A stretch of 64,000 nucleotides of DNA from an uncultured Sphingomonadaceae bacterium (lineage in GTDB: Bacteria; Pseudomonadota; Alphaproteobacteria; Sphingomonadales; Sphingomonadaceae). The notes beneath the pieces are model-generated. The model had not been told where the DNA came from. It did no database searches and saw nothing but the letters and a program-made list of their open reading frames with translations. The stretch lies in the NCBI GenBank assembly GCA_947501325.1, contig CANMVC010000001.1:434001-498000 (forward strand), in the 5' to 3' direction. Positions 1 to 64,000 of the stretch are shown in pieces. The position numbers were made by a program, and so were the translations under genes. How positions within the stretch are numbered: the first letter of the stretch is position 1; every line of letters starts with the position of its first letter.

Positions 1-351
1 GGCGTCTTCACTGGCATCCTGGTGTCGGCGGTCAGCGGTTCCGGCGCGATTATTGAGCCGTGCCTCTACTGGCCCGACGCATCCAACCCGATCCATGCGG
101 CGACCATAGAACCGGCGCATTTTGCCAAGCTACCGACATTGGAAGCCAATAGCGCCGCATGGGAACTGACCCGGAAGCTGAAACAGGCGCTGGTTGACCT
201 GTTTCATGATCAGGGTGCGGCGCATCTGCAGATAGCGAAGACCTATCGTTACCGCGACAGCCTGGACCCCGCCGCCGATGCGTTGCTGCAGGACCTGAAA
301 AAAGCCGTTGATCCAAAGGGACTTATGAATCCGGGATCGCTCGGTCTATAG
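1..351 (+). CDS. FAD-linked oxidase, C-terminal part (cut by window start)
   Basis: The frame is open from base 1, so only the last ~116 residues are present. They end in VDPKGLMNPGSLGL, the usual closing motif of the FAD-linked oxidase C-terminal domain (GlcD / vanillyl-alcohol-oxidase type), which closes over the flavin and substrate. The FAD-binding half lies outside the window, so the substrate cannot be judged. The nitrilase-like gene starts 7 bases after the stop, so the two are probably co-transcribed. Family call from the terminal motif; the role in the neighbouring pathway is inference. Confidence 0.6.
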   Translation, partial: GVFTGILVSAVSGSGAIIEPCLYWPDASNPIHAATIEPAHFAKLPTLEANSAAWELTRKLKQALVDLFHDQGAAHLQIAKTYRYRDSLDPAADALLQDLKKAVDPKGLMNPGSLGL

Positions 352-357
352 TGTAGG

Positions 358-1512
358 ATGGATTTTGACCGCAGACAGATGATGGCCGCAGCGCTTTGTG
401 CCGCTGTCGCATCACCTGTTTCGGCCTCGACCGGAAAATATGATAAAGAAAAGACCATGACCGAAACCAAAAACTATGCCGCCGTCGCGATGCAACTGGC
501 TGCGCGTTCGATTGAAAAAACACCGGACAAGGCCGCGGCCCGCGCGCAGATGCTGGCGATGATTGGAGAGATCGAGACAAAGATCCGTTCCGCCACGATC
601 TTCGTCCAGCAATATAGCGGCAGTCCGGTCAAACTGGTGGTGTTGCCGGAATATCTGCTGACCAGCTATCCCGGGCGCATTTCCATTCCCGATTTTGCCG
701 ACAAGGCTGCACTGGAAGTGGACGGCCCGGAATATGAGGCGCTGGGCGCGATGGCACAGCGGCTGAAAATGTTCATTGCCGGCAATGCCTATGAAGTCGA
801 CGCCAATTTCCCCGGCCTCTATTTCCAGGCCAGTTTCGTGGTCGCGCCATCGGGCGATGTGGTGCTGCGCTATCGCCGGCTCAATTCCATGTTCGCGCCG
901 ACGCCGCATGATGTGTGGACGAAATATCTCGATATTTACGGCCTCGACGGCGTGTTCCCGGTAGCGAAGACGAAGATTGGCAATCTTTCTGCCATCGCCT
1001 CGGAAGAGATACTCTATCCCGAAATAGCCCGCGCCCATGCGCTGCGCGGTGCCGAGATTTTCGTGCACAGCTCTTCGGAAATAGGCTCCCCGCTCGACAC
1101 GCCCAAGGATATTGGCAAACGCGCGCGGGCGCAGGAAAATATGGCCTATGTCGTCTCCGCCAACACGGCGGGCATAGAAAACACCACCCTGCCGCTCGCT
1201 TCGGCCGATGGCAACAGCATGGTCGTGGACTATAAAGGCCGGGTGATGGCGGAATCGAATAGCGGCGAGACCTTTACCGCTTTTGCCGATATCGATCTGG
1301 GTGCCTTGCGCGCCGCACGCCGCAAACCGGCAATGACCAATTTCCTTGCGCGCCAGCGACTGGAGCTTTTTGCGGCCACTTATGGTAATTTGTCCGTACA
1401 AAAAGCCGATGGTTTGATTCAGAACAATGACATCATCTCTCCGGACCGCGACTATTTTCTGCGTACCCAGGAAGAAACCATCGAACGCATGATAAAGGAG
1501 GGCTTGATATGA
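358..1512 (+). CDS. Nitrilase-superfamily protein lacking catalytic Cys and Lys
   Basis: Carbon-nitrogen hydrolase fold, 384 aa. The catalytic Glu is present (E98 in VVLPEYLL). The lysine position of the usual YRK motif is Arg (R174 in RYRRLN), and the nucleophile position is Ser (S215 in AIASEEILYPE, where family members have I-C-x-E/D). The C-terminal part of the fold is intact, so this looks like a maintained, non-canonical member and not a decayed gene. The N-terminus MDFDRRQMMAAAL...SPVSAS resembles a Tat-type signal; an internal ATG at 457 would give a cytoplasmic form. The stop overlaps the next start as ATGA, indicating an operon. Normal amidase or nitrilase activity should not be assumed. 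Confidence 0.75.
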   Translation: MDFDRRQMMAAALCAAVASPVSASTGKYDKEKTMTETKNYAAVAMQLAARSIEKTPDKAAARAQMLAMIGEIETKIRSATIFVQQYSGSPVKLVVLPEYLLTSYPGRISIPDFADKAALEVDGPEYEALGAMAQRLKMFIAGNAYEVDANFPGLYFQASFVVAPSGDVVLRYRRLNSMFAPTPHDVWTKYLDIYGLDGVFPVAKTKIGNLSAIASEEILYPEIARAHALRGAEIFVHSSSEIGSPLDTPKDIGKRARAQENMAYVVSANTAGIENTTLPLASADGNSMVVDYKGRVMAESNSGETFTAFADIDLGALRAARRKPAMTNFLARQRLELFAATYGNLSVQKADGLIQNNDIISPDRDYFLRTQEETIERMIKEGLI

Positions 1513-2750
1513 GCACCACACCGACCGAGCAAAAACTCGACGTCGCACCGCCCTATAATGCGGTAGCACGTCATGGCGTTTCGCCCGAACCATCGCATGA
1601 CGAGATTGCGCGCTTTGATTTTCTCGCCAATTTCAACAAATTCCTTTCCGGCGCGCTCGGCCCGGGCAACAAACTTGCCTATGACCGACGCGTCCTGCCG
1701 GCTTTTCTGAAGGAACATGGCCGGGAACCGCAGGACCGTTTCGAGATCCGCCGCGCGATGAACAAGGATCCCTTCCATAAATTCTGGTCCGCGCTCAAAC
1801 GCAATTCGATGGAGATGCGCCAGCAAAATGGGCGGTCCATGGTGCTGCGCCAGATTGACGAACTGAATGCCAGGGCCCGGCAATTTAATGAAGGCCGTGA
1901 TACATTGGAACTCAACCCGGAAATCGACGTGCCGCGCTACCAGTCGGCCGTCGATATCCACTGCATGCCCGGCAGCTATCATGGCGAAGAGCTGCCCGGT
2001 GATGTCTCGGCAGGCGCCAATTATGATTGCGGTATCTTTGCCACCACCGCCGGCGGCCTTGGCGCGCTGTCCGATGGCGGCGGGCAGGCGCTGGTGGAAT
2101 GGATCAAGAAGGAACGCCCCGGCTGGGAACCCAGACGTGTACTCGATATCGGGACCACGGTTGGTCATAATATCGTACCGCTGGCGCTGGCTTTTCCCAA
2201 TACGGAATTTATCGCCATCGATACGGCTGCGCCCATTTTGCGTTACGCCCATGCCCGCGCGCAATCACTCGGTGCGACCAATATCACATTCATTCAGGCC
2301 AATGCCGAAGATTTATCGCGCTGGGACGATGGCACATTTGACTGGGTCCAGACCACCATGTTCCTGCATGAAACCAGCGGCAAGGCGCTGCCCCGGATTA
2401 TCGCAGAGGGCTATCGCGTGCTTGCTGATGGCGGCCTGATGTTCCATCTCGAACAACCGGAATACTCCGATGCCATGCCGCTTTACGAGCAATTTATCCG
2501 CGACTGGGATGCGTTTAACAATAACGAACCCTTCTGGTCCTCGATGCACGCGCTCGATATGAAAACTGTCATGGTTGAAGCCGGATTTGACCGGGCAGAG
2601 CTGTTTGAAAGCGGAGTCAGGGCAGTGGTCGATACGGATATCTTCCCCGAGGCCGCGACCGGTGACGATGAAGATCATGGCCGGGCGGCCTATTGGCATG
2701 CCTATGGCGCATGGAAAAATAGCGATCAGATGCAACACGCGGCGGAGTGA
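1509..2750 (+). CDS. SAM-dependent methyltransferase with long N-terminal domain (copy 1)
   Basis: Class I methyltransferase, 413 aa. The SAM-binding motif I is VLDIGTTVGH (211-220), followed by the acidic strand end FIAIDTAAP and a motif VLADGGLMFHLE typical of the UbiE/COQ5-like fold. About 200 residues precede motif I, including HCMPGSY at 151-157; the same domain precedes the methyltransferase at 5943-7130, so both copies belong to one subfamily. The start overlaps the nitrilase stop (ATGA). A small helical protein follows after 3 bases, the same pairing as in copy 2. The methyl acceptor is not evident from sequence. Confidence 0.85.
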   Translation: MSTTPTEQKLDVAPPYNAVARHGVSPEPSHDEIARFDFLANFNKFLSGALGPGNKLAYDRRVLPAFLKEHGREPQDRFEIRRAMNKDPFHKFWSALKRNSMEMRQQNGRSMVLRQIDELNARARQFNEGRDTLELNPEIDVPRYQSAVDIHCMPGSYHGEELPGDVSAGANYDCGIFATTAGGLGALSDGGGQALVEWIKKERPGWEPRRVLDIGTTVGHNIVPLALAFPNTEFIAIDTAAPILRYAHARAQSLGATNITFIQANAEDLSRWDDGTFDWVQTTMFLHETSGKALPRIIAEGYRVLADGGLMFHLEQPEYSDAMPLYEQFIRDWDAFNNNEPFWSSMHALDMKTVMVEAGFDRAELFESGVRAVVDTDIFPEAATGDDEDHGRAAYWHAYGAWKNSDQMQHAAE

Positions 2751-2753
2751 ATC

Positions 2754-3116
2754 ATGGCTGAAGAAAATTTCGACTGGATGGCCGCGGCCAATAAAAAGGC
2801 CAAAGGCAAACGTCCGGAATATTTTGACGATCCCGAAGACGAACGGATGCTGTCGATCCTGATGGCCGTGGTCGGCGAAGTGTCTGTGCTGCGCGAGCGG
2901 ATGGATACGGTCGAACGGCTGCTCGAAGCCAAGGGGTCAATCAACCGTGCGGATATTGAAAGCTACACGCCCGACAAACAGGCCGCCTATGAGCGCGGCG
3001 CGATGATCCGCGAATATATTTATCGCGTCATGCGCGGCCCGCATCAGATGGTTCAGGAACTGGAACAAAGCGAACCGCCCGTCGAAGAAGTCAGCCGGGA
3101 ACTGAAGGAAATCTAG
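2754..3116 (+). CDS. Small helical protein paired with methyltransferase (copy 1)
   Basis: 120 aa, acidic, no signal peptide or membrane segment, probably all helix with a coiled-coil stretch around MLSILMAVVGEVSVLRERMD (about 31-50). The piece FDDPEDERMLSILMAVVGEV resembles FDDPGMDRFVAVVMNMAQEM in the small protein at 5665-5973, and both sit directly downstream of a methyltransferase of the same subfamily. GGAG lies 6 bases before the ATG, inside the methyltransferase gene, so expression is coupled. I know no function for this family; a partner or accessory subunit of the methyltransferase is the simplest inference. Confidence 0.75.
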   Translation: MAEENFDWMAAANKKAKGKRPEYFDDPEDERMLSILMAVVGEVSVLRERMDTVERLLEAKGSINRADIESYTPDKQAAYERGAMIREYIYRVMRGPHQMVQELEQSEPPVEEVSRELKEI

Positions 3117-3128
3117 CAGCGCAAACCG

Positions 3129-3821
3129 CTAAAAAGGCTTCACCGCCCCCAGGAAACAGACGCCCGCAATCGTGATCCAGTAGATATAGGCGGCAATCCG
3201 GGCCTGCCCGATTTCCCGTTCGAGCGCATTTTCTTCTGCCGCATCGGGACCCTCGGCCAGCTTGCGGAACCGCACGGTCCAGCGGCGCATGACCACGCGC
3301 AGGAACAGACCGATACATAGCGCAAAGGCGTAAAGACCGATTTTGGCGGGATACCAGTGGTTGCCCTCACCCGAGGTAATCGGACCGCTGCCCTCCAGAG
3401 CCATGAACGTGACGATGAACAGAATCGCGATCAAGGGATAGCGCAGCATCTCCTCGATTTTGGTCACCTTGACGCCGATATCGGTTTCACGCTTGATAAA
3501 AGCGGTCCATGTCATCGCGAGCCAGATCGCGAAAAACAGCCACATCCACCAGATTCCCGAACCATCAAGGGAAGGCACAAAACCATAAAGCTTGCCCATA
3601 TGAAGGCCGAGCGGAAGCAACAGGACTATTCCGGTTCGGGCCAATATGTCGATCCGGTAAGCCGTTTCCATATGCCGCCGCCGTTCTTCCAGCGACAGGT
3701 TGCGGTTTGTGACATTATAGCTGGTCTGGAAAACACCCCATTCGCCGCCCAGCCAGTAAACCATCGCCAGAATGTGGATCCAGCGCAAAATGCTCAGTTC
3801 ATTCGTGGTGAGAAATTCCAT
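3129..3821 (-). CDS. Multi-pass membrane protein (PuuD/CopD-like N-terminal helix)
   Basis: About 230 aa with some six hydrophobic segments. The first, ILRWIHILAMVYWLGGEWGVF, has the WIH...W-G pattern seen in PuuD-type and CopD-type membrane proteins, where the His can bind a metal or heme. I chose the ATG at 3821 because GGGAGGA precedes it; the open frame runs further upstream but through the promoter region. It diverges from the gene at 3931 across a perfect palindrome and converges with the small-protein gene 12 bases away. Function unknown; a membrane electron carrier or oxidase partner is possible. Confidence 0.65.
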   Translation of the reverse strand: MEFLTTNELSILRWIHILAMVYWLGGEWGVFQTSYNVTNRNLSLEERRRHMETAYRIDILARTGIVLLLPLGLHMGKLYGFVPSLDGSGIWWMWLFFAIWLAMTWTAFIKRETDIGVKVTKIEEMLRYPLIAILFIVTFMALEGSGPITSGEGNHWYPAKIGLYAFALCIGLFLRVVMRRWTVRFRKLAEGPDAAEENALEREIGQARIAAYIYWITIAGVCFLGAVKPF

Positions 3822-3859
3822 TACCAACGTCCTCCCAGACCGTGTAAATAACTGATTGT

Positions 3860-3877
3860 AATTTGTCCGGACAAATT
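3860..3877. promoter_or_regulatory. 18-bp perfect palindrome, probable operator (site 1)
   Basis: AATTTGTCCGGACAAATT, a perfect palindrome between the divergent genes starting at 3821 (-) and 3931 (+). The identical 18 bases occur once more, at 11222-11239, again between divergent genes of the same locus. Half-sites TTGTCC/GGACAA resemble operators of FCD-type GntR regulators, but the regulator family is inference and no regulator gene lies nearby. Confidence 0.7.
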
Positions 3878-3930
3878 CCTCTTGGCAAGAGAAAAATGCA
3901 CTGGCATGAAGAAAGACAAGGAGAAACGGG

Positions 3931-4659
3931 ATGAAGCATCGCATTATCGAAGGCCGTCTGGAATATACGTCGCGCAAACCGGAAATGGAGGGCCAGAATC
4001 GCGGTTTTGAAACCTTCATGTTTACCCATCATAGCGACGGCAAGGTGACGATGCGGGCGCATTGCGAGATTTACGATCCGGAACCGACCGTGATGCGCGA
4101 CATCATTTACGCCATTGACGAGCATAAGCAGCCGATGGACTGCCACGTCCGGCTGACCGTTGGCGATGAATTTATGGGGTCAGGCTGGATGCGGTTTGAT
4201 GGCAGTCATGTCGAAATGGAATCCTATGGCCCCGCCATCGGGCGGCTGTCCCAGCGGGTCGCAGCAGAGTTACCGCTCGACGGTTTTGGCACCCATCCGA
4301 TTGTGTCGGACGGCTATATGCTCTCGACCAAGGACTGGGACAAGGAAACCAAGCGACTGCTCAATTGCTATCTGCCCTCACCCGATCACCGCGGAGCCAC
4401 GCCGCCACAAATTGCGCAGGTGAAGATCGGCGCGATCTATCTCGGCAAGGAAGAGGTCACCGTCCCTGCCGGTACCTTTCAATGCAAACATCTGCAATTT
4501 GTCGATGATGCCAGCATCGTTCCGGGAACCGGCGGCATGGCGGGCGAGCATCCCGCCTATGATGTATGGATTACCGACGACGAAGACGGCCTGTTCGTGC
4601 AAGGCGGCGTCGGCGGCTATATGATGACCTGGTACGAGCTGGTCGAACTCAAACGGTAA
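3931..4659 (+). CDS. Conserved hypothetical protein, beta-rich (DUF3108-like pattern)
   Basis: 242 aa, no signal peptide. Many alternating hydrophobic strands suggest a beta-barrel or lipocalin-like fold; the segment VTVPAGTFQCKHLQF followed by YDVWITDDEDGLFVQ resembles the closing half of DUF3108-type proteins, but that match is weak. The start has GGAG 7 bases upstream, and the promoter region carries operator site 1, which ties the gene to the locus. Its 3' end overlaps the convergent MDR gene by 11 bases. I cannot assign a function. Confidence 0.65.
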   Translation: MKHRIIEGRLEYTSRKPEMEGQNRGFETFMFTHHSDGKVTMRAHCEIYDPEPTVMRDIIYAIDEHKQPMDCHVRLTVGDEFMGSGWMRFDGSHVEMESYGPAIGRLSQRVAAELPLDGFGTHPIVSDGYMLSTKDWDKETKRLLNCYLPSPDHRGATPPQIAQVKIGAIYLGKEEVTVPAGTFQCKHLQFVDDASIVPGTGGMAGEHPAYDVWITDDEDGLFVQGGVGGYMMTWYELVELKR

Positions 4660-5668
4660 TCATCACCTTGCCCATATGGCTGCCGCTTTCCAGATGCGTG
4701 AAAGCGGCCGGCGCATCATTGAAATCGAACACGCTTTCGACCAGCAGCTCGATATTGTTTTGCGCGACCACATCCAGTGCCTGCTGCAACATTGCACGAT
4801 TGCCGGACGCGATACCCTTGATGGCGATATTCTTGCCGATCAGCGCGCCCTGACTGGCACTGGCTTGATCCTGCGGCGTTCCGGAAAGCGCGCCCAATGT
4901 GCCGATACGCGCATTGACGGCGCACGCCGCCACGGTCTCGCCCAGCGCCGGAAAGCCCAATGTGTCGACAACCACATCTGCGCCGCGCCCGCCGGTGGCT
5001 TCCAGCAGTGCGGCGCCCCAATCCGGCCGGTCGCGATAGTTGATCCCGTAATCCGCACCCATTTCCTTTGCGCGCGCCAGTTTTTCCTCGCTCGACGAGG
5101 TGATCGCGAAATCCATACCCATGGCCTTGGCCAGCTGCAGCGCGAATATGGACACTCCGCCGGTGCCTTGCGCGAGGACAAGATCGCCCGGCCCCGCATC
5201 ACCAAAGGCGATCATCGCATGCCAGACCGTGCTGCCGACCACCGAAAAGGTCGCCGCACTGCTGTCACTGACATTTTCAGGCACAATGATAGCGGCATTC
5301 GCCGGCAAGATGATTTTCTCGGCCAGCCAGCCATTGGCCGTCACGCCCAGATCGCCGGCAAATACCGCGAAGCTATAGGCCCCATCGAGCCAGGTGGTAA
5401 AATGCGGCGCCATCACACGCGTGCCCACTTCAAGCCCCGAAACATCAGCACCAACAGCCTCGATCACGCCGACACCGTCGGACAATGGCACGCGATCTTC
5501 GGGCAATTCCGTACCATAATCGCCCCGCAACACCATCAGGTCCCGATAGTTGAGACCGGCGGCCGACACCTTCACCAGTATTTCTCCGGGGCCCGGCTCC
5601 GGTTCCGGATGGTCGGCCAGCTGCAATCCGCCAATGCCGGTTCGTGATCCGATTTGCCAAGCCTTCAT
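4649..5668 (-). CDS. Zinc-independent MDR alcohol dehydrogenase / quinone oxidoreductase family
   Basis: 339 aa medium-chain dehydrogenase/reductase. The N-terminal GroES-like half contains AAGLNYRDLMVLRGDYG, the quinone-oxidoreductase type of motif without zinc ligands, and the Rossmann half has the nucleotide-binding AQGTGGVSIFALQLAKAMG. It probably uses NAD(P)H to reduce an enone or quinone-like intermediate. It is the last gene of the leftward transcript that starts near 11160; its start overlaps the stop of the small-protein gene at 5665. The 3' end overlaps the convergent gene at 3931-4659. Family call is firm, substrate unknown. Confidence 0.85.
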   Translation of the reverse strand: MKAWQIGSRTGIGGLQLADHPEPEPGPGEILVKVSAAGLNYRDLMVLRGDYGTELPEDRVPLSDGVGVIEAVGADVSGLEVGTRVMAPHFTTWLDGAYSFAVFAGDLGVTANGWLAEKIILPANAAIIVPENVSDSSAATFSVVGSTVWHAMIAFGDAGPGDLVLAQGTGGVSIFALQLAKAMGMDFAITSSSEEKLARAKEMGADYGINYRDRPDWGAALLEATGGRGADVVVDTLGFPALGETVAACAVNARIGTLGALSGTPQDQASASQGALIGKNIAIKGIASGNRAMLQQALDVVAQNNIELLVESVFDFNDAPAAFTHLESGSHMGKVMITV

Positions 5669-5973
5669 GCGTTGTCACTCCCTTGTTCGCGCAGCGGCGC
5701 AAAAATGCGGTCGATAAATATTTTCAGTTTCGCTTCCCGATCGGCCTCGGACGCCTGCAACCCTTCGAGCGCCATCAGCCGCTCTTCCTGAACCCACATT
5801 TCCTGCGCCATATTCATCACAACGGCGACGAAGCGGTCCATGCCGGGGTCGTCGAAAAATTTTGGTTTGCCGTCCGGACCATAGATGTCCTTGGGCGTGT
5901 CGTCGGGTTTAAATGCCGGACCCGGATTTGCGGTTTCGCCGCTCACCGTTTCCATGCTCCGAAACCGAACCAC
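5665..5973 (-). CDS. Small helical protein paired with methyltransferase (copy 2)
   Basis: 102 aa from a GTG with GAAGG six bases upstream; an ATG at 5955 with a closely spaced GGAG is the alternative. Both starts lie inside or beside the end of the methyltransferase gene, so the genes overlap. The FDDP-x-x-DR motif and the following helix match the small protein at 2754-3116. No membrane segment or signal peptide. Function unknown; the repeated linkage to the same methyltransferase subfamily suggests a partner protein. Confidence 0.7.
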   Translation of the reverse strand: MVRFRSMETVSGETANPGPAFKPDDTPKDIYGPDGKPKFFDDPGMDRFVAVVMNMAQEMWVQEERLMALEGLQASEADREAKLKIFIDRIFAPLREQGSDNA

Positions 5974-7130
5974 ATAATGCCTTCGGCCAGCCGTCCCGTG
6001 GTTTCACTGTCGACCGCATTGGCACTTTCATCCGCAATCGCCTGCGCTACCGCTTCCTCGCCATAGATGCCGATGCTGGGAACGACGAACTGGAAATAGT
6101 CATCCGCCGCAAAGCCCCCGGCCTTGCATAATTCGGGCGGGCTTTCGTCGCGATAGCCTTTGTAAAACGGTTCCGAATTATACCAGCTATCCCAGTCGAG
6201 ATAAAAGCCGTCAAAGGCGTTCATCTGGTCATTGGGTGGCAATTCCATGTGGAGCAGCAGACCGCCGGGTTTCAGTACCCGATAGGCTTCCTTAAACGCC
6301 GCGGCGCGGGCCTTTTTCGACAATTCGTGCAGGAACATCGAGGAAAAGACGAGGTCAAAACTGGCGTCGGGATAGTCCAGTGCATCGGCCGACATTTGCG
6401 CAAAATGGACTTCCTGACCCTGCATTTTTGCGCGCGCCGAGGCATAGCGCAGACCGCCAGCCGCCGCGTCAATCGCCTCGACCTTTGCGTCGGGATAGGC
6501 CCGTTTCCACGGCAATGTATTGTGCCCAATGGTGCAACCCGTATCGAGAATGCTCTGCGGCTGAAAGTCCGGGAATTTGCCCTTCACATAGGCGGCCATG
6601 GACAGGCCAATATCATCCAGATTGGCGCCCATCAGACCCATGGAAAACACCGCCAGCCCCTGATCATAGACCGCGCCGGCCTCCAGCGTCGCACCGCCGC
6701 GCGTATAGCTGCCCGGCATCAGATGCACTTCGATCGCATCGACATTGCGGGGAATATCGAGATCAGGGTCCAAGTCTACAGAGCCGGGCCGTTCGGCAAC
6801 TTTGGCGGCCTCTGCTTCCAGCCGTTCGATATCGCGGGCCACCACGTCTCCCGATGCCTGCCAGACCATTTTTTGCGCCTGCACCCGCACGGCCGAATAG
6901 ATGTTGAACGCCGGATCACCGCGGAGCGCCAGATGCGCTTCGTTGCTGGTTTCCGGCGCGCGGCCTGTTTCGCGGGCAAAGGCCGGGGCCGCACGCTTGT
7001 CATAGGCGGTGCGCAAGTCTCCGGCGAGATCATTGAGAATGAACGCCCGGATACCGGATACAAAGCGCCCGCGGGCCGCTTCTTCCGCCGTCAGTTCCGG
7101 TTTCATCGGATGTTGTAGTTCCACGCCCAT
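5943..7130 (-). CDS. SAM-dependent methyltransferase with long N-terminal domain (copy 2)
   Basis: 395 aa class I methyltransferase, motif I SILDTGCTIGHN (193-204), acidic strand end KVEAIDAAAG, and VLKPGGLLLHMELPP later. The ~190-residue N-terminal region, including EVHLMPGSY (134-142), corresponds to that of the copy at 1509-2750, so this is a divergent paralogue. The start overlaps the aldehyde dehydrogenase stop by one base (TGATG). Two methyltransferases of one subfamily in one locus could methylate different positions of a compound or work as a heteromer; neither is shown by the sequence. Confidence 0.85.
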   Translation of the reverse strand: MGVELQHPMKPELTAEEAARGRFVSGIRAFILNDLAGDLRTAYDKRAAPAFARETGRAPETSNEAHLALRGDPAFNIYSAVRVQAQKMVWQASGDVVARDIERLEAEAAKVAERPGSVDLDPDLDIPRNVDAIEVHLMPGSYTRGGATLEAGAVYDQGLAVFSMGLMGANLDDIGLSMAAYVKGKFPDFQPQSILDTGCTIGHNTLPWKRAYPDAKVEAIDAAAGGLRYASARAKMQGQEVHFAQMSADALDYPDASFDLVFSSMFLHELSKKARAAAFKEAYRVLKPGGLLLHMELPPNDQMNAFDGFYLDWDSWYNSEPFYKGYRDESPPELCKAGGFAADDYFQFVVPSIGIYGEEAVAQAIADESANAVDSETTGRLAEGIMWFGFGAWKR

Positions 7131-8551
7131 CAGAAATTCTCCTCTGCAAAAGCTTCTATTCGCGCTGCCTCGCCGGTTTGCCGGATCAGCGCCTGTTTGC
7201 GGAAAAAGCGCATCAACCCGCTTGCGCCCATCCGCGATGCGCCGAGCCCGGAATAGCCGAAGCTCGATTTTTCGGCTTCCCAGACCATTGACGTTAGCGA
7301 ACCGTCATTGATTGAGACCGCGCCCGCCTTCAACCTGGTGCCGATCCGCTCTGCTTCTGTGGCACATCCGCCAACAACCGCAGCGGACAATCCGAAGATA
7401 CTGTCATTCGCCTGCGCAATCGCCTGTTCAATCTGATCATAGATCACGACCGGGATGACGGGGCCGAAATTCTCCTCCCGCATGATGTCCGCATCCGGCG
7501 GAACATCGGTGAGTATCGTGGGCCTGAGATAGAGCCCGCCGCCGAGATTTTCGACGGTGCCGCCAGTGATCAGTTTGGCGCCCTTGCTGACCGCGTCGTC
7601 AATCTGATGCTGGGCAATTTCTGCTTGTTTTTCAAAGATAAAAGGCCCGATATGGCCCAGATTGATATCCGGGTAATTGAGCTCCACCGCCTCTGCCTGA
7701 ACGGTCAGACTGGCGAGGAACGGCGCGGCAATTTCCCGCGCCACATAGACCCGCTCGATCGACTGACAGGCTTGCCCCGTGTTGACGATACTGGCCCTGA
7801 GCGCCGTGGCCGCCGCCCTTTCCGGATCGGCGCTGGCCAGTACAATCATCGGATCCTTCCCACCCAGCTCGAGACTCGCCGGAATAAAGGCCTGCGCGGC
7901 ACTTTCACCAACTTTCCGCCCCGTCGCCACCGACCCGGTAAAACAGACATAATCCACTTGTTCGACCATAGCCGCCCCAGTCGCGCCATCGCCCTCGATG
8001 ATCGACAGAACTGCGGCTAATTCCGGGATTTTCTTGACGGTTTCCATCAGCGGTTTGATGAAACGCGGCGTCACTTCCGACGGTTTCACCAGCACCGCTG
8101 ATCCCGCCATCAGCGCGGGAATGACGTCAATAAGCGCGAGAGTCATCGGGAAGTTCCACGGACTGATCACTCCAACCAATTCATAGGGCACGAGCCGCGT
8201 AGAAGTGGTGATAGTCGGCACCGATGTCGGTTGATCAACCAACTGACCATCAGCCATAAGCTGCGGCGCCATAGAAGCCCACCGCCTGATCTGTCCCGGC
8301 ACCCCTGATGCTTCAATCTTCGATATACCGCCACGGCCGGTATCAGCCGTCAGAGCCGGGATAATCGCACCAAGATGGACCTTAATCGCATCAGCCCATT
8401 GCAGCAATACTGTCCCGCGCTCTTCGGGTGTTTTTGCGGCCCAGTCCTTTTGTGCAGCACGAAGCCGCTTTGCTTCATCGGCCACCGCATCGGCATCCAA
8501 AGGCGCGATGTCATAGTCCGCTATCCCCGTGCGCGGATTGCGTATCTTCAT
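7130..8551 (-). CDS. Aldehyde dehydrogenase family protein
   Basis: 473 aa NAD(P)-dependent aldehyde dehydrogenase. The cofactor and active-site landmarks are in place: SPWNFPMTLAL (130-140), FTGSVATGRKVG (204-215), catalytic Glu in LELGGKDP (E228) and nucleophilic Cys in GQACQS (C262). It should oxidise an aldehyde to an acid in the cytoplasm. It is translationally coupled at both ends, overlapping the deacetylase stop upstream (ATGA) and the methyltransferase start downstream. Succinate-semialdehyde-like substrates are common in this group, but I cannot specify one. Confidence 0.9.
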   Translation of the reverse strand: MKIRNPRTGIADYDIAPLDADAVADEAKRLRAAQKDWAAKTPEERGTVLLQWADAIKVHLGAIIPALTADTGRGGISKIEASGVPGQIRRWASMAPQLMADGQLVDQPTSVPTITTSTRLVPYELVGVISPWNFPMTLALIDVIPALMAGSAVLVKPSEVTPRFIKPLMETVKKIPELAAVLSIIEGDGATGAAMVEQVDYVCFTGSVATGRKVGESAAQAFIPASLELGGKDPMIVLASADPERAAATALRASIVNTGQACQSIERVYVAREIAAPFLASLTVQAEAVELNYPDINLGHIGPFIFEKQAEIAQHQIDDAVSKGAKLITGGTVENLGGGLYLRPTILTDVPPDADIMREENFGPVIPVVIYDQIEQAIAQANDSIFGLSAAVVGGCATEAERIGTRLKAGAVSINDGSLTSMVWEAEKSSFGYSGLGASRMGASGLMRFFRKQALIRQTGEAARIEAFAEENF

Positions 8552-9471
8552 GTTTGCGCCTTCCAGCTATCGAGTATCGCATCACCCCGCGCGAACCCGA
8601 TATCATTGCGGTCAGCAAAACCAGCGATCAACTTTTCAAAACGGCCGATCCGATAGGGGAGGCCCATTATGTAAGGCGTCAAATGCATCGGCAGCATCCG
8701 GCCGCCATACTGCTCAGCCTCCGCCAGCAACCAAGCAGCAGCGTCGGTCATCTGTTGGGCATAGCTATCCACCGATTGCTGCTGCACGTTGATAATCTGA
8801 CGATCGGAAAGTTCATGGTTGAGCGGGATATTGGTAATGGGTCCCGCATCCGTTTGAAACGCATAAGGCAACTCATCATTCACCCAGTCGCACATATAAT
8901 CAACGCCAGCCTCGGTCAGGAGTTTTGCAGTGTTGAAGCTCTGCGAACGCGCGATTGACAGCCAACCGCGCGGACGGGCTCCGGCGGCTTTTTCCAGCGC
9001 GGCAAGCGAGCGCTCAATCAGAGCTTTCTCATCATTCTCCGCCATTCCGCTCGCAATCGTACCGTTCATGTCGGTGCTATGCCCGATAATCTCATGGCCA
9101 CCGGAGAGGATATCCTCAACCAACTGCGGGTAGCGGTCGGCAATGACGCTGTTGGTCGCGACCGAGACCTTTGCTCCAACCTTCTCAAACGCACCCAACA
9201 ATCGGTAAATACCGATCCGGGTGCCATATTCGCGCGCTGTATAATGGCGATAGTCGGGATAGGCCGTCTGCATATGCCCCGGTGCACGAAATGGATCGTC
9301 ATTCGGAACCATCGGGAAATATTCGAGGGAGATGACCGGCCAGATCAGTAGCCTTTTATAGTTGGGCCAGTGCACCGGTTTGCGATCGAACAAACTGCTA
9401 TAGGGATAATAGTCATGATCCATCCCTCGACGACGTTTGGGATAATCGAGATAGCTGGCATCAAGGCTCAT
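8548..9471 (-). CDS. Polysaccharide deacetylase family (PuuE-like) hydrolase, copy 1
   Basis: 307 aa NodB-fold protein. GGHEIIGHSTDM (about 128-139) is the second metal-binding motif, with both His, and RPRGWLSIARSQ is the motif-3 Arg region. The length and lack of a secretion signal point to the cytoplasmic PuuE/allantoinase-like branch, which hydrolyses small cyclic amides or amidated compounds and not cell-wall polymers. A second family member follows upstream in the same operon (9587-10480), separated by an inverted repeat. The substrate is unknown; the neighbouring amidohydrolase suggests a nitrogen-containing compound. Confidence 0.8.
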   Translation of the reverse strand: MSLDASYLDYPKRRRGMDHDYYPYSSLFDRKPVHWPNYKRLLIWPVISLEYFPMVPNDDPFRAPGHMQTAYPDYRHYTAREYGTRIGIYRLLGAFEKVGAKVSVATNSVIADRYPQLVEDILSGGHEIIGHSTDMNGTIASGMAENDEKALIERSLAALEKAAGARPRGWLSIARSQSFNTAKLLTEAGVDYMCDWVNDELPYAFQTDAGPITNIPLNHELSDRQIINVQQQSVDSYAQQMTDAAAWLLAEAEQYGGRMLPMHLTPYIMGLPYRIGRFEKLIAGFADRNDIGFARGDAILDSWKAQT

Positions 9472-9500
9472 GACTTAGCTCCAAGACAAATACGCCAAAT

Positions 9501-9578
9501 ATCGTCATCCTGAACTTGGTTCAGGATCTGACTTGCACGGTTTCTCGCGAGATCCTGAACCAAGTTCAGGATGACGAT
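9501..9578. repeat. Inverted repeat, REP-like (28-bp perfect arms)
   Basis: Arms at 9501-9528 and 9551-9578 are perfect reverse complements around a 22-base spacer; each arm also contains the small palindrome CCTGAACTTGGTTCAGG or its complement. The element fills the gap between two genes of one operon. I recognise ATCCTGAAC...GTTCAGGAT as a dispersed intergenic repeat of sphingomonad genomes, from memory. It could fold in the transcript and lower expression of the downstream genes or stabilise the upstream message. Confidence 0.85.
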
Positions 9579-9586
9579 TGGGAGCC

Positions 9587-10480
9587 TCATAACACGCCTC
9601 CCGCTTGTTTGCGGAAGGCATCAACAATATCGCCAGCTTTGGTAATCCATGCTCTGCCATCCGCTGCAATATGTTCCAGCACCGTCTCAAACGGTCCAAT
9701 CCGGTGGGGTTGGCCAATTAAATAACTGTGCAGCGGGATACACATCACCGTGCCGGATTGCGCGCCTTCTTCAGCGAGCCGATCATATTGCCGGATCAGC
9801 GTATCGGCATAGTCCCGGGCGCTCATATTATAGATGAAAAAGCCATAATGATCATTGACCTCTAGGCTGTAAGGTATCGCCGTCAGCTGACCCGATTTCA
9901 CCTTCACATCCGTGGGTTGATCATCATGATAAAGGTCGCAGGTATAGTCCATGCCATATTCCGCGACCAGGTCGAGTGTGCGCGGCGTATGGGTGAGTGC
10001 CGGAGCCAGCCAGCCCCTGATCCGTTGACCCGTCGCGCGTTCCACGGTCGAAATCGAATCCTCGATAATTGCGCGCTCCTGCGCTTCGTCCATTCCATAT
10101 GAATAGCGGGTATTGTAAATGCCGTGGCTGAAAAATTCCCAGCCGCGCTGGTTGGCATCGTCGACCACTTCAGGAATATGATCGCAAAGCGCGACAGACA
10201 AGCTCACCGAACCGGGGAACCCATGCTTAGTCATCATTTCCGCCATCCGCCAATGCGATACGCGATTGGCATGATCGCGATGGCTATAACCAACCACATC
10301 GGGATGCGGCTTTGCCCAGCTTTTACGATGCGGATTAACTGCCGGGTCGAGTTCGTAACATTCGAGATTGGGAGCGACCCAAACGGCGCAGGTCTTGCCG
10401 TCCGGCCACTCGATTTTCGGCCGCCCGCGATAGGGCAGATAGTCATATAGTCCCGGATCGGATTTTTGTGCTTCGGACAC
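9587..10480 (-). CDS. Polysaccharide deacetylase family (PuuE-like) hydrolase, copy 2
   Basis: 297 aa, GTG start overlapping the isochorismatase stop by one base (TAGTG). NodB-fold landmarks include GWEFFSHGIYN (motif 2) and IRGWLAPALTHTPRTLDL (motif 3); it shares the PuuE-like layout with the 8548-9471 product but is clearly divergent, so the two probably act on different substrates or form a hetero-oligomer. No signal peptide, so probably cytoplasmic. PuuE itself opens allantoin; the cluster has no recognisable complete purine pathway, so I do not call this allantoinase. Confidence 0.8.
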   Translation of the reverse strand: MSEAQKSDPGLYDYLPYRGRPKIEWPDGKTCAVWVAPNLECYELDPAVNPHRKSWAKPHPDVVGYSHRDHANRVSHWRMAEMMTKHGFPGSVSLSVALCDHIPEVVDDANQRGWEFFSHGIYNTRYSYGMDEAQERAIIEDSISTVERATGQRIRGWLAPALTHTPRTLDLVAEYGMDYTCDLYHDDQPTDVKVKSGQLTAIPYSLEVNDHYGFFIYNMSARDYADTLIRQYDRLAEEGAQSGTVMCIPLHSYLIGQPHRIGPFETVLEHIAADGRAWITKAGDIVDAFRKQAGGVL

Positions 10481-11160
10481 TAGCGCGCCTCCAGCCAGTC
10501 AATCACGGCCTGCACCGGCTCCACATCCGCATATTTCAGCTGCAAATCCGTGAGATTCGCGAAATGATAGCTTTCATGTTTGTCGGCACATGTCTCAATC
10601 GGAACAATGGCCCGGTATCCGTGACTCAGCGCGTCGACTGCCGTTGCGCGAACGCAGCCAGATGTCGAGCCACCGGTCACCACAACGGTATCAACTTTAT
10701 GCCATGTCAAATAGCTCGCCAGTTGTGTTTCAAAAAACGCGCTGGGCATGCGCTTGGTATATTGCAGATCATCGCCATCCACATCGCAGCGCGGATCCAG
10801 TAAATGGCGCTCGCTGTCATATTTGATATTCTGCAGGGAATCTTCTGTATCCGTTCGCGTGCCCCAGACTCCGGCATCTCCGGCGTCGTCCTTATAGGCC
10901 ACACGGCTCCAGATGACTGGCATGCCCCTGGCCCGTGCGAGAGCCGAAATCTGATTGATATAGTCAATCTGCTTCGGATTGGTCTCATAGGCCGTCTTGA
11001 ACATGTCAGTCCGCGTATAAGCCTGCTGCACATCGACATTGACGACGGCGAGCTTATCGCCGAAACCAAATTTCTTTCGCGCGGGATTGCCAATGACTTC
11101 TTCAAAGATTTCCCGTGCGGTGCGGCCATCAGAAACCATTTTTGTGCCGACAAGCGTCAT
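10480..11160 (-). CDS. Isochorismatase-family cysteine amidohydrolase
   Basis: 226 aa with the complete catalytic triad of the N-carbamoylsarcosine/maleamate amidohydrolase group: Asp in VNVDVQQAY (D43), Lys in QYTKRMPSAF (K136) and Cys in GSTSGCVRATAVDA (C169). It should release ammonia from a small amide or carbamoyl compound. First gene of the leftward transcript, with GGAGAGAG upstream of the ATG, and its promoter region contains operator site 2. Its place beside an alpha/beta hydrolase recalls nicotinate-type pathways (deformylase plus maleamate amidohydrolase), but no ring-cleaving dioxygenase of that pathway is visible. Confidence 0.85.
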   Translation of the reverse strand: MTLVGTKMVSDGRTAREIFEEVIGNPARKKFGFGDKLAVVNVDVQQAYTRTDMFKTAYETNPKQIDYINQISALARARGMPVIWSRVAYKDDAGDAGVWGTRTDTEDSLQNIKYDSERHLLDPRCDVDGDDLQYTKRMPSAFFETQLASYLTWHKVDTVVVTGGSTSGCVRATAVDALSHGYRAIVPIETCADKHESYHFANLTDLQLKYADVEPVQAVIDWLEAR

Positions 11161-11210
11161 AGTTTTCTCTCTCCGGATTCGATAAAATTACAATAATCTG
11201 CAAAAAAGAC

Positions 11211-11239
11211 TTGTCGAGACAAATTTGTCCGGACAAATT
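11211..11239. promoter_or_regulatory. Tandem operator region (site 2): 18-bp palindrome plus partial copy
   Basis: The perfect palindrome AATTTGTCCGGACAAATT lies at 11222-11239, identical to site 1 at 3860-3877. Immediately beside it, TTGTCGAGACAA at 11211-11222 keeps the TTGTC/GACAA half-sites with a changed centre; the two centres are 14 bases apart. The region lies between the divergent starts at 11160 (-) and 11246 (+) and ends 6 bases before the latter, so a bound protein would block the rightward promoter or leader. Confidence 0.7.
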
Positions 11240-11245
11240 GGAGAA

Positions 11246-12625
11246 ATGATTACACGCCACTTTATAGACATTGACCAAGGCGGCAACATGCGCCGCGTCC
11301 ATTATCGCAAGGCGGGTAACGGCCCGCCACTGCTTATGGTGCATCAAAGCCCGCGAAGCTCAAAAGAATATGAAGCGCTGATGGAAAAATGGTCTGCTCA
11401 TTTTACCTGTATCGCTCCGGATACCCCGGGTTTTGGGCAATCTGATCCACTTCCCGGCAATCCGGAAATTGCTGAATATGCAGATGCAGCCATCGATTTT
11501 CTCGACGCGCTGGGCATCGCAAAATGTGCCGCCTATGGCTTCCATTCCGGGGGGATAATCCTGGTCACAGCCGTCAAACGCCATCCGACTCGGATCACAA
11601 CTCTGGCAGTCGGCGGTTATGCCATCTGGTCAAAAGAGGAAATGGCGCTTTTTAGTGATCGCTATTTGCCTGAATTCCATCCCTCCGGTTACGGCGAACA
11701 TCTGACATGGTTATGGAACCGGATTTTGGAACAAAGCTGGTTCTTCCCATGGTTTGCAACTGATGATGCGCACCGGCTGTCGGTTGCAAATGATGACCCC
11801 GCACGGGTGGATGCGATTGTTCGCGAAATGCTTGATGCCGGCAATGCCTATCAGGCCGGCTATGGTGCGGTGCTGCGCGCGCCACGTGACATTCCGGCAG
11901 TAGATGCAGATGTCCCACCCTGCCTGATCAGCGCCTATGATGGTGATCCCTTACAAGAACATATTGACCGCCTGGGTGACATGCCTGCGACATGGGCAGC
12001 GAAAAAAGTGACAACAGCGGCGGAGCATCAAGCCGTCAGTCTCGCTCATCTGATGGCGACGGCAACCCCCGTTATCAATCATTTGCCCGAGGCCAGCGAC
12101 GAAGGCTTTGTCACGATCCGTACAGATGACTTTGAGGGGCTTATCCACTGGCGCGGAAAGCGAGGGGCAGAACGCCTCGTCCTCCCTGCCCCGTCCTATG
12201 CTGCTGCAGACAATCAGCCGGCTGAGCAAGTTTCGATTGATTTGCCCGGTCACGGTCTGTCAGACAATTGGACCGGCAATGTGCCTGTCACTTGGGCGTC
12301 CTGGAATGCTGTTATCGATGCCATTGCCCAAGCGCTTGGCACCAATGAGACCATCTATCCAGTGCTACCCGATGGCGATCCGGATCAACTCTATCCGGAT
12401 TTATCGCCTGACCGTTTTGGCAATTATCTCAACATGGCGTGGCAGATTGTGCGCGCGCGCCATATGTTCGCGCCCTGGTACAAGGTCGATGCAGATCACG
12501 CTGTCGCTTTCGACGAACAGCGGCTCAAGCCCGAACATCTCGCCGCCGAGCATCTCGCGCTAATCAACGGCTACAGCGCCAAGCAATATCATATCGCCCT
12601 CCAATCAAGACATAAGGAAATCTAA
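11246..12625 (+). CDS. Alpha/beta hydrolase with His at the nucleophile elbow
   Basis: 459 aa. The first ~250 residues are an alpha/beta hydrolase: oxyanion strand PPLLMVHQSPRSS, then CIAPDTPGFGQSD, then the elbow GFHSG (98-102), where the usual G-x-S-x-G nucleophile position is His100. The later part has a second, degenerate hydrolase-like stretch (VSIDLPGHGLSDNW), so the protein may be two hydrolase halves. The ATG at 11246 is preferred over the TTG at 11225, which lies in the operator; GGAG is close upstream. First gene of the rightward transcript, overlapping the next start (TAATG). Activity uncertain because of the elbow. Confidence 0.75.
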   Translation: MITRHFIDIDQGGNMRRVHYRKAGNGPPLLMVHQSPRSSKEYEALMEKWSAHFTCIAPDTPGFGQSDPLPGNPEIAEYADAAIDFLDALGIAKCAAYGFHSGGIILVTAVKRHPTRITTLAVGGYAIWSKEEMALFSDRYLPEFHPSGYGEHLTWLWNRILEQSWFFPWFATDDAHRLSVANDDPARVDAIVREMLDAGNAYQAGYGAVLRAPRDIPAVDADVPPCLISAYDGDPLQEHIDRLGDMPATWAAKKVTTAAEHQAVSLAHLMATATPVINHLPEASDEGFVTIRTDDFEGLIHWRGKRGAERLVLPAPSYAAADNQPAEQVSIDLPGHGLSDNWTGNVPVTWASWNAVIDAIAQALGTNETIYPVLPDGDPDQLYPDLSPDRFGNYLNMAWQIVRARHMFAPWYKVDADHAVAFDEQRLKPEHLAAEHLALINGYSAKQYHIALQSRHKEI

Positions 12626-13125
12626 TGGGAATCAGAGAAGACATGCCGCTTTTGGCTCGCCACGAAGGCGTTTGGGACGGCAGCTACACCTATTTCAATG
12701 CGCAGAATGAGAAAATTGACGAGCACGCTTCCCGCCTGCTTTGTCGCCTCCCCGATGACGGAGATATCCCGTATCATCAGACCAACCATTATAGCTGGGC
12801 TGACGGCAAAACCGACATTCGTGAATTTCCTGCCGAATATCGCAATAAACGCATATGGTGGGACAATGACCTGATAAAGGGATGGGCGGCCGAAGTACCG
12901 CTAGACGAATATAACCGCACCATGATGTTGTATTGGCAACGGCAAGGTGATCCATCGCTATATCTTTACGAGCAGATCCAGATTTCCGATGACGGCCAGA
13001 ACCGATGCCGGACATGGCACTGGATTCGAAACGGAATGCTCGAAACACGGACGGCCATACAGGAGACTTTTGTGACCAAGGACTGGCGCAGCATTGATGC
13101 GGAAATGGAGGCTGTTTCTGCCTGA
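12625..13125 (+). CDS. Lipocalin-like hypothetical protein (DUF3598-like)
   Basis: 166 aa without signal peptide. The opening MPLLARHEGVWDGSYTYF and repeated short strands rich in aromatic residues resemble DUF3598-type, lipocalin-like beta-barrels that bind small hydrophobic ligands. The start overlaps the hydrolase stop (TAATG), and the end overlaps the LeuC-like gene, so it is an integral part of the operon. A ligand-binding or cyclase-like role is possible; I cannot assign a reaction. Confidence 0.65.
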   Translation: MGIREDMPLLARHEGVWDGSYTYFNAQNEKIDEHASRLLCRLPDDGDIPYHQTNHYSWADGKTDIREFPAEYRNKRIWWDNDLIKGWAAEVPLDEYNRTMMLYWQRQGDPSLYLYEQIQISDDGQNRCRTWHWIRNGMLETRTAIQETFVTKDWRSIDAEMEAVSA

Positions 13126-14503
13126 ACCGACGACGCTCTTTGGCAAATTATGGAATAGCCATGCCGTCGCTGCTTTGCCGGGTGGTGGCACGCTTTTGGC
13201 GATTGACCGCGTATTCCTGCACGAACGGACCGGTGCATCAGCGCTCAATTCGCTGGCGGAAGCGGGGCGAGCAGTGGCCGATCCAGCGCGCGTCTTCGCG
13301 GTGACAGACCATATTGTCGATACCCGACCGGGACGCACCGACAAGACGCTGATGCCCGGCGGGCAGGTTTTCATAACCGAAACGCGGGCAGCGGCAAAAG
13401 CGGCAGGCATTACCCTGTTTGATGTTAACGACTCGGACCAGGGAATTGTCCACGTGATCTCACCAGAGCTGGGCATTGTTCTGCCAGGATGCACACTGGT
13501 AGCGCCCGATAGCCATACCTGTACCCAGGGCGCTTTTGGCGCGCTCGCATGGGGTATTGGTTCGTCGGAAGCCGAGCATGCCATGGCCACCGGAACATTG
13601 CGGCTCAACAAGCCCAAATCCATGCGCGTGCGTTTTTCCGGAGCACTGGCAAAAGGCGTCACTCCCAAGGATATGATCATGACATTGATCGCCCGTCATG
13701 GTGCCGCAGGCGGTAAAGGGCATGCGGTTGAATTTGCCGGACAGGCGGTACAGGCGCTGGACATGGAGGGGCGCATGACCCTTTGCAATATGGCGACGGA
13801 ATTTTCAGCCATGTCGGGGTTCATTGCGCCTGACACGAAAACATTGGCCTATCTTGAAGGTCGGCGATACGCGCCAACCGGCGAAAATTGGGATCGAGCG
13901 ACCCAGAATTGGCGACAGTTGGTCAGCGATGCCAATGCGGCTTTCGACACCGAGATCGAGATCGACGCCAGCGCGATCATTCCCATGATCAGTTGGGGGA
14001 CGAGCCCCGAACATAGTGTTGGCATAAGCGGCGCGGTACCCGACAATGCCAGCGAACGCCCGCTGGAATATATGGCGTTGAAGCCCAAGCAGAAGCTTGC
14101 CGGAACGCCCATCGATGCCGCCTTTATAGGCAGCTGCACCAACAGCCGCCTGTCCGACCTGCGCCGGGCCAGCGCCCTGTTGAAGGGCAAGACCATTGCC
14201 AGCCATGTCAAAGCCATTTGCGTCCCTGGCTCGTCCCGCGTCAAACGCGAAGCCGAAGCCGAGGGCATTGATGCCATCTTCCGCGAGGCCGGATTTGAAT
14301 GGCGGGAAAGCGGCTGTTCCATGTGCTTCTACGCAGGCGGCGAGAGCTTCGATGCGGGATCGCGGGTCATATCGACGACCAATCGCAATTTTGAAAGCCG
14401 CCAGGGGCCAAGTGTCAAAACGCATATCGCCAGCCCCGAAACTGTTGTGGCCAGCGCGCTGGCAGGTGTAATCGCTGATCCAAGGACGTTGCAGGATGGC
14501 TGA
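13097..14503 (+). CDS. Aconitase/LeuC-family hydro-lyase, large subunit
   Basis: 468 aa from ATG. The three cysteines that bind the [4Fe-4S] cluster are present in IGSCTNSRLSD and ESGCSMCFYAGGE, and PDSHTCTQGAFGALAWGIG is the family's substrate region. It forms an enzyme with the small subunit encoded next, which overlaps by 8 bases. The catabolic context and the divergent C-terminal motif (CFYAGGES where LeuC usually has CLAMN) argue for a relative such as citraconate, mesaconate or dimethylmaleate hydratase and against leucine synthesis. The best Shine-Dalgarno (GGAGG, 13107-13111) lies inside this reading, 6 bases before an in-frame CTG at 13118, so the true start may be there. Confidence 0.85.
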   Translation: MRKWRLFLPEPTTLFGKLWNSHAVAALPGGGTLLAIDRVFLHERTGASALNSLAEAGRAVADPARVFAVTDHIVDTRPGRTDKTLMPGGQVFITETRAAAKAAGITLFDVNDSDQGIVHVISPELGIVLPGCTLVAPDSHTCTQGAFGALAWGIGSSEAEHAMATGTLRLNKPKSMRVRFSGALAKGVTPKDMIMTLIARHGAAGGKGHAVEFAGQAVQALDMEGRMTLCNMATEFSAMSGFIAPDTKTLAYLEGRRYAPTGENWDRATQNWRQLVSDANAAFDTEIEIDASAIIPMISWGTSPEHSVGISGAVPDNASERPLEYMALKPKQKLAGTPIDAAFIGSCTNSRLSDLRRASALLKGKTIASHVKAICVPGSSRVKREAEAEGIDAIFREAGFEWRESGCSMCFYAGGESFDAGSRVISTTNRNFESRQGPSVKTHIASPETVVASALAGVIADPRTLQDG

Positions 14504-15113
14504 GCCTTTCACCACTCTCACATCGCTGCCGATGCCCTTGATCCGGGGTAATATTGATACCGATCAGATCATCCCTTCCCGCGAGATGAAGAGCACCGGC
14601 AAAACCGGCCTTGCCGACGGCCTGTTCGCTGGATTGCGCTATACGGCAATTGGCGGCCGTGATCCCGATTCCGGTTTCGTCCTCAACGATCCACATTATG
14701 CTGATAGCCAGATCATTCTCGGCGGTGCCAATTTCGGATGCGGGTCGAGCCGCGAACATGCGGTCTGGGCGCTCGCCGAATATGGCTTCCGGGCCGTCAT
14801 CGCGCCGAGCTTCGCACCGATATTTGCGGGCAATTGCGTGCGCAACGGCATATTGCCAGCTGTTATCGATGCTGACGCGATCACCGTGATAGCAAAGGCG
14901 AATAGCCCGATTACCATCGACTTGCGCGCGCAAACCATTAGGCTCGACGACGATCAAAACTGGTCCTTCCCGATCGATGAAGAAGCCAAAGCGATGTTGC
15001 TCGAGGGACTGGACGCGATCGACCTCAGTTTGAAAATGGCCGCAGACATTGCCACATGGCAAGAGGCCGACCGCGCAAAGCGGCCATGGATATATTTAGG
15101 AGCCAAGCAATGA
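14496..15113 (+). CDS. Aconitase/LeuD-family hydro-lyase, small subunit
   Basis: 205 aa swivel-domain subunit. GNIDTDQIIPSREMKS and LGGANFGCGSSREHAVWAL are the diagnostic LeuD motifs. It overlaps the large-subunit gene by 8 bases and the HMG-CoA-lyase-like gene by 4 (ATGA), so the hydro-lyase and the lyase are made from one message. With the large subunit it should move or add water across a C=C bond of a dicarboxylic acid. Placement with a CoA transferase and a lyase suggests a citramalate-like hydroxy acid as product; that is inference. Confidence 0.87.
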   Translation: MAEPFTTLTSLPMPLIRGNIDTDQIIPSREMKSTGKTGLADGLFAGLRYTAIGGRDPDSGFVLNDPHYADSQIILGGANFGCGSSREHAVWALAEYGFRAVIAPSFAPIFAGNCVRNGILPAVIDADAITVIAKANSPITIDLRAQTIRLDDDQNWSFPIDEEAKAMLLEGLDAIDLSLKMAADIATWQEADRAKRPWIYLGAKQ

Positions 15114-16042
15114 CCTCGTCCGTAACGATCAGCGAAGTTGGACCGCGCGATGGCCTGCAAAGCGTCGATGCCGTCATGCCAACCGCCGCTAAAATGGCCT
15201 GGATCAAGGCCGAGGCCGAAGCCGGTGTCAGCGAGATTGAAGTGGGCAGCTTTGTGCCGCCGTCCCTGCTCCCGCAGATGGCGGACACCGGGGACATTGT
15301 GGCTTATGCGAAGACATTGCCCGGTCTCGATGTCGTTGCCCTGATCCCGAACCTGAAGGGGGCGGAACGTGCCATCGCTGCTGGTGTCGACAAGATGTCG
15401 ATCCCCTTCTCCATGTCCGAAACCCATTCGATCAAGAACGTCCGTAAAGATCATCCCGCCATGCTCGCCGAGATCAAAGCGATTGCCGATCTGGTCGCCG
15501 CACAGCCCGAAGGACAGCGCCCCCATTTTGAGGTGGGCCTGTCCACGGCCTTTGGCTGCACGATCGAAGGGCCGGTCAACGAGGACCAGGTCGCGCGCCT
15601 GGCAGAGGCGGCTATGGCGGCGGGAGTTGCCGAGGTCGGCCTGTCCGACACCACTGGCTATGCCAATCCAGCGCAAGTCACGCGGATGGTGCGCCAGATC
15701 AAGGGCGTGATCGGTAGTGACAAGCTCAACACCCTGCATCTTCACAATACCCGAGGGCTCGGCCTTGCCAATGTCATGGCCGGCCTTGCGGAAGGCATTA
15801 CCACCTTTGACGCCTCCCTTGGCGGTCTCGGCGGCTGTCCCTTTGCACCCGGCGCGTCGGGTAATATTGTCACCGAAGATCTGGTCTTCATGCTCGAAGC
15901 CATGGGCATTGATACCGGCATCAATCTCGACAAGCTGTTGAAAGTCAGAGAGATTATCGCAGAAGCCCTGCCCGGCGAGCCCCTATATGGCTTCACGCCC
16001 GATGCCGGCCTTCCCCTGGGCTTTGAAAAGGCAGCAGCATGA
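15110..16042 (+). CDS. HMG-CoA lyase family (DRE-TIM metallolyase)
   Basis: 310 aa. The TIM-barrel landmarks are ISEVGPRDGLQS near the N-terminus, HLHNTRGLGLAN (metal His pair) and the signature GLGGCPFAPGASGN with the catalytic Cys. Such enzymes split a 3-hydroxy-3-methyl acyl-CoA into acetyl-CoA and a keto acid. The ATG at 15110 has AGGAG eight bases upstream and overlaps the LeuD-like stop; the longer open frame upstream is not needed. The product of the neighbouring CoA transferase is the likely substrate, for example citramalyl-CoA or a homologue. Confidence 0.88.
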   Translation: MTSSVTISEVGPRDGLQSVDAVMPTAAKMAWIKAEAEAGVSEIEVGSFVPPSLLPQMADTGDIVAYAKTLPGLDVVALIPNLKGAERAIAAGVDKMSIPFSMSETHSIKNVRKDHPAMLAEIKAIADLVAAQPEGQRPHFEVGLSTAFGCTIEGPVNEDQVARLAEAAMAAGVAEVGLSDTTGYANPAQVTRMVRQIKGVIGSDKLNTLHLHNTRGLGLANVMAGLAEGITTFDASLGGLGGCPFAPGASGNIVTEDLVFMLEAMGIDTGINLDKLLKVREIIAEALPGEPLYGFTPDAGLPLGFEKAAA

Positions 16043-17226
16043 GCGTTGAACAAACCGGACCCACGCCCCTTGCCGGCCTGAAAGTCATCGAATTCACCCA
16101 TATGGTCATGGGGCCAACAGTCGGTGCAATCCTCGCATCCCTGGGAGCGGAAGTGGTCCGGGTCGAACCGATTGGCGGCGACCGCACCCGCAATTTGGTG
16201 GGCTCCGGCTCTGGCTATTTCCCGATGTACAACCGTCACAAACAGAGCATATCGCTCAACCTGAAAGACCCGGAAGGCCTCGGCATCGCTCGCCAGCTTG
16301 TCGAAGGTGCCGATATTTTGGTCGAAAATTATCGCCCCGGCGCGATGGATCGATTGGGCCTTGGCTATGATGAGCTGAGCAAGGCCAATGAGCGACTGAT
16401 CTATGCGTCGGAAAAAGGCTTCCTCCCGGGACCCTATGAAAACCGCACCGCACTGGATGAAGTCGCCCAGATGATGGGCGGTCTCGCCTATATGACCGGC
16501 CCGCCCGGACAACCGTTGCGCGCTGGCTCCAGCGTCATTGATGTCACCGGCGGCATGTTCGGCGTCATCGCGATCCTGGCGGCGGCCGAAGAACGCCACC
16601 GCACCGGCAAGGGCCAGAAGGTCCAAAGCTCCCTGTTCGAAACGACGGTATACATGATTGGGCAGCACATGGCGCAAATGGCGGTGACCGGCAAAGCCGC
16701 CGATCCGATGCCAGCACGTATCTCGGCCTGGGCGATTTACGATGTATTTCAAACCAAAGACGAACCTATTTTCATCGGCGTCGTCACCGATGCCTTGTGG
16801 GGAAAATTCTGCAAACTGTTCGCACTCGACGAGCTCTGGGCGGATGAAAGCATCCGCGAGAATAATAACCGCGTCGCCGCACGCGACCGCATCATGCCGC
16901 AAATTCGCGACCTGATCGCTGGCTTTGGTCGCGATGCGCTCATCGCCAAACTGGAAGGCACCGGCCTGCCCTTCGCCCCGATTGCGCGGCCGCAGGACAT
17001 GTTCGACGACCCCCATCTCAATGCCAGCGGCGGGCTGGAGCCCGTAACACTCGCAAGTGGCGAACAGACCAAATTGCCTGCGCTCCCGATCGAAATGAAC
17101 GGCGCGCGCCCCTCTGCACCGGCCAAGCTGGCGACTATCGGGGAACATAGTGAAGCGATTTTGACAGAACTCGGCCTGACCCCACAACAGGTCCAGAAGC
17201 TGCGAGAATCTGGCGCAGTGGGTTAG
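16039..17226 (+). CDS. CaiB/BaiF family (class III) CoA transferase
   Basis: 395 aa. The N-terminal motif GLKVIEFTHMVMGPTVGAILASLGAEVVRVE and the catalytic Asp in ALDEVAQMMGG (D140) identify a class III CoA transferase, which passes CoA between carboxylic acids such as succinate and a hydroxy acid. It overlaps the lyase by 4 bases (ATGA) and is the last gene of the rightward transcript. Hydratase, CoA transferase and lyase together form the logic of the mesaconate/citramalate route (hydrate, activate, cleave). A pair of inverted-repeat arms follows the stop. Confidence 0.88.
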   Translation: MSVEQTGPTPLAGLKVIEFTHMVMGPTVGAILASLGAEVVRVEPIGGDRTRNLVGSGSGYFPMYNRHKQSISLNLKDPEGLGIARQLVEGADILVENYRPGAMDRLGLGYDELSKANERLIYASEKGFLPGPYENRTALDEVAQMMGGLAYMTGPPGQPLRAGSSVIDVTGGMFGVIAILAAAEERHRTGKGQKVQSSLFETTVYMIGQHMAQMAVTGKAADPMPARISAWAIYDVFQTKDEPIFIGVVTDALWGKFCKLFALDELWADESIRENNNRVAARDRIMPQIRDLIAGFGRDALIAKLEGTGLPFAPIARPQDMFDDPHLNASGGLEPVTLASGEQTKLPALPIEMNGARPSAPAKLATIGEHSEAILTELGLTPQQVQKLRESGAVG

Positions 17227-17289
17227 GCCGGTCCCGCCCGATCCAACGCCCCCAAAGTTCACACCATTCACACCCCCCTTGCGCTCACC

Positions 17290-17376
17290 CCGTTCGTGCT
17301 GAGCCTGTCGAAGCACGGACCGAGAGTGCCGCAACCATGTGCGCAGGTCGCCCTTCGACAAGCTCAGGACGAACGG
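17290..17376. repeat. Inverted repeat, REP-like (24-bp arms, 2 mismatches)
   Basis: Arms at 17290-17313 and 17353-17376 are reverse complements with two mismatches around a 39-base spacer; the core is TTCGTGCTGAGCCTGTCGAAG and its partner. This differs from the repeat at 9501-9578. It lies between two convergent genes (stops at 17226 and 17416) and may also serve as a weak bidirectional terminator, although no T-run follows. Confidence 0.8.
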
Positions 17377-17415
17377 AAGCGGGGCGTGGCCTCATCTTCC
17401 CAAAGTTCACACAAA

Positions 17416-18168
17416 TCACACCGGTTCTTCCAGATCATCAAATATCCCGCTGCGGTCGAGTAAACCGCTGCGATCAGCCCGTTCCCATTGCAGCTCATCC
17501 CACTCTTCCCGCTCGGCAATGTCGAGATCAGAAATATCGATGTCCTCCGGCGCCGTCGCCATGATCTTCTCGCGTCCGGCCTGCAGCTCCAGTATCGCCA
17601 TCAGGTCGCGATTGGAGCGCTGATCACGCTGCGCGCTTGCTGTCCGGCCAGAGGCATCAATCTCCTCGACCAGCTGTGCGCAATCCTCGCCTTTGCCAAT
17701 GCCATCGAGCAGATCATCAAATTTCTCGGCAGCCACCCGCGCAGGCTTGCCGGCCAGATCAATCCCGTCGGCCATCTTGTCGAGCCGTCCTAATGCCGCC
17801 AGAAACAAAGGCGCGCTCCAGCGTTCCCTGGTCCCCACTTCCTCGCCCTGATGCCACACCGCCTCACGCCAGCCATTGAGCCCCTTGTCGAGCAACACAT
17901 CCTGAAAAATATCCCGCGCATGTATCAGCGCCGCATCCCACGCCCGGGCAAAGGCCCGCGCATCCGGCCGGCGCCGCAGCTTGTACGCGCTCTCGCGCGA
18001 CAGTCCGGTATAGGCCGCTGCTGCCTTTACGTTACCCGTGCGCGCCAAAGCTTCGAGAAACGCCACCTGTCTGTCCGGCGACCAGCCATCATGGCGTTCC
18101 TTCGGGTGGGCCAAGTCATCAGCGGAAGGGATATCGGTAAATTGTTCATGGGTCGGTTGGTCGGTCAT
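17416..18168 (-). CDS. Hypothetical protein with N-terminal helix-turn-helix
   Basis: 250 aa. Residues ~30-75 (FLEALARTGNVKAAAAYTGLSRESAYKLRRR, then DARAFARAWDAAL) look like a helix-turn-helix of the kind found in small terminase subunits and sphingomonad DNA-binding proteins of unknown function. The C-terminal half is acidic and low in complexity. The ATG at 18168 has GGAG nine bases upstream; two upstream starts lack a ribosome site. It faces the Rieske gene divergently, so it could regulate it, but the palindromic operator of the locus is not present here. Confidence 0.6.
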   Translation of the reverse strand: MTDQPTHEQFTDIPSADDLAHPKERHDGWSPDRQVAFLEALARTGNVKAAAAYTGLSRESAYKLRRRPDARAFARAWDAALIHARDIFQDVLLDKGLNGWREAVWHQGEEVGTRERWSAPLFLAALGRLDKMADGIDLAGKPARVAAEKFDDLLDGIGKGEDCAQLVEEIDASGRTASAQRDQRSNRDLMAILELQAGREKIMATAPEDIDISDLDIAEREEWDELQWERADRSGLLDRSGIFDDLEEPV

Positions 18169-18344
18169 TGGTGCTTTCTCCATAAAAGTGAAAATACACA
18201 AATAACCTATCTGGTACAATGTAGGAAAGAGGGAATTTTGAACGCTGGCGCGGTGCTGCGCACCCACCGCATCGCCATTCTATCATTATTACCAATCGAC
18301 GGCTCCGCCGCCCCATGGCATCCGATACCAAAGGAGACGCGGAT

Positions 18345-19643
18345 ATGCCCATGGACCCAGCCTATATTGCGCAAATGAAGCGCATGATGGAATGGGAAGC
18401 CGCGCGGACGGCTCCACCGGAGGGTTTCCCCCATCTCCCCGACCTGCCGGCTGGCCGTTATACTTCCCAGGAATATTATGATCTGGAACAGCAGCATATC
18501 TGGAAGAAAAGCTGGTTATTTGCAGCCCATATAGACGAAGTGCCGGAGCCGGGGTGCTTCATGAAATGGGAAAATACCGGCACGCCGGTGATCATCGTCC
18601 ACGGTATGGATGGCGAAATACGGGCCTTTTACAATACGTGCCGCCATCGCGGCGCGCCGGTGGTGACCGAGGAAAAGGGCCGCTCTCCACGCCTGATGTG
18701 CGGATATCATAACTGGACTTACAAGACCGATGGCGAGCTGATCGGCGTGCCCGAAAAGCATGACTTTACCGGGCTTGATATGTCTTGCCGAAGCCTTATC
18801 CCGGTCAAATGCGAGATGCTGGGCAACGTTATTTTTGTCAATTTTGACGACGACGCGATGCCGCTCAAAGAGTGGCTTGGCCCCGTCTGGAATGACTGGG
18901 AGGAGTTTCAGTTTGACAAAATCCGGCTCGCCGCCCGCCACTCATTCGATCTCAACTGCAACTGGAAGGTGGCGATGGAGGCCAATATGGAGGTCTATCA
19001 TGTACCCTTCATCCACCCCGAGACCGTCGCGCCGCTGGTCGACAGCAAGTGCAATGTGAACACGATATTCCCCAATGGCCATGCCCGGATGCTGGCCCCT
19101 GCTCCTCAGCAAACCGACCGCGCGCATGTCCGTGCCGTCGACTCGCCACCGGAATGGCAGGAAATGGATACGGTCGGCGAGTTTGGCCGCACGTGCACAC
19201 AAAGCTACACCATGTTCCCTAACTGGGTGTCGCCGCTATCCAATTATTTTGTGCCACCTTTGGTTTTCTGGCCGACCGGATTGAACACAACCCGGTTGGA
19301 GCTCGTCACGATGGCGCTGGACTGGGGCGATGGTCCAGCGCCAGACTTGTGGACGGTGCCGGACGAGAGCAAGCCCAATGGCCGCGACATGAGCCCGATC
19401 ATCCTCGAAGACACGCAATTTGGCGAGATGATCCAGAAATCCATGGAAAGCGACGGATTTAAAAGCGTGCCGCTGAGCTATCAGGAAGCGCGGATTTACA
19501 GTTTTCATCAAAGTTGCGACAAAATGATCGGGTTGGACAATGTTCCCGCGCATCTGGCGGTCGATCAGGTGATTGGCGAAGAATGGGTCTATCCCAATGA
19601 TCCGCGCATCGCACAAATGGAGCAGCTTGAGGCCGCGGAGTGA
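18345..19643 (+). CDS. Rieske non-heme iron oxygenase, alpha subunit
   Basis: 432 aa from the ATG with GGAG eight bases upstream (an earlier ATG at 18315 lacks a good site). The Rieske [2Fe-2S] motif is CRHRGAP (C99, H101) and CGYHNW (C119, H122). The mononuclear iron ligands are in NMEVYHVPFIHP (H219, H224), with a late Asp in ILEDTQFGEM. It should hydroxylate or demethylate a substrate using electrons from a reductase, and no reductase or ferredoxin gene is adjacent. It stands alone at the edge of the metabolic locus; whether it belongs to the same pathway is not shown. Confidence 0.9.
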   Translation: MPMDPAYIAQMKRMMEWEAARTAPPEGFPHLPDLPAGRYTSQEYYDLEQQHIWKKSWLFAAHIDEVPEPGCFMKWENTGTPVIIVHGMDGEIRAFYNTCRHRGAPVVTEEKGRSPRLMCGYHNWTYKTDGELIGVPEKHDFTGLDMSCRSLIPVKCEMLGNVIFVNFDDDAMPLKEWLGPVWNDWEEFQFDKIRLAARHSFDLNCNWKVAMEANMEVYHVPFIHPETVAPLVDSKCNVNTIFPNGHARMLAPAPQQTDRAHVRAVDSPPEWQEMDTVGEFGRTCTQSYTMFPNWVSPLSNYFVPPLVFWPTGLNTTRLELVTMALDWGDGPAPDLWTVPDESKPNGRDMSPIILEDTQFGEMIQKSMESDGFKSVPLSYQEARIYSFHQSCDKMIGLDNVPAHLAVDQVIGEEWVYPNDPRIAQMEQLEAAE

Positions 19644-19685
19644 CGTACCCGTGCCCGGGCTGCGTTAATGTCCCATAACCCCTAG

Positions 19686-21898
<2,213 letters not shown>

Positions 21899-21922
21899 AG
21901 CAGGGTGTAAACAGATAGCCCC

Positions 21923-22849
21923 ATGCGGACCAAGCAAACTCTGGCAATAACCGGTGCAACCGGCTTTGTGGGTGGACACTTGCTCAACCTGGCCGTGCGC
22001 GCGGGTTTCCCGGTGCGCGCGCTGACCCGGCGTACACAGGATGACCGGCCAAATGTGACTTGGGTCCGCGGAGCATTGGACAACCCCGCCAGCCTCAGCG
22101 TGTTATGCACCGGCGCCGATGTGGTGATCCACATAGCCGGCGTGGTGAACGCGCCCACCCGCGAAGGCTTTGAAGCTGGCAATGTCGCGGGAACTCTGGC
22201 GGTGGTCGAGGCCGCCAAAAAAGCCGGCTGCAAACGCTTCATCCATGTATCCTCGCTGGCAGCCACCCTGCCCCAGCTCTCCATTTACGGAGAGACCAAG
22301 GCCAAAGCGGAAAAAATAGTCGCCAGCAGCGGGCTCGATTGGACGATCATCCGCCCGCCAGCCATTTACGGGCCCGGAGACGGCGAAATGCTGGAATTGT
22401 TCAAAATGGCAAAATCGGGTTTCGTCACCCTGCCGCCCGACGCGGACGGACGATTATCCCTGATCCATGTTGATGATCTGTCCCGCGCGCTGATGACGGT
22501 CATTCCCGAACATGAAGACCTGACAGCGCAGATTTTTGAAGTGGACGATGGCAAAACCGGCGGCTGGACCCAGACAAGTTTTGCCAAAGCAATTGGCTGG
22601 GCGATCGGCAGACGGATCAAACCCATCGCGACGCCGAAATTTCTTCTGGAACTTGGAGCCAAGGCCGATCGCTTGATACGGCGCGACAAGGCCAAACTAA
22701 CCGCGGACCGGGTCAATTATTTCTGCCATGATGACTGGACAGTCGATCCGGCCAAGCGCCTGCCACCCGAGCTATGGATAGCGCAAATTGAAACACGGCA
22801 GGGGTTGAAAGACACCGCCAAATGGTATCGCCAGAATGATTGGCTCTGA
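21923..22849 (+). CDS. NAD(P)-dependent epimerase/dehydratase, candidate CerR (ceramide reductase)
   Basis: 308 aa extended SDR. TGATGFVGGHL at the N-terminus binds the nucleotide and YGETKAKAE carries the Tyr/Lys pair. The family is broad, but in Caulobacter the oxidoreductase CerR, annotated as an epimerase, lies beside serine palmitoyltransferase and reduces the 3-oxo group during ceramide synthesis. Here the gene is 2.3 kb from acp and spt on the same strand. The family is clear; the CerR role is inference from neighbourhood. Complex I assembly-like epimerases are an alternative. Confidence 0.75.
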   Translation: MRTKQTLAITGATGFVGGHLLNLAVRAGFPVRALTRRTQDDRPNVTWVRGALDNPASLSVLCTGADVVIHIAGVVNAPTREGFEAGNVAGTLAVVEAAKKAGCKRFIHVSSLAATLPQLSIYGETKAKAEKIVASSGLDWTIIRPPAIYGPGDGEMLELFKMAKSGFVTLPPDADGRLSLIHVDDLSRALMTVIPEHEDLTAQIFEVDDGKTGGWTQTSFAKAIGWAIGRRIKPIATPKFLLELGAKADRLIRRDKAKLTADRVNYFCHDDWTVDPAKRLPPELWIAQIETRQGLKDTAKWYRQNDWL

Positions 22850-22918
22850 AGCCTCTTAAAAGCACTAGCTGTCATCGCCGCCTAACAGGCGCATAATCCC
22901 GGACAGGGAGATGAAGTT

Positions 22919-24109
22919 ATGGCAAGCAGTGCTGCGGTGCGCGATGATGTACCCACCCACAATTTCGACATTTATGGCGAGCCAGCGATCAAGGTCGATG
23001 TCCATGATGCTTTTCTCGCCCTTAAAAGCGAGGCCCCTCCGCTATTCTGGACGCCCGCAAATGGTGGCCACTGGATCGTCACCGATGGCGATCTCATGAT
23101 CGAATTGCTCCGCAAGCCGAATATTTTCTCCAACGCCAATTTCTCGATTCCTCATATCGAGAACATACCCAAAACCATCCCGCTTTCCCTGGATCCGCCC
23201 GAGCATCGCCCCTACCGCCAAATGATGCGCCCGTTTTTTGAGAAAAAGGCGATTGCGCCGTTGCAAGACCGAATACAGCAATGGGCCGACAGGCTTATCG
23301 GAGCGGTAAAAGCGGATGGGCAATGCGAATTTGTCGAAGCGGTTGGGTCGCGCTTTCCGGTATCAGTTTTCATGGAAATGCTCGGATTGCCGCTTGACCG
23401 CTTTGACGAGTTCCGCGCGCTGGTGAACGAAAATTTTGCTTTGGCCGGTACGCCGGATGCTGTGGTAGTTCAGCAGAAAATTGTCGCTATTCTCGCCGAA
23501 TTTGTGAAAGTGCGACAGGCCGACCCCAAAGACGATATGATGAGCCATATCATCCAGTCCGATATTGATGGCCGCGCGCTTTCGTTTGAAGAACTACTCT
23601 CCATCGCGCATCTGCTCTTCCTCGCGGGACTGGATACGGTGGTCAACGCGCTCAGCTTTAGCATGAAGCATCTCGCCGCGAATGCCGCGCTGCAACAGCG
23701 GATTATCGACGATCCAGCCTGCATTCCCGATGTCACCGAAGAGCTGCTTCGTCGCTACAGTTTCGTCAACCTGCCCCGCCAAATTAACGAAGACACAATG
23801 TTGGGCGGGCAAAAACTGTCAAAGGGTGAAAAGATTATCTGTCCGCTTGCGATGATAGGCTGGGAGGATAAGCTCAACGAAGACCCGATGACCGTCTCGA
23901 TCGATCGCAAACATTATCGCCATGGCGCTTTTGGTTCGGGCATCCATACCTGCCTTGGACTGCATCTGGCGCGGATGGAGCTGCATATTTTCTATGAAAC
24001 CTGGTTTCGGGAAATTGGCAAATTTGAGTTGCAGCCGGACAAGCCGCAAGGCGCCATGCGCGGCGGCGTTGTGTGGGCGATTGAAGACCTGTGGCTCCGC
24101 TGGGGGTAG
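22919..24109 (+). CDS. Cytochrome P450
   Basis: 396 aa soluble bacterial P450. The I-helix oxygen-binding motif AGLDT (236-240), the ExxR pair (E275, R278) and the heme-binding loop FGSGIHTCLG with ligand C345 are all intact. GGAG precedes the ATG by 8 bases. It resembles CYP101/CYP111-like monooxygenases, not the CYP152 fatty-acid peroxygenases. It sits between the CerR-like gene and acp/spt on the same strand, which allows a role in hydroxylating a lipid, but no redox partner is adjacent and terpenoid substrates are equally possible. Confidence 0.93.
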   Translation: MASSAAVRDDVPTHNFDIYGEPAIKVDVHDAFLALKSEAPPLFWTPANGGHWIVTDGDLMIELLRKPNIFSNANFSIPHIENIPKTIPLSLDPPEHRPYRQMMRPFFEKKAIAPLQDRIQQWADRLIGAVKADGQCEFVEAVGSRFPVSVFMEMLGLPLDRFDEFRALVNENFALAGTPDAVVVQQKIVAILAEFVKVRQADPKDDMMSHIIQSDIDGRALSFEELLSIAHLLFLAGLDTVVNALSFSMKHLAANAALQQRIIDDPACIPDVTEELLRRYSFVNLPRQINEDTMLGGQKLSKGEKIICPLAMIGWEDKLNEDPMTVSIDRKHYRHGAFGSGIHTCLGLHLARMELHIFYETWFREIGKFELQPDKPQGAMRGGVVWAIEDLWLRWG

Positions 24110-24111
24110 AC

Positions 24112-24636
24112 TTAGCCTTGCAATAAGGGACCGGTAAACTGCTCGGCAAGATATGTGATAAAGGTCATCGACAGACCGAGCAGAAAAACGCGGTACGCAA
24201 AGCCCAGATAACGGTATTTCTTGCGCTCCAGCACCAGACCCATTTGATAGATATCGCGCAACATGGTGCGATACACGGTTTCCTGATCCACAAAATTTTC
24301 GGTCAATAGCCTGTCCTTGAACTCGTCTTCCGATATTTTCGAAAATGCCCCGAAAAACAGCATGTTGGGATTGGGCCCCGCCCGTATCTTCGTGGCGGGC
24401 ATAACGGCAATCGCGGCGAGCCCAGCCGCACAAAATGCCGAAATCGCCAATATCAGTAACGGCAAGGAAAAGCTGCTCGCATGGCTTTGCCCGATGGCCA
24501 GCGTGAAGACGACAAATGTCGCACCGATGAGCATATTCGCTTTATGATCGGCCATCAGACTGAGCTGGACGTGATGCTGTTGGGTCGTGCGTAGCAATTG
24601 GATGACTTCATCCGGCCATTTTCGTTCTTCGGTCAT
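24112..24636 (-). CDS. Membrane protein of the Pycsar-effector type (DUF5706-like)
   Basis: 174 aa from the ATG at 24636, which has GAGGG upstream. The helix HVQLSLMADHKANMLIGATF runs into two hydrophobic segments (about 35-55 and 60-80), and a third lies near the C-terminus (about 148-168). The ADxKAxxL pattern ahead of paired membrane helices is the hallmark I associate with DUF5706/PycTM effectors, which disrupt the membrane when triggered by a cyclic pyrimidine nucleotide. No cyclase gene lies nearby, so this may be a chromosomal orphan with another role. Lies opposite to its lipid-gene neighbours. Confidence 0.6.
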   Translation of the reverse strand: MTEERKWPDEVIQLLRTTQQHHVQLSLMADHKANMLIGATFVVFTLAIGQSHASSFSLPLLILAISAFCAAGLAAIAVMPATKIRAGPNPNMLFFGAFSKISEDEFKDRLLTENFVDQETVYRTMLRDIYQMGLVLERKKYRYLGFAYRVFLLGLSMTFITYLAEQFTGPLLQG

Positions 24637-24823
24637 GCGTAACCCTCTGCAAAAGCGCGACCCGATGCGCCGGAAGAGTGGCACAGTCGGTGCAATTGGG
24701 CAAGTTGCGGCCGATAAACCCATGCTTGTGCCGCGTTTCGGCCTTATTCGCTTGCCAATGGGGGGATCATATTGGCAAAGGTCGCTTAGAGTGAAGCAGA
24801 CCGGCATATTGGGGAATAAGAAC

Positions 24824-25069
24824 ATGGCAAGTCGCGAAGAAATTATGACCAAGGTTGAGACCTTGATAGGGCCTTTCAACAACAAGGGCGTGGAATTGAA
24901 AGATACGACGACGTTCGCTGGCGACCTGGAGTGGGATAGCCTGACCGTCATGGACTTTGTGGCCGCTGTCGAAGACGAATTTGATATCATTATCACCATG
25001 AATATGCAGGCGGAAATTGAAACCGTTGGCCAACTGGCCGACGCCGTTGCCAAGTTGATGGATAACTAG
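24824..25069 (+). CDS. Acyl carrier protein linked to serine palmitoyltransferase
   Basis: 81 aa. The phosphopantetheine attachment site is Ser39 in LEWDSLTVMDF, within a typical four-helix acidic protein. The ATG at 24824 has GGGGA about nine bases upstream; the longer open frame is spurious. It lies ~100 bases before the serine palmitoyltransferase gene on the same strand, an arrangement reported for Sphingomonas wittichii, so it probably presents the acyl chain to that enzyme instead of serving general fatty acid synthesis. Confidence 0.88.
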   Translation: MASREEIMTKVETLIGPFNNKGVELKDTTTFAGDLEWDSLTVMDFVAAVEDEFDIIITMNMQAEIETVGQLADAVAKLMDN

Positions 25070-25168
25070 ACTGAATCGATAGCAACCCGGCTTTAGCACC
25101 TTTAGGCACCTTTTGTTTCATGGTGGAATGCTGAAAGGCCGTTGGGAAGACGATAAACAGAGAGCAAG

Positions 25169-26368
25169 ATGACTGACCTTTTGAGTAAATTTGATCCGCT
25201 GATTCAGGAACGAGAAACCCTTCTCGCGACGGGCGTCAAAGACCCGTTTTCGCTCGTGATGGAAGAGGTGAAATCGCCGACTGTCGCCGTGTGCAATGGC
25301 AAGGAAACCATCCTGCTTGGCACCTATAATTATATGGGCATGACCTTTGACGATGATGTACGGGAAGCAGGTCTGAAAGCACTCAAGGAATTTGGTTCGG
25401 GCACGACTGGTAGCCGGGTTCTCAATGGCACCTATAGCCCCCACAGAGATTGCGAAGAGGCGCTCAAAGAATTCTATAATATGGACCATGCGATGGTCTT
25501 TTCCACTGGCTATCAGGCCAATCTGGGAATTATTTCGACCCTGGCTGGCAAGGGTGATTATGTCATTCTCGACATTGATAGCCATGCGTCCATTTATGAT
25601 GGCTGTGCGATGGGCAATGCGGAAGTCGTCGCGTTCCGTCACAATGATGTTGAGGCTCTGGAAAAGCGGCTGAAACGCCTGCCCGCCGAGGCTGGCAAGC
25701 TGGTTGTCCTCGAAGGCGTTTATTCGATGCTCGGCGATGTTGCGCCGCTCAAGGAAATGATCCGCGTCTGCAAGGAAAATGGCGCGATGACCTTGGTCGA
25801 CGAGGCCCACAGCATGGGCTTTATCGGTGACAATGGCCGCGGCGTCAGCGAAGCGACAGGCGTGATTGACGACGTCGATTTCATCATCGGCACGTTCAGC
25901 AAATCGGTGGGAACTGTCGGCGGTTTCTGCGTCTCCAACCATCCGAAATTTGAAATCATGCGGCTGGTATGCCGTCCCTATGTGTTTACCGCATCCCTCC
26001 CGCCGAGCGTGATGGCAACCGCCAGCACCTCGATCCGCAAGTTGATGCACAGCGGTAACAAGCGCGCGCATCTCTGGGAAAATAGCAAGAAGCTCCATAA
26101 GGGCCTTCGCGATCTGGGCTTTGGGCTCGGCACGCCGGAAGCACAAAGCGCGATTATCGCGGTGATCATGCCTGATCTCGAACGCGGCGCGATGATGTGG
26201 CAGGCGTTGCTCGCAGAAGGCCTCTACGTCAATCTGGCGCGGCCGCCAGCGACACCGGCGAATATGACCTTGCTGCGCTGCTCCCTCTGCGCGGAACATA
26301 CCAGCGAACAAGTCGATCAGATTTTGGGCATGTTCGAAGCGGCTGGCAAAGCGGTTGGGGCGATTTAA
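25169..26368 (+). CDS. spt: Serine palmitoyltransferase
   Basis: 399 aa alpha-oxoamine synthase. PLP-binding features: GTFSKSVGTVGG with the Schiff-base Lys K245, DEAHSMG, and SHASIYDG with the stacking His139. The C-terminal NLARPPATPANMTLLRC carries the Arg that binds the substrate carboxylate in the Sphingomonas paucimobilis enzyme, and distinguishes it from KBL and BioF. It condenses serine with an acyl thioester to 3-ketosphinganine, the first step of sphingolipid synthesis, in the cytoplasm. Forms a probable operon with the upstream ACP gene and perhaps the crotonase after it. Confidence 0.93.
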   Translation: MTDLLSKFDPLIQERETLLATGVKDPFSLVMEEVKSPTVAVCNGKETILLGTYNYMGMTFDDDVREAGLKALKEFGSGTTGSRVLNGTYSPHRDCEEALKEFYNMDHAMVFSTGYQANLGIISTLAGKGDYVILDIDSHASIYDGCAMGNAEVVAFRHNDVEALEKRLKRLPAEAGKLVVLEGVYSMLGDVAPLKEMIRVCKENGAMTLVDEAHSMGFIGDNGRGVSEATGVIDDVDFIIGTFSKSVGTVGGFCVSNHPKFEIMRLVCRPYVFTASLPPSVMATASTSIRKLMHSGNKRAHLWENSKKLHKGLRDLGFGLGTPEAQSAIIAVIMPDLERGAMMWQALLAEGLYVNLARPPATPANMTLLRCSLCAEHTSEQVDQILGMFEAAGKAVGAI

Positions 26369-26372
26369 GTCG

Positions 26373-26388
26373 CAGAGCTTGTGCTCTG
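26373..26388 (+). repeat. Short hairpin after spt
   Basis: CAGAGC, a TTGT loop and GCTCTG form a perfect 6-bp stem 4 bases after the spt stop. No T-run follows, so it is more likely an mRNA 3' or intercistronic hairpin than a full terminator. Confidence 0.5.
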
Positions 26389-26433
26389 TACGTGATGCGG
26401 AGCCTAGAGCGCCTGCAAAGACAAACTCCCTGG

Positions 26434-26454
26434 GTTCCGCATCAAGTGCGGAAC
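26434..26454. repeat. REP-like hairpin GTTCCGCA / TGCGGAAC
   Basis: Perfect 8-bp arms around the 5-base loop TCAAG, 19 bases before the crotonase start. The unit TCCGCATCAAGTGCGGA is familiar as a dispersed intergenic repeat in sphingomonads. A partial copy (TGATGCGGA) stands at about 26393. It may separate expression of spt from the next gene. Confidence 0.65.
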
Positions 26455-26473
26455 ACGAAAGGATAAGTGAGCA

Positions 26474-27277
26474 ATGGCCCCGAAACCGAACAGCATAAAG
26501 ATCGAACAGCGCGGCGCGATCGAAATTCTCTCGCTCAATCGGCCCGACAAGCTCAACACGATGAACGAAGATATGATCTTCGCCTTGCAGGATTATTTTC
26601 GCGGACTGCAGGATCGGCATGACATCCGGGTTATCTTGTTCCGAGCCGAAGGCCGCGCCTTTTGTGCTGGCCTTGACATAGGTGCCTGGAAAAACGACGG
26701 ATCGCGCGGACAAGTCCAGCATATCTGGCGGACACAGCGGTCCATCGCCACGGTCATGCAGCTGATGCGGCAATGTCCGCAACCGATTATCGCGCTTGGG
26801 CAAGGCGCGGCTTGTGGTGGCGGTTTCTCGCTGCTGCTCGCCAGCGATGTGCGCTATGGCGCGCCGAGCCTCAAAATGAACGCGGCCTATATTAAAATCG
26901 GCCTTGGCGGTTGTGATATGGGGTCGAGCTATTTCCTGCCGCGGCTGGTCGGATCATCGCTGGCGTCGGAACTCCTGTTGACGGGCCGCTTCATTCACGC
27001 CGAACGCGCTGAAAAGCTTGGCTTGATCAGTGAGGTGGTTGCCGAAGAAAAGCTGCTCTCCACCGGCCTGTCACTGGCCGAAGAGATGCTCGATACCGCT
27101 CCCATGGGTTTGCGGCTAACCAAGGACGCGCTCAACCGCAATATCGATGCCCAAAGCTTTGAAGCGGCGATGGCGATTGAAGACCGGCAGCAGGCCATGC
27201 TCAGCATGACCGAAGATAGCCGGGAAGCGGCAAAGGCCTTTTTCAGTAAACGGAAACCGGATTATAAAGACCGGTAG
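26474..27277 (+). CDS. Enoyl-CoA hydratase/isomerase (crotonase) family protein
   Basis: 267 aa. The oxyanion-hole motifs FRAEGRAFCAGLDIGAW and GQGAACGGGFSLLLASD are clear. The position of the usual catalytic Glu region reads IKIGLGGCDMGSSYF, so the exact chemistry (hydratase, isomerase or hydrolase) is uncertain. AGGA precedes the ATG. It follows spt on the same strand after a gap holding two hairpins, so it may be co-expressed with sphingolipid genes or simply lie beside them. Confidence 0.88.
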   Translation: MAPKPNSIKIEQRGAIEILSLNRPDKLNTMNEDMIFALQDYFRGLQDRHDIRVILFRAEGRAFCAGLDIGAWKNDGSRGQVQHIWRTQRSIATVMQLMRQCPQPIIALGQGAACGGGFSLLLASDVRYGAPSLKMNAAYIKIGLGGCDMGSSYFLPRLVGSSLASELLLTGRFIHAERAEKLGLISEVVAEEKLLSTGLSLAEEMLDTAPMGLRLTKDALNRNIDAQSFEAAMAIEDRQQAMLSMTEDSREAAKAFFSKRKPDYKDR

Positions 27278-27287
27278 AGACCTTATC

Positions 27288-28190
27288 CTATTTTATCGCT
27301 CCGGCGGAGATTAATCGCGGAAGCATAGTGATAGCACCCAATATTGGCCATTTGCGCTGCCACGGCTTAATCTCATAATCGGTGCCAGCATGGCGGTTAA
27401 TCTTCCAAGCGAGATAGTCGATCCCGCCGGCATATGTGCCCGAGGCCTTGGCCAGGCGCGCTAGCGTCAAAAGCTTGCCGTTGCGGCGGAGGGCCTTCCA
27501 GCGCTTCGTGGCCTCTTCGAAAGATAGATCCAGGGATTCTGATGGATCTTGGTCCTGCATCGTCGCCATGGTCGCAAGCCCAAAGCGCTCATAACGCTCC
27601 AGATCCGCATCAACCACCGAACCCGGCCGATTGGCACGCTCGGCCCGTAATTCTGCGCCATAGGTCAGTTCAAAGCCGCGATGGAATATTCGAATGGGCG
27701 TTTGGGGCTGGGTACCCAGAACCGGCAGTGCGAGTTCAAATAAAGTCAGCGGCGCGCGCGCGATGGCCGCCACTATCTTGTTTTTTGCGGCTTTGTCCGC
27801 ACACCAGGCCAGCCGCGACGGCTGCGCAAAGCGCGCCCACACGCTCACCGCGCTCGCCTCCGGTCCATTGAGCCGGTGAAAATCTTCTTCGCTCAAGACG
27901 GCAATTTTGGCGACCAGGCCATCATTCTCCGCTGGAAACACATTAGGTGGCAAGAGTTTATTCGCGCGTACAAGCCAGCTTTTGCCATAGGCCGCTTCAT
28001 AGCTGGAGACGATCAAATAGAAGTCGAGCATCTGCCCTTCAAGTTCTGTGGTTCGCAGGCAAGACCCGTAAAAGAGCACGGCGCGGGAAGCGTTACCATA
28101 TTGCGCCGCAATCGAAGCTGCAAAGGCGGCCACGCGCGGTTCGACCGGCTCAGCCAGTTCCGCTTCTACAAGGGGTTCAAGGTAACTCAC
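27288..28190 (-). CDS. Nucleotidyltransferase-like protein resembling TAM41 (phosphatidate cytidylyltransferase)
   Basis: 300 aa. RAVLFYGSCLR followed by MLDFYLIVS matches the G-S...D pattern of nucleotidyltransferases, and the spacing to GKSWLVRANKLLPPNVF resembles the TAM41/Mmp37 family, which makes CDP-diacylglycerol from phosphatidate. No typical transmembrane segment is evident, though the C-terminal GAITMLPRLISAG could associate with a membrane. The gene follows a lipid kinase by 15 bases on the same strand, so kinase product to CDP-lipid is a natural sequence. Call is by motif only. Confidence 0.6.
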   Translation of the reverse strand: MSYLEPLVEAELAEPVEPRVAAFAASIAAQYGNASRAVLFYGSCLRTTELEGQMLDFYLIVSSYEAAYGKSWLVRANKLLPPNVFPAENDGLVAKIAVLSEEDFHRLNGPEASAVSVWARFAQPSRLAWCADKAAKNKIVAAIARAPLTLFELALPVLGTQPQTPIRIFHRGFELTYGAELRAERANRPGSVVDADLERYERFGLATMATMQDQDPSESLDLSFEEATKRWKALRRNGKLLTLARLAKASGTYAGGIDYLAWKINRHAGTDYEIKPWQRKWPILGAITMLPRLISAGAIK

Positions 28191-28205
28191 CCGTTGGATG
28201 ATAGC

Positions 28206-29180
28206 CTAAGCAGCGAGGCGAAGGAAAGACACTGGTTTGGTTGATTTCAAAACAATCGGCTGGCCTTCTTCTGCCCGGAACAATTCGCCATCCATGACCA
28301 CATTGCTGTTTTTGCCTTCGATCCGGATCATATCGCCTTGTTCCAGATGAATGCCTTTCTGGACATTTTTACCGAGACGACCAAATAGCGCTGATACGAT
28401 AAAGCGCACCAAAGCTGCCGGCTTCTGGTCAATCGCCATAAGCTGTAAACGACCCCGTTTTCCACCGGATCGGGTCAAACGGCGCATTAGCAGTAATTTT
28501 TCCAGCGTTGTAACGATCAAAATCGCAAAATTGCCCTGATATTGGCCCTTTTTAATCAACGAAATACTAATCGGCGATGGTCGATTGGGCAGGAATTTTG
28601 CTCTTATACCGAATAACACGGAAGCCAAAGCCGCAAAAACCGTGAGAATATGAGACGCGGCATTGGGCAAGCCGAGCGGATAAATCTTGTGGCGGCAATA
28701 TAGGATAAACTCCGACAGGCCGGCTCCACCAAGGAACATGCCTAGTACGACCTTGCTGTCCTTGCCACCGTCCGACAGCGCTATAAGTTCGCGGTCGACC
28801 AGATGCTCGTGCAGATCATGCTTGGCCATTTCGACAATGCGTTCCAGCGCCTTTAGCGGATTGCCTTCCGCGCCCAGATCCAGGGCAATCAAATTAGTCT
28901 TACCATTGGGCAAAACGGCAACCGGTGGGGGATTATCTCCGAAATGCCCGCCCTGATGCAATTCCGTCAAAGTGGCTTGGACAGTGCCATCACCACCATT
29001 GATCACGAGCACCTTGGGTTTTACTTTTGCAATAGTTTGCAGCGCTTTGGTAATCTCATCGACATCGTCGACTTCATAATGGAAAACATCGCTGTTTTTG
29101 ACGCAATAAGAGCGTACTTCCGGTAATATCGCACGATTACCCGTGGAGTTTGGATTTGAAAGTAGCGCCACATTAGCCAT
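28206..29180 (-). CDS. Diacylglycerol/ceramide kinase family lipid kinase
   Basis: 324 aa. The ATP-binding signature NGGDGT (61-66) and LPNGKTN place it in the LCB5/DAGK catalytic family, which phosphorylates diacylglycerol, sphingoid bases or ceramide. A bacterial ceramide kinase of this family (CpgB) lies near spt in Caulobacter, and this gene is 2 kb from spt here. Substrate specificity cannot be read from the sequence. Followed by the TAM41-like gene in an apparent two-gene operon. Confidence 0.82.
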   Translation of the reverse strand: MANVALLSNPNSTGNRAILPEVRSYCVKNSDVFHYEVDDVDEITKALQTIAKVKPKVLVINGGDGTVQATLTELHQGGHFGDNPPPVAVLPNGKTNLIALDLGAEGNPLKALERIVEMAKHDLHEHLVDRELIALSDGGKDSKVVLGMFLGGAGLSEFILYCRHKIYPLGLPNAASHILTVFAALASVLFGIRAKFLPNRPSPISISLIKKGQYQGNFAILIVTTLEKLLLMRRLTRSGGKRGRLQLMAIDQKPAALVRFIVSALFGRLGKNVQKGIHLEQGDMIRIEGKNSNVVMDGELFRAEEGQPIVLKSTKPVSFLRLAA

Positions 29181-29214
29181 TATTAGTTGCCCATTTCCCC
29201 GTAATATCTGCCCG

Positions 29215-29697
29215 TCACAGATATTTCATTGTGATGTTGATCGATTTCACTTCATTGCCCACCGAAAACTTGGTCTTCTTGTAACTGGGCTTGCCCAGAT
29301 TAAAGATATTGATGCTCGGATTATTCGACATTCCGCCACCATCAGAGCTGATATCGGTCTTGCCATTGCCGTTAAGATCGTGACGGACAGCGATGCCGTA
29401 TGTGCCACTCGCCGGAACCGGGACACAGAATGTCATGCTGTCGCGCTTGGCCGGCGCTTCAATCCGATTGATCCACGCGCCTTTTTTCAGCCATTCCGCT
29501 TTGGTTCCGCGATAGCTTTGCACACGAATTTTACCGGATGACGCCTTGACGCCACTTAAATTCACCAACACAGCAGGGCCATTGCCGGACCGACATTTGT
29601 TCAAATCATTGGATATCTTCTGGCCCGCAGTCGTCGCGGACACAGGAATAGCCAAAAGAGCGGCTGAAAGCGCAAAAGACGCTGCAAATTTCAACAT
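29215..29697 (-). CDS. Secreted DUF2141-family protein
   Basis: 160 aa from the ATG at 29697 (AGGAG upstream). A clear signal peptide (MLKFAASFALSAALLAIPVSA) is followed by a beta-rich domain with VLVNLSGVKASSGKIRVQSY and RHDLNGNGKTDISSDGGG, the typical layout of DUF2141 proteins, exported proteins of unknown role. The next gene on the same strand is the lipid kinase, 34 bases downstream. Confidence 0.85.
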   Translation of the reverse strand: MLKFAASFALSAALLAIPVSATTAGQKISNDLNKCRSGNGPAVLVNLSGVKASSGKIRVQSYRGTKAEWLKKGAWINRIEAPAKRDSMTFCVPVPASGTYGIAVRHDLNGNGKTDISSDGGGMSNNPSINIFNLGKPSYKKTKFSVGNEVKSINITMKYL

Positions 29698-29821
29698 GAC
29701 GAGAATACTCCTAGTCGTTATACCCGCGTTCAAACTGCGGCGGATAGAGAATCAGTCCAAGATATGTATTGGGTTATGGAAATGATTTGCGGCAGAAACA
29801 TGGTGAGAGGGCGACGATAAG

Positions 29822-31033
29822 TTGAAATTATTAAGTTCTACCGACCGCTATATCGCCCGTTTAATCGCTGTTCCGCTGATTAGCACGCTGGTCATTGCGG
29901 CCATGTTGCTCGTGCTGGAGAAGATGCTCAGGCTGTTTGACTTTGTTGCGGCTGAAGGCGGTCCGGTCAGCGTCGTTTGGCGAATGCTGGCCAACCTCAT
30001 TCCGGAATATCTTTCACTGGGCATCCCAATCGGGCTTTTGCTGGGTATATTATTGGCGTTCCGGAAACTCTCGCTTAGTTCAGAACTGGATGTTTTCAGG
30101 GCCGTTGGCCAAGGTTACGGCAGACTATTAAGAGTGCCCTATATGTTCGCAGTGGGCCTGATGCTGGTGAATCTGACATTAGTCGGCTTCATTCAGCCAT
30201 TGTCGCGCTACTATTATGAAGAATTACGCTTCGAATTGCGGTCCGGCGCGCTCGGAGCCTCTATAAAAGTGGGTGAATTTACCAGTTTGGGGTCGAAAAT
30301 GACCATGCGGATCGAAGAAAGCCGCGACAACGGCACCAAATTGGGGGGCATGTTCGTCCGCGCGGAGAATAATTCCGGACAAGTCGTTTCCGTGGCCGCG
30401 GAAAGTGGGCAATTTCTGGCCACCGATGATCCCGATACGATTATATTACGCTTGTCGCAGGGCGTCCTGATTCATGACGCACTCAGTTATGACAAACCAC
30501 GCATATTGAGCTTTAGCAGCCATGATCTCCCCATAGACCTCCCCGATATCGCCTCTTTCCGATCGAGAGGCGGGGAAGATCTGGAATATACGATTCCGGA
30601 ATTGGTCAGGGTCGGATTGGACCAGGATCGCTCTGTCACCGAACGCAATCAGAGCAGAGCGAATTTTCATTACAGGATGGTGGAAGTGGTGATGATGCTG
30701 CTGATGCCGCTGTTGGCGCTGGCTTTGGCGATACCGCCCAAGCGATCAAATTCTGCCTTGGGGGTATTTGTCTCGATCGTCATGATTGTGACCTATCACA
30801 AGATCAACCAATATGGTGAGGATCTCGGTGCTCTTGGTATTGTTGATCCGATTATTGCCTTATGGGTTCCGTTCTTTCTCTTCGGTGGTCTCATCATATG
30901 GATGTACCATATGGTAGCACATGTACCCGGCGGACAACCCATTGGCGCTCTCGAAAAAGCCTTCTCGAAATTTGGTGGAGTCTTCAAAGGGATACTCAAT
31001 TTCAACAGAAAGCGCGCCGATGTTCGGGAATAG
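29822..31033 (+). CDS. lptF: LPS export permease LptF
   Basis: 403 aa from a TTG. Three transmembrane helices at each end (first RLIAVPLISTLVIAAMLLVLE; last group from about 285) frame a periplasmic beta-jellyroll, the LptF/LptG design. With LptG and the ATPase LptB it extracts lipid from the inner membrane. lptG follows after 39 bases. Sphingomonads replace LPS with glycosphingolipid, so the cargo in this organism may differ from E. coli. lptB is not in the window. Confidence 0.92.
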   Translation: MKLLSSTDRYIARLIAVPLISTLVIAAMLLVLEKMLRLFDFVAAEGGPVSVVWRMLANLIPEYLSLGIPIGLLLGILLAFRKLSLSSELDVFRAVGQGYGRLLRVPYMFAVGLMLVNLTLVGFIQPLSRYYYEELRFELRSGALGASIKVGEFTSLGSKMTMRIEESRDNGTKLGGMFVRAENNSGQVVSVAAESGQFLATDDPDTIILRLSQGVLIHDALSYDKPRILSFSSHDLPIDLPDIASFRSRGGEDLEYTIPELVRVGLDQDRSVTERNQSRANFHYRMVEVVMMLLMPLLALALAIPPKRSNSALGVFVSIVMIVTYHKINQYGEDLGALGIVDPIIALWVPFFLFGGLIIWMYHMVAHVPGGQPIGALEKAFSKFGGVFKGILNFNRKRADVRE

Positions 31034-31072
31034 AAATACAGGCGAAATGGTCATGAATGAGAGCGTCGGGCG

Positions 31073-32161
31073 ATGAATTTTTTTCCATCAAGAACCTTGG
31101 CCTTTTATATGGCCAAGATGCTGATGATCCGCACCTTTGCCGTTCTGGCGATGCTGGTCCTGGTATTGCAGGCGCTTGATCTGCTGGGTGAAAGTGGTCG
31201 CATCATGGCGCAGGAAGGCAATGGCCAGAGTGAGCTCTGGACCTATGTGAGCCTGCGGGCGCCGCAATTGGTTGCGCGCTTCCTGCCTTTTGCTGTCTTG
31301 CTGGGTACGATTATCACGGCCGCGACGCTCAATCAGAATAGCGAAGTCGTGTCCATGAAGGCCGGCGGCCTCTCCGCGCATCAGATTTTAGCACCGCTTA
31401 TCATCGCCAGCATGTTGGTAGCGCTCGTCTCATTCCTGTTTAATGAAATCGTAGTAGCTCCCGCAACAGCCCGCCTTTCGGCTTGGGAAAAGGTTGAATA
31501 TGGTCCAATTCCAGAAGCCAGTAACGTACGCACCAATGTCTGGGTGCGGGACGGCAATAATCTGATCAATGCCAAAACGGTGACCGGAAGCGGCAATGAT
31601 GTGCTGCTGCAGGATATCACGATTTATGACCGCGCCGATAACGTCCTGCGCAGCCTGATGCAGGGCGAGGAAGCACGATATAGCGGCTCCGACTGGACGA
31701 TGACCGGTGTGACGCAGTTTAATGTGCGAACCGGTACCGAGGAACAGAAAGACAGTGTTCGGTTGAGCGATAGCTTGCGGCCAGACCAATTCACCCTGGC
31801 GAACGTCAACGCCGAAGGGCTCAATTTCATGCAGCTCAGGTCGGCCATTGCAGAACTGAAAGAGGCCGGCCGTCCGACAATGGGCCTGGAATCAAGCCTG
31901 TGGCACAAAATTTCTGGGCCATTATCTTCGGTTTTGATGCCCTTGCTCGGCGCAGTCGCCGCTTTCGGGCTTGCGCGATCCGGTCAGCTTTTCGTCCGCG
32001 CTGTGATCGGCATGGCACTCGGCTTTGCTTATTTCGTTGCGGATAACTTCTCGCTCGCCATGGGCACTATCGGCGCTTACCCACCGATTTTAGCAGCTTG
32101 GGCACCGTTTATGCTGTTTTTCCTGATCGGCGAAACGGTGCTGATCCGGACCGAGGAATAG
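31073..32161 (+). CDS. lptG: LPS export permease LptG
   Basis: 362 aa with the same six-helix plus periplasmic-domain layout as LptF (MLMIRTFAVLAMLVLVLQALDLL at the start, GPLSSVLMPLLGAVAAFGLA in the C-terminal membrane part). Coupled to lptF. It converges with the desaturase gene, the stops being 2 bases apart. Confidence 0.92.
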   Translation: MNFFPSRTLAFYMAKMLMIRTFAVLAMLVLVLQALDLLGESGRIMAQEGNGQSELWTYVSLRAPQLVARFLPFAVLLGTIITAATLNQNSEVVSMKAGGLSAHQILAPLIIASMLVALVSFLFNEIVVAPATARLSAWEKVEYGPIPEASNVRTNVWVRDGNNLINAKTVTGSGNDVLLQDITIYDRADNVLRSLMQGEEARYSGSDWTMTGVTQFNVRTGTEEQKDSVRLSDSLRPDQFTLANVNAEGLNFMQLRSAIAELKEAGRPTMGLESSLWHKISGPLSSVLMPLLGAVAAFGLARSGQLFVRAVIGMALGFAYFVADNFSLAMGTIGAYPPILAAWAPFMLFFLIGETVLIRTEE

Positions 32162-32163
32162 CC

Positions 32164-33291
32164 TCAGTTAACGGCACCCGATTGGCCGGAGGCCGCATGA
32201 CCGGAGCTGCCCCGTATCAGACCCGCAACCAGTCCAAAGAGACTGGTGTAATTGGCACGATAGTAGGTTGAACCTTTTGGAAAAGCATCGGCAATACGAC
32301 GATGCGCTTCACCCAGAGCGTGATACGGCACGCCGGGCAGTAAATGGTGCAATGCGTGATAGCGCAGACCCACAGGCGCCCACAGAGCCGGCAAAAGGCC
32401 CGGCGGCGGGACATTCACGCTGTCGAGATACTGCTCCGTAACGCTCATAACTTCGCCTTCATTTTCCCACAGATGGGCGACCAGCGTCCGGATCTGGTTG
32501 AGGACGACGGAACCAGCCGCAATGGCAACAGCAATGAGAAACGCTTTCATAGGCAGAAATCCGGTGGCGACGGCAGTGAGCAAAGCTATGGCCCAGATAC
32601 TTGCAGCGATTTCCTGGGCATACCATTGCCTCTTGAAATCACCTTCAGGCGGGCGCCTGCGAAATTCAGGATTTATGACCAGACCGGAATAACGCTCCAC
32701 GACCAACTTGCGCAGCGGTGGAATAACCGCTGACAGCGGCGCCAGCAGAGCATATCGGATGAACAATCCTATGGGGGCCAATGCTGAAACCAGCACGAAC
32801 AGCGGCACCGTATAAGGCTTCATGAGCGCTAACGGCAGATATTCTGGATCTTCGACCGTGCCATAGCGCTTCCGCATATGATGAAGATTATGAACCCCTT
32901 CATACATGAATGATGGCAACAACAGAGGTACGCCGATCAACGCATTCCAAGCAAAATGGAAACCGGGAATAGAGCCACGGCGGATATGGGTCAGCTCGTG
33001 AATGAAACTGCCGGCGCGATAGAGCGCGAGAACCGAAATAATGGCAGCCAAAATCGCCAACCCCGTATTTTCAACCAGGATGGCGGCGACCATCGCGCCA
33101 TATCCTACCACTGCGGAGGCGAGTAAATCGGACCAATAGATCGCGGGGCGCACGGCATTCAGGTCACGGGTAACCTGCGCCGCCGTACGGATCAGCTCAT
33201 TATCATCAAAAGCCGGCACTTTTGCGGCATCGGCAGCAACAGCATCGGGCGACATGGTGGCATCTGAGGCCTGGGGAAGAGAATGTTTCAT
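32164..33291 (-). CDS. Fatty acid desaturase-like di-iron membrane protein
   Basis: 375 aa with four or more membrane segments and the three histidine boxes of membrane desaturases and hydroxylases: HELTH (98-102), HNLHH (134-138) and RYHALHHLLPG near residue 312. AGGA precedes the ATG. It could introduce a double bond or hydroxyl into a fatty acyl or sphingoid chain; the lipid genes around it make that attractive, but carotenoid-type substrates are possible too. Confidence 0.83.
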   Translation of the reverse strand: MKHSLPQASDATMSPDAVAADAAKVPAFDDNELIRTAAQVTRDLNAVRPAIYWSDLLASAVVGYGAMVAAILVENTGLAILAAIISVLALYRAGSFIHELTHIRRGSIPGFHFAWNALIGVPLLLPSFMYEGVHNLHHMRKRYGTVEDPEYLPLALMKPYTVPLFVLVSALAPIGLFIRYALLAPLSAVIPPLRKLVVERYSGLVINPEFRRRPPEGDFKRQWYAQEIAASIWAIALLTAVATGFLPMKAFLIAVAIAAGSVVLNQIRTLVAHLWENEGEVMSVTEQYLDSVNVPPPGLLPALWAPVGLRYHALHHLLPGVPYHALGEAHRRIADAFPKGSTYYRANYTSLFGLVAGLIRGSSGHAASGQSGAVN

Positions 33292-33445
33292 AAATTCCTG
33301 ACTTCGTATTCTGGTGCGTACAGCAGGACATCATGGCGAGATGATGGCATTGCTATGGTTTCTAGCGCCGACTTTCACGATTGCCGCAACGGGTGCCAGC
33401 GCTTGACATGTTGACCGGAATAACGCCACAGCATGGCAAAGCTAA

Positions 33446-34636
33446 GTGCAAATAACCGCTCAAAAGGTGCAAATAATTACAGTGTCATCGCATATAGTCA
33501 TCCAACCTGTCACCACCAAGGCCCAGCGCAAACATTTCGTAGAGCTCCCCTATCGATTATACGCCAACGACCCCCATTGGGTCCCGCCTTTGAAATCAGA
33601 GGTTTACGCGCTGCTCACACCCAAGAAAAACCCATTTTTCGAACATGCCACGGTACAGCTTTTTCTGGCAGAACAGGATGGCAAGACCGTCGGCCGAATT
33701 AGCGCGCATTTCGACCATCTTGCGCTCGAACAGCCGGTGGAAAAGGGCATGGGGCCGGGCACGGGCAATTGGGGCTTGCTGGAAGCGGAAAACGAAGCGG
33801 CCACCAAGGCATTAATTGATGCAGCGGAAAACTGGTTGAAAGAACAAGGCATGCACCGCGTCATCGCGCCGCTGAGCCTGTCCGTCTGGGACGAGCCGGG
33901 CTTGCTGACAACCGGCCATGATCACAGCCCGACGGTGATGATGGGCCATCACAAACCGGAATATCAAAGCTGGGTAGAAAATGACGGCTACAAAAGCGTT
34001 AAAAAGTTGGTCACCTATGAACTTGCGATTGATAAGGGTCTGCCGCCGCTGATCGACCGGATTGTCAAATCCGGAGAACGCAGCAGCAAGCTGAAGCTCC
34101 GAAAAGTCGACAAGGCGCATTTTGATCGTGATGCCAAAATCATCATGGATATTCTGAATGACGCATGGTCCGACAATTGGGGCTTCGTTCCGCTGACCGA
34201 TCATGAAATTGACCATGTCGGCGTCAAATTAAAACCGATTGTCTATGAAGACCTGATCATGATCGCGGAATTGGAAGGCCGGCCTGTCGCCTTTATGATG
34301 ACCCTGCCTGATCTCAATGACCGCACGAAAAATATGAAAGGCAGCTTGCTGCCGTTCAACTGGGCGAAACTGCTCTGGTGGCTGAAATTTCCCAAATCCC
34401 CAACCATGCGCGTACCGCTCATGGGCGTGGTCAAAGAATTGCAGGGCAGCCGAATGGCCAGCCAGATGGCCTTTATGATGATCGAATATATCCGCCGGGA
34501 AGCCGTTGGCAAATATGGTGCAACCCGCGGGGAATTGGGTTGGGTTTTGGATGACAATCAGGGGATGATTGCCATTGCTGATGCCATCGAGTCCAAGGTC
34601 AATCGGGTCTATACTCTTTACGAGAAAAATATCTGA
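33446..34636 (+). CDS. GNAT-fold protein, candidate bacterial ceramide synthase
   Basis: 396 aa from GTG; a GTG at 33482 (384 aa) is an equally good start and no strong ribosome site distinguishes them. The pattern FVELPYRLYANDPHWVPPL, KKNPFFEHA, VGRISAHFDH and GHDHSPTVMMGHHKPEY is that of a tandem GNAT-like family often misannotated in alphaproteobacteria. The bacterial ceramide synthase of Caulobacter belongs to the acyl-CoA N-acyltransferase superfamily, and the position ~9 kb from spt in a lipid locus fits. The family is likely, the function inferred. Confidence 0.6.
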   Translation: MQITAQKVQIITVSSHIVIQPVTTKAQRKHFVELPYRLYANDPHWVPPLKSEVYALLTPKKNPFFEHATVQLFLAEQDGKTVGRISAHFDHLALEQPVEKGMGPGTGNWGLLEAENEAATKALIDAAENWLKEQGMHRVIAPLSLSVWDEPGLLTTGHDHSPTVMMGHHKPEYQSWVENDGYKSVKKLVTYELAIDKGLPPLIDRIVKSGERSSKLKLRKVDKAHFDRDAKIIMDILNDAWSDNWGFVPLTDHEIDHVGVKLKPIVYEDLIMIAELEGRPVAFMMTLPDLNDRTKNMKGSLLPFNWAKLLWWLKFPKSPTMRVPLMGVVKELQGSRMASQMAFMMIEYIRREAVGKYGATRGELGWVLDDNQGMIAIADAIESKVNRVYTLYEKNI

Positions 34637-34719
34637 ACCAGACTGTTCATGCCCCTTTCACCAAAATAATATTAGGTTTCAACTCCGCTTTCCCCTGCGT
34701 TTATTTGCGAGATATTGAC

Positions 34720-35874
34720 ATGGCTGTCGGCAACTCCCTGTTTCGCCTGGTTCTGGCCACTACGCTATTGGCATTACCCTTGAGCCAGGCATTGGCAGCG
34801 CCGAAAAAATGCGAGGCGGCGATGCCTTACAGGGGCGCAGAGCCGATTTCGGTTGTTATACCGGACGCCATCGCATCACCTGCAACGCAGCCACTACCTG
34901 TCGCGGAGAATCTATCGGTCCAGTTTGCGGATTTATATGCTAAATCCAAAGCCACCAGCCTAACCGTTGCCTTGGCGAACCAAGACGGTCCCGTCTGGAC
35001 GGAAACACAAGGTCTGGAGAATGGCGAAAAACTCCATTACTGGGCCAGTGTGGGCAAGAGCTTTACGGCCGTCATCATCATGCAATTGGTCGAAAATAAC
35101 CGCCTTTCGCTCGATGACAAACTGTCAAACTGGATCAAAAATGTCCCCAACGGCGATCTGATCACGATCAGAATGTTGCTGGACCATAGCGCAGGCTTAT
35201 ACAGCGCCAACGAAGATCCATCGGTCAGGACAAAAGACAAAGGCCCCCTTAGCCTCAAAGACAATATCCGGATCCTCAACAAACATGGCGCGCTTTTTTG
35301 TCCGGGGCGATATTGGCGCTACTCCAACACGGGATATCTGTTTCTAGGTGAAATTGCTGAACAAATTTATGGGCAACCTTTGCCGCAAATCATGCAGACC
35401 CAGATTTTCGACAAAATTGGGCTCCAGAACAGTCGGATGCTGGCGGTTGATGATAATCTATCGGATATCGCCAAACCGCAACCGAGCGATGATCAGAAAG
35501 CCGATATTCGCTCACCTGGTCCGGCTGGCCCCATAGCGGCAACGTCTTCGGATATGATCCAGTTCTGGCGCGCTTTTCTGAACGGTGATCTCGTTGCGGA
35601 AGAGACAAGGGACCAGATGCTCTCGACGCTCTATCCGATGTTTGACAACAATAGCTATTACGGCCTTGGGATCATGGCCATCCAGGTGCCCGGAGATGAC
35701 GGGAAAATGGCGACATGGATTGGTCATGCCGGTGGCATGCCGGGCATCAAGGCGTTCGTCATGGTTGACCCGGTGTCGCGCCAATATGCGTCCGCTGCAC
35801 TAACCGGCGACGGTCCAGCCAGCGCGATAGCCTATAAAATGCTGCGGGAATGGCAGAAAACCGAGGGCCCCTAA
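34720..35874 (+). CDS. Serine hydrolase, class C beta-lactamase / PBP4-like fold
   Basis: 384 aa from the ATG at 34720, signal peptide LFRLVLATTLLALPLSQALA. The SxxK motif is ASVGKSFT, the second motif RYSNTGY (YxN) and the third GHAGGMPG, the set of class C-type serine hydrolases. A TTG five codons earlier is an alternative start. It acts in the periplasm; esterase or peptidase activity is more likely than true beta-lactamase, since the third motif is HAG instead of KTG. Confidence 0.85.
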   Translation: MAVGNSLFRLVLATTLLALPLSQALAAPKKCEAAMPYRGAEPISVVIPDAIASPATQPLPVAENLSVQFADLYAKSKATSLTVALANQDGPVWTETQGLENGEKLHYWASVGKSFTAVIIMQLVENNRLSLDDKLSNWIKNVPNGDLITIRMLLDHSAGLYSANEDPSVRTKDKGPLSLKDNIRILNKHGALFCPGRYWRYSNTGYLFLGEIAEQIYGQPLPQIMQTQIFDKIGLQNSRMLAVDDNLSDIAKPQPSDDQKADIRSPGPAGPIAATSSDMIQFWRAFLNGDLVAEETRDQMLSTLYPMFDNNSYYGLGIMAIQVPGDDGKMATWIGHAGGMPGIKAFVMVDPVSRQYASAALTGDGPASAIAYKMLREWQKTEGP

Positions 35875-35883
35875 GCCAAAACG

Positions 35884-36699
35884 CTAACGGCTGCCGACAA
35901 AGCGCTGCGCATCCTTGCGTATCAGACGATCAATACCGCGCATCCATAGATCATTATGGCCACCATTTTTGATCGCATGCGCAACCTTTGGTTCCTTTGC
36001 AGCATCGAATAATCGCTCACCCATGGCAAACGGTATCAGGTCATCATCGGTACCGTGGATCCAACTTAAAGGCATGGCAATATTTTCTATCCGGTCGATC
36101 GAACGGTAACGGTCCTTTATAAGCCATTTGGCCGGCAGCAGCGCAAATTGCCGCTGCGCGATGTCGTCCATTCCGGTATAAGCGGCTTCCAAAATCAAAC
36201 CCGATGCTTCATTTTTTGACGCCAGCCAGGTTGCCACTCCGGTGCCAAGAGATTGCGCTGCGATAACAATCCGGTTCGGACCATAGCCTTGAGCAATCAA
36301 CCAGTCATAATGGGCCTGTGCCGTGGCATAGAGTGCCTCTTCGCTGGGTGCTCCGGGGTTTCCACCATAGCCGGGATATCCGACCGCTAGAACGCCGGCC
36401 CCCTCTTGCGCCATCGCTTCATAGATTGGCAGTCGTGACGCCAGCGAGCCGCCATTGCCGTGAAAATGGACTATAGTCGGTTTTGTTTCATCGGAAGGTG
36501 GGCGCCACAAGGATTTCAGCGTGCCAGAACCCTCAATATCTATACCCACAGTCACAAACCCGGCTTCACCCAGTTCCTTCTCTGACAAGACATGTTGATC
36601 AGGAATATATAGCAGGCTGCGTTGAAAGCTGTAGGCCAGAATAAGCAGTAGTAAATAGAGCCCTGCAATAACGACCAGGCTCATCAGCAAAACCCGCAT
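35884..36699 (-). CDS. Membrane-anchored alpha/beta hydrolase (Ser nucleophile)
   Basis: 271 aa from the ATG at 36699, overlapping the xthA stop (TGATG). An N-terminal hydrophobic anchor (LLMSLVVIAGLYLLLLILAYS) is followed by an alpha/beta hydrolase with AAQSLGTG as nucleophile elbow, the acid in SWIHGTDDDLIP and His in NGGHNDL. Typical of S33-like/BEM46 hydrolases of unknown substrate. Probably co-transcribed with xthA. Confidence 0.85.
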   Translation of the reverse strand: MRVLLMSLVVIAGLYLLLLILAYSFQRSLLYIPDQHVLSEKELGEAGFVTVGIDIEGSGTLKSLWRPPSDETKPTIVHFHGNGGSLASRLPIYEAMAQEGAGVLAVGYPGYGGNPGAPSEEALYATAQAHYDWLIAQGYGPNRIVIAAQSLGTGVATWLASKNEASGLILEAAYTGMDDIAQRQFALLPAKWLIKDRYRSIDRIENIAMPLSWIHGTDDDLIPFAMGERLFDAAKEPKVAHAIKNGGHNDLWMRGIDRLIRKDAQRFVGSR

Positions 36700-37487
36700 C
36701 AAAGGTTAAGCTCAACCCATGTTGGCGCATGATCACTGGCTTTTTCGCGACCGCGATGCTCTTTATCGACACCGCATTGCTGCAACCGGTCGGCTGCTAG
36801 CGGACTGAGCAGAAGATGATCGATCCGAAATCCCTGATCCCGCTGCCATCCGCCACTGCGATAATCCCAATAGGTCCAAATTTCACCGGCCGGATAGGTC
36901 ACGCCAAGAGCGTCTGTCCAGCCATCATGCAATATCCGTTGATAGGCCTCCCTGCTTTCGGGCTGCATTAGCGCGTCATTTTGCATGGCCTTGACCGAAA
37001 ACACGTCATTATCCCGTGGAATGACGTTATAATCGCCAGCCAGGATCGCGGGGACTTCTTCCTGCCAGATTTCAGTGGCCCGATCGCGCAACCGCTTCAT
37101 CCAGCGCAGTTTGAAATCAAACTTGGGGCCTGGTTGCGGATTACCGTTGGGCAGATAGATGCTTGCTACCCTGACTGTCTGTCCATTTGCGCTTTTGACA
37201 TTGGCTTCCAGATAGCGGCTATGTTCGTCCTCTGGCTCGCCATCGAGGCCACGCTTGGTCTCTTCGGGTTGCTGATCACGGGTCAGAATGGCAACGCCGT
37301 TAAAGCTTTTTTGCCCGTGCCAGATTGCTCCATAGCCAATTTTCTCAAATTCCGCTGCCGGAAATCCTTCGTCCTGCGTCTTAATTTCCTGCAAACAGGC
37401 GACATCGGGCTTGGTCTCTTCAAGCCACTCCAGCAAACGCGGCAGCCGCGCTTTTATGCCATTAATGTTGAAACTGGCTATTCTCAC
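36699..37487 (-). CDS. xthA: Exodeoxyribonuclease III
   Basis: 262 aa, GTG start. FNINGIKARLPRLLEWLEE, CLQEIKTQDEGF (catalytic Glu), AGDYNVIPRDNDVF and ASDHAPTWVEL are the EEP-family motifs of XthA, which removes 3' blocks and incises abasic sites during base excision repair. Followed by the hydrolase with a 1-base overlap. Confidence 0.93.
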   Translation of the reverse strand: MRIASFNINGIKARLPRLLEWLEETKPDVACLQEIKTQDEGFPAAEFEKIGYGAIWHGQKSFNGVAILTRDQQPEETKRGLDGEPEDEHSRYLEANVKSANGQTVRVASIYLPNGNPQPGPKFDFKLRWMKRLRDRATEIWQEEVPAILAGDYNVIPRDNDVFSVKAMQNDALMQPESREAYQRILHDGWTDALGVTYPAGEIWTYWDYRSGGWQRDQGFRIDHLLLSPLAADRLQQCGVDKEHRGREKASDHAPTWVELNL

Positions 37488-37498
37488 CGATGCAGCGA

Positions 37499-37861
37499 TC
37501 AGATAGAAAAACTGGAACCGCAGCCACAGCCGGACGCAGCGTTGGGGTTGGTAACCTGAAAGGCGCTGCCGCCAAGGGATTCTACAAAATCGACGGCGCT
37601 CCCGCGGACAAGATCCAAGCTGATTTCATCGACAACCAAGGTTACACCGGATTCTTCAACAACCACATCATCCGATTCAACTTCTTCGGCCAAGCCAAAG
37701 CGATATTGAAAGCCTGAACACCCCCCGCCTTCAACCGCCAGGCGCAGTATCGCTGGCTTTTTCTGCTTCTCAGCAATAGCAGCCACGCGTTTTGCGGCGT
37801 TGGGCGTCAGAATAATATCCTGCCCCGAGTCTTGATCGACGGTTTTGGCTGTTTGGGTCAT
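37499..37861 (-). CDS. erpA: Iron-sulfur cluster insertion protein
   Basis: 120 aa A-type carrier. The three cluster-binding cysteines are in EGGGCSGFQYRFG and the closing SGCGCGSSF. The ATG at 37861 is chosen because the upstream extension has no homology-like features. It delivers [4Fe-4S] clusters to apo-enzymes. Ends 12 bases before xthA begins, possibly one transcript. Confidence 0.92.
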   Translation of the reverse strand: MTQTAKTVDQDSGQDIILTPNAAKRVAAIAEKQKKPAILRLAVEGGGCSGFQYRFGLAEEVESDDVVVEESGVTLVVDEISLDLVRGSAVDFVESLGGSAFQVTNPNAASGCGCGSSFSI

Positions 37862-37933
37862 ATGGATAAGATAGGGATTGTGCAGCAGAGTGTCAAAAGA
37901 AGCCGCGAGAAAAATCACGGAAATCTGATCCTC

Positions 37934-37977
37934 AAATAAAAAGGGCTGGCAAGCGTTTCAGCATTACCAACCCCTTA
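37934..37977 (-). terminator. Probable rho-independent terminator of the M23 peptidase gene
   Basis: Read on the minus strand, AAGGGGTTGG pairs with CCAGCCCTT with one bulge and one G-T pair, and TTTTTATTT follows. It lies ~40 bases after the peptidase stop and before erpA. The large loop makes it a moderate candidate. Confidence 0.45.
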
Positions 37978-38016
37978 TGGCACCCTCTCCCAAAGGTGTA
38001 TCTAGATTCTGAACCC

Positions 38017-38715
38017 TTATTCTGCCGGGCCGCCCAATGCTACGCCCGGTGTAACTTGTTGAGCCAGAAGAAAATCGTTGGATTGCATAAACGGAATCGG
38101 ATTAACCGCTTCGCCAGCAATGCGTACTTCGTAATGAAGGTGGCTGCCAGTCGAGCGACCGGTTGAGCCCATAAATCCAATCAAATCACCGCTCTTTACG
38201 CGAGTATTTGCTTTGACGTTCAAGCGGGACATATGCCCGTAGCGTGTTTGAATTTCATTGCCGTGGTTGATTTCGATATAGTTTCCATAACCACGTACCC
38301 ATTGTGACCGCCCAACGATACCGTCTGCGGTGGCATAAATGGGGGTACCAACTGGGCCAGCCATATCGACACCCTTGTGACGGGCGCGGCGACCTTTGAA
38401 AGGATCAGAGCGAAATCCGTAAGAGCTGGTCAACTTAAAATTTTCGACAGGTTTGCGGGAAGGTATGGTCAACTTGACAGGGGTCTTTTTTCCCTGACCG
38501 GACCAATTGTTGAAAAGAAGGCGGAAAGCAGGGTCGGCTTCACCCAAAATATTGTCTGTATCCGATGGCTTGCTTTTCAGCACGTCTACCGGAAGACTGC
38601 TATCTGCGTCTGAAGCAATTGCCGTGGAAGAAAAAGATATTGCTGATCCTAAAATCGCAACAGTTGTGATATTTTTCACAACCCCTTGAAACAAACCTAC
38701 TACGCTATCGGTCAT
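38017..38715 (-). CDS. M23-family metallopeptidase
   Basis: 232 aa. A hydrophobic N-terminus (signal peptide or anchor, NITTVAILGSAISFSSTAIA) precedes a LytM domain from about residue 95: RARHKGVDMAGP (zinc His and Asp) and GSHLHYEVR (HxH). It cleaves peptidoglycan cross-bridges in the periplasm or activates amidases. Monocistronic by its spacing, with a likely terminator downstream. Confidence 0.9.
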   Translation of the reverse strand: MTDSVVGLFQGVVKNITTVAILGSAISFSSTAIASDADSSLPVDVLKSKPSDTDNILGEADPAFRLLFNNWSGQGKKTPVKLTIPSRKPVENFKLTSSYGFRSDPFKGRRARHKGVDMAGPVGTPIYATADGIVGRSQWVRGYGNYIEINHGNEIQTRYGHMSRLNVKANTRVKSGDLIGFMGSTGRSTGSHLHYEVRIAGEAVNPIPFMQSNDFLLAQQVTPGVALGGPAE

Positions 38716-38822
38716 AAACTGATCGAGTCCTGCTACTGCGAACCGAAAACTATCGGCTCAAAATTTTCGACAGAAATTCTGCCCCCGTCTTGTGGGAATA
38801 GAGGTAGGTTTATTTTAGTTAA

Positions 38823-39632
38823 TTATTCAATACCAAGATAATATTCCTGGGTTAAACCGGCTGCAAGGCGCGCCGAGTCGTTGAAAGGAGGCTTCAACCC
38901 GCCTCTAAAGTGGGTTTTTACCAGGTCCTTCCAATGGCGATGAGGATCGCATTTTCGTACATTACAACACCATTCAAACCATTTGGTTCCAAAAAATACG
39001 TGATTTATTTCGTCGTGATAGATGCGATTGAGCACCTTGGCGGTGAGAGGATCACCCTGTGCTTTAAAGCGCTCGACGGTATCAAGCGTGATGTCCAATC
39101 CACGCGCTTCGAGCACCATGGGGACGATCGCCAGCCGGGCGGAGGCGTCATGAGCGGTTGCTTTCGCGGTATCCCACAAGCCGTCATGGGCCGGCAAATC
39201 ACCGTAAAAGCTACCCATCTCGCGCAACCGCCGATCCAGAAGCACAAAATGCATCGCTTCCTCTGCACCGACACGGAACCAGTCATCGGCAAATTCGCGT
39301 GGAAATTCCGCACCAAACCGTCCGATCATATCAAAAGCCAAATCAATCGCGACAAATTCGATATGGGCCAAAGCGTGGATCAAGGCGATGCGCTTGGTCA
39401 CGGATGTACCCTTGCCGCGCCGCGGCATCTGTCCCGGCCGCAACAGTTCCGGACGATCCGGACGCGCCGGAACGTCCGGCATTGATACCGCAAAATCAGG
39501 CTCCAACCGGCCCTTTCGCCATTCTCTGGTCGCATATCGGGCCGCCATAACCTTGGCGGCTGGTTCTGCCGTCATCATGACCGCCCTTACAGCTTCACCA
39601 GCAGAAGGCTTTATTGGTGCCGCGACGTTCAA
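38823..39632 (-). CDS. DUF455 family ferritin-like protein
   Basis: 269 aa. Two E-x-x-H-type clusters, HIEFVAIDLAFDM and RVGAEEAMHFVLLDRRL, and a later IYHDEINHVFFGTKWF form a di-iron helical bundle typical of DUF455, related to the tRNA hydroxylase MiaE. The actual substrate of DUF455 proteins is not known to me. The bcp gene follows 12 bases downstream on the same strand. Confidence 0.85.
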   Translation of the reverse strand: MNVAAPIKPSAGEAVRAVMMTAEPAAKVMAARYATREWRKGRLEPDFAVSMPDVPARPDRPELLRPGQMPRRGKGTSVTKRIALIHALAHIEFVAIDLAFDMIGRFGAEFPREFADDWFRVGAEEAMHFVLLDRRLREMGSFYGDLPAHDGLWDTAKATAHDASARLAIVPMVLEARGLDITLDTVERFKAQGDPLTAKVLNRIYHDEINHVFFGTKWFEWCCNVRKCDPHRHWKDLVKTHFRGGLKPPFNDSARLAAGLTQEYYLGIE

Positions 39633-39644
39633 ATCAAAGATGCC

Positions 39645-40106
39645 TCAAGCGGCCTGAACGGCGGCAAGCACCTCTTCAGCATGCCCTTTGACCTTCACTT
39701 TTGGCCAAACCTGCAACACCTTGCCGTCCGGTCCGATCAGGAAAGTTGATCTGATAATGCCCATATAGGTTTTGCCGTACATTTTCTTTTCGGCCCACAC
39801 ACCGATTTTCTCAAGAAATTCCGTGCTTTCATCCGACGCGATATCAACAGTCAATTCTTGTTTGTTGATAAAATTCTGTTGGCGCTTCGGGCTATCGGCT
39901 GACATGCCCAGAACCGCCGCACCGGCCTTTTCAAACTCCGGCAGCAGCGCAGAAAAGTCTTTCGATTCCGTGGTACATCCCGGGGTGCTTGCTTTGGGAT
40001 AGAAAAACAGCACCAGTTTCTTGCCGTGATAATCAGACAATTTCACCATGCTGCCATCGGGCGCTGTCAGGTCCATGTCAGGCATCTTCTCGCCAACGTC
40101 TATCAT
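39645..40106 (-). CDS. bcp: Thioredoxin-dependent peroxiredoxin (BCP/PrxQ)
   Basis: 153 aa thioredoxin-fold peroxidase. FYPKASTPGCTTESKDF carries the peroxidatic Cys; the resolving Cys five residues later in many PrxQ proteins is absent (TTESK), so it probably works as a 1-Cys enzyme. It reduces hydroperoxides. The start overlaps the glnE stop (ATGA), so it is expressed with glnE. Confidence 0.93.
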   Translation of the reverse strand: MIDVGEKMPDMDLTAPDGSMVKLSDYHGKKLVLFFYPKASTPGCTTESKDFSALLPEFEKAGAAVLGMSADSPKRQQNFINKQELTVDIASDESTEFLEKIGVWAEKKMYGKTYMGIIRSTFLIGPDGKVLQVWPKVKVKGHAEEVLAAVQAA

Positions 40107-42829
40107 AATATGTCTCCTAATATTTCATGGGGGTCTGGCCGCAGGTGCCGATTCCATTCCTCAATAACGCATTGCCGGGCGGTGTCATACCCGTTCAAAA
40201 GGGCATCCCAACTTTCTTGGCCAGCCGCCTTGGCGATCAGCTCGCGGCTCGTCTCTGGCGGATAATCGCAGTCCGGTGACATCAGCCGCAAAGCGACAAG
40301 CAAACGCGTCATGAGTTCATGGGCTGCCACCATATTTTCGTCCAGATGTCCGCCAGCAACCAGCCCGCGCGCGGCCTCCCCTAATTGCGGGTGCAAGGCT
40401 TCGCCGGTTTTAAGCTGCAGGAAGTGGATGATGAATTCCCAATCGACCAGCCCGCCTTCCATCAGCTTTGTGTCGAGCGGTCCTTTTGGTGGTTTATGCT
40501 CGACAATATCCAGCCGCATTTTTCGCACGGCTTTGCGAAGGATTTCCGGCTCCCGCTGCTTTTTCAATATCGCTTGAATCTGCTCCTGCAATTGCTCGCG
40601 CGCCTCAGCTCCGCCATAAACCGGACGCGCCCTGGTTAGTGCCATATGCTCCCAAGTCCAGGCGCTTTCTGCTTGATATTTATAGAAACTTTCTATGGTA
40701 ACAGCCATCGGACCTTGTGTCCCGGAAGGTCTTAGTCTGGTGTCGACCTCGTAAAGCGGCCCCGCGGCCGTGGGCACGGAAAGCGCAGCAACCATACGCT
40801 GGGCAAGCCGGTTAAAATATTGCGTACCGCCCAAGGGACGCCGACCATCTGATTCCGCGCCATGGTCGCCGGTGAAGAGAAAGATCAAATCAAGATCCGA
40901 AGCATGGGTGAGCGCCTCACCGCCCAATCGGCCGAGTGCAAGGATCAACATTTCGCTGCCGGGGACCTTGCCATGAGCCTTTTCAAATTCCGATATCGTC
41001 GCGTCCGTCAGCACCTGGATCGCGGCTTCGGCAACCCGCGCGTAACCGGCCGCGATAGCCAGTGGATCGTGGCGGGATTCGATCAGCTGTGTGCCCAGTG
41101 CAAAACGCTTTTCCCCGACACGCGCGCGAACGCGGTCGAGCAGCATCTGATAATCATCGCCATCTTCACACCGCGCAAATTGCTCTGCTAATTCGTCAAC
41201 CGAAGGCGGCAGGTCCAACGCCGTTGTATCGATCAACCCTTCCAGCAATTCGGTCCTGCGAGACAGCTCCTCTGCCAAGACAGGCGCATGGCTCAATATG
41301 TGGCTAAGCATATCCCGCAGGCCCGGACGCGCTTCGAGCATGCGGAAAAAATTAATTGCCGTGGGCAGCTTGTCGATGAGACTGTCCAGACGGATGAGCG
41401 CTTGTTGCGGATTGGGTGACGCCGCAATGGCTTCGATCATTTCAGGTAGCACGGCTTCGAAGGATTCCACCGCCGCTGCACTTCTGAGCGCGGTCACCTT
41501 GCCGCTGCGCCAGCGTTTGATTTTTTCAGCGACGCTAGGAACTTGTGTAACGCCTCTTTGCTCCAGCGCCGCCTCCAGCGCCTGATCTGCTTGTGGCAGC
41601 GCATCGCTGTCATCAGAGTCGATTAACTCGTCATAGATCGCGCCGACGGCTTCTACGACTGGGGCCAGCAAGGCTAGTAAATCAGTCCCCTGACGCAACC
41701 CATGGAGCTGGGCGACCCTGTCCAATGCTGTCTCGTCGCTGGGCAGGCTGTGCGTTTGTTGATCATTGACCATTTGCAGGCGATGTTCGATCACTCTGAA
41801 CAATTCATAAGATTCAGCTAAAGTCGTCGCTCTATCTGAATCAATCCGGCCCGCATCGGCCAGTTCGCGCAGAGCATCCCGCGTTGCTGGAGCGCGCAGC
41901 GCCGGCTCCCGACCACCAAAGATCAATTGGTGCATCTGCGCATAAAATTCCGCTTCGCGGATACCGCCACGTCCGCGCTTCAGATCATATCCGGGACCAA
42001 ATTTCTGCCCCGCAGCATAATGATCGCGGATTTGGAAGGATACAGCGCCAATATTGCGGATCGCCCCATAGTCCAGAGAACGCCGCCAGATGAAGGGATT
42101 GATTGTCTCGAGAAAATAGCGCCCGAGATCACCGTCCCCTGCCGCAAAGCGCGAGCGTATAAACGCCGCCTGCTCCCATGCCAGCGCGCTGGATTCATAA
42201 TAGCTTATCGCCGCTTCGACCGGCAGCGCCACTGGACTGACTTCTGGTGATGGCCGCAACCGCATATCAACCCGAAAAACGTAACCATCCGCGTCGCGCG
42301 CGTTAAGAGCGTCCACCAATTGTTGACCAACGCGCCGCGCCGCATCGCTCGGTTCTTCGCGGCCACGGGTCGGTATTTTGTCAGGATCATAAATGAAGAT
42401 CGGATCGATGTCGGACGAGTAGTTCAATTCCCGGCTGCCATGCTTGCCCAGGCCAATGACCGCCAGGCCCTTTGGATCAGCGTCCGGATAACGGGTTGCG
42501 TAAATATCGGCCAAAGCTTCATCCAGCGCGCGATCGGCAAAATCCGAAAGATGCGTAACAACTTCGGTCAAACTCAGCTGGCCTGCCAAATCACCCACAG
42601 CCAATGTCAGCGCAAGCGCCCGCTTTTCTTGCCTTAGTTTCTGGCGGACATTTTCTGCCCCGGCTCCGGCTTCGTTTACAAATGCCAAGGCCGCTTGTAA
42701 ATTCTCTTCAGCCAGCAATGTTGTCAGCTCCGGCTGAACCTCCATGGCCATGCCCAAGTAAGGCGCATGGTCTTGCGCGCGCTTTATCGCATCTTTCAGG
42801 TCAATCGGTTCAGGGAGCCCCTTAATCAT
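40103..42829 (-). CDS. glnE: Bifunctional glutamine synthetase adenylyltransferase/deadenylylase
   Basis: 908 aa, near the usual length. It contains two nucleotidyltransferase domains: N-terminal deadenylylase [20 protein letters not shown] and C-terminal adenylylase [19 protein letters not shown]. It switches glutamine synthetase off and on under control of PII. Start overlaps the tgt stop (ATGA), so tgt-glnE-bcp form one operon. Confidence 0.96.
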
Positions 42830-43953
42830 TGCTGCAGATATTTCCCGCGGAAATTGCTGGCAAAGGCAGCAAAAACGCCGCCGGCTATGGCGTCTCGCAT
42901 CCCGGCCATTAGTGATTGATAAAAAGCAATATTATGCTCGGTCATCAACATCGCCCCCAATATCTCCTTTGACCGGATCAGGTGGTGAAGATAGGCACGG
43001 CTGTACGTCTGACAAACGGGACAAGCGCAACTTGCGTCCAAAGGCTCCAGATCTTCGGCAAATTTTGCGTTGCGGATATTGATGGGACCGGTCTCGGTAA
43101 AAGCCTGACCATTGCGCCCGGATCGGCTCGGCAGCACACAATCAAACATATCGACGCCGCGCTCGACAGCCCCGACCAAATCATCCGGCTTGCCAACTCC
43201 CATCAGATAACGCGGTTTGTCAGCCGGCAGTTGATCGGGCGCATAATCAAGCACATCGAACATTGCTTCCTGTCCCTCGCCCACAGCCAATCCGCCAATC
43301 GCATACCCATCAAAACCGATTTCGATCAGCGCTTCAGCTGAAGCGGCGCGGATATCCCTATCCAGAGACCCTTGCTGAATACCAAAAAGCGCGGACTTTT
43401 TCGCATGATCTTTGCCGCTGTCAAAACCATCCCGGGAGCGCTTGGCCCAACGCATAGAGCGCTCCATAGACAGGACTGCTTCCTCGCGGGTTGCACCATT
43501 TTTGGTGCATTCGTCAAAAGCCATAACGATATCGCTGCCGAGCAGGCGTTGAATTTCCATCGAACGTTCCGGTGTCAGCATGTGGCGTGATCCATCCAAA
43601 TGGCTTTGAAACTCCACACCATTTTCGCTCATCTTGGTGAGATCCGATAGGCTCATCACTTGATAGCCACCGCTATCGGTCAAGATCGGCCGCTCCCAAT
43701 TCATGAATTTGTGCAAGCCGCCGAGCTTGGCTACCCGCTCCGCGCCAGGCCGAAGCATAAGATGATACGTGTTGCCCAAGATGATATCCGCGCCGGTTGC
43801 ACGCACCGTTTCCGGTTTCATTGCCTTGACTGTCGCAGCCGTCCCCACCGGCATAAAGGCTGGTGTGCGAATGTCCCCGCGTTGCATCGTGATTTTTCCG
43901 GTGCGCGCCTTGCCATCAGTGGCAGCGATCGAAAAAGAAAAACGGTCAGCCAT
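42826..43953 (-). CDS. tgt: Queuine tRNA-ribosyltransferase
   Basis: 375 aa. [10 protein letters not shown] holds the substrate-binding Asp, [13 protein letters not shown] the second one, and the zinc site is [17 protein letters not shown]. It exchanges G34 for preQ1 in tRNAs with GUN anticodons. queA lies 2.4 kb away on the same strand. Confidence 0.96.
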
Positions 43954-44108
43954 TCAAATTTGTTCCAATCAACGAAGTAAGGCCCGCAAAAACAAAGAAT
44001 TTTGTGTTTTTTACCTTATGGTGTAACCAAAGGGCCGTCTTGTACGAATCCCTCAGTAACTGTGCAGGATGGTAGCAGTTTTTCAAAGACCAAAATCGGG
44101 AGTAGAAT

Positions 44109-44456
44109 ATGACAAAGACGATGAAATTAAGTTCAGCCGCAACCGCGCTGATCGCAGCAGCAGCCCTTTCCGCCTGTTCCGGTGGCGCTAGCGAAGCGAC
44201 TGAAGGCGCTGAAGCCGGCACTGAAGAAGTGACCGAAGTGGCAGCAGCTGAAAAAGAAAAATGCTTTGGTATCGCTAAAGCCGGCGAAAATGATTGCGCC
44301 GCTGGCGAAGGCACAAGCTGTGCCGGCACATCCGTTGTCGATTATCAAGGCAATGCCTGGACATATACCGAAGCTGGCGAATGTGAGCCTCAAGGCGGTT
44401 CGCTGACCGAAGTGGCCGACAATGATCCACCGGTACCCGTCGCTTCTGAAGGCTAA
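44109..44456 (+). CDS. DUF2282-like lipoprotein (BufA1-like)
   Basis: 115 aa. The N-terminus ends in a lipobox (ALSACSGG), so a lipoprotein is predicted; the mature part has [18 protein letters not shown] and GECEPQGG, the four-cysteine pattern of DUF2282/BufA1, recently linked to periplasmic copper handling after peptide modification by MNIO enzymes. The modifying-enzyme genes that usually follow are absent. A strong terminator closes the gene, so it is monocistronic. Confidence 0.7.
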
Positions 44457-44483
44457 ACCCCTTTACGACATATAGTTTTGAAA

Positions 44484-44511
44484 GGGCGGTTCCATTGAAC
44501 CGCCCTTTTTT
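44484..44511 (+). terminator. Rho-independent terminator
   Basis: GGGCGGTTC, a CATT loop and GAACCGCCC form a perfect 9-bp stem followed directly by TTTTTT. It ends the DUF2282-like gene and also faces the convergent GNAT gene. Confidence 0.95.
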
Positions 44512-44550
44512 GTTTCCTGTTTGAGCAATATCTCTTCTGCGCCAATGGCC

Positions 44551-45135
44551 TTATCGCGCAGCTCTAAACATCGGCGTCATGACCGGCGACTTACCGACTT
44601 GAATCTCGCCGACCACTTCAAAACCATGACGTTCGTACAGTGATATATTACGCGGATTGGACGATTCGAGATAGGCTGGCAACCTGTCTTCATCGACCCG
44701 CCGCAAGGCATGTTTCATCAATTCGCCACCCAAGCCGCACCCGAAATATTGAGGGTCGGCCGCTATAACGGGAAGATACCAGTGCGGTTCATCGGGATGA
44801 TAGCACCCCATCTGCTCCATCATCATCGCGAAATCTTCGCCCAGTTCCGGTGCAATATGGTTTTCTAGCGCCGCATCCATCGCTTCTTCATCTGGTTCGA
44901 CATCAGGCGGCAACCAAAGCGCCACACCCATGCCGTTATTGGCAACAAAGGCGCTTTGATGGTTAAAGGCCCTGCCGCCAAAACCGTCAAAAAATGCCCC
45001 GATGCAGGTCAAGTACGTGTGGGTTTCGGGCAAAACCCATCGGGCGATAGGATCCGCCGCGAAGCCCAGAACCAATGTGTCAATCAATTCCGTTCGATCG
45101 GCGGCTTGCGCGACGCTCACTTCTGGTATGCACAT
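44551..45135 (-). CDS. GNAT family N-acetyltransferase
   Basis: 194 aa. YFGCGLGGELMKHALRRVDE is the acetyl-CoA pyrophosphate-binding motif, and the C-terminal LESSNPRNISLYERHGFEVVGEI is the usual last strand region. Substrate unknown. It lies 9 bases after the homocysteine methyltransferase gene on the same strand, so one transcript is likely. Confidence 0.88.
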   Translation of the reverse strand: MCIPEVSVAQAADRTELIDTLVLGFAADPIARWVLPETHTYLTCIGAFFDGFGGRAFNHQSAFVANNGMGVALWLPPDVEPDEEAMDAALENHIAPELGEDFAMMMEQMGCYHPDEPHWYLPVIAADPQYFGCGLGGELMKHALRRVDEDRLPAYLESSNPRNISLYERHGFEVVGEIQVGKSPVMTPMFRAAR

Positions 45136-45144
45136 ATAATATCC

Positions 45145-46107
45145 TTATTCTTGTTCAAAGCCTGTCCCGCCACTGATGCAAGCCAGAGCGATCTGTTTGA
45201 TATGGCGATGGTCGGTTCCGCAGCAGCCGCCCAAAATATTTATCCGGGGAAAGCGCGCCCGCAGCGCGGCATAACGTTGCCCCAAGTCAACGGGGTCACC
45301 CTCATCCAGTGTTTCCGCCTCATCCAACTCAGCATGACTGCATGTTGAGGCATTCGCGCGCAGGCCGCGTAATCGGTCAATCCAGGCCCCGCCATCCAGA
45401 ACCTGATCAAAATGTGTCGGATGCGCACAATTGACCATATAATAGGCGGGTGCGGCTCCTGTTTTTGCGTCAGTCTCTTCAATAGCTTCCATAAGTGACT
45501 GACCTGTCGGTAATCGACCATCGGTCTCGACCGTAAATGAGATGACATGCGGTATAGCCAGCGAATCAGCGGCGCGCGCCAATCCGATTGCCTCGTTGAC
45601 GTTGGTCATCGTTATCGCGGTCACCATGTCAGCCTCTGTGTCGGCAAATACAGAGATTTGTTGTCGATGATAAAACTCAGCCTCAGCGGCACTCATGAGG
45701 GCACCCGGATCATAACCATCGCCGCGCGGGCCAACACAGCCGCTAATAACCATCGGAAAACTTGCTGTTGCAAGCTCCTCTCGCAATTCGACGAGCAACT
45801 TGATCGCGTGCCGGTTCGCCTCCGCGAGCGACGACTCATTATATCCAAGCCTGGCCCCCCAGTCGGCACTGGCCCGCCAGGTGGCGCTTTCCAGAATAAA
45901 GCCGACGTCATGCGCTTTCGCGATTGAGGCATGGCGGTGAAAATAGCGACACAATGCGTCGCGTCCGGCGGCGTGCTTTAACAGATGAAAGGCTGCAAAA
46001 TCCGGCAGATCGAGCCCATCTTCGAAAATCAGGGTCGTCTCAATACCGCCATCTGTCAGAAAAATCCCAGCGTCCAATTGCGGCAGGCAATTTCTATATA
46101 CAGGCAT
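45145..46107 (-). CDS. Homocysteine S-methyltransferase family protein
   Basis: About 320 aa from the ATG at 46107; the open frame runs to 46179 but without a better site. ILTDGGIETTL-type beginning (FLTDGGIETTLIF), YYMVNCAHPTHF and ILGGCCGTDHRH give the three zinc-binding cysteines. It transfers a methyl group, typically from S-methylmethionine or a betaine, to a thiol. Not coupled to known methionine genes here. Confidence 0.88.
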   Translation of the reverse strand: MPVYRNCLPQLDAGIFLTDGGIETTLIFEDGLDLPDFAAFHLLKHAAGRDALCRYFHRHASIAKAHDVGFILESATWRASADWGARLGYNESSLAEANRHAIKLLVELREELATASFPMVISGCVGPRGDGYDPGALMSAAEAEFYHRQQISVFADTEADMVTAITMTNVNEAIGLARAADSLAIPHVISFTVETDGRLPTGQSLMEAIEETDAKTGAAPAYYMVNCAHPTHFDQVLDGGAWIDRLRGLRANASTCSHAELDEAETLDEGDPVDLGQRYAALRARFPRINILGGCCGTDHRHIKQIALACISGGTGFEQE

Positions 46108-46347
46108 GGTTCTCGTCTCTTCATCAGGTGGCGCGGGTCGCCACTTATCGGTGACCGCCTCTGCCATCGATTCCAGCAATGGATTTGCGATTTCGCAAAA
46201 AGTGTTGGCAAATATTCAATCTGCGGAATGAAGCTGGAAACATTTATCCACAGCGCGTTTGTCGCTATCGAAAATGAAACGAGTAACGATGGGATGCCGT
46301 TTCAATATGGCCTCTCGTCACCATTGGTCATCAATGCCGCTAACCGG

Positions 46348-47376
46348 TCACGGCAGCAGCAAGCTGGAATCCCCATAGCTGTAAAACCGGTATCCCCCGG
46401 CAATGGCGTGCGCGTAGGCCGCCTGCATCGTCTCTAGCCCCATCAGCGCGCTGACCAGCATGAACAGGGTAGATTTGGGCAGATGAAAATTCGTCATCAA
46501 CCCGTCTATCGCCCGGAACTGATAGCCAGGGGTAATGAATATATCCGTGTCGCCTTCAAATGGCTGGATGATACCATCGGCCCCTGTCGCACTTTCCAGC
46601 AGGCGCAGGCTGGTTGTTCCGACTGCAATCACGCGCCCGCCTTTTTCGCGCGCTTCATTGAGTCGATCGGCTGTCGCGGGCTCGATTCTACCCCATTCGC
46701 TGTGCATTTGATGGTCATCGGTTTCATCCACCTTCACCGGCAGAAACGTGCCAGCGCCGACATGTAGGGTCAGGGTTTCACGCCCGATCCCAGCATCATC
46801 AACCGCCGCTATTAACCTGTCGGTAAAGTGCAGCGCAGCCGTGGGCGCAGCTACCGCACCTTTTTCGCGGGCAAACATCGTCTGATAATCCTCGGCATCA
46901 CGCTCATCTATGTCCCGTTTGCTCGCGATATAAGGCGGCAGCGGCATGGTGCCTGCCCTTGCGAGCAGGACTTCAACCGGTTCTTCGCCAAGAAAGTGGA
47001 GAAGAAAGCTCCCGTCAGCATATTTCTCTTCAGCCCGCGCAAAGACATCTTGGCCAAAATCGACAACATCTTCAATTTTCAGTCGTTTGGCGTTGCGAAT
47101 AAACGCCTGCCAGCGCCTGAGATCAACCCGTTTATGAAGGGTCGCGCCAATTTTCGCTTCGCCCCGGCTACCTTCAAGCTGGGCAGGAATGACTTTTGTA
47201 TCGTTGAAAACCAATATGTCATTCTGGGATAAGAGCTGCGGCAAATTGCTTACCACATGATCAGATAACTGTTCTGATCCCGAGACGCTCAGCAATCGCG
47301 CGCTGTCTCTTGGAACCGCGGGCCTTAAAGCGATATTGTCTTGCGGCAGCGCAAAATCAAAGAGATCGACGCGCAC
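46348..47376 (-). CDS. queA: S-adenosylmethionine:tRNA ribosyltransferase-isomerase
   Basis: 342 aa. [19 protein letters not shown] at the N-terminus, [20 protein letters not shown] and [13 protein letters not shown] are diagnostic. It makes epoxyqueuosine from preQ1 in tRNA. The cyclophilin gene ends 9 bases upstream of its start region, on the same strand. Confidence 0.96.
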
Positions 47377-47385
47377 GGAAGAAAC

Positions 47386-48039
47386 CTATGGTTCAATCGG
47401 TGCGTTCAGATCGTCGACTGAAATTTCTTTTTCCGGTATCGGTGAAAATGCGCCCGCTGCTGGCGGGGCTTTGCCATCGGCTGCGATGGATGCTTGCAAA
47501 ATGCGACTTGGATTCGCAGGCGGCTCGCCCCGATTAATCTTATCCACATATTGCATGCCCCCGGTCACGCGACCGAAAACCGTATATTTCTTATCAAGTG
47601 CAAATCGCGGATAAAATACGATGAAAAACTGGCTATTTGCGCTGTCTTCCCCTTCTGCACGCGCCATCGAGACCACGCCCCGCAAATGTGGAAACGCATG
47701 GAACTCGGCTGTCAGGTCGGGAAGCTCGGAACCGCCCGTGCCGGTGCCGGTCGGATCACCAGTCTGCGCCATAAAGCCTTCAATGACTCTGTGGAAAATT
47801 ATACCGTCATAAAACCCTTGGCGCGTGAGCGTCTTAATGCGCTCTACGTGATTGGGCGCCATGTCCGGATAAAGCTGTATCGTCACTCGACCGCCAGTGG
47901 AAAGATCGAGGTGCAAAATATTCTCTTCAGCAGGAACAGAGGCCGGAGCCGGTGCAGGCGGAGCGGTCTCTTCCTGCGCCATCGCGCCGCTGCTCATCAT
48001 TGCGAAAGCAAAGAAGGAAACAATAAATTTGCTTAGCAT
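47386..48039 (-). CDS. Cyclophilin-type peptidylprolyl isomerase, exported
   Basis: 217 aa. Signal peptide (MLSKFIVSFFAFAMMSSGAMA), a Pro/Ala-rich linker, then a cyclophilin domain with FHRVIEGFMAQTGDPTGTGTGG and NSQFFIVF. Speeds proline isomerisation of periplasmic proteins. Sits just before queA in the transcription direction. Confidence 0.92.
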   Translation of the reverse strand: MLSKFIVSFFAFAMMSSGAMAQEETAPPAPAPASVPAEENILHLDLSTGGRVTIQLYPDMAPNHVERIKTLTRQGFYDGIIFHRVIEGFMAQTGDPTGTGTGGSELPDLTAEFHAFPHLRGVVSMARAEGEDSANSQFFIVFYPRFALDKKYTVFGRVTGGMQYVDKINRGEPPANPSRILQASIAADGKAPPAAGAFSPIPEKEISVDDLNAPIEP

Positions 48040-48159
48040 ATATAACTCTCACCTGTTCGTTGGTCATCACCACGTATCGTTTTGATCCCGTGATCTCAAT
48101 ATTGCTGCCTATTGGACGAGATATGCTTTCGCCGCAATGAACTGCTTGTTAAAACCTGA

Positions 48160-48663
48160 TCACTGCTCGCCCTTCAGACCAATTTCCGAAACGCGGGCCA
48201 CGACTTCATCGCAGACTTTGGGCGATACAAATTTATGTATCTCACCTCCATAAAGCGCTATTTCCTTAACCAGACGGGACGCGATTGGTTGCAGGGATAC
48301 ATCAGCCATCAGGAACACTGTTTCAATCTGATCATTTAACTGCTGATTCATGCCCGCCATCTGATATTCATATTCGAAATCTGCCACGGCGCGCAATCCA
48401 CGAACGATAACGCTAGCGCCCTGTTTTTGAGCAAATTTCATCAGCAATGCATTAAACGCAACGACTTCAACTGCATCACCCATGTCTGCGGTCTCGCGGC
48501 GAACCATTTCCAGTCGCTCTTCCAACGAGAACATTGGCGATTTCGATGGATTGGTGGTCACGCCGATCACCAGCTTATCCACCAGCCGCGTGCCTCGCTC
48601 AATAATATCCATATGGCCCAAGGTTACCGGATCAAATGTCCCGGGATAAACACCAACTCTCAT
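48160..48663 (-). CDS. coaD: Phosphopantetheine adenylyltransferase
   Basis: 167 aa. VYPGTFDPVTLGHMDII contains the TxGH nucleotidyltransferase motif, and VIVRGLRAVADFEYE is characteristic of CoaD. It makes dephospho-CoA. GGAG precedes the ATG. ispA lies upstream by 35 bases on the same strand. Confidence 0.96.
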   Translation of the reverse strand: MRVGVYPGTFDPVTLGHMDIIERGTRLVDKLVIGVTTNPSKSPMFSLEERLEMVRRETADMGDAVEVVAFNALLMKFAQKQGASVIVRGLRAVADFEYEYQMAGMNQQLNDQIETVFLMADVSLQPIASRLVKEIALYGGEIHKFVSPKVCDEVVARVSEIGLKGEQ

Positions 48664-48698
48664 AAATTCTCCCCCATGGGTTTGCGCTCAGCCAATGA

Positions 48699-49601
48699 CT
48701 AGCGGTCGCGCTGAACCGTAAATTCGGCAATGGCGCGAAGCAGATCAGCTTCCTCGCCATAGCCGTTCAAATGTGACTTGGCTTGATTGACCAGCATTTG
48801 GGCCTGTTCCCTGGCGCGGTCCAATCCCATCAAGCTTAGGAAGGTCTGCTTACCAGCCTCTTCATCTTTGTGTAGCGCTTTTCCAGCGAGTTTTTCGTCA
48901 CCTTCCACGTCCAGAATATCATCAGCAATCTGAAAGGCGAGACCCAGATCGTGGGCATACCCGCGCAAGCCTGTTCGACCTTCCACAGGTACGCGACCCA
49001 ATATTGCGCCAATCTCCACACACGCACTAATCAAAGCTCCGGTTTTAAGCTGTTGCAAGCGCGTCACTGTCGGCAAATCAAATGTCGTTGTTTCAGCGAC
49101 AAGGTCCATCATCTGTCCGCCGGCCATGCCCGAAGGCCCGGCCGCCTTGGCCAAACAGGCCACCATTTCGGCGCGCACAAACGGGTCTATATGGGTGTTC
49201 TCATCAGCCAGCAATTCAAATGCCAGAGCATGAAGCGCGTCACCAGCCAAAACCGCTTGTGCTTCACCAAAGGCCTTGTGCGCCGTCGGCTTTCCGCGCC
49301 GAACATCGTCATCATCCATGCATGGCAGGTCATCATGGATCAGCGAATAGACATGCAGGGCCTCCAGCGCTGTGGCAGCCCGCAAGGCGCAATTCTCGTC
49401 GACATTAAAAAGGCGGGAGGTCGCCATGACCAACAAAGGTCGCAGCCTTTTGCCGCCGCCAATCGCGGCGTGACGCATGGTTTCAAACAACTGCGCGCGC
49501 GCATCGTTCGGAACAGTCAGCATCAAATCAAATTGCTTATCAACCGCACCAGCAACCCGAGTCATTTCCTGATGCAGGTCCATATTATTATTGGCAGGCA
49601 T
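48699..49601 (-). CDS. ispA: Polyprenyl (farnesyl) diphosphate synthase
   Basis: 300 aa. The first Asp-rich motif is HDDLPCMDDDDVRRG and the second ADDILDVEGD, as in bacterial farnesyl diphosphate synthase. Produces FPP for quinone, carotenoid and cell-wall lipid synthesis. The xseB stop lies 2 bases before its ATG, the common xseB-ispA order. Confidence 0.95.
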   Translation of the reverse strand: MPANNNMDLHQEMTRVAGAVDKQFDLMLTVPNDARAQLFETMRHAAIGGGKRLRPLLVMATSRLFNVDENCALRAATALEALHVYSLIHDDLPCMDDDDVRRGKPTAHKAFGEAQAVLAGDALHALAFELLADENTHIDPFVRAEMVACLAKAAGPSGMAGGQMMDLVAETTTFDLPTVTRLQQLKTGALISACVEIGAILGRVPVEGRTGLRGYAHDLGLAFQIADDILDVEGDEKLAGKALHKDEEAGKQTFLSLMGLDRAREQAQMLVNQAKSHLNGYGEEADLLRAIAEFTVQRDR

Positions 49602-49603
49602 TG

Positions 49604-49864
49604 TCAGTCCGCGTCAAAGGCGGTGACGCCTTGAGCTTTACCGTCGCGGTCGAGTGTAATTTTCTCAATTTTTGCCTGCGCGTCTTCCAGGCGCTTTTGA
49701 CATAGCCCACGGAGCTTTTCACCTTGCTCGTAAAGCGCGATGGATTGATCCAGCGGAACATCGCCGCTTTCCAACTTCCGGACAATCTCTTCCAAACGCT
49801 TCAGCGCATCTTCAAAGTTTAAATTGGCGGTATCTTCTGACATATCTGGGGCAGTTTCACTCAT
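49604..49864 (-). CDS. xseB: Exodeoxyribonuclease VII small subunit
   Basis: 86 aa. NFEDALKRLEEIVRKLESGD and LDQSIALYEQGEKL are the XseB helical motifs. ATG at 49864 chosen for the TGGA six bases upstream; an ATG two codons earlier and a TTG at 49900 are possible. The large subunit XseA is not in the window. Confidence 0.93.
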   Translation of the reverse strand: MSETAPDMSEDTANLNFEDALKRLEEIVRKLESGDVPLDQSIALYEQGEKLRGLCQKRLEDAQAKIEKITLDRDGKAQGVTAFDAD

Positions 49865-50000
49865 GTCCATTCCAATGACGCTGCTTTGGGTTTCGGTCAA
49901 GGCCTCGAAAGCGCAATTTGATCAGTTTCGCTATCTTGGTACCGATCTGGCTATTTGCCAGCATCGCGGTTAGGATCGACATAGATAAGGGAGGCATATC

Positions 50001-50660
50001 ATGTTCATAGGGCATTTTGCGCCAGCAATGGTCGCAGCAACTCATCCCAAGGCACCTGGTCTCGGCACATTATTTGTCGCAGGGCAACTGGTCGACTTCG
50101 GGTTTTTCGGATTTGCCCTTTTCGGCATTGAGAATTTTCGGATCACACCGGGAATGACGGTTATGAACCCGCTTGATCTATATGACATGCCCTATACGCA
50201 CAGCTTGCTCGGCAGCGGCGCCTGGGCGTTGGGTTTTGCCTTGTTAATCTGGCTGATGACCCGCAACAAGACTGGCGCAATGATTGGCGCCGCCGTTGTC
50301 ATGTCCCACTGGCTGCTTGACCTTCTCGTCCACGCACCAGATTTAACGCTAGCAGGGTCACCGCCGGATCTGGGCTTTGGGCTATGGAATTACCCCGCCA
50401 TCGCGATGCCACTAGAGCTGCTGCTCACTTTCGGAGCCCTCGCTTTTTTCGTATTTCGCACACGATCGAAAACACCGCGCTCCAAACTGGCATTAGTCCT
50501 TCTGGTCATATTGCTGCTCGCCTTTCAAGCCTCTAACTGGTTTGGTCCCGAGCCGGAGGCAGCAGATGCAGCGATGATGATAACCGCATTGATTGCCTTC
50601 ACATTGGCCGCATTGGCCGCCGCGTTTGTCGGCAGGACGCGAACTTTAAAACATGCCTGA
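50001..50660 (+). CDS. Multi-pass membrane protein (DUF457-like)
   Basis: 219 aa with about five membrane helices. MSHWLLDLLVHAPDLTL has the His/Asp pattern of membrane metal-dependent hydrolases of the DUF457/YdjM type, but an N-terminal His (GHFAPAMV) is the only other candidate ligand. GGGAGG precedes the ATG. Overlaps or nearly touches the DUF2177 gene, with which it forms an operon. Function unknown. Confidence 0.75.
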   Translation: MFIGHFAPAMVAATHPKAPGLGTLFVAGQLVDFGFFGFALFGIENFRITPGMTVMNPLDLYDMPYTHSLLGSGAWALGFALLIWLMTRNKTGAMIGAAVVMSHWLLDLLVHAPDLTLAGSPPDLGFGLWNYPAIAMPLELLLTFGALAFFVFRTRSKTPRSKLALVLLVILLLAFQASNWFGPEPEAADAAMMITALIAFTLAALAAAFVGRTRTLKHA

Positions 50661-50688
50661 AAAGCAGGACATCAAGACTGGAGCCACT

Positions 50689-51096
50689 ATGACCCAATTT
50701 GTCATCGCCTATATTATAGCCGCCATCATTTTCGGCATTCTCGATTTTTTATGGCTCAGCAATATGGCCAATAGTCTTTACCGGCCGGTGATCGGTGAAA
50801 TCATGGCGGACGAGTTTCGAAAATTACCGGCGCTGGCTTTCTACTTGATATATCTGTTCGGGATCATCTGGTTTGGTGTCAAACCAGCGCTCGCGAGCGG
50901 CCAATGGACGACCGCGTTGTTGAATGGCGCTCTATTTGGCGGGATTGCTTATGCAACCTATGACCTCACCAGTCAGGCGGTTCTAAAAGTCTGGTCGACC
51001 AAAATCACTCTCTACGACATTGCATGGGGCACGTTCGCGACCGGCGTCACCGCCGCATTAACAGCCTATTTGGTGCTGAGGTTTGTAAAGGCATAG
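50689..51096 (+). CDS. DUF2177 family membrane protein
   Basis: 135 aa from the ATG with GGAG six bases upstream; an ATG at 50653 overlapping the preceding gene is less likely. Four membrane helices, with DFLWLSNMANSLYRPVIG and GIAYATYDLTSQAVLK, the typical DUF2177 motifs. No known activity. Second gene of a two-gene membrane-protein operon. Confidence 0.85.
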   Translation: MTQFVIAYIIAAIIFGILDFLWLSNMANSLYRPVIGEIMADEFRKLPALAFYLIYLFGIIWFGVKPALASGQWTTALLNGALFGGIAYATYDLTSQAVLKVWSTKITLYDIAWGTFATGVTAALTAYLVLRFVKA

Positions 51097-51138
51097 GGTG
51101 AGAGACTGATGACGCCTGATCGGCTTTCGGATCGGGCT

Positions 51139-51510
51139 TTATTTCTCCGTCGTCCCTTCACCCGAATCATAATTGATCTGCAAATTGAGCAATATCGCTT
51201 TAACGGGCGGGAGAAGAACCAAGCAAACAACCGAGCAGAGCATTATGCCAGCCAGAAACCATAATATCTTGGCAAAAATAGAATCCACTGATTGAACAAG
51301 CACCAGCGTTATCGGCGCGAATACAATCATCGTAAAAAACCCGACAAAGAAGGCCGGGCCATCGGCGGTATCAGCAACGGTCAGGTCTTGGCGACAATTC
51401 GGGCAATTATCGTGGAATTTCAAATAGCCCCTGAAAAGCTTGCCCTGTCCGCACCCTCCGCATTTGAGATTCATGCCGGATTTTATCAATGCGATCACTT
51501 CGTCATCCAT
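51139..51510 (-). CDS. DUF983 family zinc-ribbon membrane protein
   Basis: 123 aa. The N-terminal zinc ribbon LKCGGCGQGKLFRGYLKFHDNCPNC and two membrane helices are the DUF983 layout. Function not established; sometimes found near cytochrome oxidase genes, which are not seen here. Confidence 0.87.
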   Translation of the reverse strand: MDDEVIALIKSGMNLKCGGCGQGKLFRGYLKFHDNCPNCRQDLTVADTADGPAFFVGFFTMIVFAPITLVLVQSVDSIFAKILWFLAGIMLCSVVCLVLLPPVKAILLNLQINYDSGEGTTEK

Positions 51511-51735
51511 GGTCTAATCCTAAATTTCCGCCCGGGCTGTTTGGCTTGATTGGTGCATCGCAGACGATAGACAAGCGGCAAATTGGCTCGACCGGAGGGG
51601 GCGTTAGGCCGAGCCATTCACCGCAACCACGAAAGTTGCTGCGAAAGTCGAGGTAATGACGGACACATATGGTCACTGCCGTTCATCGATCGACCGATAG
51701 AGGCTTTTGCTAATTGAATAAATGGACTTTATGGA

Positions 51736-51756
51736 AAATTATTATTGACATAATTT
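51736..51756. promoter_or_regulatory. AT-rich inverted repeat upstream of the LysR gene
   Basis: AAATTAT and ATAATTT, perfect 7-bp arms around the spacer TATTGAC, 24 bases before the LysR start. The spacer supplies TTGACA, which could be a -35 element. It may be an autoregulatory site; no matched -10 was found. Confidence 0.3.
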
Positions 51757-51780
51757 CACTAATAAGACCAGTTATCGGCC

Positions 51781-52683
51781 ATGCATCCCATCAGCGAAAT
51801 GTCGGTTTTCACGGAAGTCGTCCAGGCAGGAAGTTTCGTCAGTGCGGGGCGCAAGCTCGGACTTACCCCATCGGGGGTGAGCAAGAAGATCACTCGTTTT
51901 GAGGACCGTCTCGGTGTCCGGTTATTCAATCGGACCACCCGAACCTTGTCGCTGACGGAAGCTGGGCAGGCTTTATTTGAGCGATGCGAAAATATTCTGG
52001 TCGCTATAGAGGAAGCCGAAGATACGGCGCGTAATTTGAGCAGCGTCCCCAAAGGCATTTTACGTATCGCCGCTTCTGACGCGCTTGCGCTGCAAGTCCT
52101 TGTTCCATTTCTCAAAATATTCTCGCAGGATTATCCGGAAGTTTCGGTTTTGTTGTTGCAAGGCGATGGTGGAATCAATCTGCTGGATGAGCGAGTTGAT
52201 ATTGCCTTGCTATTTGATCGACCGGCGGAAACCTCTTTCATTGCCCGCAAGCTTGTTGATGATCCGTGGATAATATGCGCATCGCCAGCATATCTGAAAC
52301 AGCGTGGCACACCTACAAAACCTGCAGACCTTCTCAACCATAATTGTCTGACGATCCATGCCAGAGGTCAAACCAACGACCAATGGGCATTTGGCAGCGG
52401 TGATGAAGCAGAAACAGTGCGCGTGAACAGCGTTTTCTCCGGCATTGGCCTGACCGTCAAGGCGGCTGCGCTGCATGATATGGGTATCGCCCGTCTTGCG
52501 CGCTTTCTGGTTTCCTCCGAAATAGCCTCGGGAAAGCTAGAACCGATCCTTTCGGACAGCGTCAAAGATGATGATCGGGCGATTTATGCCGTTTACCCCA
52601 ATCGCCAGCATTTGCCGTTCAAAACACGCGTGTTTGTTGATGCGCTGAATCAATATATCAACGGGGCATTATCCTTACCGTAG
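51781..52683 (+). CDS. LysR family transcriptional regulator
   Basis: 300 aa. Winged helix at 1-60 (FTEVVQAGSFVSAGRKLGLTPSGVSKKITRFEDRLG), then a periplasmic-binding-protein-like effector domain. The target could be the MDR reductase gene 400 bases downstream, but no direct evidence links them. An internal ATG at 51799 is a possible start. Confidence 0.92.
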   Translation: MHPISEMSVFTEVVQAGSFVSAGRKLGLTPSGVSKKITRFEDRLGVRLFNRTTRTLSLTEAGQALFERCENILVAIEEAEDTARNLSSVPKGILRIAASDALALQVLVPFLKIFSQDYPEVSVLLLQGDGGINLLDERVDIALLFDRPAETSFIARKLVDDPWIICASPAYLKQRGTPTKPADLLNHNCLTIHARGQTNDQWAFGSGDEAETVRVNSVFSGIGLTVKAAALHDMGIARLARFLVSSEIASGKLEPILSDSVKDDDRAIYAVYPNRQHLPFKTRVFVDALNQYINGALSLP

Positions 52684-52689
52684 CGACCA

Positions 52690-52869
52690 TTATTGCTTCG
52701 TACTTTTGCCAATATTCCGCATTCTCTCGGGCAATGCCGATAATATCTGGCGCTTGCGTTCGGGTCGAGCGGAAGCCCATTCCCCGATTTCAGACAGGGT
52801 CCGCCCACATCCGACACAAAGACCGGTCGGGCGATCAATCGCGCAAATATTTTTGCAGGGGGATTCCAT
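52690..52869 (-). CDS. DUF1289 family small protein
   Basis: 59 aa. [29 protein letters not shown] is the DUF1289 four-cysteine motif (CxxxC and CxxC), probably a small metal-binding protein. The ATG at 52869 is used; the longer frame starts at a TTG. Ends 6 bases from the end of the convergent LysR gene. Confidence 0.8.
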
Positions 52870-53087
52870 AAGGTCTTCATCAGCACATAGATTAGGAGCG
52901 GGCAAGTCTAATCGTTTTCAAAGACCACACCGACTAGACACGGCGTTTTGCTGGCTTAGCTAGTCAAACTGCTACTTGCGACTAGAGTGCATATTCATGA
53001 TGATCTTGGCTCGTCAACACCTAAACCGGGAGTTCGGTCATCGCTATCCAGAACCGCAGAGTTTTTATCAAACAACGACCAAATGGC

Positions 53088-54047
53088 ATGCCGACCCTTG
53101 ATGACTTCGGTATTGAGAACGTCAGCATTGACGATATTCCAGCCGGTCATTTTGTCGCAAAAGTCGATACGCTTTCCATGGATGCCTGGATAAGAACGAC
53201 GTTGAATGACGAAGGGATGCACAAGACCGGCGATATCGGCACCACCATCCGCGCCTTGGGCGTGGGTCAGGTGATAGAAACCAAAAGCGACAATCTGGCC
53301 GTTGGTGATTGGGTCTATGGCCTGATGTCCGCGCAAACCCATGCCCTCTTGCCGGAAGGTGCAGCCACCAAAGTGGAGCCGGAGGATGGCATTGCCCCAT
53401 CGGCTTTTGCGGGACAGTTGGGCATTACCACTGGCCTGACCGCATGGGTCGGGTTGATAGCCGTCGGGGAAGTGCAAGAGCGTGACGCCGTTGTCGTCTC
53501 TGGCGCGGCAGGCGCTGTCGGATCGGTTGTCGTCCAGTTGGCCAAAGCGCGCGGAGCTTATGTGATTGGCATCGCCGGTGGTGCGGAAAAATGCATTTAT
53601 CTAACGGAAAAGCTGGGCGCAGATGTGGCGATTGACTATAAAAATTCCGACGTTGCGGAAGAATTGGCAAAGGCTGCCCCAGATGGCGTGAACGTCTTTT
53701 TTGACAATGTTGGTGGTGAAATTCTCGACAATGTGCTCGATAATCTGGCTCCATCCGGAGCGCGCGTTGTCATCTGCGGTGCCATTTCGCAATATCAACA
53801 TCTGGAAGATGTTCGCGGACCAAAATTATATCTGCGATTGGCGGAACGCAATGCATCCATGCGGGGCTTTGTTGTCAGTCATTATGATTCCAAATATCCA
53901 GAGGCCATTGCGGAAATTTCCCAATTGATGCGGTCGGGCAAACTTGTTCTTCCCGAACATGTTGTCGAGGGCATTGACCGCTTTCCCGAGGCGCTGTTCA
54001 TGCTGTTCAATGGCAAGCATCTCGGAAACCTGGTGGTCAAACCCTGA
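53088..54047 (+). CDS. NADP-dependent MDR reductase (CurA/leukotriene-dehydrogenase-like), start uncertain
   Basis: 319 aa from the first ATG. The Rossmann half has VVVSGAAGAVGSVVVQLAKARG and the C-terminus FPEALFMLFNGKHLGNLVVKP is typical of zinc-free double-bond reductases. The sequence in frame upstream of the ATG, QNRRVFIKQRPNG, matches the conserved N-terminus of this family, yet from there back to the stop at 53022 no ATG, GTG or TTG occurs. Either translation starts at a rare codon (ATC at 53040 follows GGAG by 7 bases) or the protein lacks its first strand. Confidence 0.82.
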   Translation: MPTLDDFGIENVSIDDIPAGHFVAKVDTLSMDAWIRTTLNDEGMHKTGDIGTTIRALGVGQVIETKSDNLAVGDWVYGLMSAQTHALLPEGAATKVEPEDGIAPSAFAGQLGITTGLTAWVGLIAVGEVQERDAVVVSGAAGAVGSVVVQLAKARGAYVIGIAGGAEKCIYLTEKLGADVAIDYKNSDVAEELAKAAPDGVNVFFDNVGGEILDNVLDNLAPSGARVVICGAISQYQHLEDVRGPKLYLRLAERNASMRGFVVSHYDSKYPEAIAEISQLMRSGKLVLPEHVVEGIDRFPEALFMLFNGKHLGNLVVKP

Positions 54048-54062
54048 CTTTACGGAGATGAA

Positions 54063-54662
54063 CTAGGAAGACAGTTGCTCATCAATTTGACCCAGACGCT
54101 CCTTGCCAAAGTACATTTCCCCATCGACAAACATGGTGGGAATCCCGAAAGCGCCGCGCGCGACGGCTTTTTCGACATTGTCCATCAATTCCTGTTTGAC
54201 GGCGGGGTCCTGCGTTTTTGCAAATAACGCCTCCGCATCAAATCCGCCATCGGCAATAATTTTACCGAGCACTTCAGTATCCGTTACGTCGAACTGTTCT
54301 TCCCATATTGCAGGCAGCAATGTTTCGATAAATGTCGCGCGCTTTTCAGGTTCAAGCGCGACAAGCATCCGCTGCAAACTGATCGTATTGAATGGAAAAT
54401 GCGGGTTCATCTGAAATTTGCTGAGGCCATGTTTGGCGATGAAGCGATTCATCTCGAGCATCGCATAAGCATTTTTGCCCTTCACTTCCGCGTCGCGGAT
54501 AAAAGGCGGCGCATTGCCGGTCAGCTTGTGCATTCCGCCAAGAAATGCCGGTATCACTTCAATTTTTGCACCATGTTTTTCCGCCAATGCCTTGAGCGGC
54601 TGCCAGATCAGATATGCATTGGGGCTTACAAAATCGAATATAAGTTCAATCGTCTTGGACAT
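54063..54662 (-). CDS. 2-hydroxychromene-2-carboxylate isomerase / DsbA-family protein
   Basis: 199 aa. LIFDFVSPNAYLIW is the kappa-GST/DsbA-like entry motif (Ser as the glutathione activator), and AFGIPTMFVDGEMYFGKERL is the cis-Pro region. Used in naphthalene-type breakdown for the isomerisation step, but no naphthalene genes lie here, so another thiol-dependent isomerase is possible. Same direction as the SDR gene 43 bases upstream. Confidence 0.85.
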   Translation of the reverse strand: MSKTIELIFDFVSPNAYLIWQPLKALAEKHGAKIEVIPAFLGGMHKLTGNAPPFIRDAEVKGKNAYAMLEMNRFIAKHGLSKFQMNPHFPFNTISLQRMLVALEPEKRATFIETLLPAIWEEQFDVTDTEVLGKIIADGGFDAEALFAKTQDPAVKQELMDNVEKAVARGAFGIPTMFVDGEMYFGKERLGQIDEQLSS

Positions 54663-54705
54663 CTAGAATTCCTTTAATTTCTAACCCTGCACGAAAACAG
54701 GGCTA

Positions 54706-55428
54706 TCACCATTTTTCAGCCCACGGCCGGACATCCAGTTCAAACGTCCAGGCGTTGCACGGTTGCTCGTGCAGCATCACATAATTTTGCGCCAGATCAT
54801 CGGGATTGACGACGCCGTCATTGGCCTTGCGTTCCTCATAGTCTGGCAGCATTCCCTTGATCCAATCGGTATCGACCGCTGCATCAATCACCACATGAGC
54901 CACATGAATATTTTTTGGACCCATTTCGCGGGCAAGGCTTTGCACCATATTGCGGAGAGCGCCCTTGGCGCTGGCAAAGGCGCCAAAGCCTGCGGCGCCA
55001 CGCATGCTGGCCGTCGCGCCGGTAAAGATAATCGAGCCATGGCCGCGTTTGGTCATGAAGCGCGCGGCCTCCCGGCCGGTCAGAAACCCGGCGAAGGTAG
55101 CCATTTCCCAAATTTTCAGAAACTTTTGGGCGCTGGTATCGAGGATTGTCATCGGCACATTGGCACCGACGTTAAAGACCACGCAATCGAGCGGTCCAAT
55201 ATTGGCTTCGATATCCGCGAACAGAGCCTCGATCTGGTCTTCCTTGCGCGCATCACAGGAAAATCCATGCGCCTTCTTGCCCGCGCTGCGCAGTTCTTCA
55301 ACCAGCGCTTCCAGCTTCTCTCCGCCACGGCGTGCCCCGCAAACGACATAGCCCTTGTCCGAAAAAGCGCGCATGATCGCACTGCCAATCGCGTCGCCAG
55401 CTCCGATGACCAAAACCACTTTGTCCAA
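54706..55428 (-). CDS. SDR family oxidoreductase with Phe in place of the catalytic Tyr
   Basis: 240 aa from TTG, preceded by GGAG. VLVIGAGDAIGSAIMRAF binds the nucleotide, FNVGANVPM is the NNAG-like motif and the active-site Ser is in TGATASMRGA. The YxxxK motif reads FASAK, so the Tyr is Phe while Lys is kept. I recall this substitution in a common SDR subfamily, so it is probably not a recent loss. Redox activity should be tested before assumed. Confidence 0.85.
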   Translation of the reverse strand: MDKVVLVIGAGDAIGSAIMRAFSDKGYVVCGARRGGEKLEALVEELRSAGKKAHGFSCDARKEDQIEALFADIEANIGPLDCVVFNVGANVPMTILDTSAQKFLKIWEMATFAGFLTGREAARFMTKRGHGSIIFTGATASMRGAAGFGAFASAKGALRNMVQSLAREMGPKNIHVAHVVIDAAVDTDWIKGMLPDYEERKANDGVVNPDDLAQNYVMLHEQPCNAWTFELDVRPWAEKW

Positions 55429-55555
55429 AACTTACTCCAGCCATCAGTTATATCAGTTTCATTATGAAACCATGTTACGCCATAAAATGCAATGGGTTCT
55501 GCAAAACTGATAATTCACACTAGGCGGAATCGGGAGGGCTCGTTAAAGGGTCTTC

Positions 55556-57787
55556 ATGACACAGACATCCTCGCGCACCGCCACCAAAATCACTCCTGAA
55601 ATTGTCGCCGAACATGGCCTCAACGAAGAGGAATATCAGCGCATATTAAACGCGCTTGGTCGCGAACCGAATATCACGGAGCTCGGCATATTTTCGGTGA
55701 TGTGGTCCGAGCATTGTTCCTACAAAAGCTCTCGCTTGCATTTGAAAAAACTTCCCACCACGGGCCCACAGGTCATTTGCGGTCCGGGTGAGAATGCCGG
55801 CGTCATCGACATTGGTGATGGCCAGGCCGCGATCTTCAAGATGGAGAGCCATAACCACCCAAGCTATATCGAACCCTATCAAGGCGCCGCAACGGGCGTA
55901 GGTGGTATCTTGCGCGATGTGTTCACCATGGGCGCGCGGCCGGTGGCGAATTTAAACGCGCTGCGCTTTGGACGGCCCGAACATCCCAAGATGAAGCATC
56001 TCGTCAAAGGCGTGGTCGCTGGCATTGGTGGCTATGGCAATTGCGTGGGCGTGCCCACGGTTGGCGGCGAAACCAATTTCGATGCAGCTTATGACGGCAA
56101 TATCATCGTCAATGCGATGACCGTTGGCGTCGCGGATGCGGATAAGATTTTCTATTCGGCAGCGTCCGGCGTTGGTAACCCGATTGTCTATGTCGGCTCC
56201 AAAACCGGCCGCGATGGCATCCATGGCGCAACAATGGCGAGCGCGGAATTTGACGATGACAGTGATGAGAAGCGCCCAACCGTTCAGGTTGGTGATCCGT
56301 TTACCGAGAAGCTGCTTATCGAGGCCTGTCTGGAACTTATGGCTTCCGATGCGATTGTTGCGATTCAGGATATGGGCGCGGCTGGCCTGACCAGCTCCAG
56401 CGTCGAGATGGCGACCAATGGCGAGGTCGGCATCATTCTCGACATGGACAAAGTGCCCTGCCGCGAAACCGAAATGACCGCTTACGAGATGATGCTGTCC
56501 GAAAGTCAGGAACGCATGCTGATGGTCCTGAAACCCGGCCGCGAGGAAATGGCCGAGGCGATCTTTACCAAATGGGAACTGGATTTTGCCGTGATTGGCG
56601 AAGTAACCGACACCCGCCGCATGGTGCTGACTCACAAGGGTGAGACGGTGTGCGACATTCCGCTCGGCCCGCTTGCTGATGATGCACCGCTCTACGACCG
56701 GCCGCATCTCAGCCAAGAAGAATATAAGGCGCATGTCGCGACCCCCCCACTGGGCGACATTCCCGAAAGCACCGATATTGGCGCAGACCTTCTGAAGATG
56801 ATGGCAAGCCCTGCCCTCGCCTCTCGCCGCTGGATCTGGGAACAATATGACAGCCAGGTCGGCGCAGATACCGCGCAGCGTTCCGGCGGCGATGCAGCGG
56901 TTGTGCGTGTCCACGGCACCAACAAAGGTCTGGCGATCACCACCGATTGCACGCCGCGCTATTGCAAAGCCGATCCGGTTGAAGGCGGCAAGCAGGCGAT
57001 TGCGGAGGCCTATCGCAACCTTTGCGCGGTCGGGGCAAAACCGCTGGCGACAACCGATTGCATGAATTTCGGCAATCCCGAAAAGCCGCATATCATGGCG
57101 CAGTTTGTCGGTTGCATCGAAGGCATGGCGGAAGCCTGTGAAGCGCTGGATATGCCGATCGTGTCAGGCAATGTGAGCTTGTATAATGAGACCACTGGTG
57201 CAGATGGCGTGAGCCACGCGATCCTGCCGACGCCTGCCATTGGTGCGGTTGGATTGATTGATGATCTCGACAAGATGATGACGATTGGATTCAAGAATGA
57301 GGGGGATGAGATCGTTTTAGTTGGTGACGCCCGTCATCAAAACGAATCAGGATTGGGGCAATCCCTTTGGCTCCGCGAAATTGCAGGTCGAGAAGATGGC
57401 CCTCCGCCAAAAGTGAATCTTGAATACGAACGGATTTATGGCAATGGCATTAGGCAAGCCATCATGAATGGATGGGTTAATGCCGTTCACGACATCAGTG
57501 ATGGTGGTCCGCTTGTCGCGGTTGCCGAAATGGCTTTAGCCTCTGAAAAAGGTGCGAATCTGGATGGCGAAACCGATTTTTCCATCTGGTTTACAGAAGT
57601 CCAATCAAGCTACATCGTAACAACTAGTGACCTTGATAAGCTAATGAAATCACTTGATCCAAAAATTCTTGTCACGCCCATCGGTCGTGTCGCGGGAACA
57701 AGCATTACTGGAGACAATTTTTCAGTCCCCCTCTCCGACCTCCGCGAAGCCAGCGACAGTTTCTTCCGCGACTGGATGCAAGACTAG
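55556..57787 (+). CDS. purL: Phosphoribosylformylglycinamidine synthase, large subunit
   Basis: 743 aa, the short PurL that works with PurQ and PurS in most bacteria outside Enterobacteriaceae. [36 protein letters not shown] and [16 protein letters not shown] are diagnostic ATP-grasp-like PurL motifs. It makes FGAM in purine synthesis. purS and purQ are not in the window. The last ~500 bases look lower in G+C by eye than the rest of the gene. Confidence 0.97.
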
Positions 57788-57791
57788 CCTC

Positions 57792-59321
57792 TCAGGCGTT
57801 CAACCCAACGCTATCCAGAAACGGCGACGAAAACGCATCGCGTTCGACGGCATCGGGCAACAACAATTTGCGCACCTGATTCCAGCGATCCACGCTACCA
57901 CCATAGCCGCGCCGTACACGCGCCTTAGTGAGGTCATGCATCTTGCCCCAATGCTGGGTGAAAGGCATGCCCGCCGCCTCTAACCGCTGACCGGCCAGCG
58001 TGATCAGCTTGCGCGTCGCGGGCGTGTCTATACCATCAATGTCGATGACGCAGCTGGGGTCATAGCGGGTAAAGGCCATCATGCCCGGTGATTTTTGCGC
58101 ATAGCGGCAAGTGAAAACCACTGGCGCGCTTTTGTGGACCTGAAACGCCTGACGCATGATTTCGAGCGCGGTCGTAACCTGCGCAATCGGCACGGCAAAG
58201 CCGGAACTCGCAATGCCTTCGCGCGCGCTGGTAAAGCTATAGGTTTCGCCAGGCAGCCGCCATTCATGTGGTCGGTCAGAGCGTACTTTCAGCTCCGCCT
58301 GGATCAGCAGACTCGTGGCCGTGTTGCGCAAGTCCGGGAACATCTTGATCGCCGACGCAATCAGGCGCGGCAGATCGGTTCCCGGTTCTGCTTCGGATTT
58401 CAGGTTATAATCCGGTCGATATCCCGGCGGACACAGTTCCTTGTACCGCACGGTCGTATACCCAATGTCCATCTTGTTGGGATCCAGGATCACCTGGAAA
58501 AAATAAGGCCTGCGGGTCTGGTCGGGCAAGCCTGACCCGCGAAAATCAAGCATGTTCAGCGCGCCTTGCAGCTGCCCAAAAGGAATATGCAGCAGCGACG
58601 AATTAAGCAGATATCGGCCTGTTGCGCGTAGCATGACCGAATGAACAATGCCCAAGGCACCCAGGCTGACCAAGGCGGCATCAAACTTGGCATCATCCCG
58701 CACCAAAGTTGCACCAAGCTTCGCGGCGAAACTTGCTGTCATCACCGGCGCACGCGCTGGTTCAATCCACAGATTTTGCGTGGCCGTCAGTATCTGGATA
58801 CCCGCAACCTCGCTTTCCATTGCGCCGACATCAATTGCCGAGCCATGGACGCCGGTCCCGATCGCGCCGGCAATAGTCTGGCCATTACTCGCCCCCGAAG
58901 TCCGCAGCGCGCGGCGGCGGGACGTCGTTTCCAGCCGCTCGTTTATCTTGGAAATATTCGTGCCGCACTGCACCAGATAGAGGTCGTCTCTAGACGTGGC
59001 GCTGGCCAAATCAACATCCGCCGCGCCGACATTAAACGTCCAGTCAAGATTGGCGGTCTCCACCACCCAACCGTCCTTGACGGCGGGAATGTCAGAAAAA
59101 GACCAGCGCGATCCGCAGGCCCGGATCTGTACCCCCGCCGCCAGCGCATCGGCAATAATCCCTTGCAGCCGTGCTGCGGTGGCGCGCATCCCGGACATGG
59201 TCGCGCGCGTTGGGATTTCGTTATGTACTCTCAGGCGCTTGGCAATCGGAACCTTGATATTGAAGTGATGGTTCACCCATTCGATATTGTTGTTCACCTG
59301 AATCTGATTGGGGGGCATCAT
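57792..59321 (-). CDS. ALO/L-gulonolactone-oxidase family FAD oxidoreductase without FAD-linking His
   Basis: 509 aa. VQIRACGSRWSFSD is the flavin-binding loop; many family members have GSGHS with a covalently linked His, here replaced by R-W. SGASNGQTIAGAIGTGVHGS completes the FAD site, and TQHWGKMHDLTKAR is the C-terminal ALO motif. It should hold FAD non-covalently. GGGAG precedes the ATG. Substrate unknown; sugar lactones or alditols are typical. The lipoprotein gene lies upstream on the same strand. Confidence 0.85.
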   Translation of the reverse strand: MMPPNQIQVNNNIEWVNHHFNIKVPIAKRLRVHNEIPTRATMSGMRATAARLQGIIADALAAGVQIRACGSRWSFSDIPAVKDGWVVETANLDWTFNVGAADVDLASATSRDDLYLVQCGTNISKINERLETTSRRRALRTSGASNGQTIAGAIGTGVHGSAIDVGAMESEVAGIQILTATQNLWIEPARAPVMTASFAAKLGATLVRDDAKFDAALVSLGALGIVHSVMLRATGRYLLNSSLLHIPFGQLQGALNMLDFRGSGLPDQTRRPYFFQVILDPNKMDIGYTTVRYKELCPPGYRPDYNLKSEAEPGTDLPRLIASAIKMFPDLRNTATSLLIQAELKVRSDRPHEWRLPGETYSFTSAREGIASSGFAVPIAQVTTALEIMRQAFQVHKSAPVVFTCRYAQKSPGMMAFTRYDPSCVIDIDGIDTPATRKLITLAGQRLEAAGMPFTQHWGKMHDLTKARVRRGYGGSVDRWNQVRKLLLPDAVERDAFSSPFLDSVGLNA

Positions 59322-59350
59322 GTTTCTCCCGTCCGGCTATGTGTCGCGGA

Positions 59351-59662
59351 CTATTCGTCGGTGCTGCCTTCATCCGAAGGCACCTTGGCACAGTAATATT
59401 CGATGGTCGTCGGCTGATAGAAGCCCAGCGTCAATACCGTGATCAACGACTGTCCGAAATTCGTTTTGACACGCACTTCATCGATCAGGTTGGTCTGGCA
59501 ATCGGCAATATTGCGCGGCTGGCCGCGAGGCAGCAGATAGGCCTTGCTGTTCACAATGGCATGTTCACCGTCGGGATTGGGTCGCTGCACCACCAGCCGA
59601 TGTTCGGCACAGCTCGACAACAGAACCGCGCTGACCAGAATCAGTCCAAATCGCTTTTGCAA
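59351..59662 (-). CDS. Bor-like lipoprotein
   Basis: 103 aa from the TTG at 59662, which has GGAGGG seven bases upstream; the longer open frame has no such site. The lipobox is LLSSCAEH. The C-terminal half, ending in SLITVLTLGFYQPTTIEYYCAK, resembles the lambda Bor protein (ITLGIYTP...VYCSK), an outer-membrane lipoprotein tied to serum resistance. No other phage genes are near. The resemblance is by eye. Confidence 0.65.
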   Translation of the reverse strand: MQKRFGLILVSAVLLSSCAEHRLVVQRPNPDGEHAIVNSKAYLLPRGQPRNIADCQTNLIDEVRVKTNFGQSLITVLTLGFYQPTTIEYYCAKVPSDEGSTDE

Positions 59663-59840
59663 GATTTTGCCCTCCTTCCTATGGGCCCGGTCCTTTTGGA
59701 TCTCGGCGCTTCGAATTTCGGGCGACCCTGCCACTTTATCGCTGAAATGCCGGACAATCGCAATGGGGGTTTTCTGCCAGATCGGCGGCATTGCTTGCCT
59801 CATAGATGACCCGCTATCCTTATCCTGCTATGCTCTCGGA

Positions 59841-60260
59841 ATGCCTGTGAAACACAATGCCGGTTATTCCGGAACACCGCTCGCAAAAAAGCTCAGCCTG
59901 AAAGATGGTATGACGGTCTGGTTTGACGCGATGCCCGAAAGTGTCCGCGCAGAAATTGACAGCTCTGGCCTGACATTCAAGGAGCATAACACGCCCATTC
60001 AGGGACTTGAGGCTGCCCATATTTTTGTCAAGGAACGCGCGGTGCTGGAGCAGCATCTCACTGCATTGCGCACCTTGATCGATCCAGCCGGTCAGGTCTG
60101 GGTGAGCTGGCCGAAAAAGGCTGCGAAAGTGACAACCGATATAACAGAAGACACGATCCGCAGCGTCTGCCTGCCGATGGGTTTTGTCGATATCAAGGTC
60201 TGCGCTGTGGACACCACCTGGTCCGGGCTAAAACTGACAATTCGCAAAGAACTGCGCTGA
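59841..60260 (+). CDS. DUF3052-like hypothetical protein
   Basis: 139 aa from the ATG at 59841; a longer open frame upstream is the shadow of the lipoprotein gene. GYSGTPLAKKLSLKDGMTVWF, VSWPKKAAKVTTDITEDTIR and VCAVDTTWSGLKLTIRKEL match the DUF3052 family of small proteins of unknown function. No membrane segment. Confidence 0.78.
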   Translation: MPVKHNAGYSGTPLAKKLSLKDGMTVWFDAMPESVRAEIDSSGLTFKEHNTPIQGLEAAHIFVKERAVLEQHLTALRTLIDPAGQVWVSWPKKAAKVTTDITEDTIRSVCLPMGFVDIKVCAVDTTWSGLKLTIRKELR

Positions 60261-60310
60261 AAAGCTGTTTAGGGAAAATAGGGAAGTTTTCTCAATAACA
60301 GGACAGCAAT

Positions 60311-60733
60311 ATGGCAGACCTACATTGGACAGAAATTTGCAAGAACGCGCTTATGCTGATCCGCGATTTGTTCGTTTTGGGCATAGTGGTCTTTTTCCTG
60401 TTGTTCCCCATCGAATTCGGGGAACAGCTCGGAAAAACGAATATCGGCCGCTTCAGCGCCTTTGGCGTGGAGGTGGAATTGCAGGCAAAAGAGATGCGTG
60501 ATCAGGCAGAAGCGGCGCGAACCGAAGTGGCCGAGGCTTAGGCGGCGGTTGATCAGACGCTTTCTGATCTCAGAATGTGGTCGCGAACCAATCCACAAAT
60601 TCGGGGACGAGCCAGTCAGCTTGAACAAAAAGTGGAACAGTCATCACAGAAGTTGACCAGCGCGAAGAACGAAATTGATCGCTCCATTACGGGATATGAC
60701 GTGCTGGTTAAAAAGATTGAAGCTGCGCAATAA
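60311..60733 (+). pseudogene. Membrane-anchored coiled-coil protein gene with in-frame amber codon
   Basis: A 140-codon frame broken by TAG at 60539-60541. The first 76 codons give one membrane helix (LIRDLFVLGIVVFFLLFPI) and the start of an Ala-rich coiled coil ending at TEVAEA; after the TAG the same frame continues as AAVDQTLSDLRMWSR...KVEQSSQKLTSAKNE without another stop until TAA. One change from CAG (Gln) would restore it, so it is a fresh pseudogene, a sequencing error or a read-through case. Function unknown. Confidence 0.65.
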
Positions 60734-60749
60734 GCGCGCGGCCATAATT

Positions 60750-61553
60750 TTAAGCGGGCTCACCAAGCAAATTATAAGGATCAATGCCCTTCGCTTCATA
60801 GGCCGCGTGGGCTTGCTGGTAGTAAACGGGTTCACCGATATTCAAAAACGCTCGCGCCTCATCAATTGGCATCGCGAGAATTGTTTCTATGTCATAATAA
60901 GCCAGTCGCTTGGCTGCCTTTCCCAGTCGCTGCCCTTCCCGAACGGCTTTCAACACTGGCGCATTGGACGGCGACTGCTTCTTCATTTCCAGCGCCCCCG
61001 CATAGGCGATAAACAGCACACCGAGATTGGGGTTTTGGCTGTAAGTAAAAGCGAGCACACATTGCTCCCCCAAAGCATCACGGCCATAGCCGGTCAGGAC
61101 ATGAAGCAGGTCATGTGTGTCGCGCATCCGGTTACCATACCATTCGGTAAGGTCGTTGCGCTTTTCATATGTCTCGCCATATCGATCATATTCGGCAACC
61201 AGTCCTGCCGCGGTCAGCCCTTCTTTTTCCATGAAACGCACATAGGCCTGTCCCAGGCTATCAGCCGGAAGCTGGCGCAATTTATCATGGTCATCCAGCA
61301 TTGCCGGCAAATCGACATTGCGCTCCATCAGAGCCCGCGCGTTGGGACTCTTCAAGAACTGCTTTGCATTTCGCACAAAAGCTTTTCCGGCGAGTGCTTC
61401 GATAATGTGAAACACTTCTGCCGTGTCTTCTTTGTCCGCGATCAGTTTCCGAAAATGACGGTACGCCTTGATCGGACGGATGTTAGGTGTGGGGTGATCA
61501 GAATTGAGAAGAGGCATATTTGCCGGAGAGACCACTTGGGCAGAAACTGTCAT
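60750..61553 (-). CDS. COQ4 family protein
   Basis: 267 aa from the ATG at 61553; a GTG at 61586 is the alternative but would overlap the likely -10 region. The signature THDLLHVLTGYGRD contains the HDxxH zinc motif of COQ4, and ALAGKAFVRNAKQFLKSP is typical. COQ4 proteins act in ubiquinone biosynthesis (C1 decarboxylation/hydroxylation in mitochondria). Monocistronic by its spacing. Confidence 0.85.
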   Translation of the reverse strand: MTVSAQVVSPANMPLLNSDHPTPNIRPIKAYRHFRKLIADKEDTAEVFHIIEALAGKAFVRNAKQFLKSPNARALMERNVDLPAMLDDHDKLRQLPADSLGQAYVRFMEKEGLTAAGLVAEYDRYGETYEKRNDLTEWYGNRMRDTHDLLHVLTGYGRDALGEQCVLAFTYSQNPNLGVLFIAYAGALEMKKQSPSNAPVLKAVREGQRLGKAAKRLAYYDIETILAMPIDEARAFLNIGEPVYYQQAHAAYEAKGIDPYNLLGEPA

Positions 61554-61585
61554 AAAAGAATCGCTTTTTATCTGTTGTTGGAGCA

Positions 61586-61614
61586 CTGATAGCCATTACT
61601 AACACTAATGTCAA
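61586..61614 (-). promoter_or_regulatory. Possible promoter and operator of the COQ4-family gene
   Basis: On the minus strand TTGACA (61614-61609), 17 bases, then TATCAG as a weak -10. The spacer contains CATTA...TAATG arms, a possible operator. Supports the ATG at 61553 as start. Confidence 0.3.
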
Positions 61615-61789
61615 TAACAGATATTGGCTTTCCTACTTGGCTTGCCCCAGCTATATATTTCGGGGAAAGAGGGTATCTCGCTCGTCTGAGTAGCGCCAGA
61701 ATGAGGGAGGTGAGACTTGTGTGAACTTTGAAATTTTATTACGCGCCTAGTTCGCCGCCTAATTTCGCATAGCGCCGAGGAAATCCGCG

Positions 61790-62464
61790 ATGAAGCCACA
61801 TGATACTCTGCCCTATACCCAGCTTCCAGAATATTCCGATGAAGAACGCATCGCGAGATCCAAAGCTTTTTATGAAGCCTTAAAGGTCCGCCGGACCTGT
61901 CGATATTTCACGGATGAACCAGTCCCGCGCGCGGTGATCGAAAACGCGCTACTCGCCGCAGGCACGGCTCCCAATGGCGCCAACCACCAGCCATGGCATT
62001 TTGCGGTCATCGAATCCGCTGACAAGAAAAAGGCATTGCGCGAGGCGGCGGAGCAGGAAGAACGAGAATTTTACGAGAATAAAGCCAGCGATGAATGGCT
62101 GGAAGCGCTCGGCCCACTCGGTACCGATGCGGACAAGCCTTTTCTGGAAACCGCGCCTTATCTGATTGTCATATTCGGCCAGCGCAAGGGCGGGATGATG
62201 CCGGGCGAGATGAAGCAAAACTATTATGTGAACGAAAGCGTTGGCATTGCGACAGGCATGTTGATTACCGCATTACATGACGCCGGACTTGCCACCCTCA
62301 CCCATACGCCCAATCCGATGAAATTTCTCAATGAACTGTGCGAGCGGCCAACCAACGAAAAGCCCATGATGGTCCTGGTTGTCGGCAAGCCTGCGCCTGA
62401 TGCCACTATCCCCGTGCACGCTACAATTAAAAAACCACTGGACGCCATTGCTAGCTGGCTCTAG
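61790..62464 (+). CDS. Nitroreductase family protein, iodotyrosine-deiodinase-like
   Basis: 224 aa flavoprotein. [36 protein letters not shown] binds FMN; the inserted helix [20 protein letters not shown], rich in E and Y, is the lid seen in iodotyrosine deiodinase homologues. Likely an FMN-dependent reductive dehalogenase or nitroreductase on an aromatic substrate. The DUF418 gene follows by 39 bases. Confidence 0.85.
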
Positions 62465-62503
62465 GAAGCTGTATTGCCCTTATAATACAGTAAGGATTTC
62501 CTG

Positions 62504-63748
62504 ATGAACGCGACCACCAGCCAAGCCCGCCATATCACGCTTGACGCCTTACGCGGTTTCGCGGTCATGGGTATATTATGGATGAATATCGCGACCTTTG
62601 GCTTCCCGGAAATGGCTTATATCAGCCCGATCATTGGTACAGTGGGTAGCCCTTCGGATATCGTTTCGTGGATGACCTCCTTCATCTTTTTTGACGGAAA
62701 GATGCGGGCGATTTTCTCACTGCTATTTGGGGCCAGCATGATCCTGGTGATAGAGCGCGCGGCAGCGAGTGGGCAATCGACAGCGCAGGTGCATTATTCG
62801 CGGATGTTCTGGCTCGCGATTTTCGGCCTTTGCCACTTTTATCTGCTGTGGTGGGGAGATATATTATTTCTCTATGCCGTATCCGGCGCGGTCGCGTATT
62901 TGTTTCGTAACTGGTCTGGAGAAATGCTGATCAAAGGGGGCGTTCTTGCCTATATTATCGGTTCCGTTTTACTCACCATCGGCTTGGGGACCATGTTCTT
63001 TTTGCAAAACGAAGCCGCCCAGCCAGGGGCCGGTCAAGAAATCATCGAGGAATATGCTCTACTGATCGAAGAGCTTGGCGCTTCTGCTGAACAGCTCGCC
63101 ACAGAAACGGCTTTATATCGAGGATCCTTCACCCAGTTACTCATCGACAAACTAACCAACCAAGGTCTCACACCGTTTAAAAATTTATTCCTCGGCCCGT
63201 TGGAAACGATCCCCTTGATGATGATCGGCATGGGACTCTACAAGTCGGGCTTCATGCTCGGCCAATCAGACCGCCGGACCTATATCGGCATCGCCATTTG
63301 GGGCACGCTCATCGGTGGCCTGTTTTTCGCAGGCCTGTCATGGCTAGCGGCAAGCCGGGATTTTGAGCTCATTCTTATGATGAACATCACGCAGGCCTGG
63401 GCGAGCTTACCGCGTTTATTGATGGCGGCGGGATATATCGGACTGCTGATACTTCTTATCCAGCGTTTTTCCAGCGATCCGTTGCTCCACCGCGTTGCGG
63501 CCGCCGGCCGAGTGGCCTTTTCCAACTATCTCGGCACCAGCATCGTCATGGCATTTCTGTTCTACGGCTGGGGCTTGGGGCTTTTCGGCACCGTCGGCCG
63601 CGCCCAGCTGATATTGTTGGTACTCGGCAGCTGGATTACCATGTTGCTGTGGTCAAAGCCTTGGCTGACACGATACCGTTATGGGCCGCTGGAATGGCTG
63701 TGGCGCTCCTTGGCGCGGCGCGAGCGGCAGCCGATGATGATTAGTTAG
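62504..63748 (+). CDS. DUF418 domain membrane protein
   Basis: 414 aa with about nine to ten membrane helices. ITLDALRGFAVMGILWMNIATFG is the usual opening of DUF418 (heparan-alpha-glucosaminide-N-acetyltransferase-like) proteins and the last ~150 residues hold the DUF418 domain (GRVAFSNYLGTSIVMAFLFY). AAGGA precedes the ATG; TATAAT occurs at 62481. Substrate unknown. Confidence 0.88.
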   Translation: MNATTSQARHITLDALRGFAVMGILWMNIATFGFPEMAYISPIIGTVGSPSDIVSWMTSFIFFDGKMRAIFSLLFGASMILVIERAAASGQSTAQVHYSRMFWLAIFGLCHFYLLWWGDILFLYAVSGAVAYLFRNWSGEMLIKGGVLAYIIGSVLLTIGLGTMFFLQNEAAQPGAGQEIIEEYALLIEELGASAEQLATETALYRGSFTQLLIDKLTNQGLTPFKNLFLGPLETIPLMMIGMGLYKSGFMLGQSDRRTYIGIAIWGTLIGGLFFAGLSWLAASRDFELILMMNITQAWASLPRLLMAAGYIGLLILLIQRFSSDPLLHRVAAAGRVAFSNYLGTSIVMAFLFYGWGLGLFGTVGRAQLILLVLGSWITMLLWSKPWLTRYRYGPLEWLWRSLARRERQPMMIS

Positions 63749-63910
63749 CTCTGGATTGCTGATCGTCGTCGATAACAGCGGCTTAATCGTTCGATCTGGC
63801 CACTTGCAATACAGAATTCAAAATTGAGCTGCGCAAAAAGCGTGAACGGCACACTTTTGCTATTGCGATCTATTCTCATTAGCTATATACGAGTCGCATA
63901 AGGAGCCGAT

Positions 63911-64000
63911 ATGGTTGTCTGTGTTTGTAATGCGATCAAAGAAAAAGACCTTCGCGCCGCGGTGCGTAGCGGTTCGGACAGGCCCAGTCAGGTCTATGCC
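63911..64000 (+). CDS. bfd: Bacterioferritin-associated ferredoxin, N-terminus (cut by window end)
   Basis: The first 30 codons, MVVCVCNAIKEKDLRAAVR, match Bfd-type [2Fe-2S] proteins with the CxC ligand pair; AAGGAG precedes the ATG. Bfd reduces and releases iron stored in bacterioferritin. The rest, including the second CxxC, and any bfr gene lie beyond the window. Confidence 0.8.
   Translation, partial: MVVCVCNAIKEKDLRAAVRSGSDRPSQVYA

Follow-up and report, generated by a model that had tools for sequence, protein, structure and literature searches.

The locus that occupies positions 1 to 17,226 of the window (the whole 64,000-nucleotide stretch of Sphingomonadaceae DNA analysed here) is best read, on its sequence, as part of a large, conserved and jointly controlled catabolic regulon. 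This regulon would span ~60 kb, with the locus as its middle and lower part, and the imides that it breaks down would most likely come from linear tetrapyrroles, a reading that we hold to be evenly balanced between right and wrong. A first-pass annotation had proposed an undescribed metabolic locus with a shared operator, its enzymes suggesting the removal of amide or ring nitrogen before a branched C5-C6 acid enters central metabolism. An undescribed catabolic set under a single operator, stripping such nitrogen and finishing with the cleavage of a branched alkylmalate, is supported, and the first-pass interpretation as a whole is partly supported. No described pathway with this gene set was found in the open-access literature searched.

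Gene content and organization

Families were assigned with Pfam and NCBIfam profiles; together with the open reading frames, these show the listed gene set to be present and mostly bear out the gene identities given earlier. Many neighbors overlap or nearly touch (1509/1512, 7130/7130, 8548/8551, 10480/10480 and 12625/12625), in line with the coupled genes described in the first pass. The unit had been placed at about 18 genes within 1..17226, but it is larger, and regulon genes continue for ~10 kb upstream of the window (stretch L003). The FAD oxidase listed at the left edge is indeed a FAD_binding_4 oxidase, but only its end lies inside the window. A Rieske oxygenase gene (18315-19643) was dropped as a candidate member, having no match in counts over 80 loci. 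The features of the locus are shown in Table 1.

Table 1. Features of the locus and their positions in the window.
Feature	Position	Strand	Remarks
FAD_binding_4 (VAO-type) oxidase, end	1..351	+	gene begins upstream, L003:8801-10351
CN-hydrolase (nitrilase-like) protein	358..1512	+	Ser, Arg replace catalytic Cys, Lys
Weak operator copy	1387..1404	.	3 mismatches; ~105 bp before MT1
MT1, SAM-dependent methyltransferase	1509..2750	+	N-terminal extension of ~200 aa
Small 120-aa MT1 partner protein	2754..3116	+	without Pfam family
Membrane protein	3129..3821	-	open frame to 4019; no family
Operator AATTTGTCCGGACAAATT	3860..3877	.	divergent promoter
x242	3931..4659	+	predicted beta barrel; DUF3108-like, below cut-off
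MDR-family reductase/dehydrogenase	4649..5668	-	Pfam/NCBIfam
MT2, second SAM-dependent methyltransferase	5943..7130	-	Pfam/NCBIfam
Aldehyde dehydrogenase, succinic semialdehyde dehydrogenase-like	7130..8551	-	Pfam/NCBIfam
PuuA, PuuE-like protein	8548..9471	-	Thr replaces C-terminal His of the PuuB motif
PuuB, PuuE-like; candidate cyclic amide/imide hydrolase	9587..10480	-	Pfam/NCBIfam
Isochorismatase-family amidase (half-amidase candidate)	10480..11160	-	D-K-C triad present
Operator, full palindrome AATTTGTCCGGACAAATT (11222-11239) with overlapping weaker copy (11208-11225)	11208..11239	.	
Alpha/beta hydrolase	11246..12625	+	466 aa from open-frame start 11225; start near 11246 likely
Lipocalin-like DUF3598-type protein	12625..13125	+	predicted fold like Ycf58/CpcS
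LeuC-like, putative alkylmaleate hydratase large subunit	13094..14503	+	start uncertain
LeuD-like small subunit	14496..15113	+	Pfam/NCBIfam
HMG-CoA-lyase-family lyase	15110..16042	+	frame open from 15056, probable start near 15110
Type III (CaiB) CoA-transferase	16039..17226	+	PF02515

The nitrilase-like protein does belong to the CN-hydrolase family, but two residues of the Glu-Lys-Cys triad that marks the nitrilase superfamily are replaced. When the G254 orthologue is aligned to NIT2, Glu is kept while Lys has become Arg and Cys has become Ser, and the same motifs are seen in the window, L038, L042 and L085. Because Ser and Arg stand in for Cys and Lys, ordinary amidase activity of this protein is doubtful. 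One of the two methyltransferase/small-protein pairs listed earlier stands (1509-3116), but MT2 has no adjoining small gene in the window; some relatives carry a DUF3598-like small gene (u156) beside MT2. The frame at 3129-4019, previously called PuuD/CopD-like, has no Pfam or NCBIfam match that would bear out the name, and the real start of this membrane protein is probably near 3821, because an operator falls within the longer reading frame. The predicted fold of x242 is nearest to a DUF1849 protein (6ntr) and gives no functional lead. A motif check shows that the aldehyde dehydrogenase keeps its conserved motifs.

Scored against the PuuE allantoinase model TIGR03212, which has a cut-off of 424.6 bits, PuuB reaches 110 bits and PuuA 89 bits, and by sequence the two are PuuE homologues, not PuuE orthologues. 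Family and context together make PuuB a candidate cyclic imide hydrolase (imidase). PuuE-type pairs are also found beside quite different genes. The adjoining gene, listed as an amidohydrolase, encodes an isochorismatase-family protein (PF00857, 99 bits) with D43, K136 and the Cys of GGSTSGCV in place; the triad of amidases of this family is D-K-C. Related plasmid clusters keep the amidase-PuuB-PuuA order. Two genomes, G155 and G233, have no amidase gene adjoining PuuB and encode one elsewhere.

The LeuC-like protein has GSCTN and SGCSMC motifs and its gene is followed by that for LeuD, which places the pair, by Fe-S cysteine motifs and two-subunit architecture, in the LeuC/LeuD hydro-lyase superfamily. 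It scores 656 bits against subfamily PRK12466 (cut-off 531) and 506 bits against TIGR00170, under the LeuC equivalog cut-off of 560 bits. Nor is it the sole LeuC of this genome: another LeuC-like gene lies at C2:1253346, and the window LeuC is 45% identical to this separate copy and 64% identical to the LeuC of the pJE1 cluster. A housekeeping role in leucine biosynthesis was rejected for LeuC/LeuD. The lyase belongs to the HMG-CoA lyase family (283 bits against a PRK05692 cut-off of 246, with GPRDGLQ and GGCPFAPG present). The CoA-transferase is of type III (PF02515, 346 bits, over the cut-off) and stays below the cut-offs of all NCBIfam models for particular CoA-transferases; it has an Asp within ALDE that we take to be the catalytic residue. 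A type I CoA-transferase (PF01144) was considered and set aside, the two matches in this genome being on another contig.

A shared palindromic operator

The first-pass annotation had reported a shared operator and gave no sequence for it. The operator is real and reads AATTTGTCCGGACAAATT at 3860-3877 and 11222-11239, with weaker copies at 1387-1404 and 11208-11225. Matches with up to three mismatches number 3 in the window against 0.03 expected, and all three exact and four one-mismatch copies of the 14-bp core found genome-wide lie inside 42 kb here. Operator-like copies (the 14-bp core with two mismatches, TTGTCCGGACAA exact) reach C1:398 kb. Among the named relatives, 62 divergent amidase/hydrolase pairs were counted, and 60 of them have the operator between the two genes. 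It was not seen in the plasmid, f8 and G058 stretches searched, and an exact TTGTCNNGACAA site is present neither in the 11 plasmid stretches nor in the other cluster of methyltransferase genes that this genome has (L034, L035). Candidate regulators of the operator are the product of a LysR gene close by and that of a GntR-UTRA gene at L171:12368-13147; a GntR match is found in 8 of the 11 plasmid stretches, though without the exact site.

Distribution and co-occurrence

Co-occurrence was counted in 296 genomes of the order; the genome collection holds one genome per species, and genomes that are related to each other do not count as independent samples. The CaiB CoA-transferase is present in 46 of the 47 PuuB genomes, PuuB in 40 of the 42 genomes with the methyltransferase, and all of PuuB, CaiB and methyltransferase in every one of the 32 genomes with x242. 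LigB, taken as a control family, shows no enrichment (it is in 16 of the 47 PuuB genomes against 19.7 expected, matches counted to E 1e-20), and the idea that PuuB genomes are merely rich in catabolic genes was rejected on this basis. Ten PuuB genomes were picked in which LeuC or methyltransferase was unseen beside PuuB or the parts were scattered, and all ten have one LeuC that is 61-70% identical to that of the window and one at 45-51%. Neither LeuC nor LeuD was found within the fetched f8 cluster stretches (L070-L072); LeuC is found elsewhere in those genomes.

The first pass had asked whether the genes occur together only in this strain. This is clearly not so: most of the 80 named loci and dozens of further genomes have the set, PuuB being present in 60 of the 80 loci kept. 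Gene order varies among genomes, and in some the parts are on different contigs, as could be the case if several unrelated catabolic modules were merely neighbors. We find this very improbable, since the parts co-occur even where they are unlinked (G155, G233 and G238, with the amidase at 71-72%) and one operator is common to them.

Clues to the substrate

The first pass held that the sequence does not reveal the substrate. It remains unproven, but maleimides derived from tetrapyrroles, for example hematinic acid, are now the leading candidate, because of the distribution of CpeT/CpcT, the fold of the lipocalin-like protein and the glutarate branch of a Burkholderia variant. Genes of the CpeT/CpcT family (bilin lyase, PF06206) are present in 13 of the 296 genomes, and all 13 are among the 47 PuuB genomes (P 9e-12, assuming independent genomes); four have the gene within ~3 kb of CaiB. 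By Pfam, only 13 of the 47 PuuB genomes have the family. This genome has a remote CpeT homologue directly behind an operator-like copy, and this protein on its own matched no Pfam family. There is no CpeT homologue in the 11 plasmid stretches (L054-L064), and only one of these (L062) has a lipocalin match. Known bilin enzymes such as heme oxygenase were not found among the proteins scanned, CpeT relatives apart.

The lipocalin-like protein is modelled with a pLDDT of 95, and Foldseek matches its predicted fold to DUF3598 and to Ycf58 of Thermosynechococcus. Comparison with solved members (2o62, E 9e-6; 3bdr, E 1e-5; TM 0.58/0.61) places it in the CpcS/DUF3598 fold. BFA1 ranks above Ycf58 in the Foldseek results, in which nitrobindin and LolA are also listed, and the Pfam match to DUF3598_N is partial and barely over the cut-off (22.4 against 22 bits). 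Lipocalin-like barrels bind many ligands; under the tetrapyrrole reading, this one is a candidate bilin-binding protein.

In the Burkholderia plantarii variant the CoA-transferase scores 542 bits to succinate-glutarate CoA-transferase, below the curated cut-off of 750 bits, and acyl-CoA dehydrogenase and electron-transfer-flavoprotein genes are also present. Such a gene set would be required if a malate derived from hematinic acid were split to glutarate. One source (PMC7318184) reports hematinic acid and maleimides in senescent leaves and lake sediments, and gives a scale of 10^12 kg for the chlorophyll made and degraded yearly.

The core reactions, in which an imide is opened, its half-amide hydrolysed, the alkylmaleate hydrated and the product cleaved in a CoA-dependent step, could instead serve another nitrogenous ring, such as a plant or algal alkaloid, a pyridine, a lactam or a synthetic imide, with the lipocalin-like proteins as generic carriers. 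PuuE pairs adjoin molybdenum-hydroxylase genes in Arthrobacter; in Salipiger, Acidiphilium and pJE1 they are accompanied by hydantoinase A/B. In Aspergillus, a nicotinate-derived ring is opened by HxnM (PMC9304392). We regard this alternative as possible and rather doubtful, as it leaves unexplained both why PuuB is present in all 13 CpeT/CpcT genomes of the 296 and why the Burkholderia variant has a glutarate-type CoA-transferase.

Proposed pathway

None of the enzymes has a characterised counterpart to which it is highly identical in sequence, and we infer the reactions, their order and the substrate as follows. A large nitrogenous ring compound would be imported by TonB receptors and MFS transporters, and then oxidised and trimmed by FAD oxidases, VOC proteins, the aldehyde dehydrogenase and alpha/beta hydrolases; the methyltransferases would also act at this stage. 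The PuuA/PuuB pair would open the resulting cyclic imide, the isochorismatase-type amidase would free ammonia from the half-amide, and the LeuC/LeuD paralogue would hydrate the alkylmaleate. The CaiB CoA-transferase would activate the hydrated product, and the HMG-CoA-lyase homologue, whose substrate we infer from this scheme, would split it, releasing pyruvate and an acyl-CoA. The acyl-CoA would be glutaryl-CoA in the case of hematinic acid and butyryl-CoA in that of methylethylmaleimide. Binding of the pigment or its fragments may fall to the lipocalin-like proteins.

The first pass had raised the alternative that a methylated product is built. A biosynthetic cluster with two to five methyltransferases as its core would fit the methyltransferase paralogues, some with small partners, that recur both in this locus and in another cluster (C1:350-378 kb). 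However, no scaffold-building enzyme was recognised among the proteins scanned, and PuuB and CaiB occur without a methyltransferase match in five f8 genomes, G047 and G073. Breakdown is also what the uptake genes (TonB receptors, MFS transporters), the ring hydrolases and the enzymes that form acyl-CoA (CoA-transferase and lyase) point to. We give this alternative very little credence.

Returning to breakdown, the locus may be part of a bacterial pathway for the full mineralisation of linear tetrapyrroles (phycobilins, heme bilins or chlorophyll catabolites), with bilin-lyase-fold proteins handling the pigment, alkylmaleimides converted to ammonia, pyruvate and glutaryl-CoA or butyryl-CoA, and one palindromic operator over the whole. 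We advance this tentatively, as somewhat less than an even prospect. Several clues suggest that the rings originate from degraded pigments of plants, algae or blood. Neither a complete bacterial breakdown route for such pigments nor a bacterial route from chlorophyll pyrrole fragments to central metabolism was found described in the open-access literature searched. If the proposal is true, genes for such a route are named, each lower-pathway gene is given a testable reaction, and the operator offers a way to map the whole regulon; substrate aside, the analysis defines a conserved catabolic regulon with a PuuB core.

Relationship to known systems

The phycobilin lyases CpcS, CpcT and CpeT have the lipocalin-like barrel fold in common with the protein modelled here, and CpeT relatives are present in sister clusters, although the role here would be binding rather than attachment. 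We know of no phycobiliprotein in these bacteria.

Imidase and half-amidase are reportedly known from work on Blastobacter and Pseudomonas. HxnM of Aspergillus hydrolyses cyclic imides, and the authors who described it see a relationship to PuuE (PMC9304392). The resemblance to the cyclic imide/half-amide pathway (imidase/half-amidase; HxnM/HxnN) is that a polysaccharide-deacetylase-fold hydrolase would open the imide and an ammonia-releasing amidase would follow. Here, however, the hydrolases are a tandem pair nearer to PuuE allantoinase and work would pass to an isochorismatase-family amidase, with alkylmalate cleavage as the fate of its product.

Nicotinate fermentation ends with dimethylmaleate hydratase DmdAB (LeuC/LeuD family) and dimethylmalate lyase, with C-C cleavage to pyruvate. 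The proposed pathway is alike in placing a LeuC/LeuD-family hydratase on an alkylmaleate before cleavage to pyruvate, but the window has a CoA-transferase and an HMG-CoA-lyase homologue in place of the free-acid lyase; in pJE1 and B. plantarii an isocitrate-lyase-family gene lies near LeuC/LeuD. In Chloroflexus, R-citramalyl-CoA lyase and succinyl-CoA:citramalate CoA-transferase are an HMGL-family lyase and a CaiB-type transferase. That combination of transferase and lyase is common to both systems, whereas here it is joined to imide hydrolysis, as proposed, and to a LeuC/LeuD paralogue.

Genes of the locus

The locus is a real, conserved and co-regulated catabolic regulon, and one that is apparently undescribed in the open-access literature searched. 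It lies in a host genome of 3.58 Mb (the window is G000:C1:434001-498000), and all of the genes listed in the first-pass annotation were found, many of them overlapping or touching. The FAD oxidase starts 1.2 kb upstream of the window, preceded in turn by genes for an MFS transporter, a TonB receptor and a LysR regulator. The CoA-transferase proved to be a type III enzyme (CaiB). Two assignments were revised: the "amidohydrolase" is an isochorismatase-family protein (amidase) whose nearest solved relatives are a chain of 4l07, which we take to be maleamate amidase, and N-carbamoylsarcosine amidohydrolases, and the two "deacetylases", PuuA and PuuB, are PuuE allantoinase homologues that score far under the PuuE cut-off.

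PuuB has a C-terminal histidine in the motif LHSY, whereas PuuA of the window and of plasmid pJE1 has threonine at that position; PuuA of Burkholderia, Arthrobacter and the genome family f8 retains a histidine. In the window/pJE1 group PuuA may thus be a non-catalytic partner. In the nitrilase-like protein the catalytic cysteine is replaced by serine and the lysine by arginine in all five sequences compared (the window and L037, L038, L042 and L085), and judged by these residues it would be a pseudoenzyme or have an altered activity. PuuA and PuuB, which overlap in some relatives, are separated here by a perfect inverted repeat of 29 bp, apparently a palindromic element that has been inserted.

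Coordinates of features in the window, the host genome and a related plasmid
Feature	Coordinates	Strand	Remark
Nitrilase-like protein	358-1512
Operator palindrome	3860-3877		between divergent genes
x242, beta-barrel protein	3931-4659	+
PuuA	8548-9471	-
Inverted repeat	9501-9578
PuuB	9587-10480	-
Amidase	10480-11160	-
Operator palindrome	11222-11239		between divergent amidase and alpha/beta hydrolase genes
Lipocalin, DUF3598-type	12625-13125	+
CaiB	16039-17226
PycTM (Pycsar effector) family protein	24115-25053
Second methyltransferase cluster (L034, L035)	G000:C1:350001-378000
Upstream stretch (L170, L171)	G000:C1:388001-424500
CpeT-like protein	L170:10290-11099
Acidiphilium plasmid stretch (L056)	NZ_CP041720.1 32410-73264		conjugative plasmid

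A shared operator

The shared operator proposed from the sequence was borne out as the palindrome AATTTGTCCGGACAAATT, which occurs twice in the locus. Of two weaker copies, one overlaps the second site and the other lies upstream of the methyltransferase gene MT1. In the whole genome, TTTGTCCGGACAAA has three exact and four one-mismatch sites, all inside C1:403972-445237; with two mismatches allowed, the operator pattern is found at 30 places versus 24 for the reversed control, and therefore only exact or near-exact sites carry much meaning.

Loci from named genomes were centred on relatives of the lipocalin gene (the best 80 of 256 relatives). TTGTCNNGACAA is present in 73 of these 80 loci, with 126 occurrences, compared with 0 or 1 for the Markov controls and 0 to 6 for five control palindromes, and it lies inside 60 of the 62 divergent amidase/hydrolase pairs. 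The exact TTGTCNNGACAA site was absent from the 11 plasmid stretches searched, from the G058 and f8 stretches, and from the host's second methyltransferase cluster, so the operator belongs to the window's branch of the cluster and not to every relative.

Conservation and co-occurrence

In the lipocalin scan, uncultured Sphingomonadaceae and Sphingorhabdus came out as the host's nearest named relatives, with Parasphingorhabdus marina next. Taking the best-matching query at each place, and with several loci cut short by contig ends, the 80 loci contain the amidase (68), LeuC (65), LeuD (64), the HMG-CoA-lyase-family lyase (63), CaiB (62), PuuB (60), PuuA (59), an aldehyde dehydrogenase (59), x242 (45) and MT1 (44). 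Among 296 genomes of the Sphingomonadales, at the thresholds used, CaiB is found in 56, PuuB in 47, the methyltransferase family in 42 and x242 in 32; PuuB and CaiB coincide in 46, the methyltransferase and PuuB in 40, and all four in 32. Since these sets are almost nested (CaiB > PuuB > methyltransferase > x242), it is as if imide and alkylmalate breakdown form the core and the methyltransferase part is an added stage. As a control, the widespread catabolic family LigB (E up to 1e-20) was counted: it occurs in 124 of the 296 genomes but in only 16 of the 47 PuuB genomes, versus 19.7 expected.

PuuB and CaiB are no more than 20 kb apart in 36 of the 46 genomes with both. In G155, G233 and G238 the parts are widely separated or on separate contigs, yet all are present, including an amidase of 71-72% identity. 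All ten PuuB genomes checked for LeuC (these three, five of f8, G047 and G073) have one copy 61-70% identical to that of the window and another at 45-51%.

Related clusters

The amidase-PuuB-PuuA order is repeated on plasmids, and PuuB relatives occur in 97 plasmid records, at under 60% identity in 87. Plasmids pJE1 (Sphingomonas sp. JE1) and pTomTYG65b have a second LeuC/LeuD, together with an acyl-CoA synthetase and a gene of the isocitrate-lyase family, and an IS-rich Acidiphilium plasmid combines the core with hydantoinase A/B. In this last stretch the pathway core sits amid several insertion sequences, a setting that suggests its transfer. In Burkholderia plantarii p1 the amidase-PuuB-PuuA series is accompanied by LeuC/LeuD-like genes, a member of the isocitrate-lyase family, an acyl-CoA dehydrogenase, a CoA-transferase and the beta gene of an electron-transfer flavoprotein, the last paired with a FAD-binding gene that is probably the alpha subunit. 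Its CoA-transferase scores 542 bits to succinate-glutarate CoA-transferase (next best 318), below the cut-off of 750, and its dehydrogenase matches glutaryl-CoA dehydrogenase Acd, though not as best match. PuuE pairs are also found in other gene contexts in Salipiger, Rhizobium, Arthrobacter, Variovorax and Terrarubrum, and the pair by itself is thus not bound to the proposed pathway.

The host's second methyltransferase cluster is probably a sister pathway. It combines a TonB receptor, MmgE/PrpD and a gene of the isocitrate-lyase family with three paralogous methyltransferases, one of which is 76% identical to MT1, small proteins that resemble the methyltransferase partners, and a paralogue of the lipocalin at 54%; the operator is absent. 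The upstream stretch, several of whose genes were identified by eye from translations, contains operator-like copies, a CpeT-like protein and an amine oxidase. It also has two further PuuE-like genes and two each of the MmgE/PrpD-like and CaiB-like kinds, along with VOC proteins and a regulator of the GntR-UTRA type.

Clues to the substrate

The f8 genomes have PuuB and CaiB without a methyltransferase match, and in two of them (G051 and G066; L071, L072) a CpeT/CpcT-family protein adjoins CaiB. This family (PF06206) is found in 13 of the 296 genomes, all 13 among the 47 with PuuB, and in Synechococcus only among 14 named control genomes; in G034, G051, G060 and G066 it lies about 3 kb or less from CaiB. 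CpeT was not found at the Pfam level in the host genome, and the CpeT-like protein of the upstream stretch has no Pfam match; in a comparison within the fetched loci, 113 of its residues align with the f8 CpeT proteins at 34% (E 1e-17). Its gene has an operator-like copy immediately upstream and, downstream, an amine-oxidase-family flavoprotein gene of the same family as that in f8. In Sphingorhabdus sp. 109 a 61% orthologue adjoins the lipocalin gene and has its own operator copy.

The predicted lipocalin structure (60 sequences, pLDDT 95.1) resembles in fold BFA1, a Nostoc DUF3598 protein and Ycf58 of Thermosynechococcus (E 1e-5), with LolA, nitrobindin and lipocalins as poorer matches. We take Ycf58 (3bdr) to be the bilin lyase CpcS. 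PMC10254012 describes S/U- and T-type bilin lyases as lipocalin-like barrels and cites a structure of CpcS from Thermosynechococcus, and PMC7318184 gives hematinic acid and maleimides as products of tetrapyrrole breakdown. Tetrapyrrole-derived imides are the leading candidate for the substrate, at slightly short of an even chance.

Proposed chemistry

We are fairly confident of the core chemistry, in which an imide, or a cyclic amide of similar kind, is the starting point and cleavage of an alkylmalate the end. By chemical analogy, a dialkylmaleimide would be ring-opened and deamidated to a dialkylmaleate, which LeuC/LeuD-type enzymes would hydrate to an alkylmalate with its hydroxyl at the methyl-bearing carbon; CoA transfer and citramalyl-CoA-like cleavage would then give pyruvate and an acyl-CoA, namely glutaryl-CoA from hematinic acid and butyryl-CoA from methylethylmaleimide. 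In B. plantarii the isocitrate-lyase-type enzyme would release glutarate as the free acid, and the scheme would thereby account for the glutarate-type transferase there. The scheme accounts neither for the methyltransferases and their small partners nor for x242 and the nitrilase homologue with its Ser/Arg replacements. Its hydration and cleavage steps have precedents in DmdAB and citramalyl-CoA lyase.
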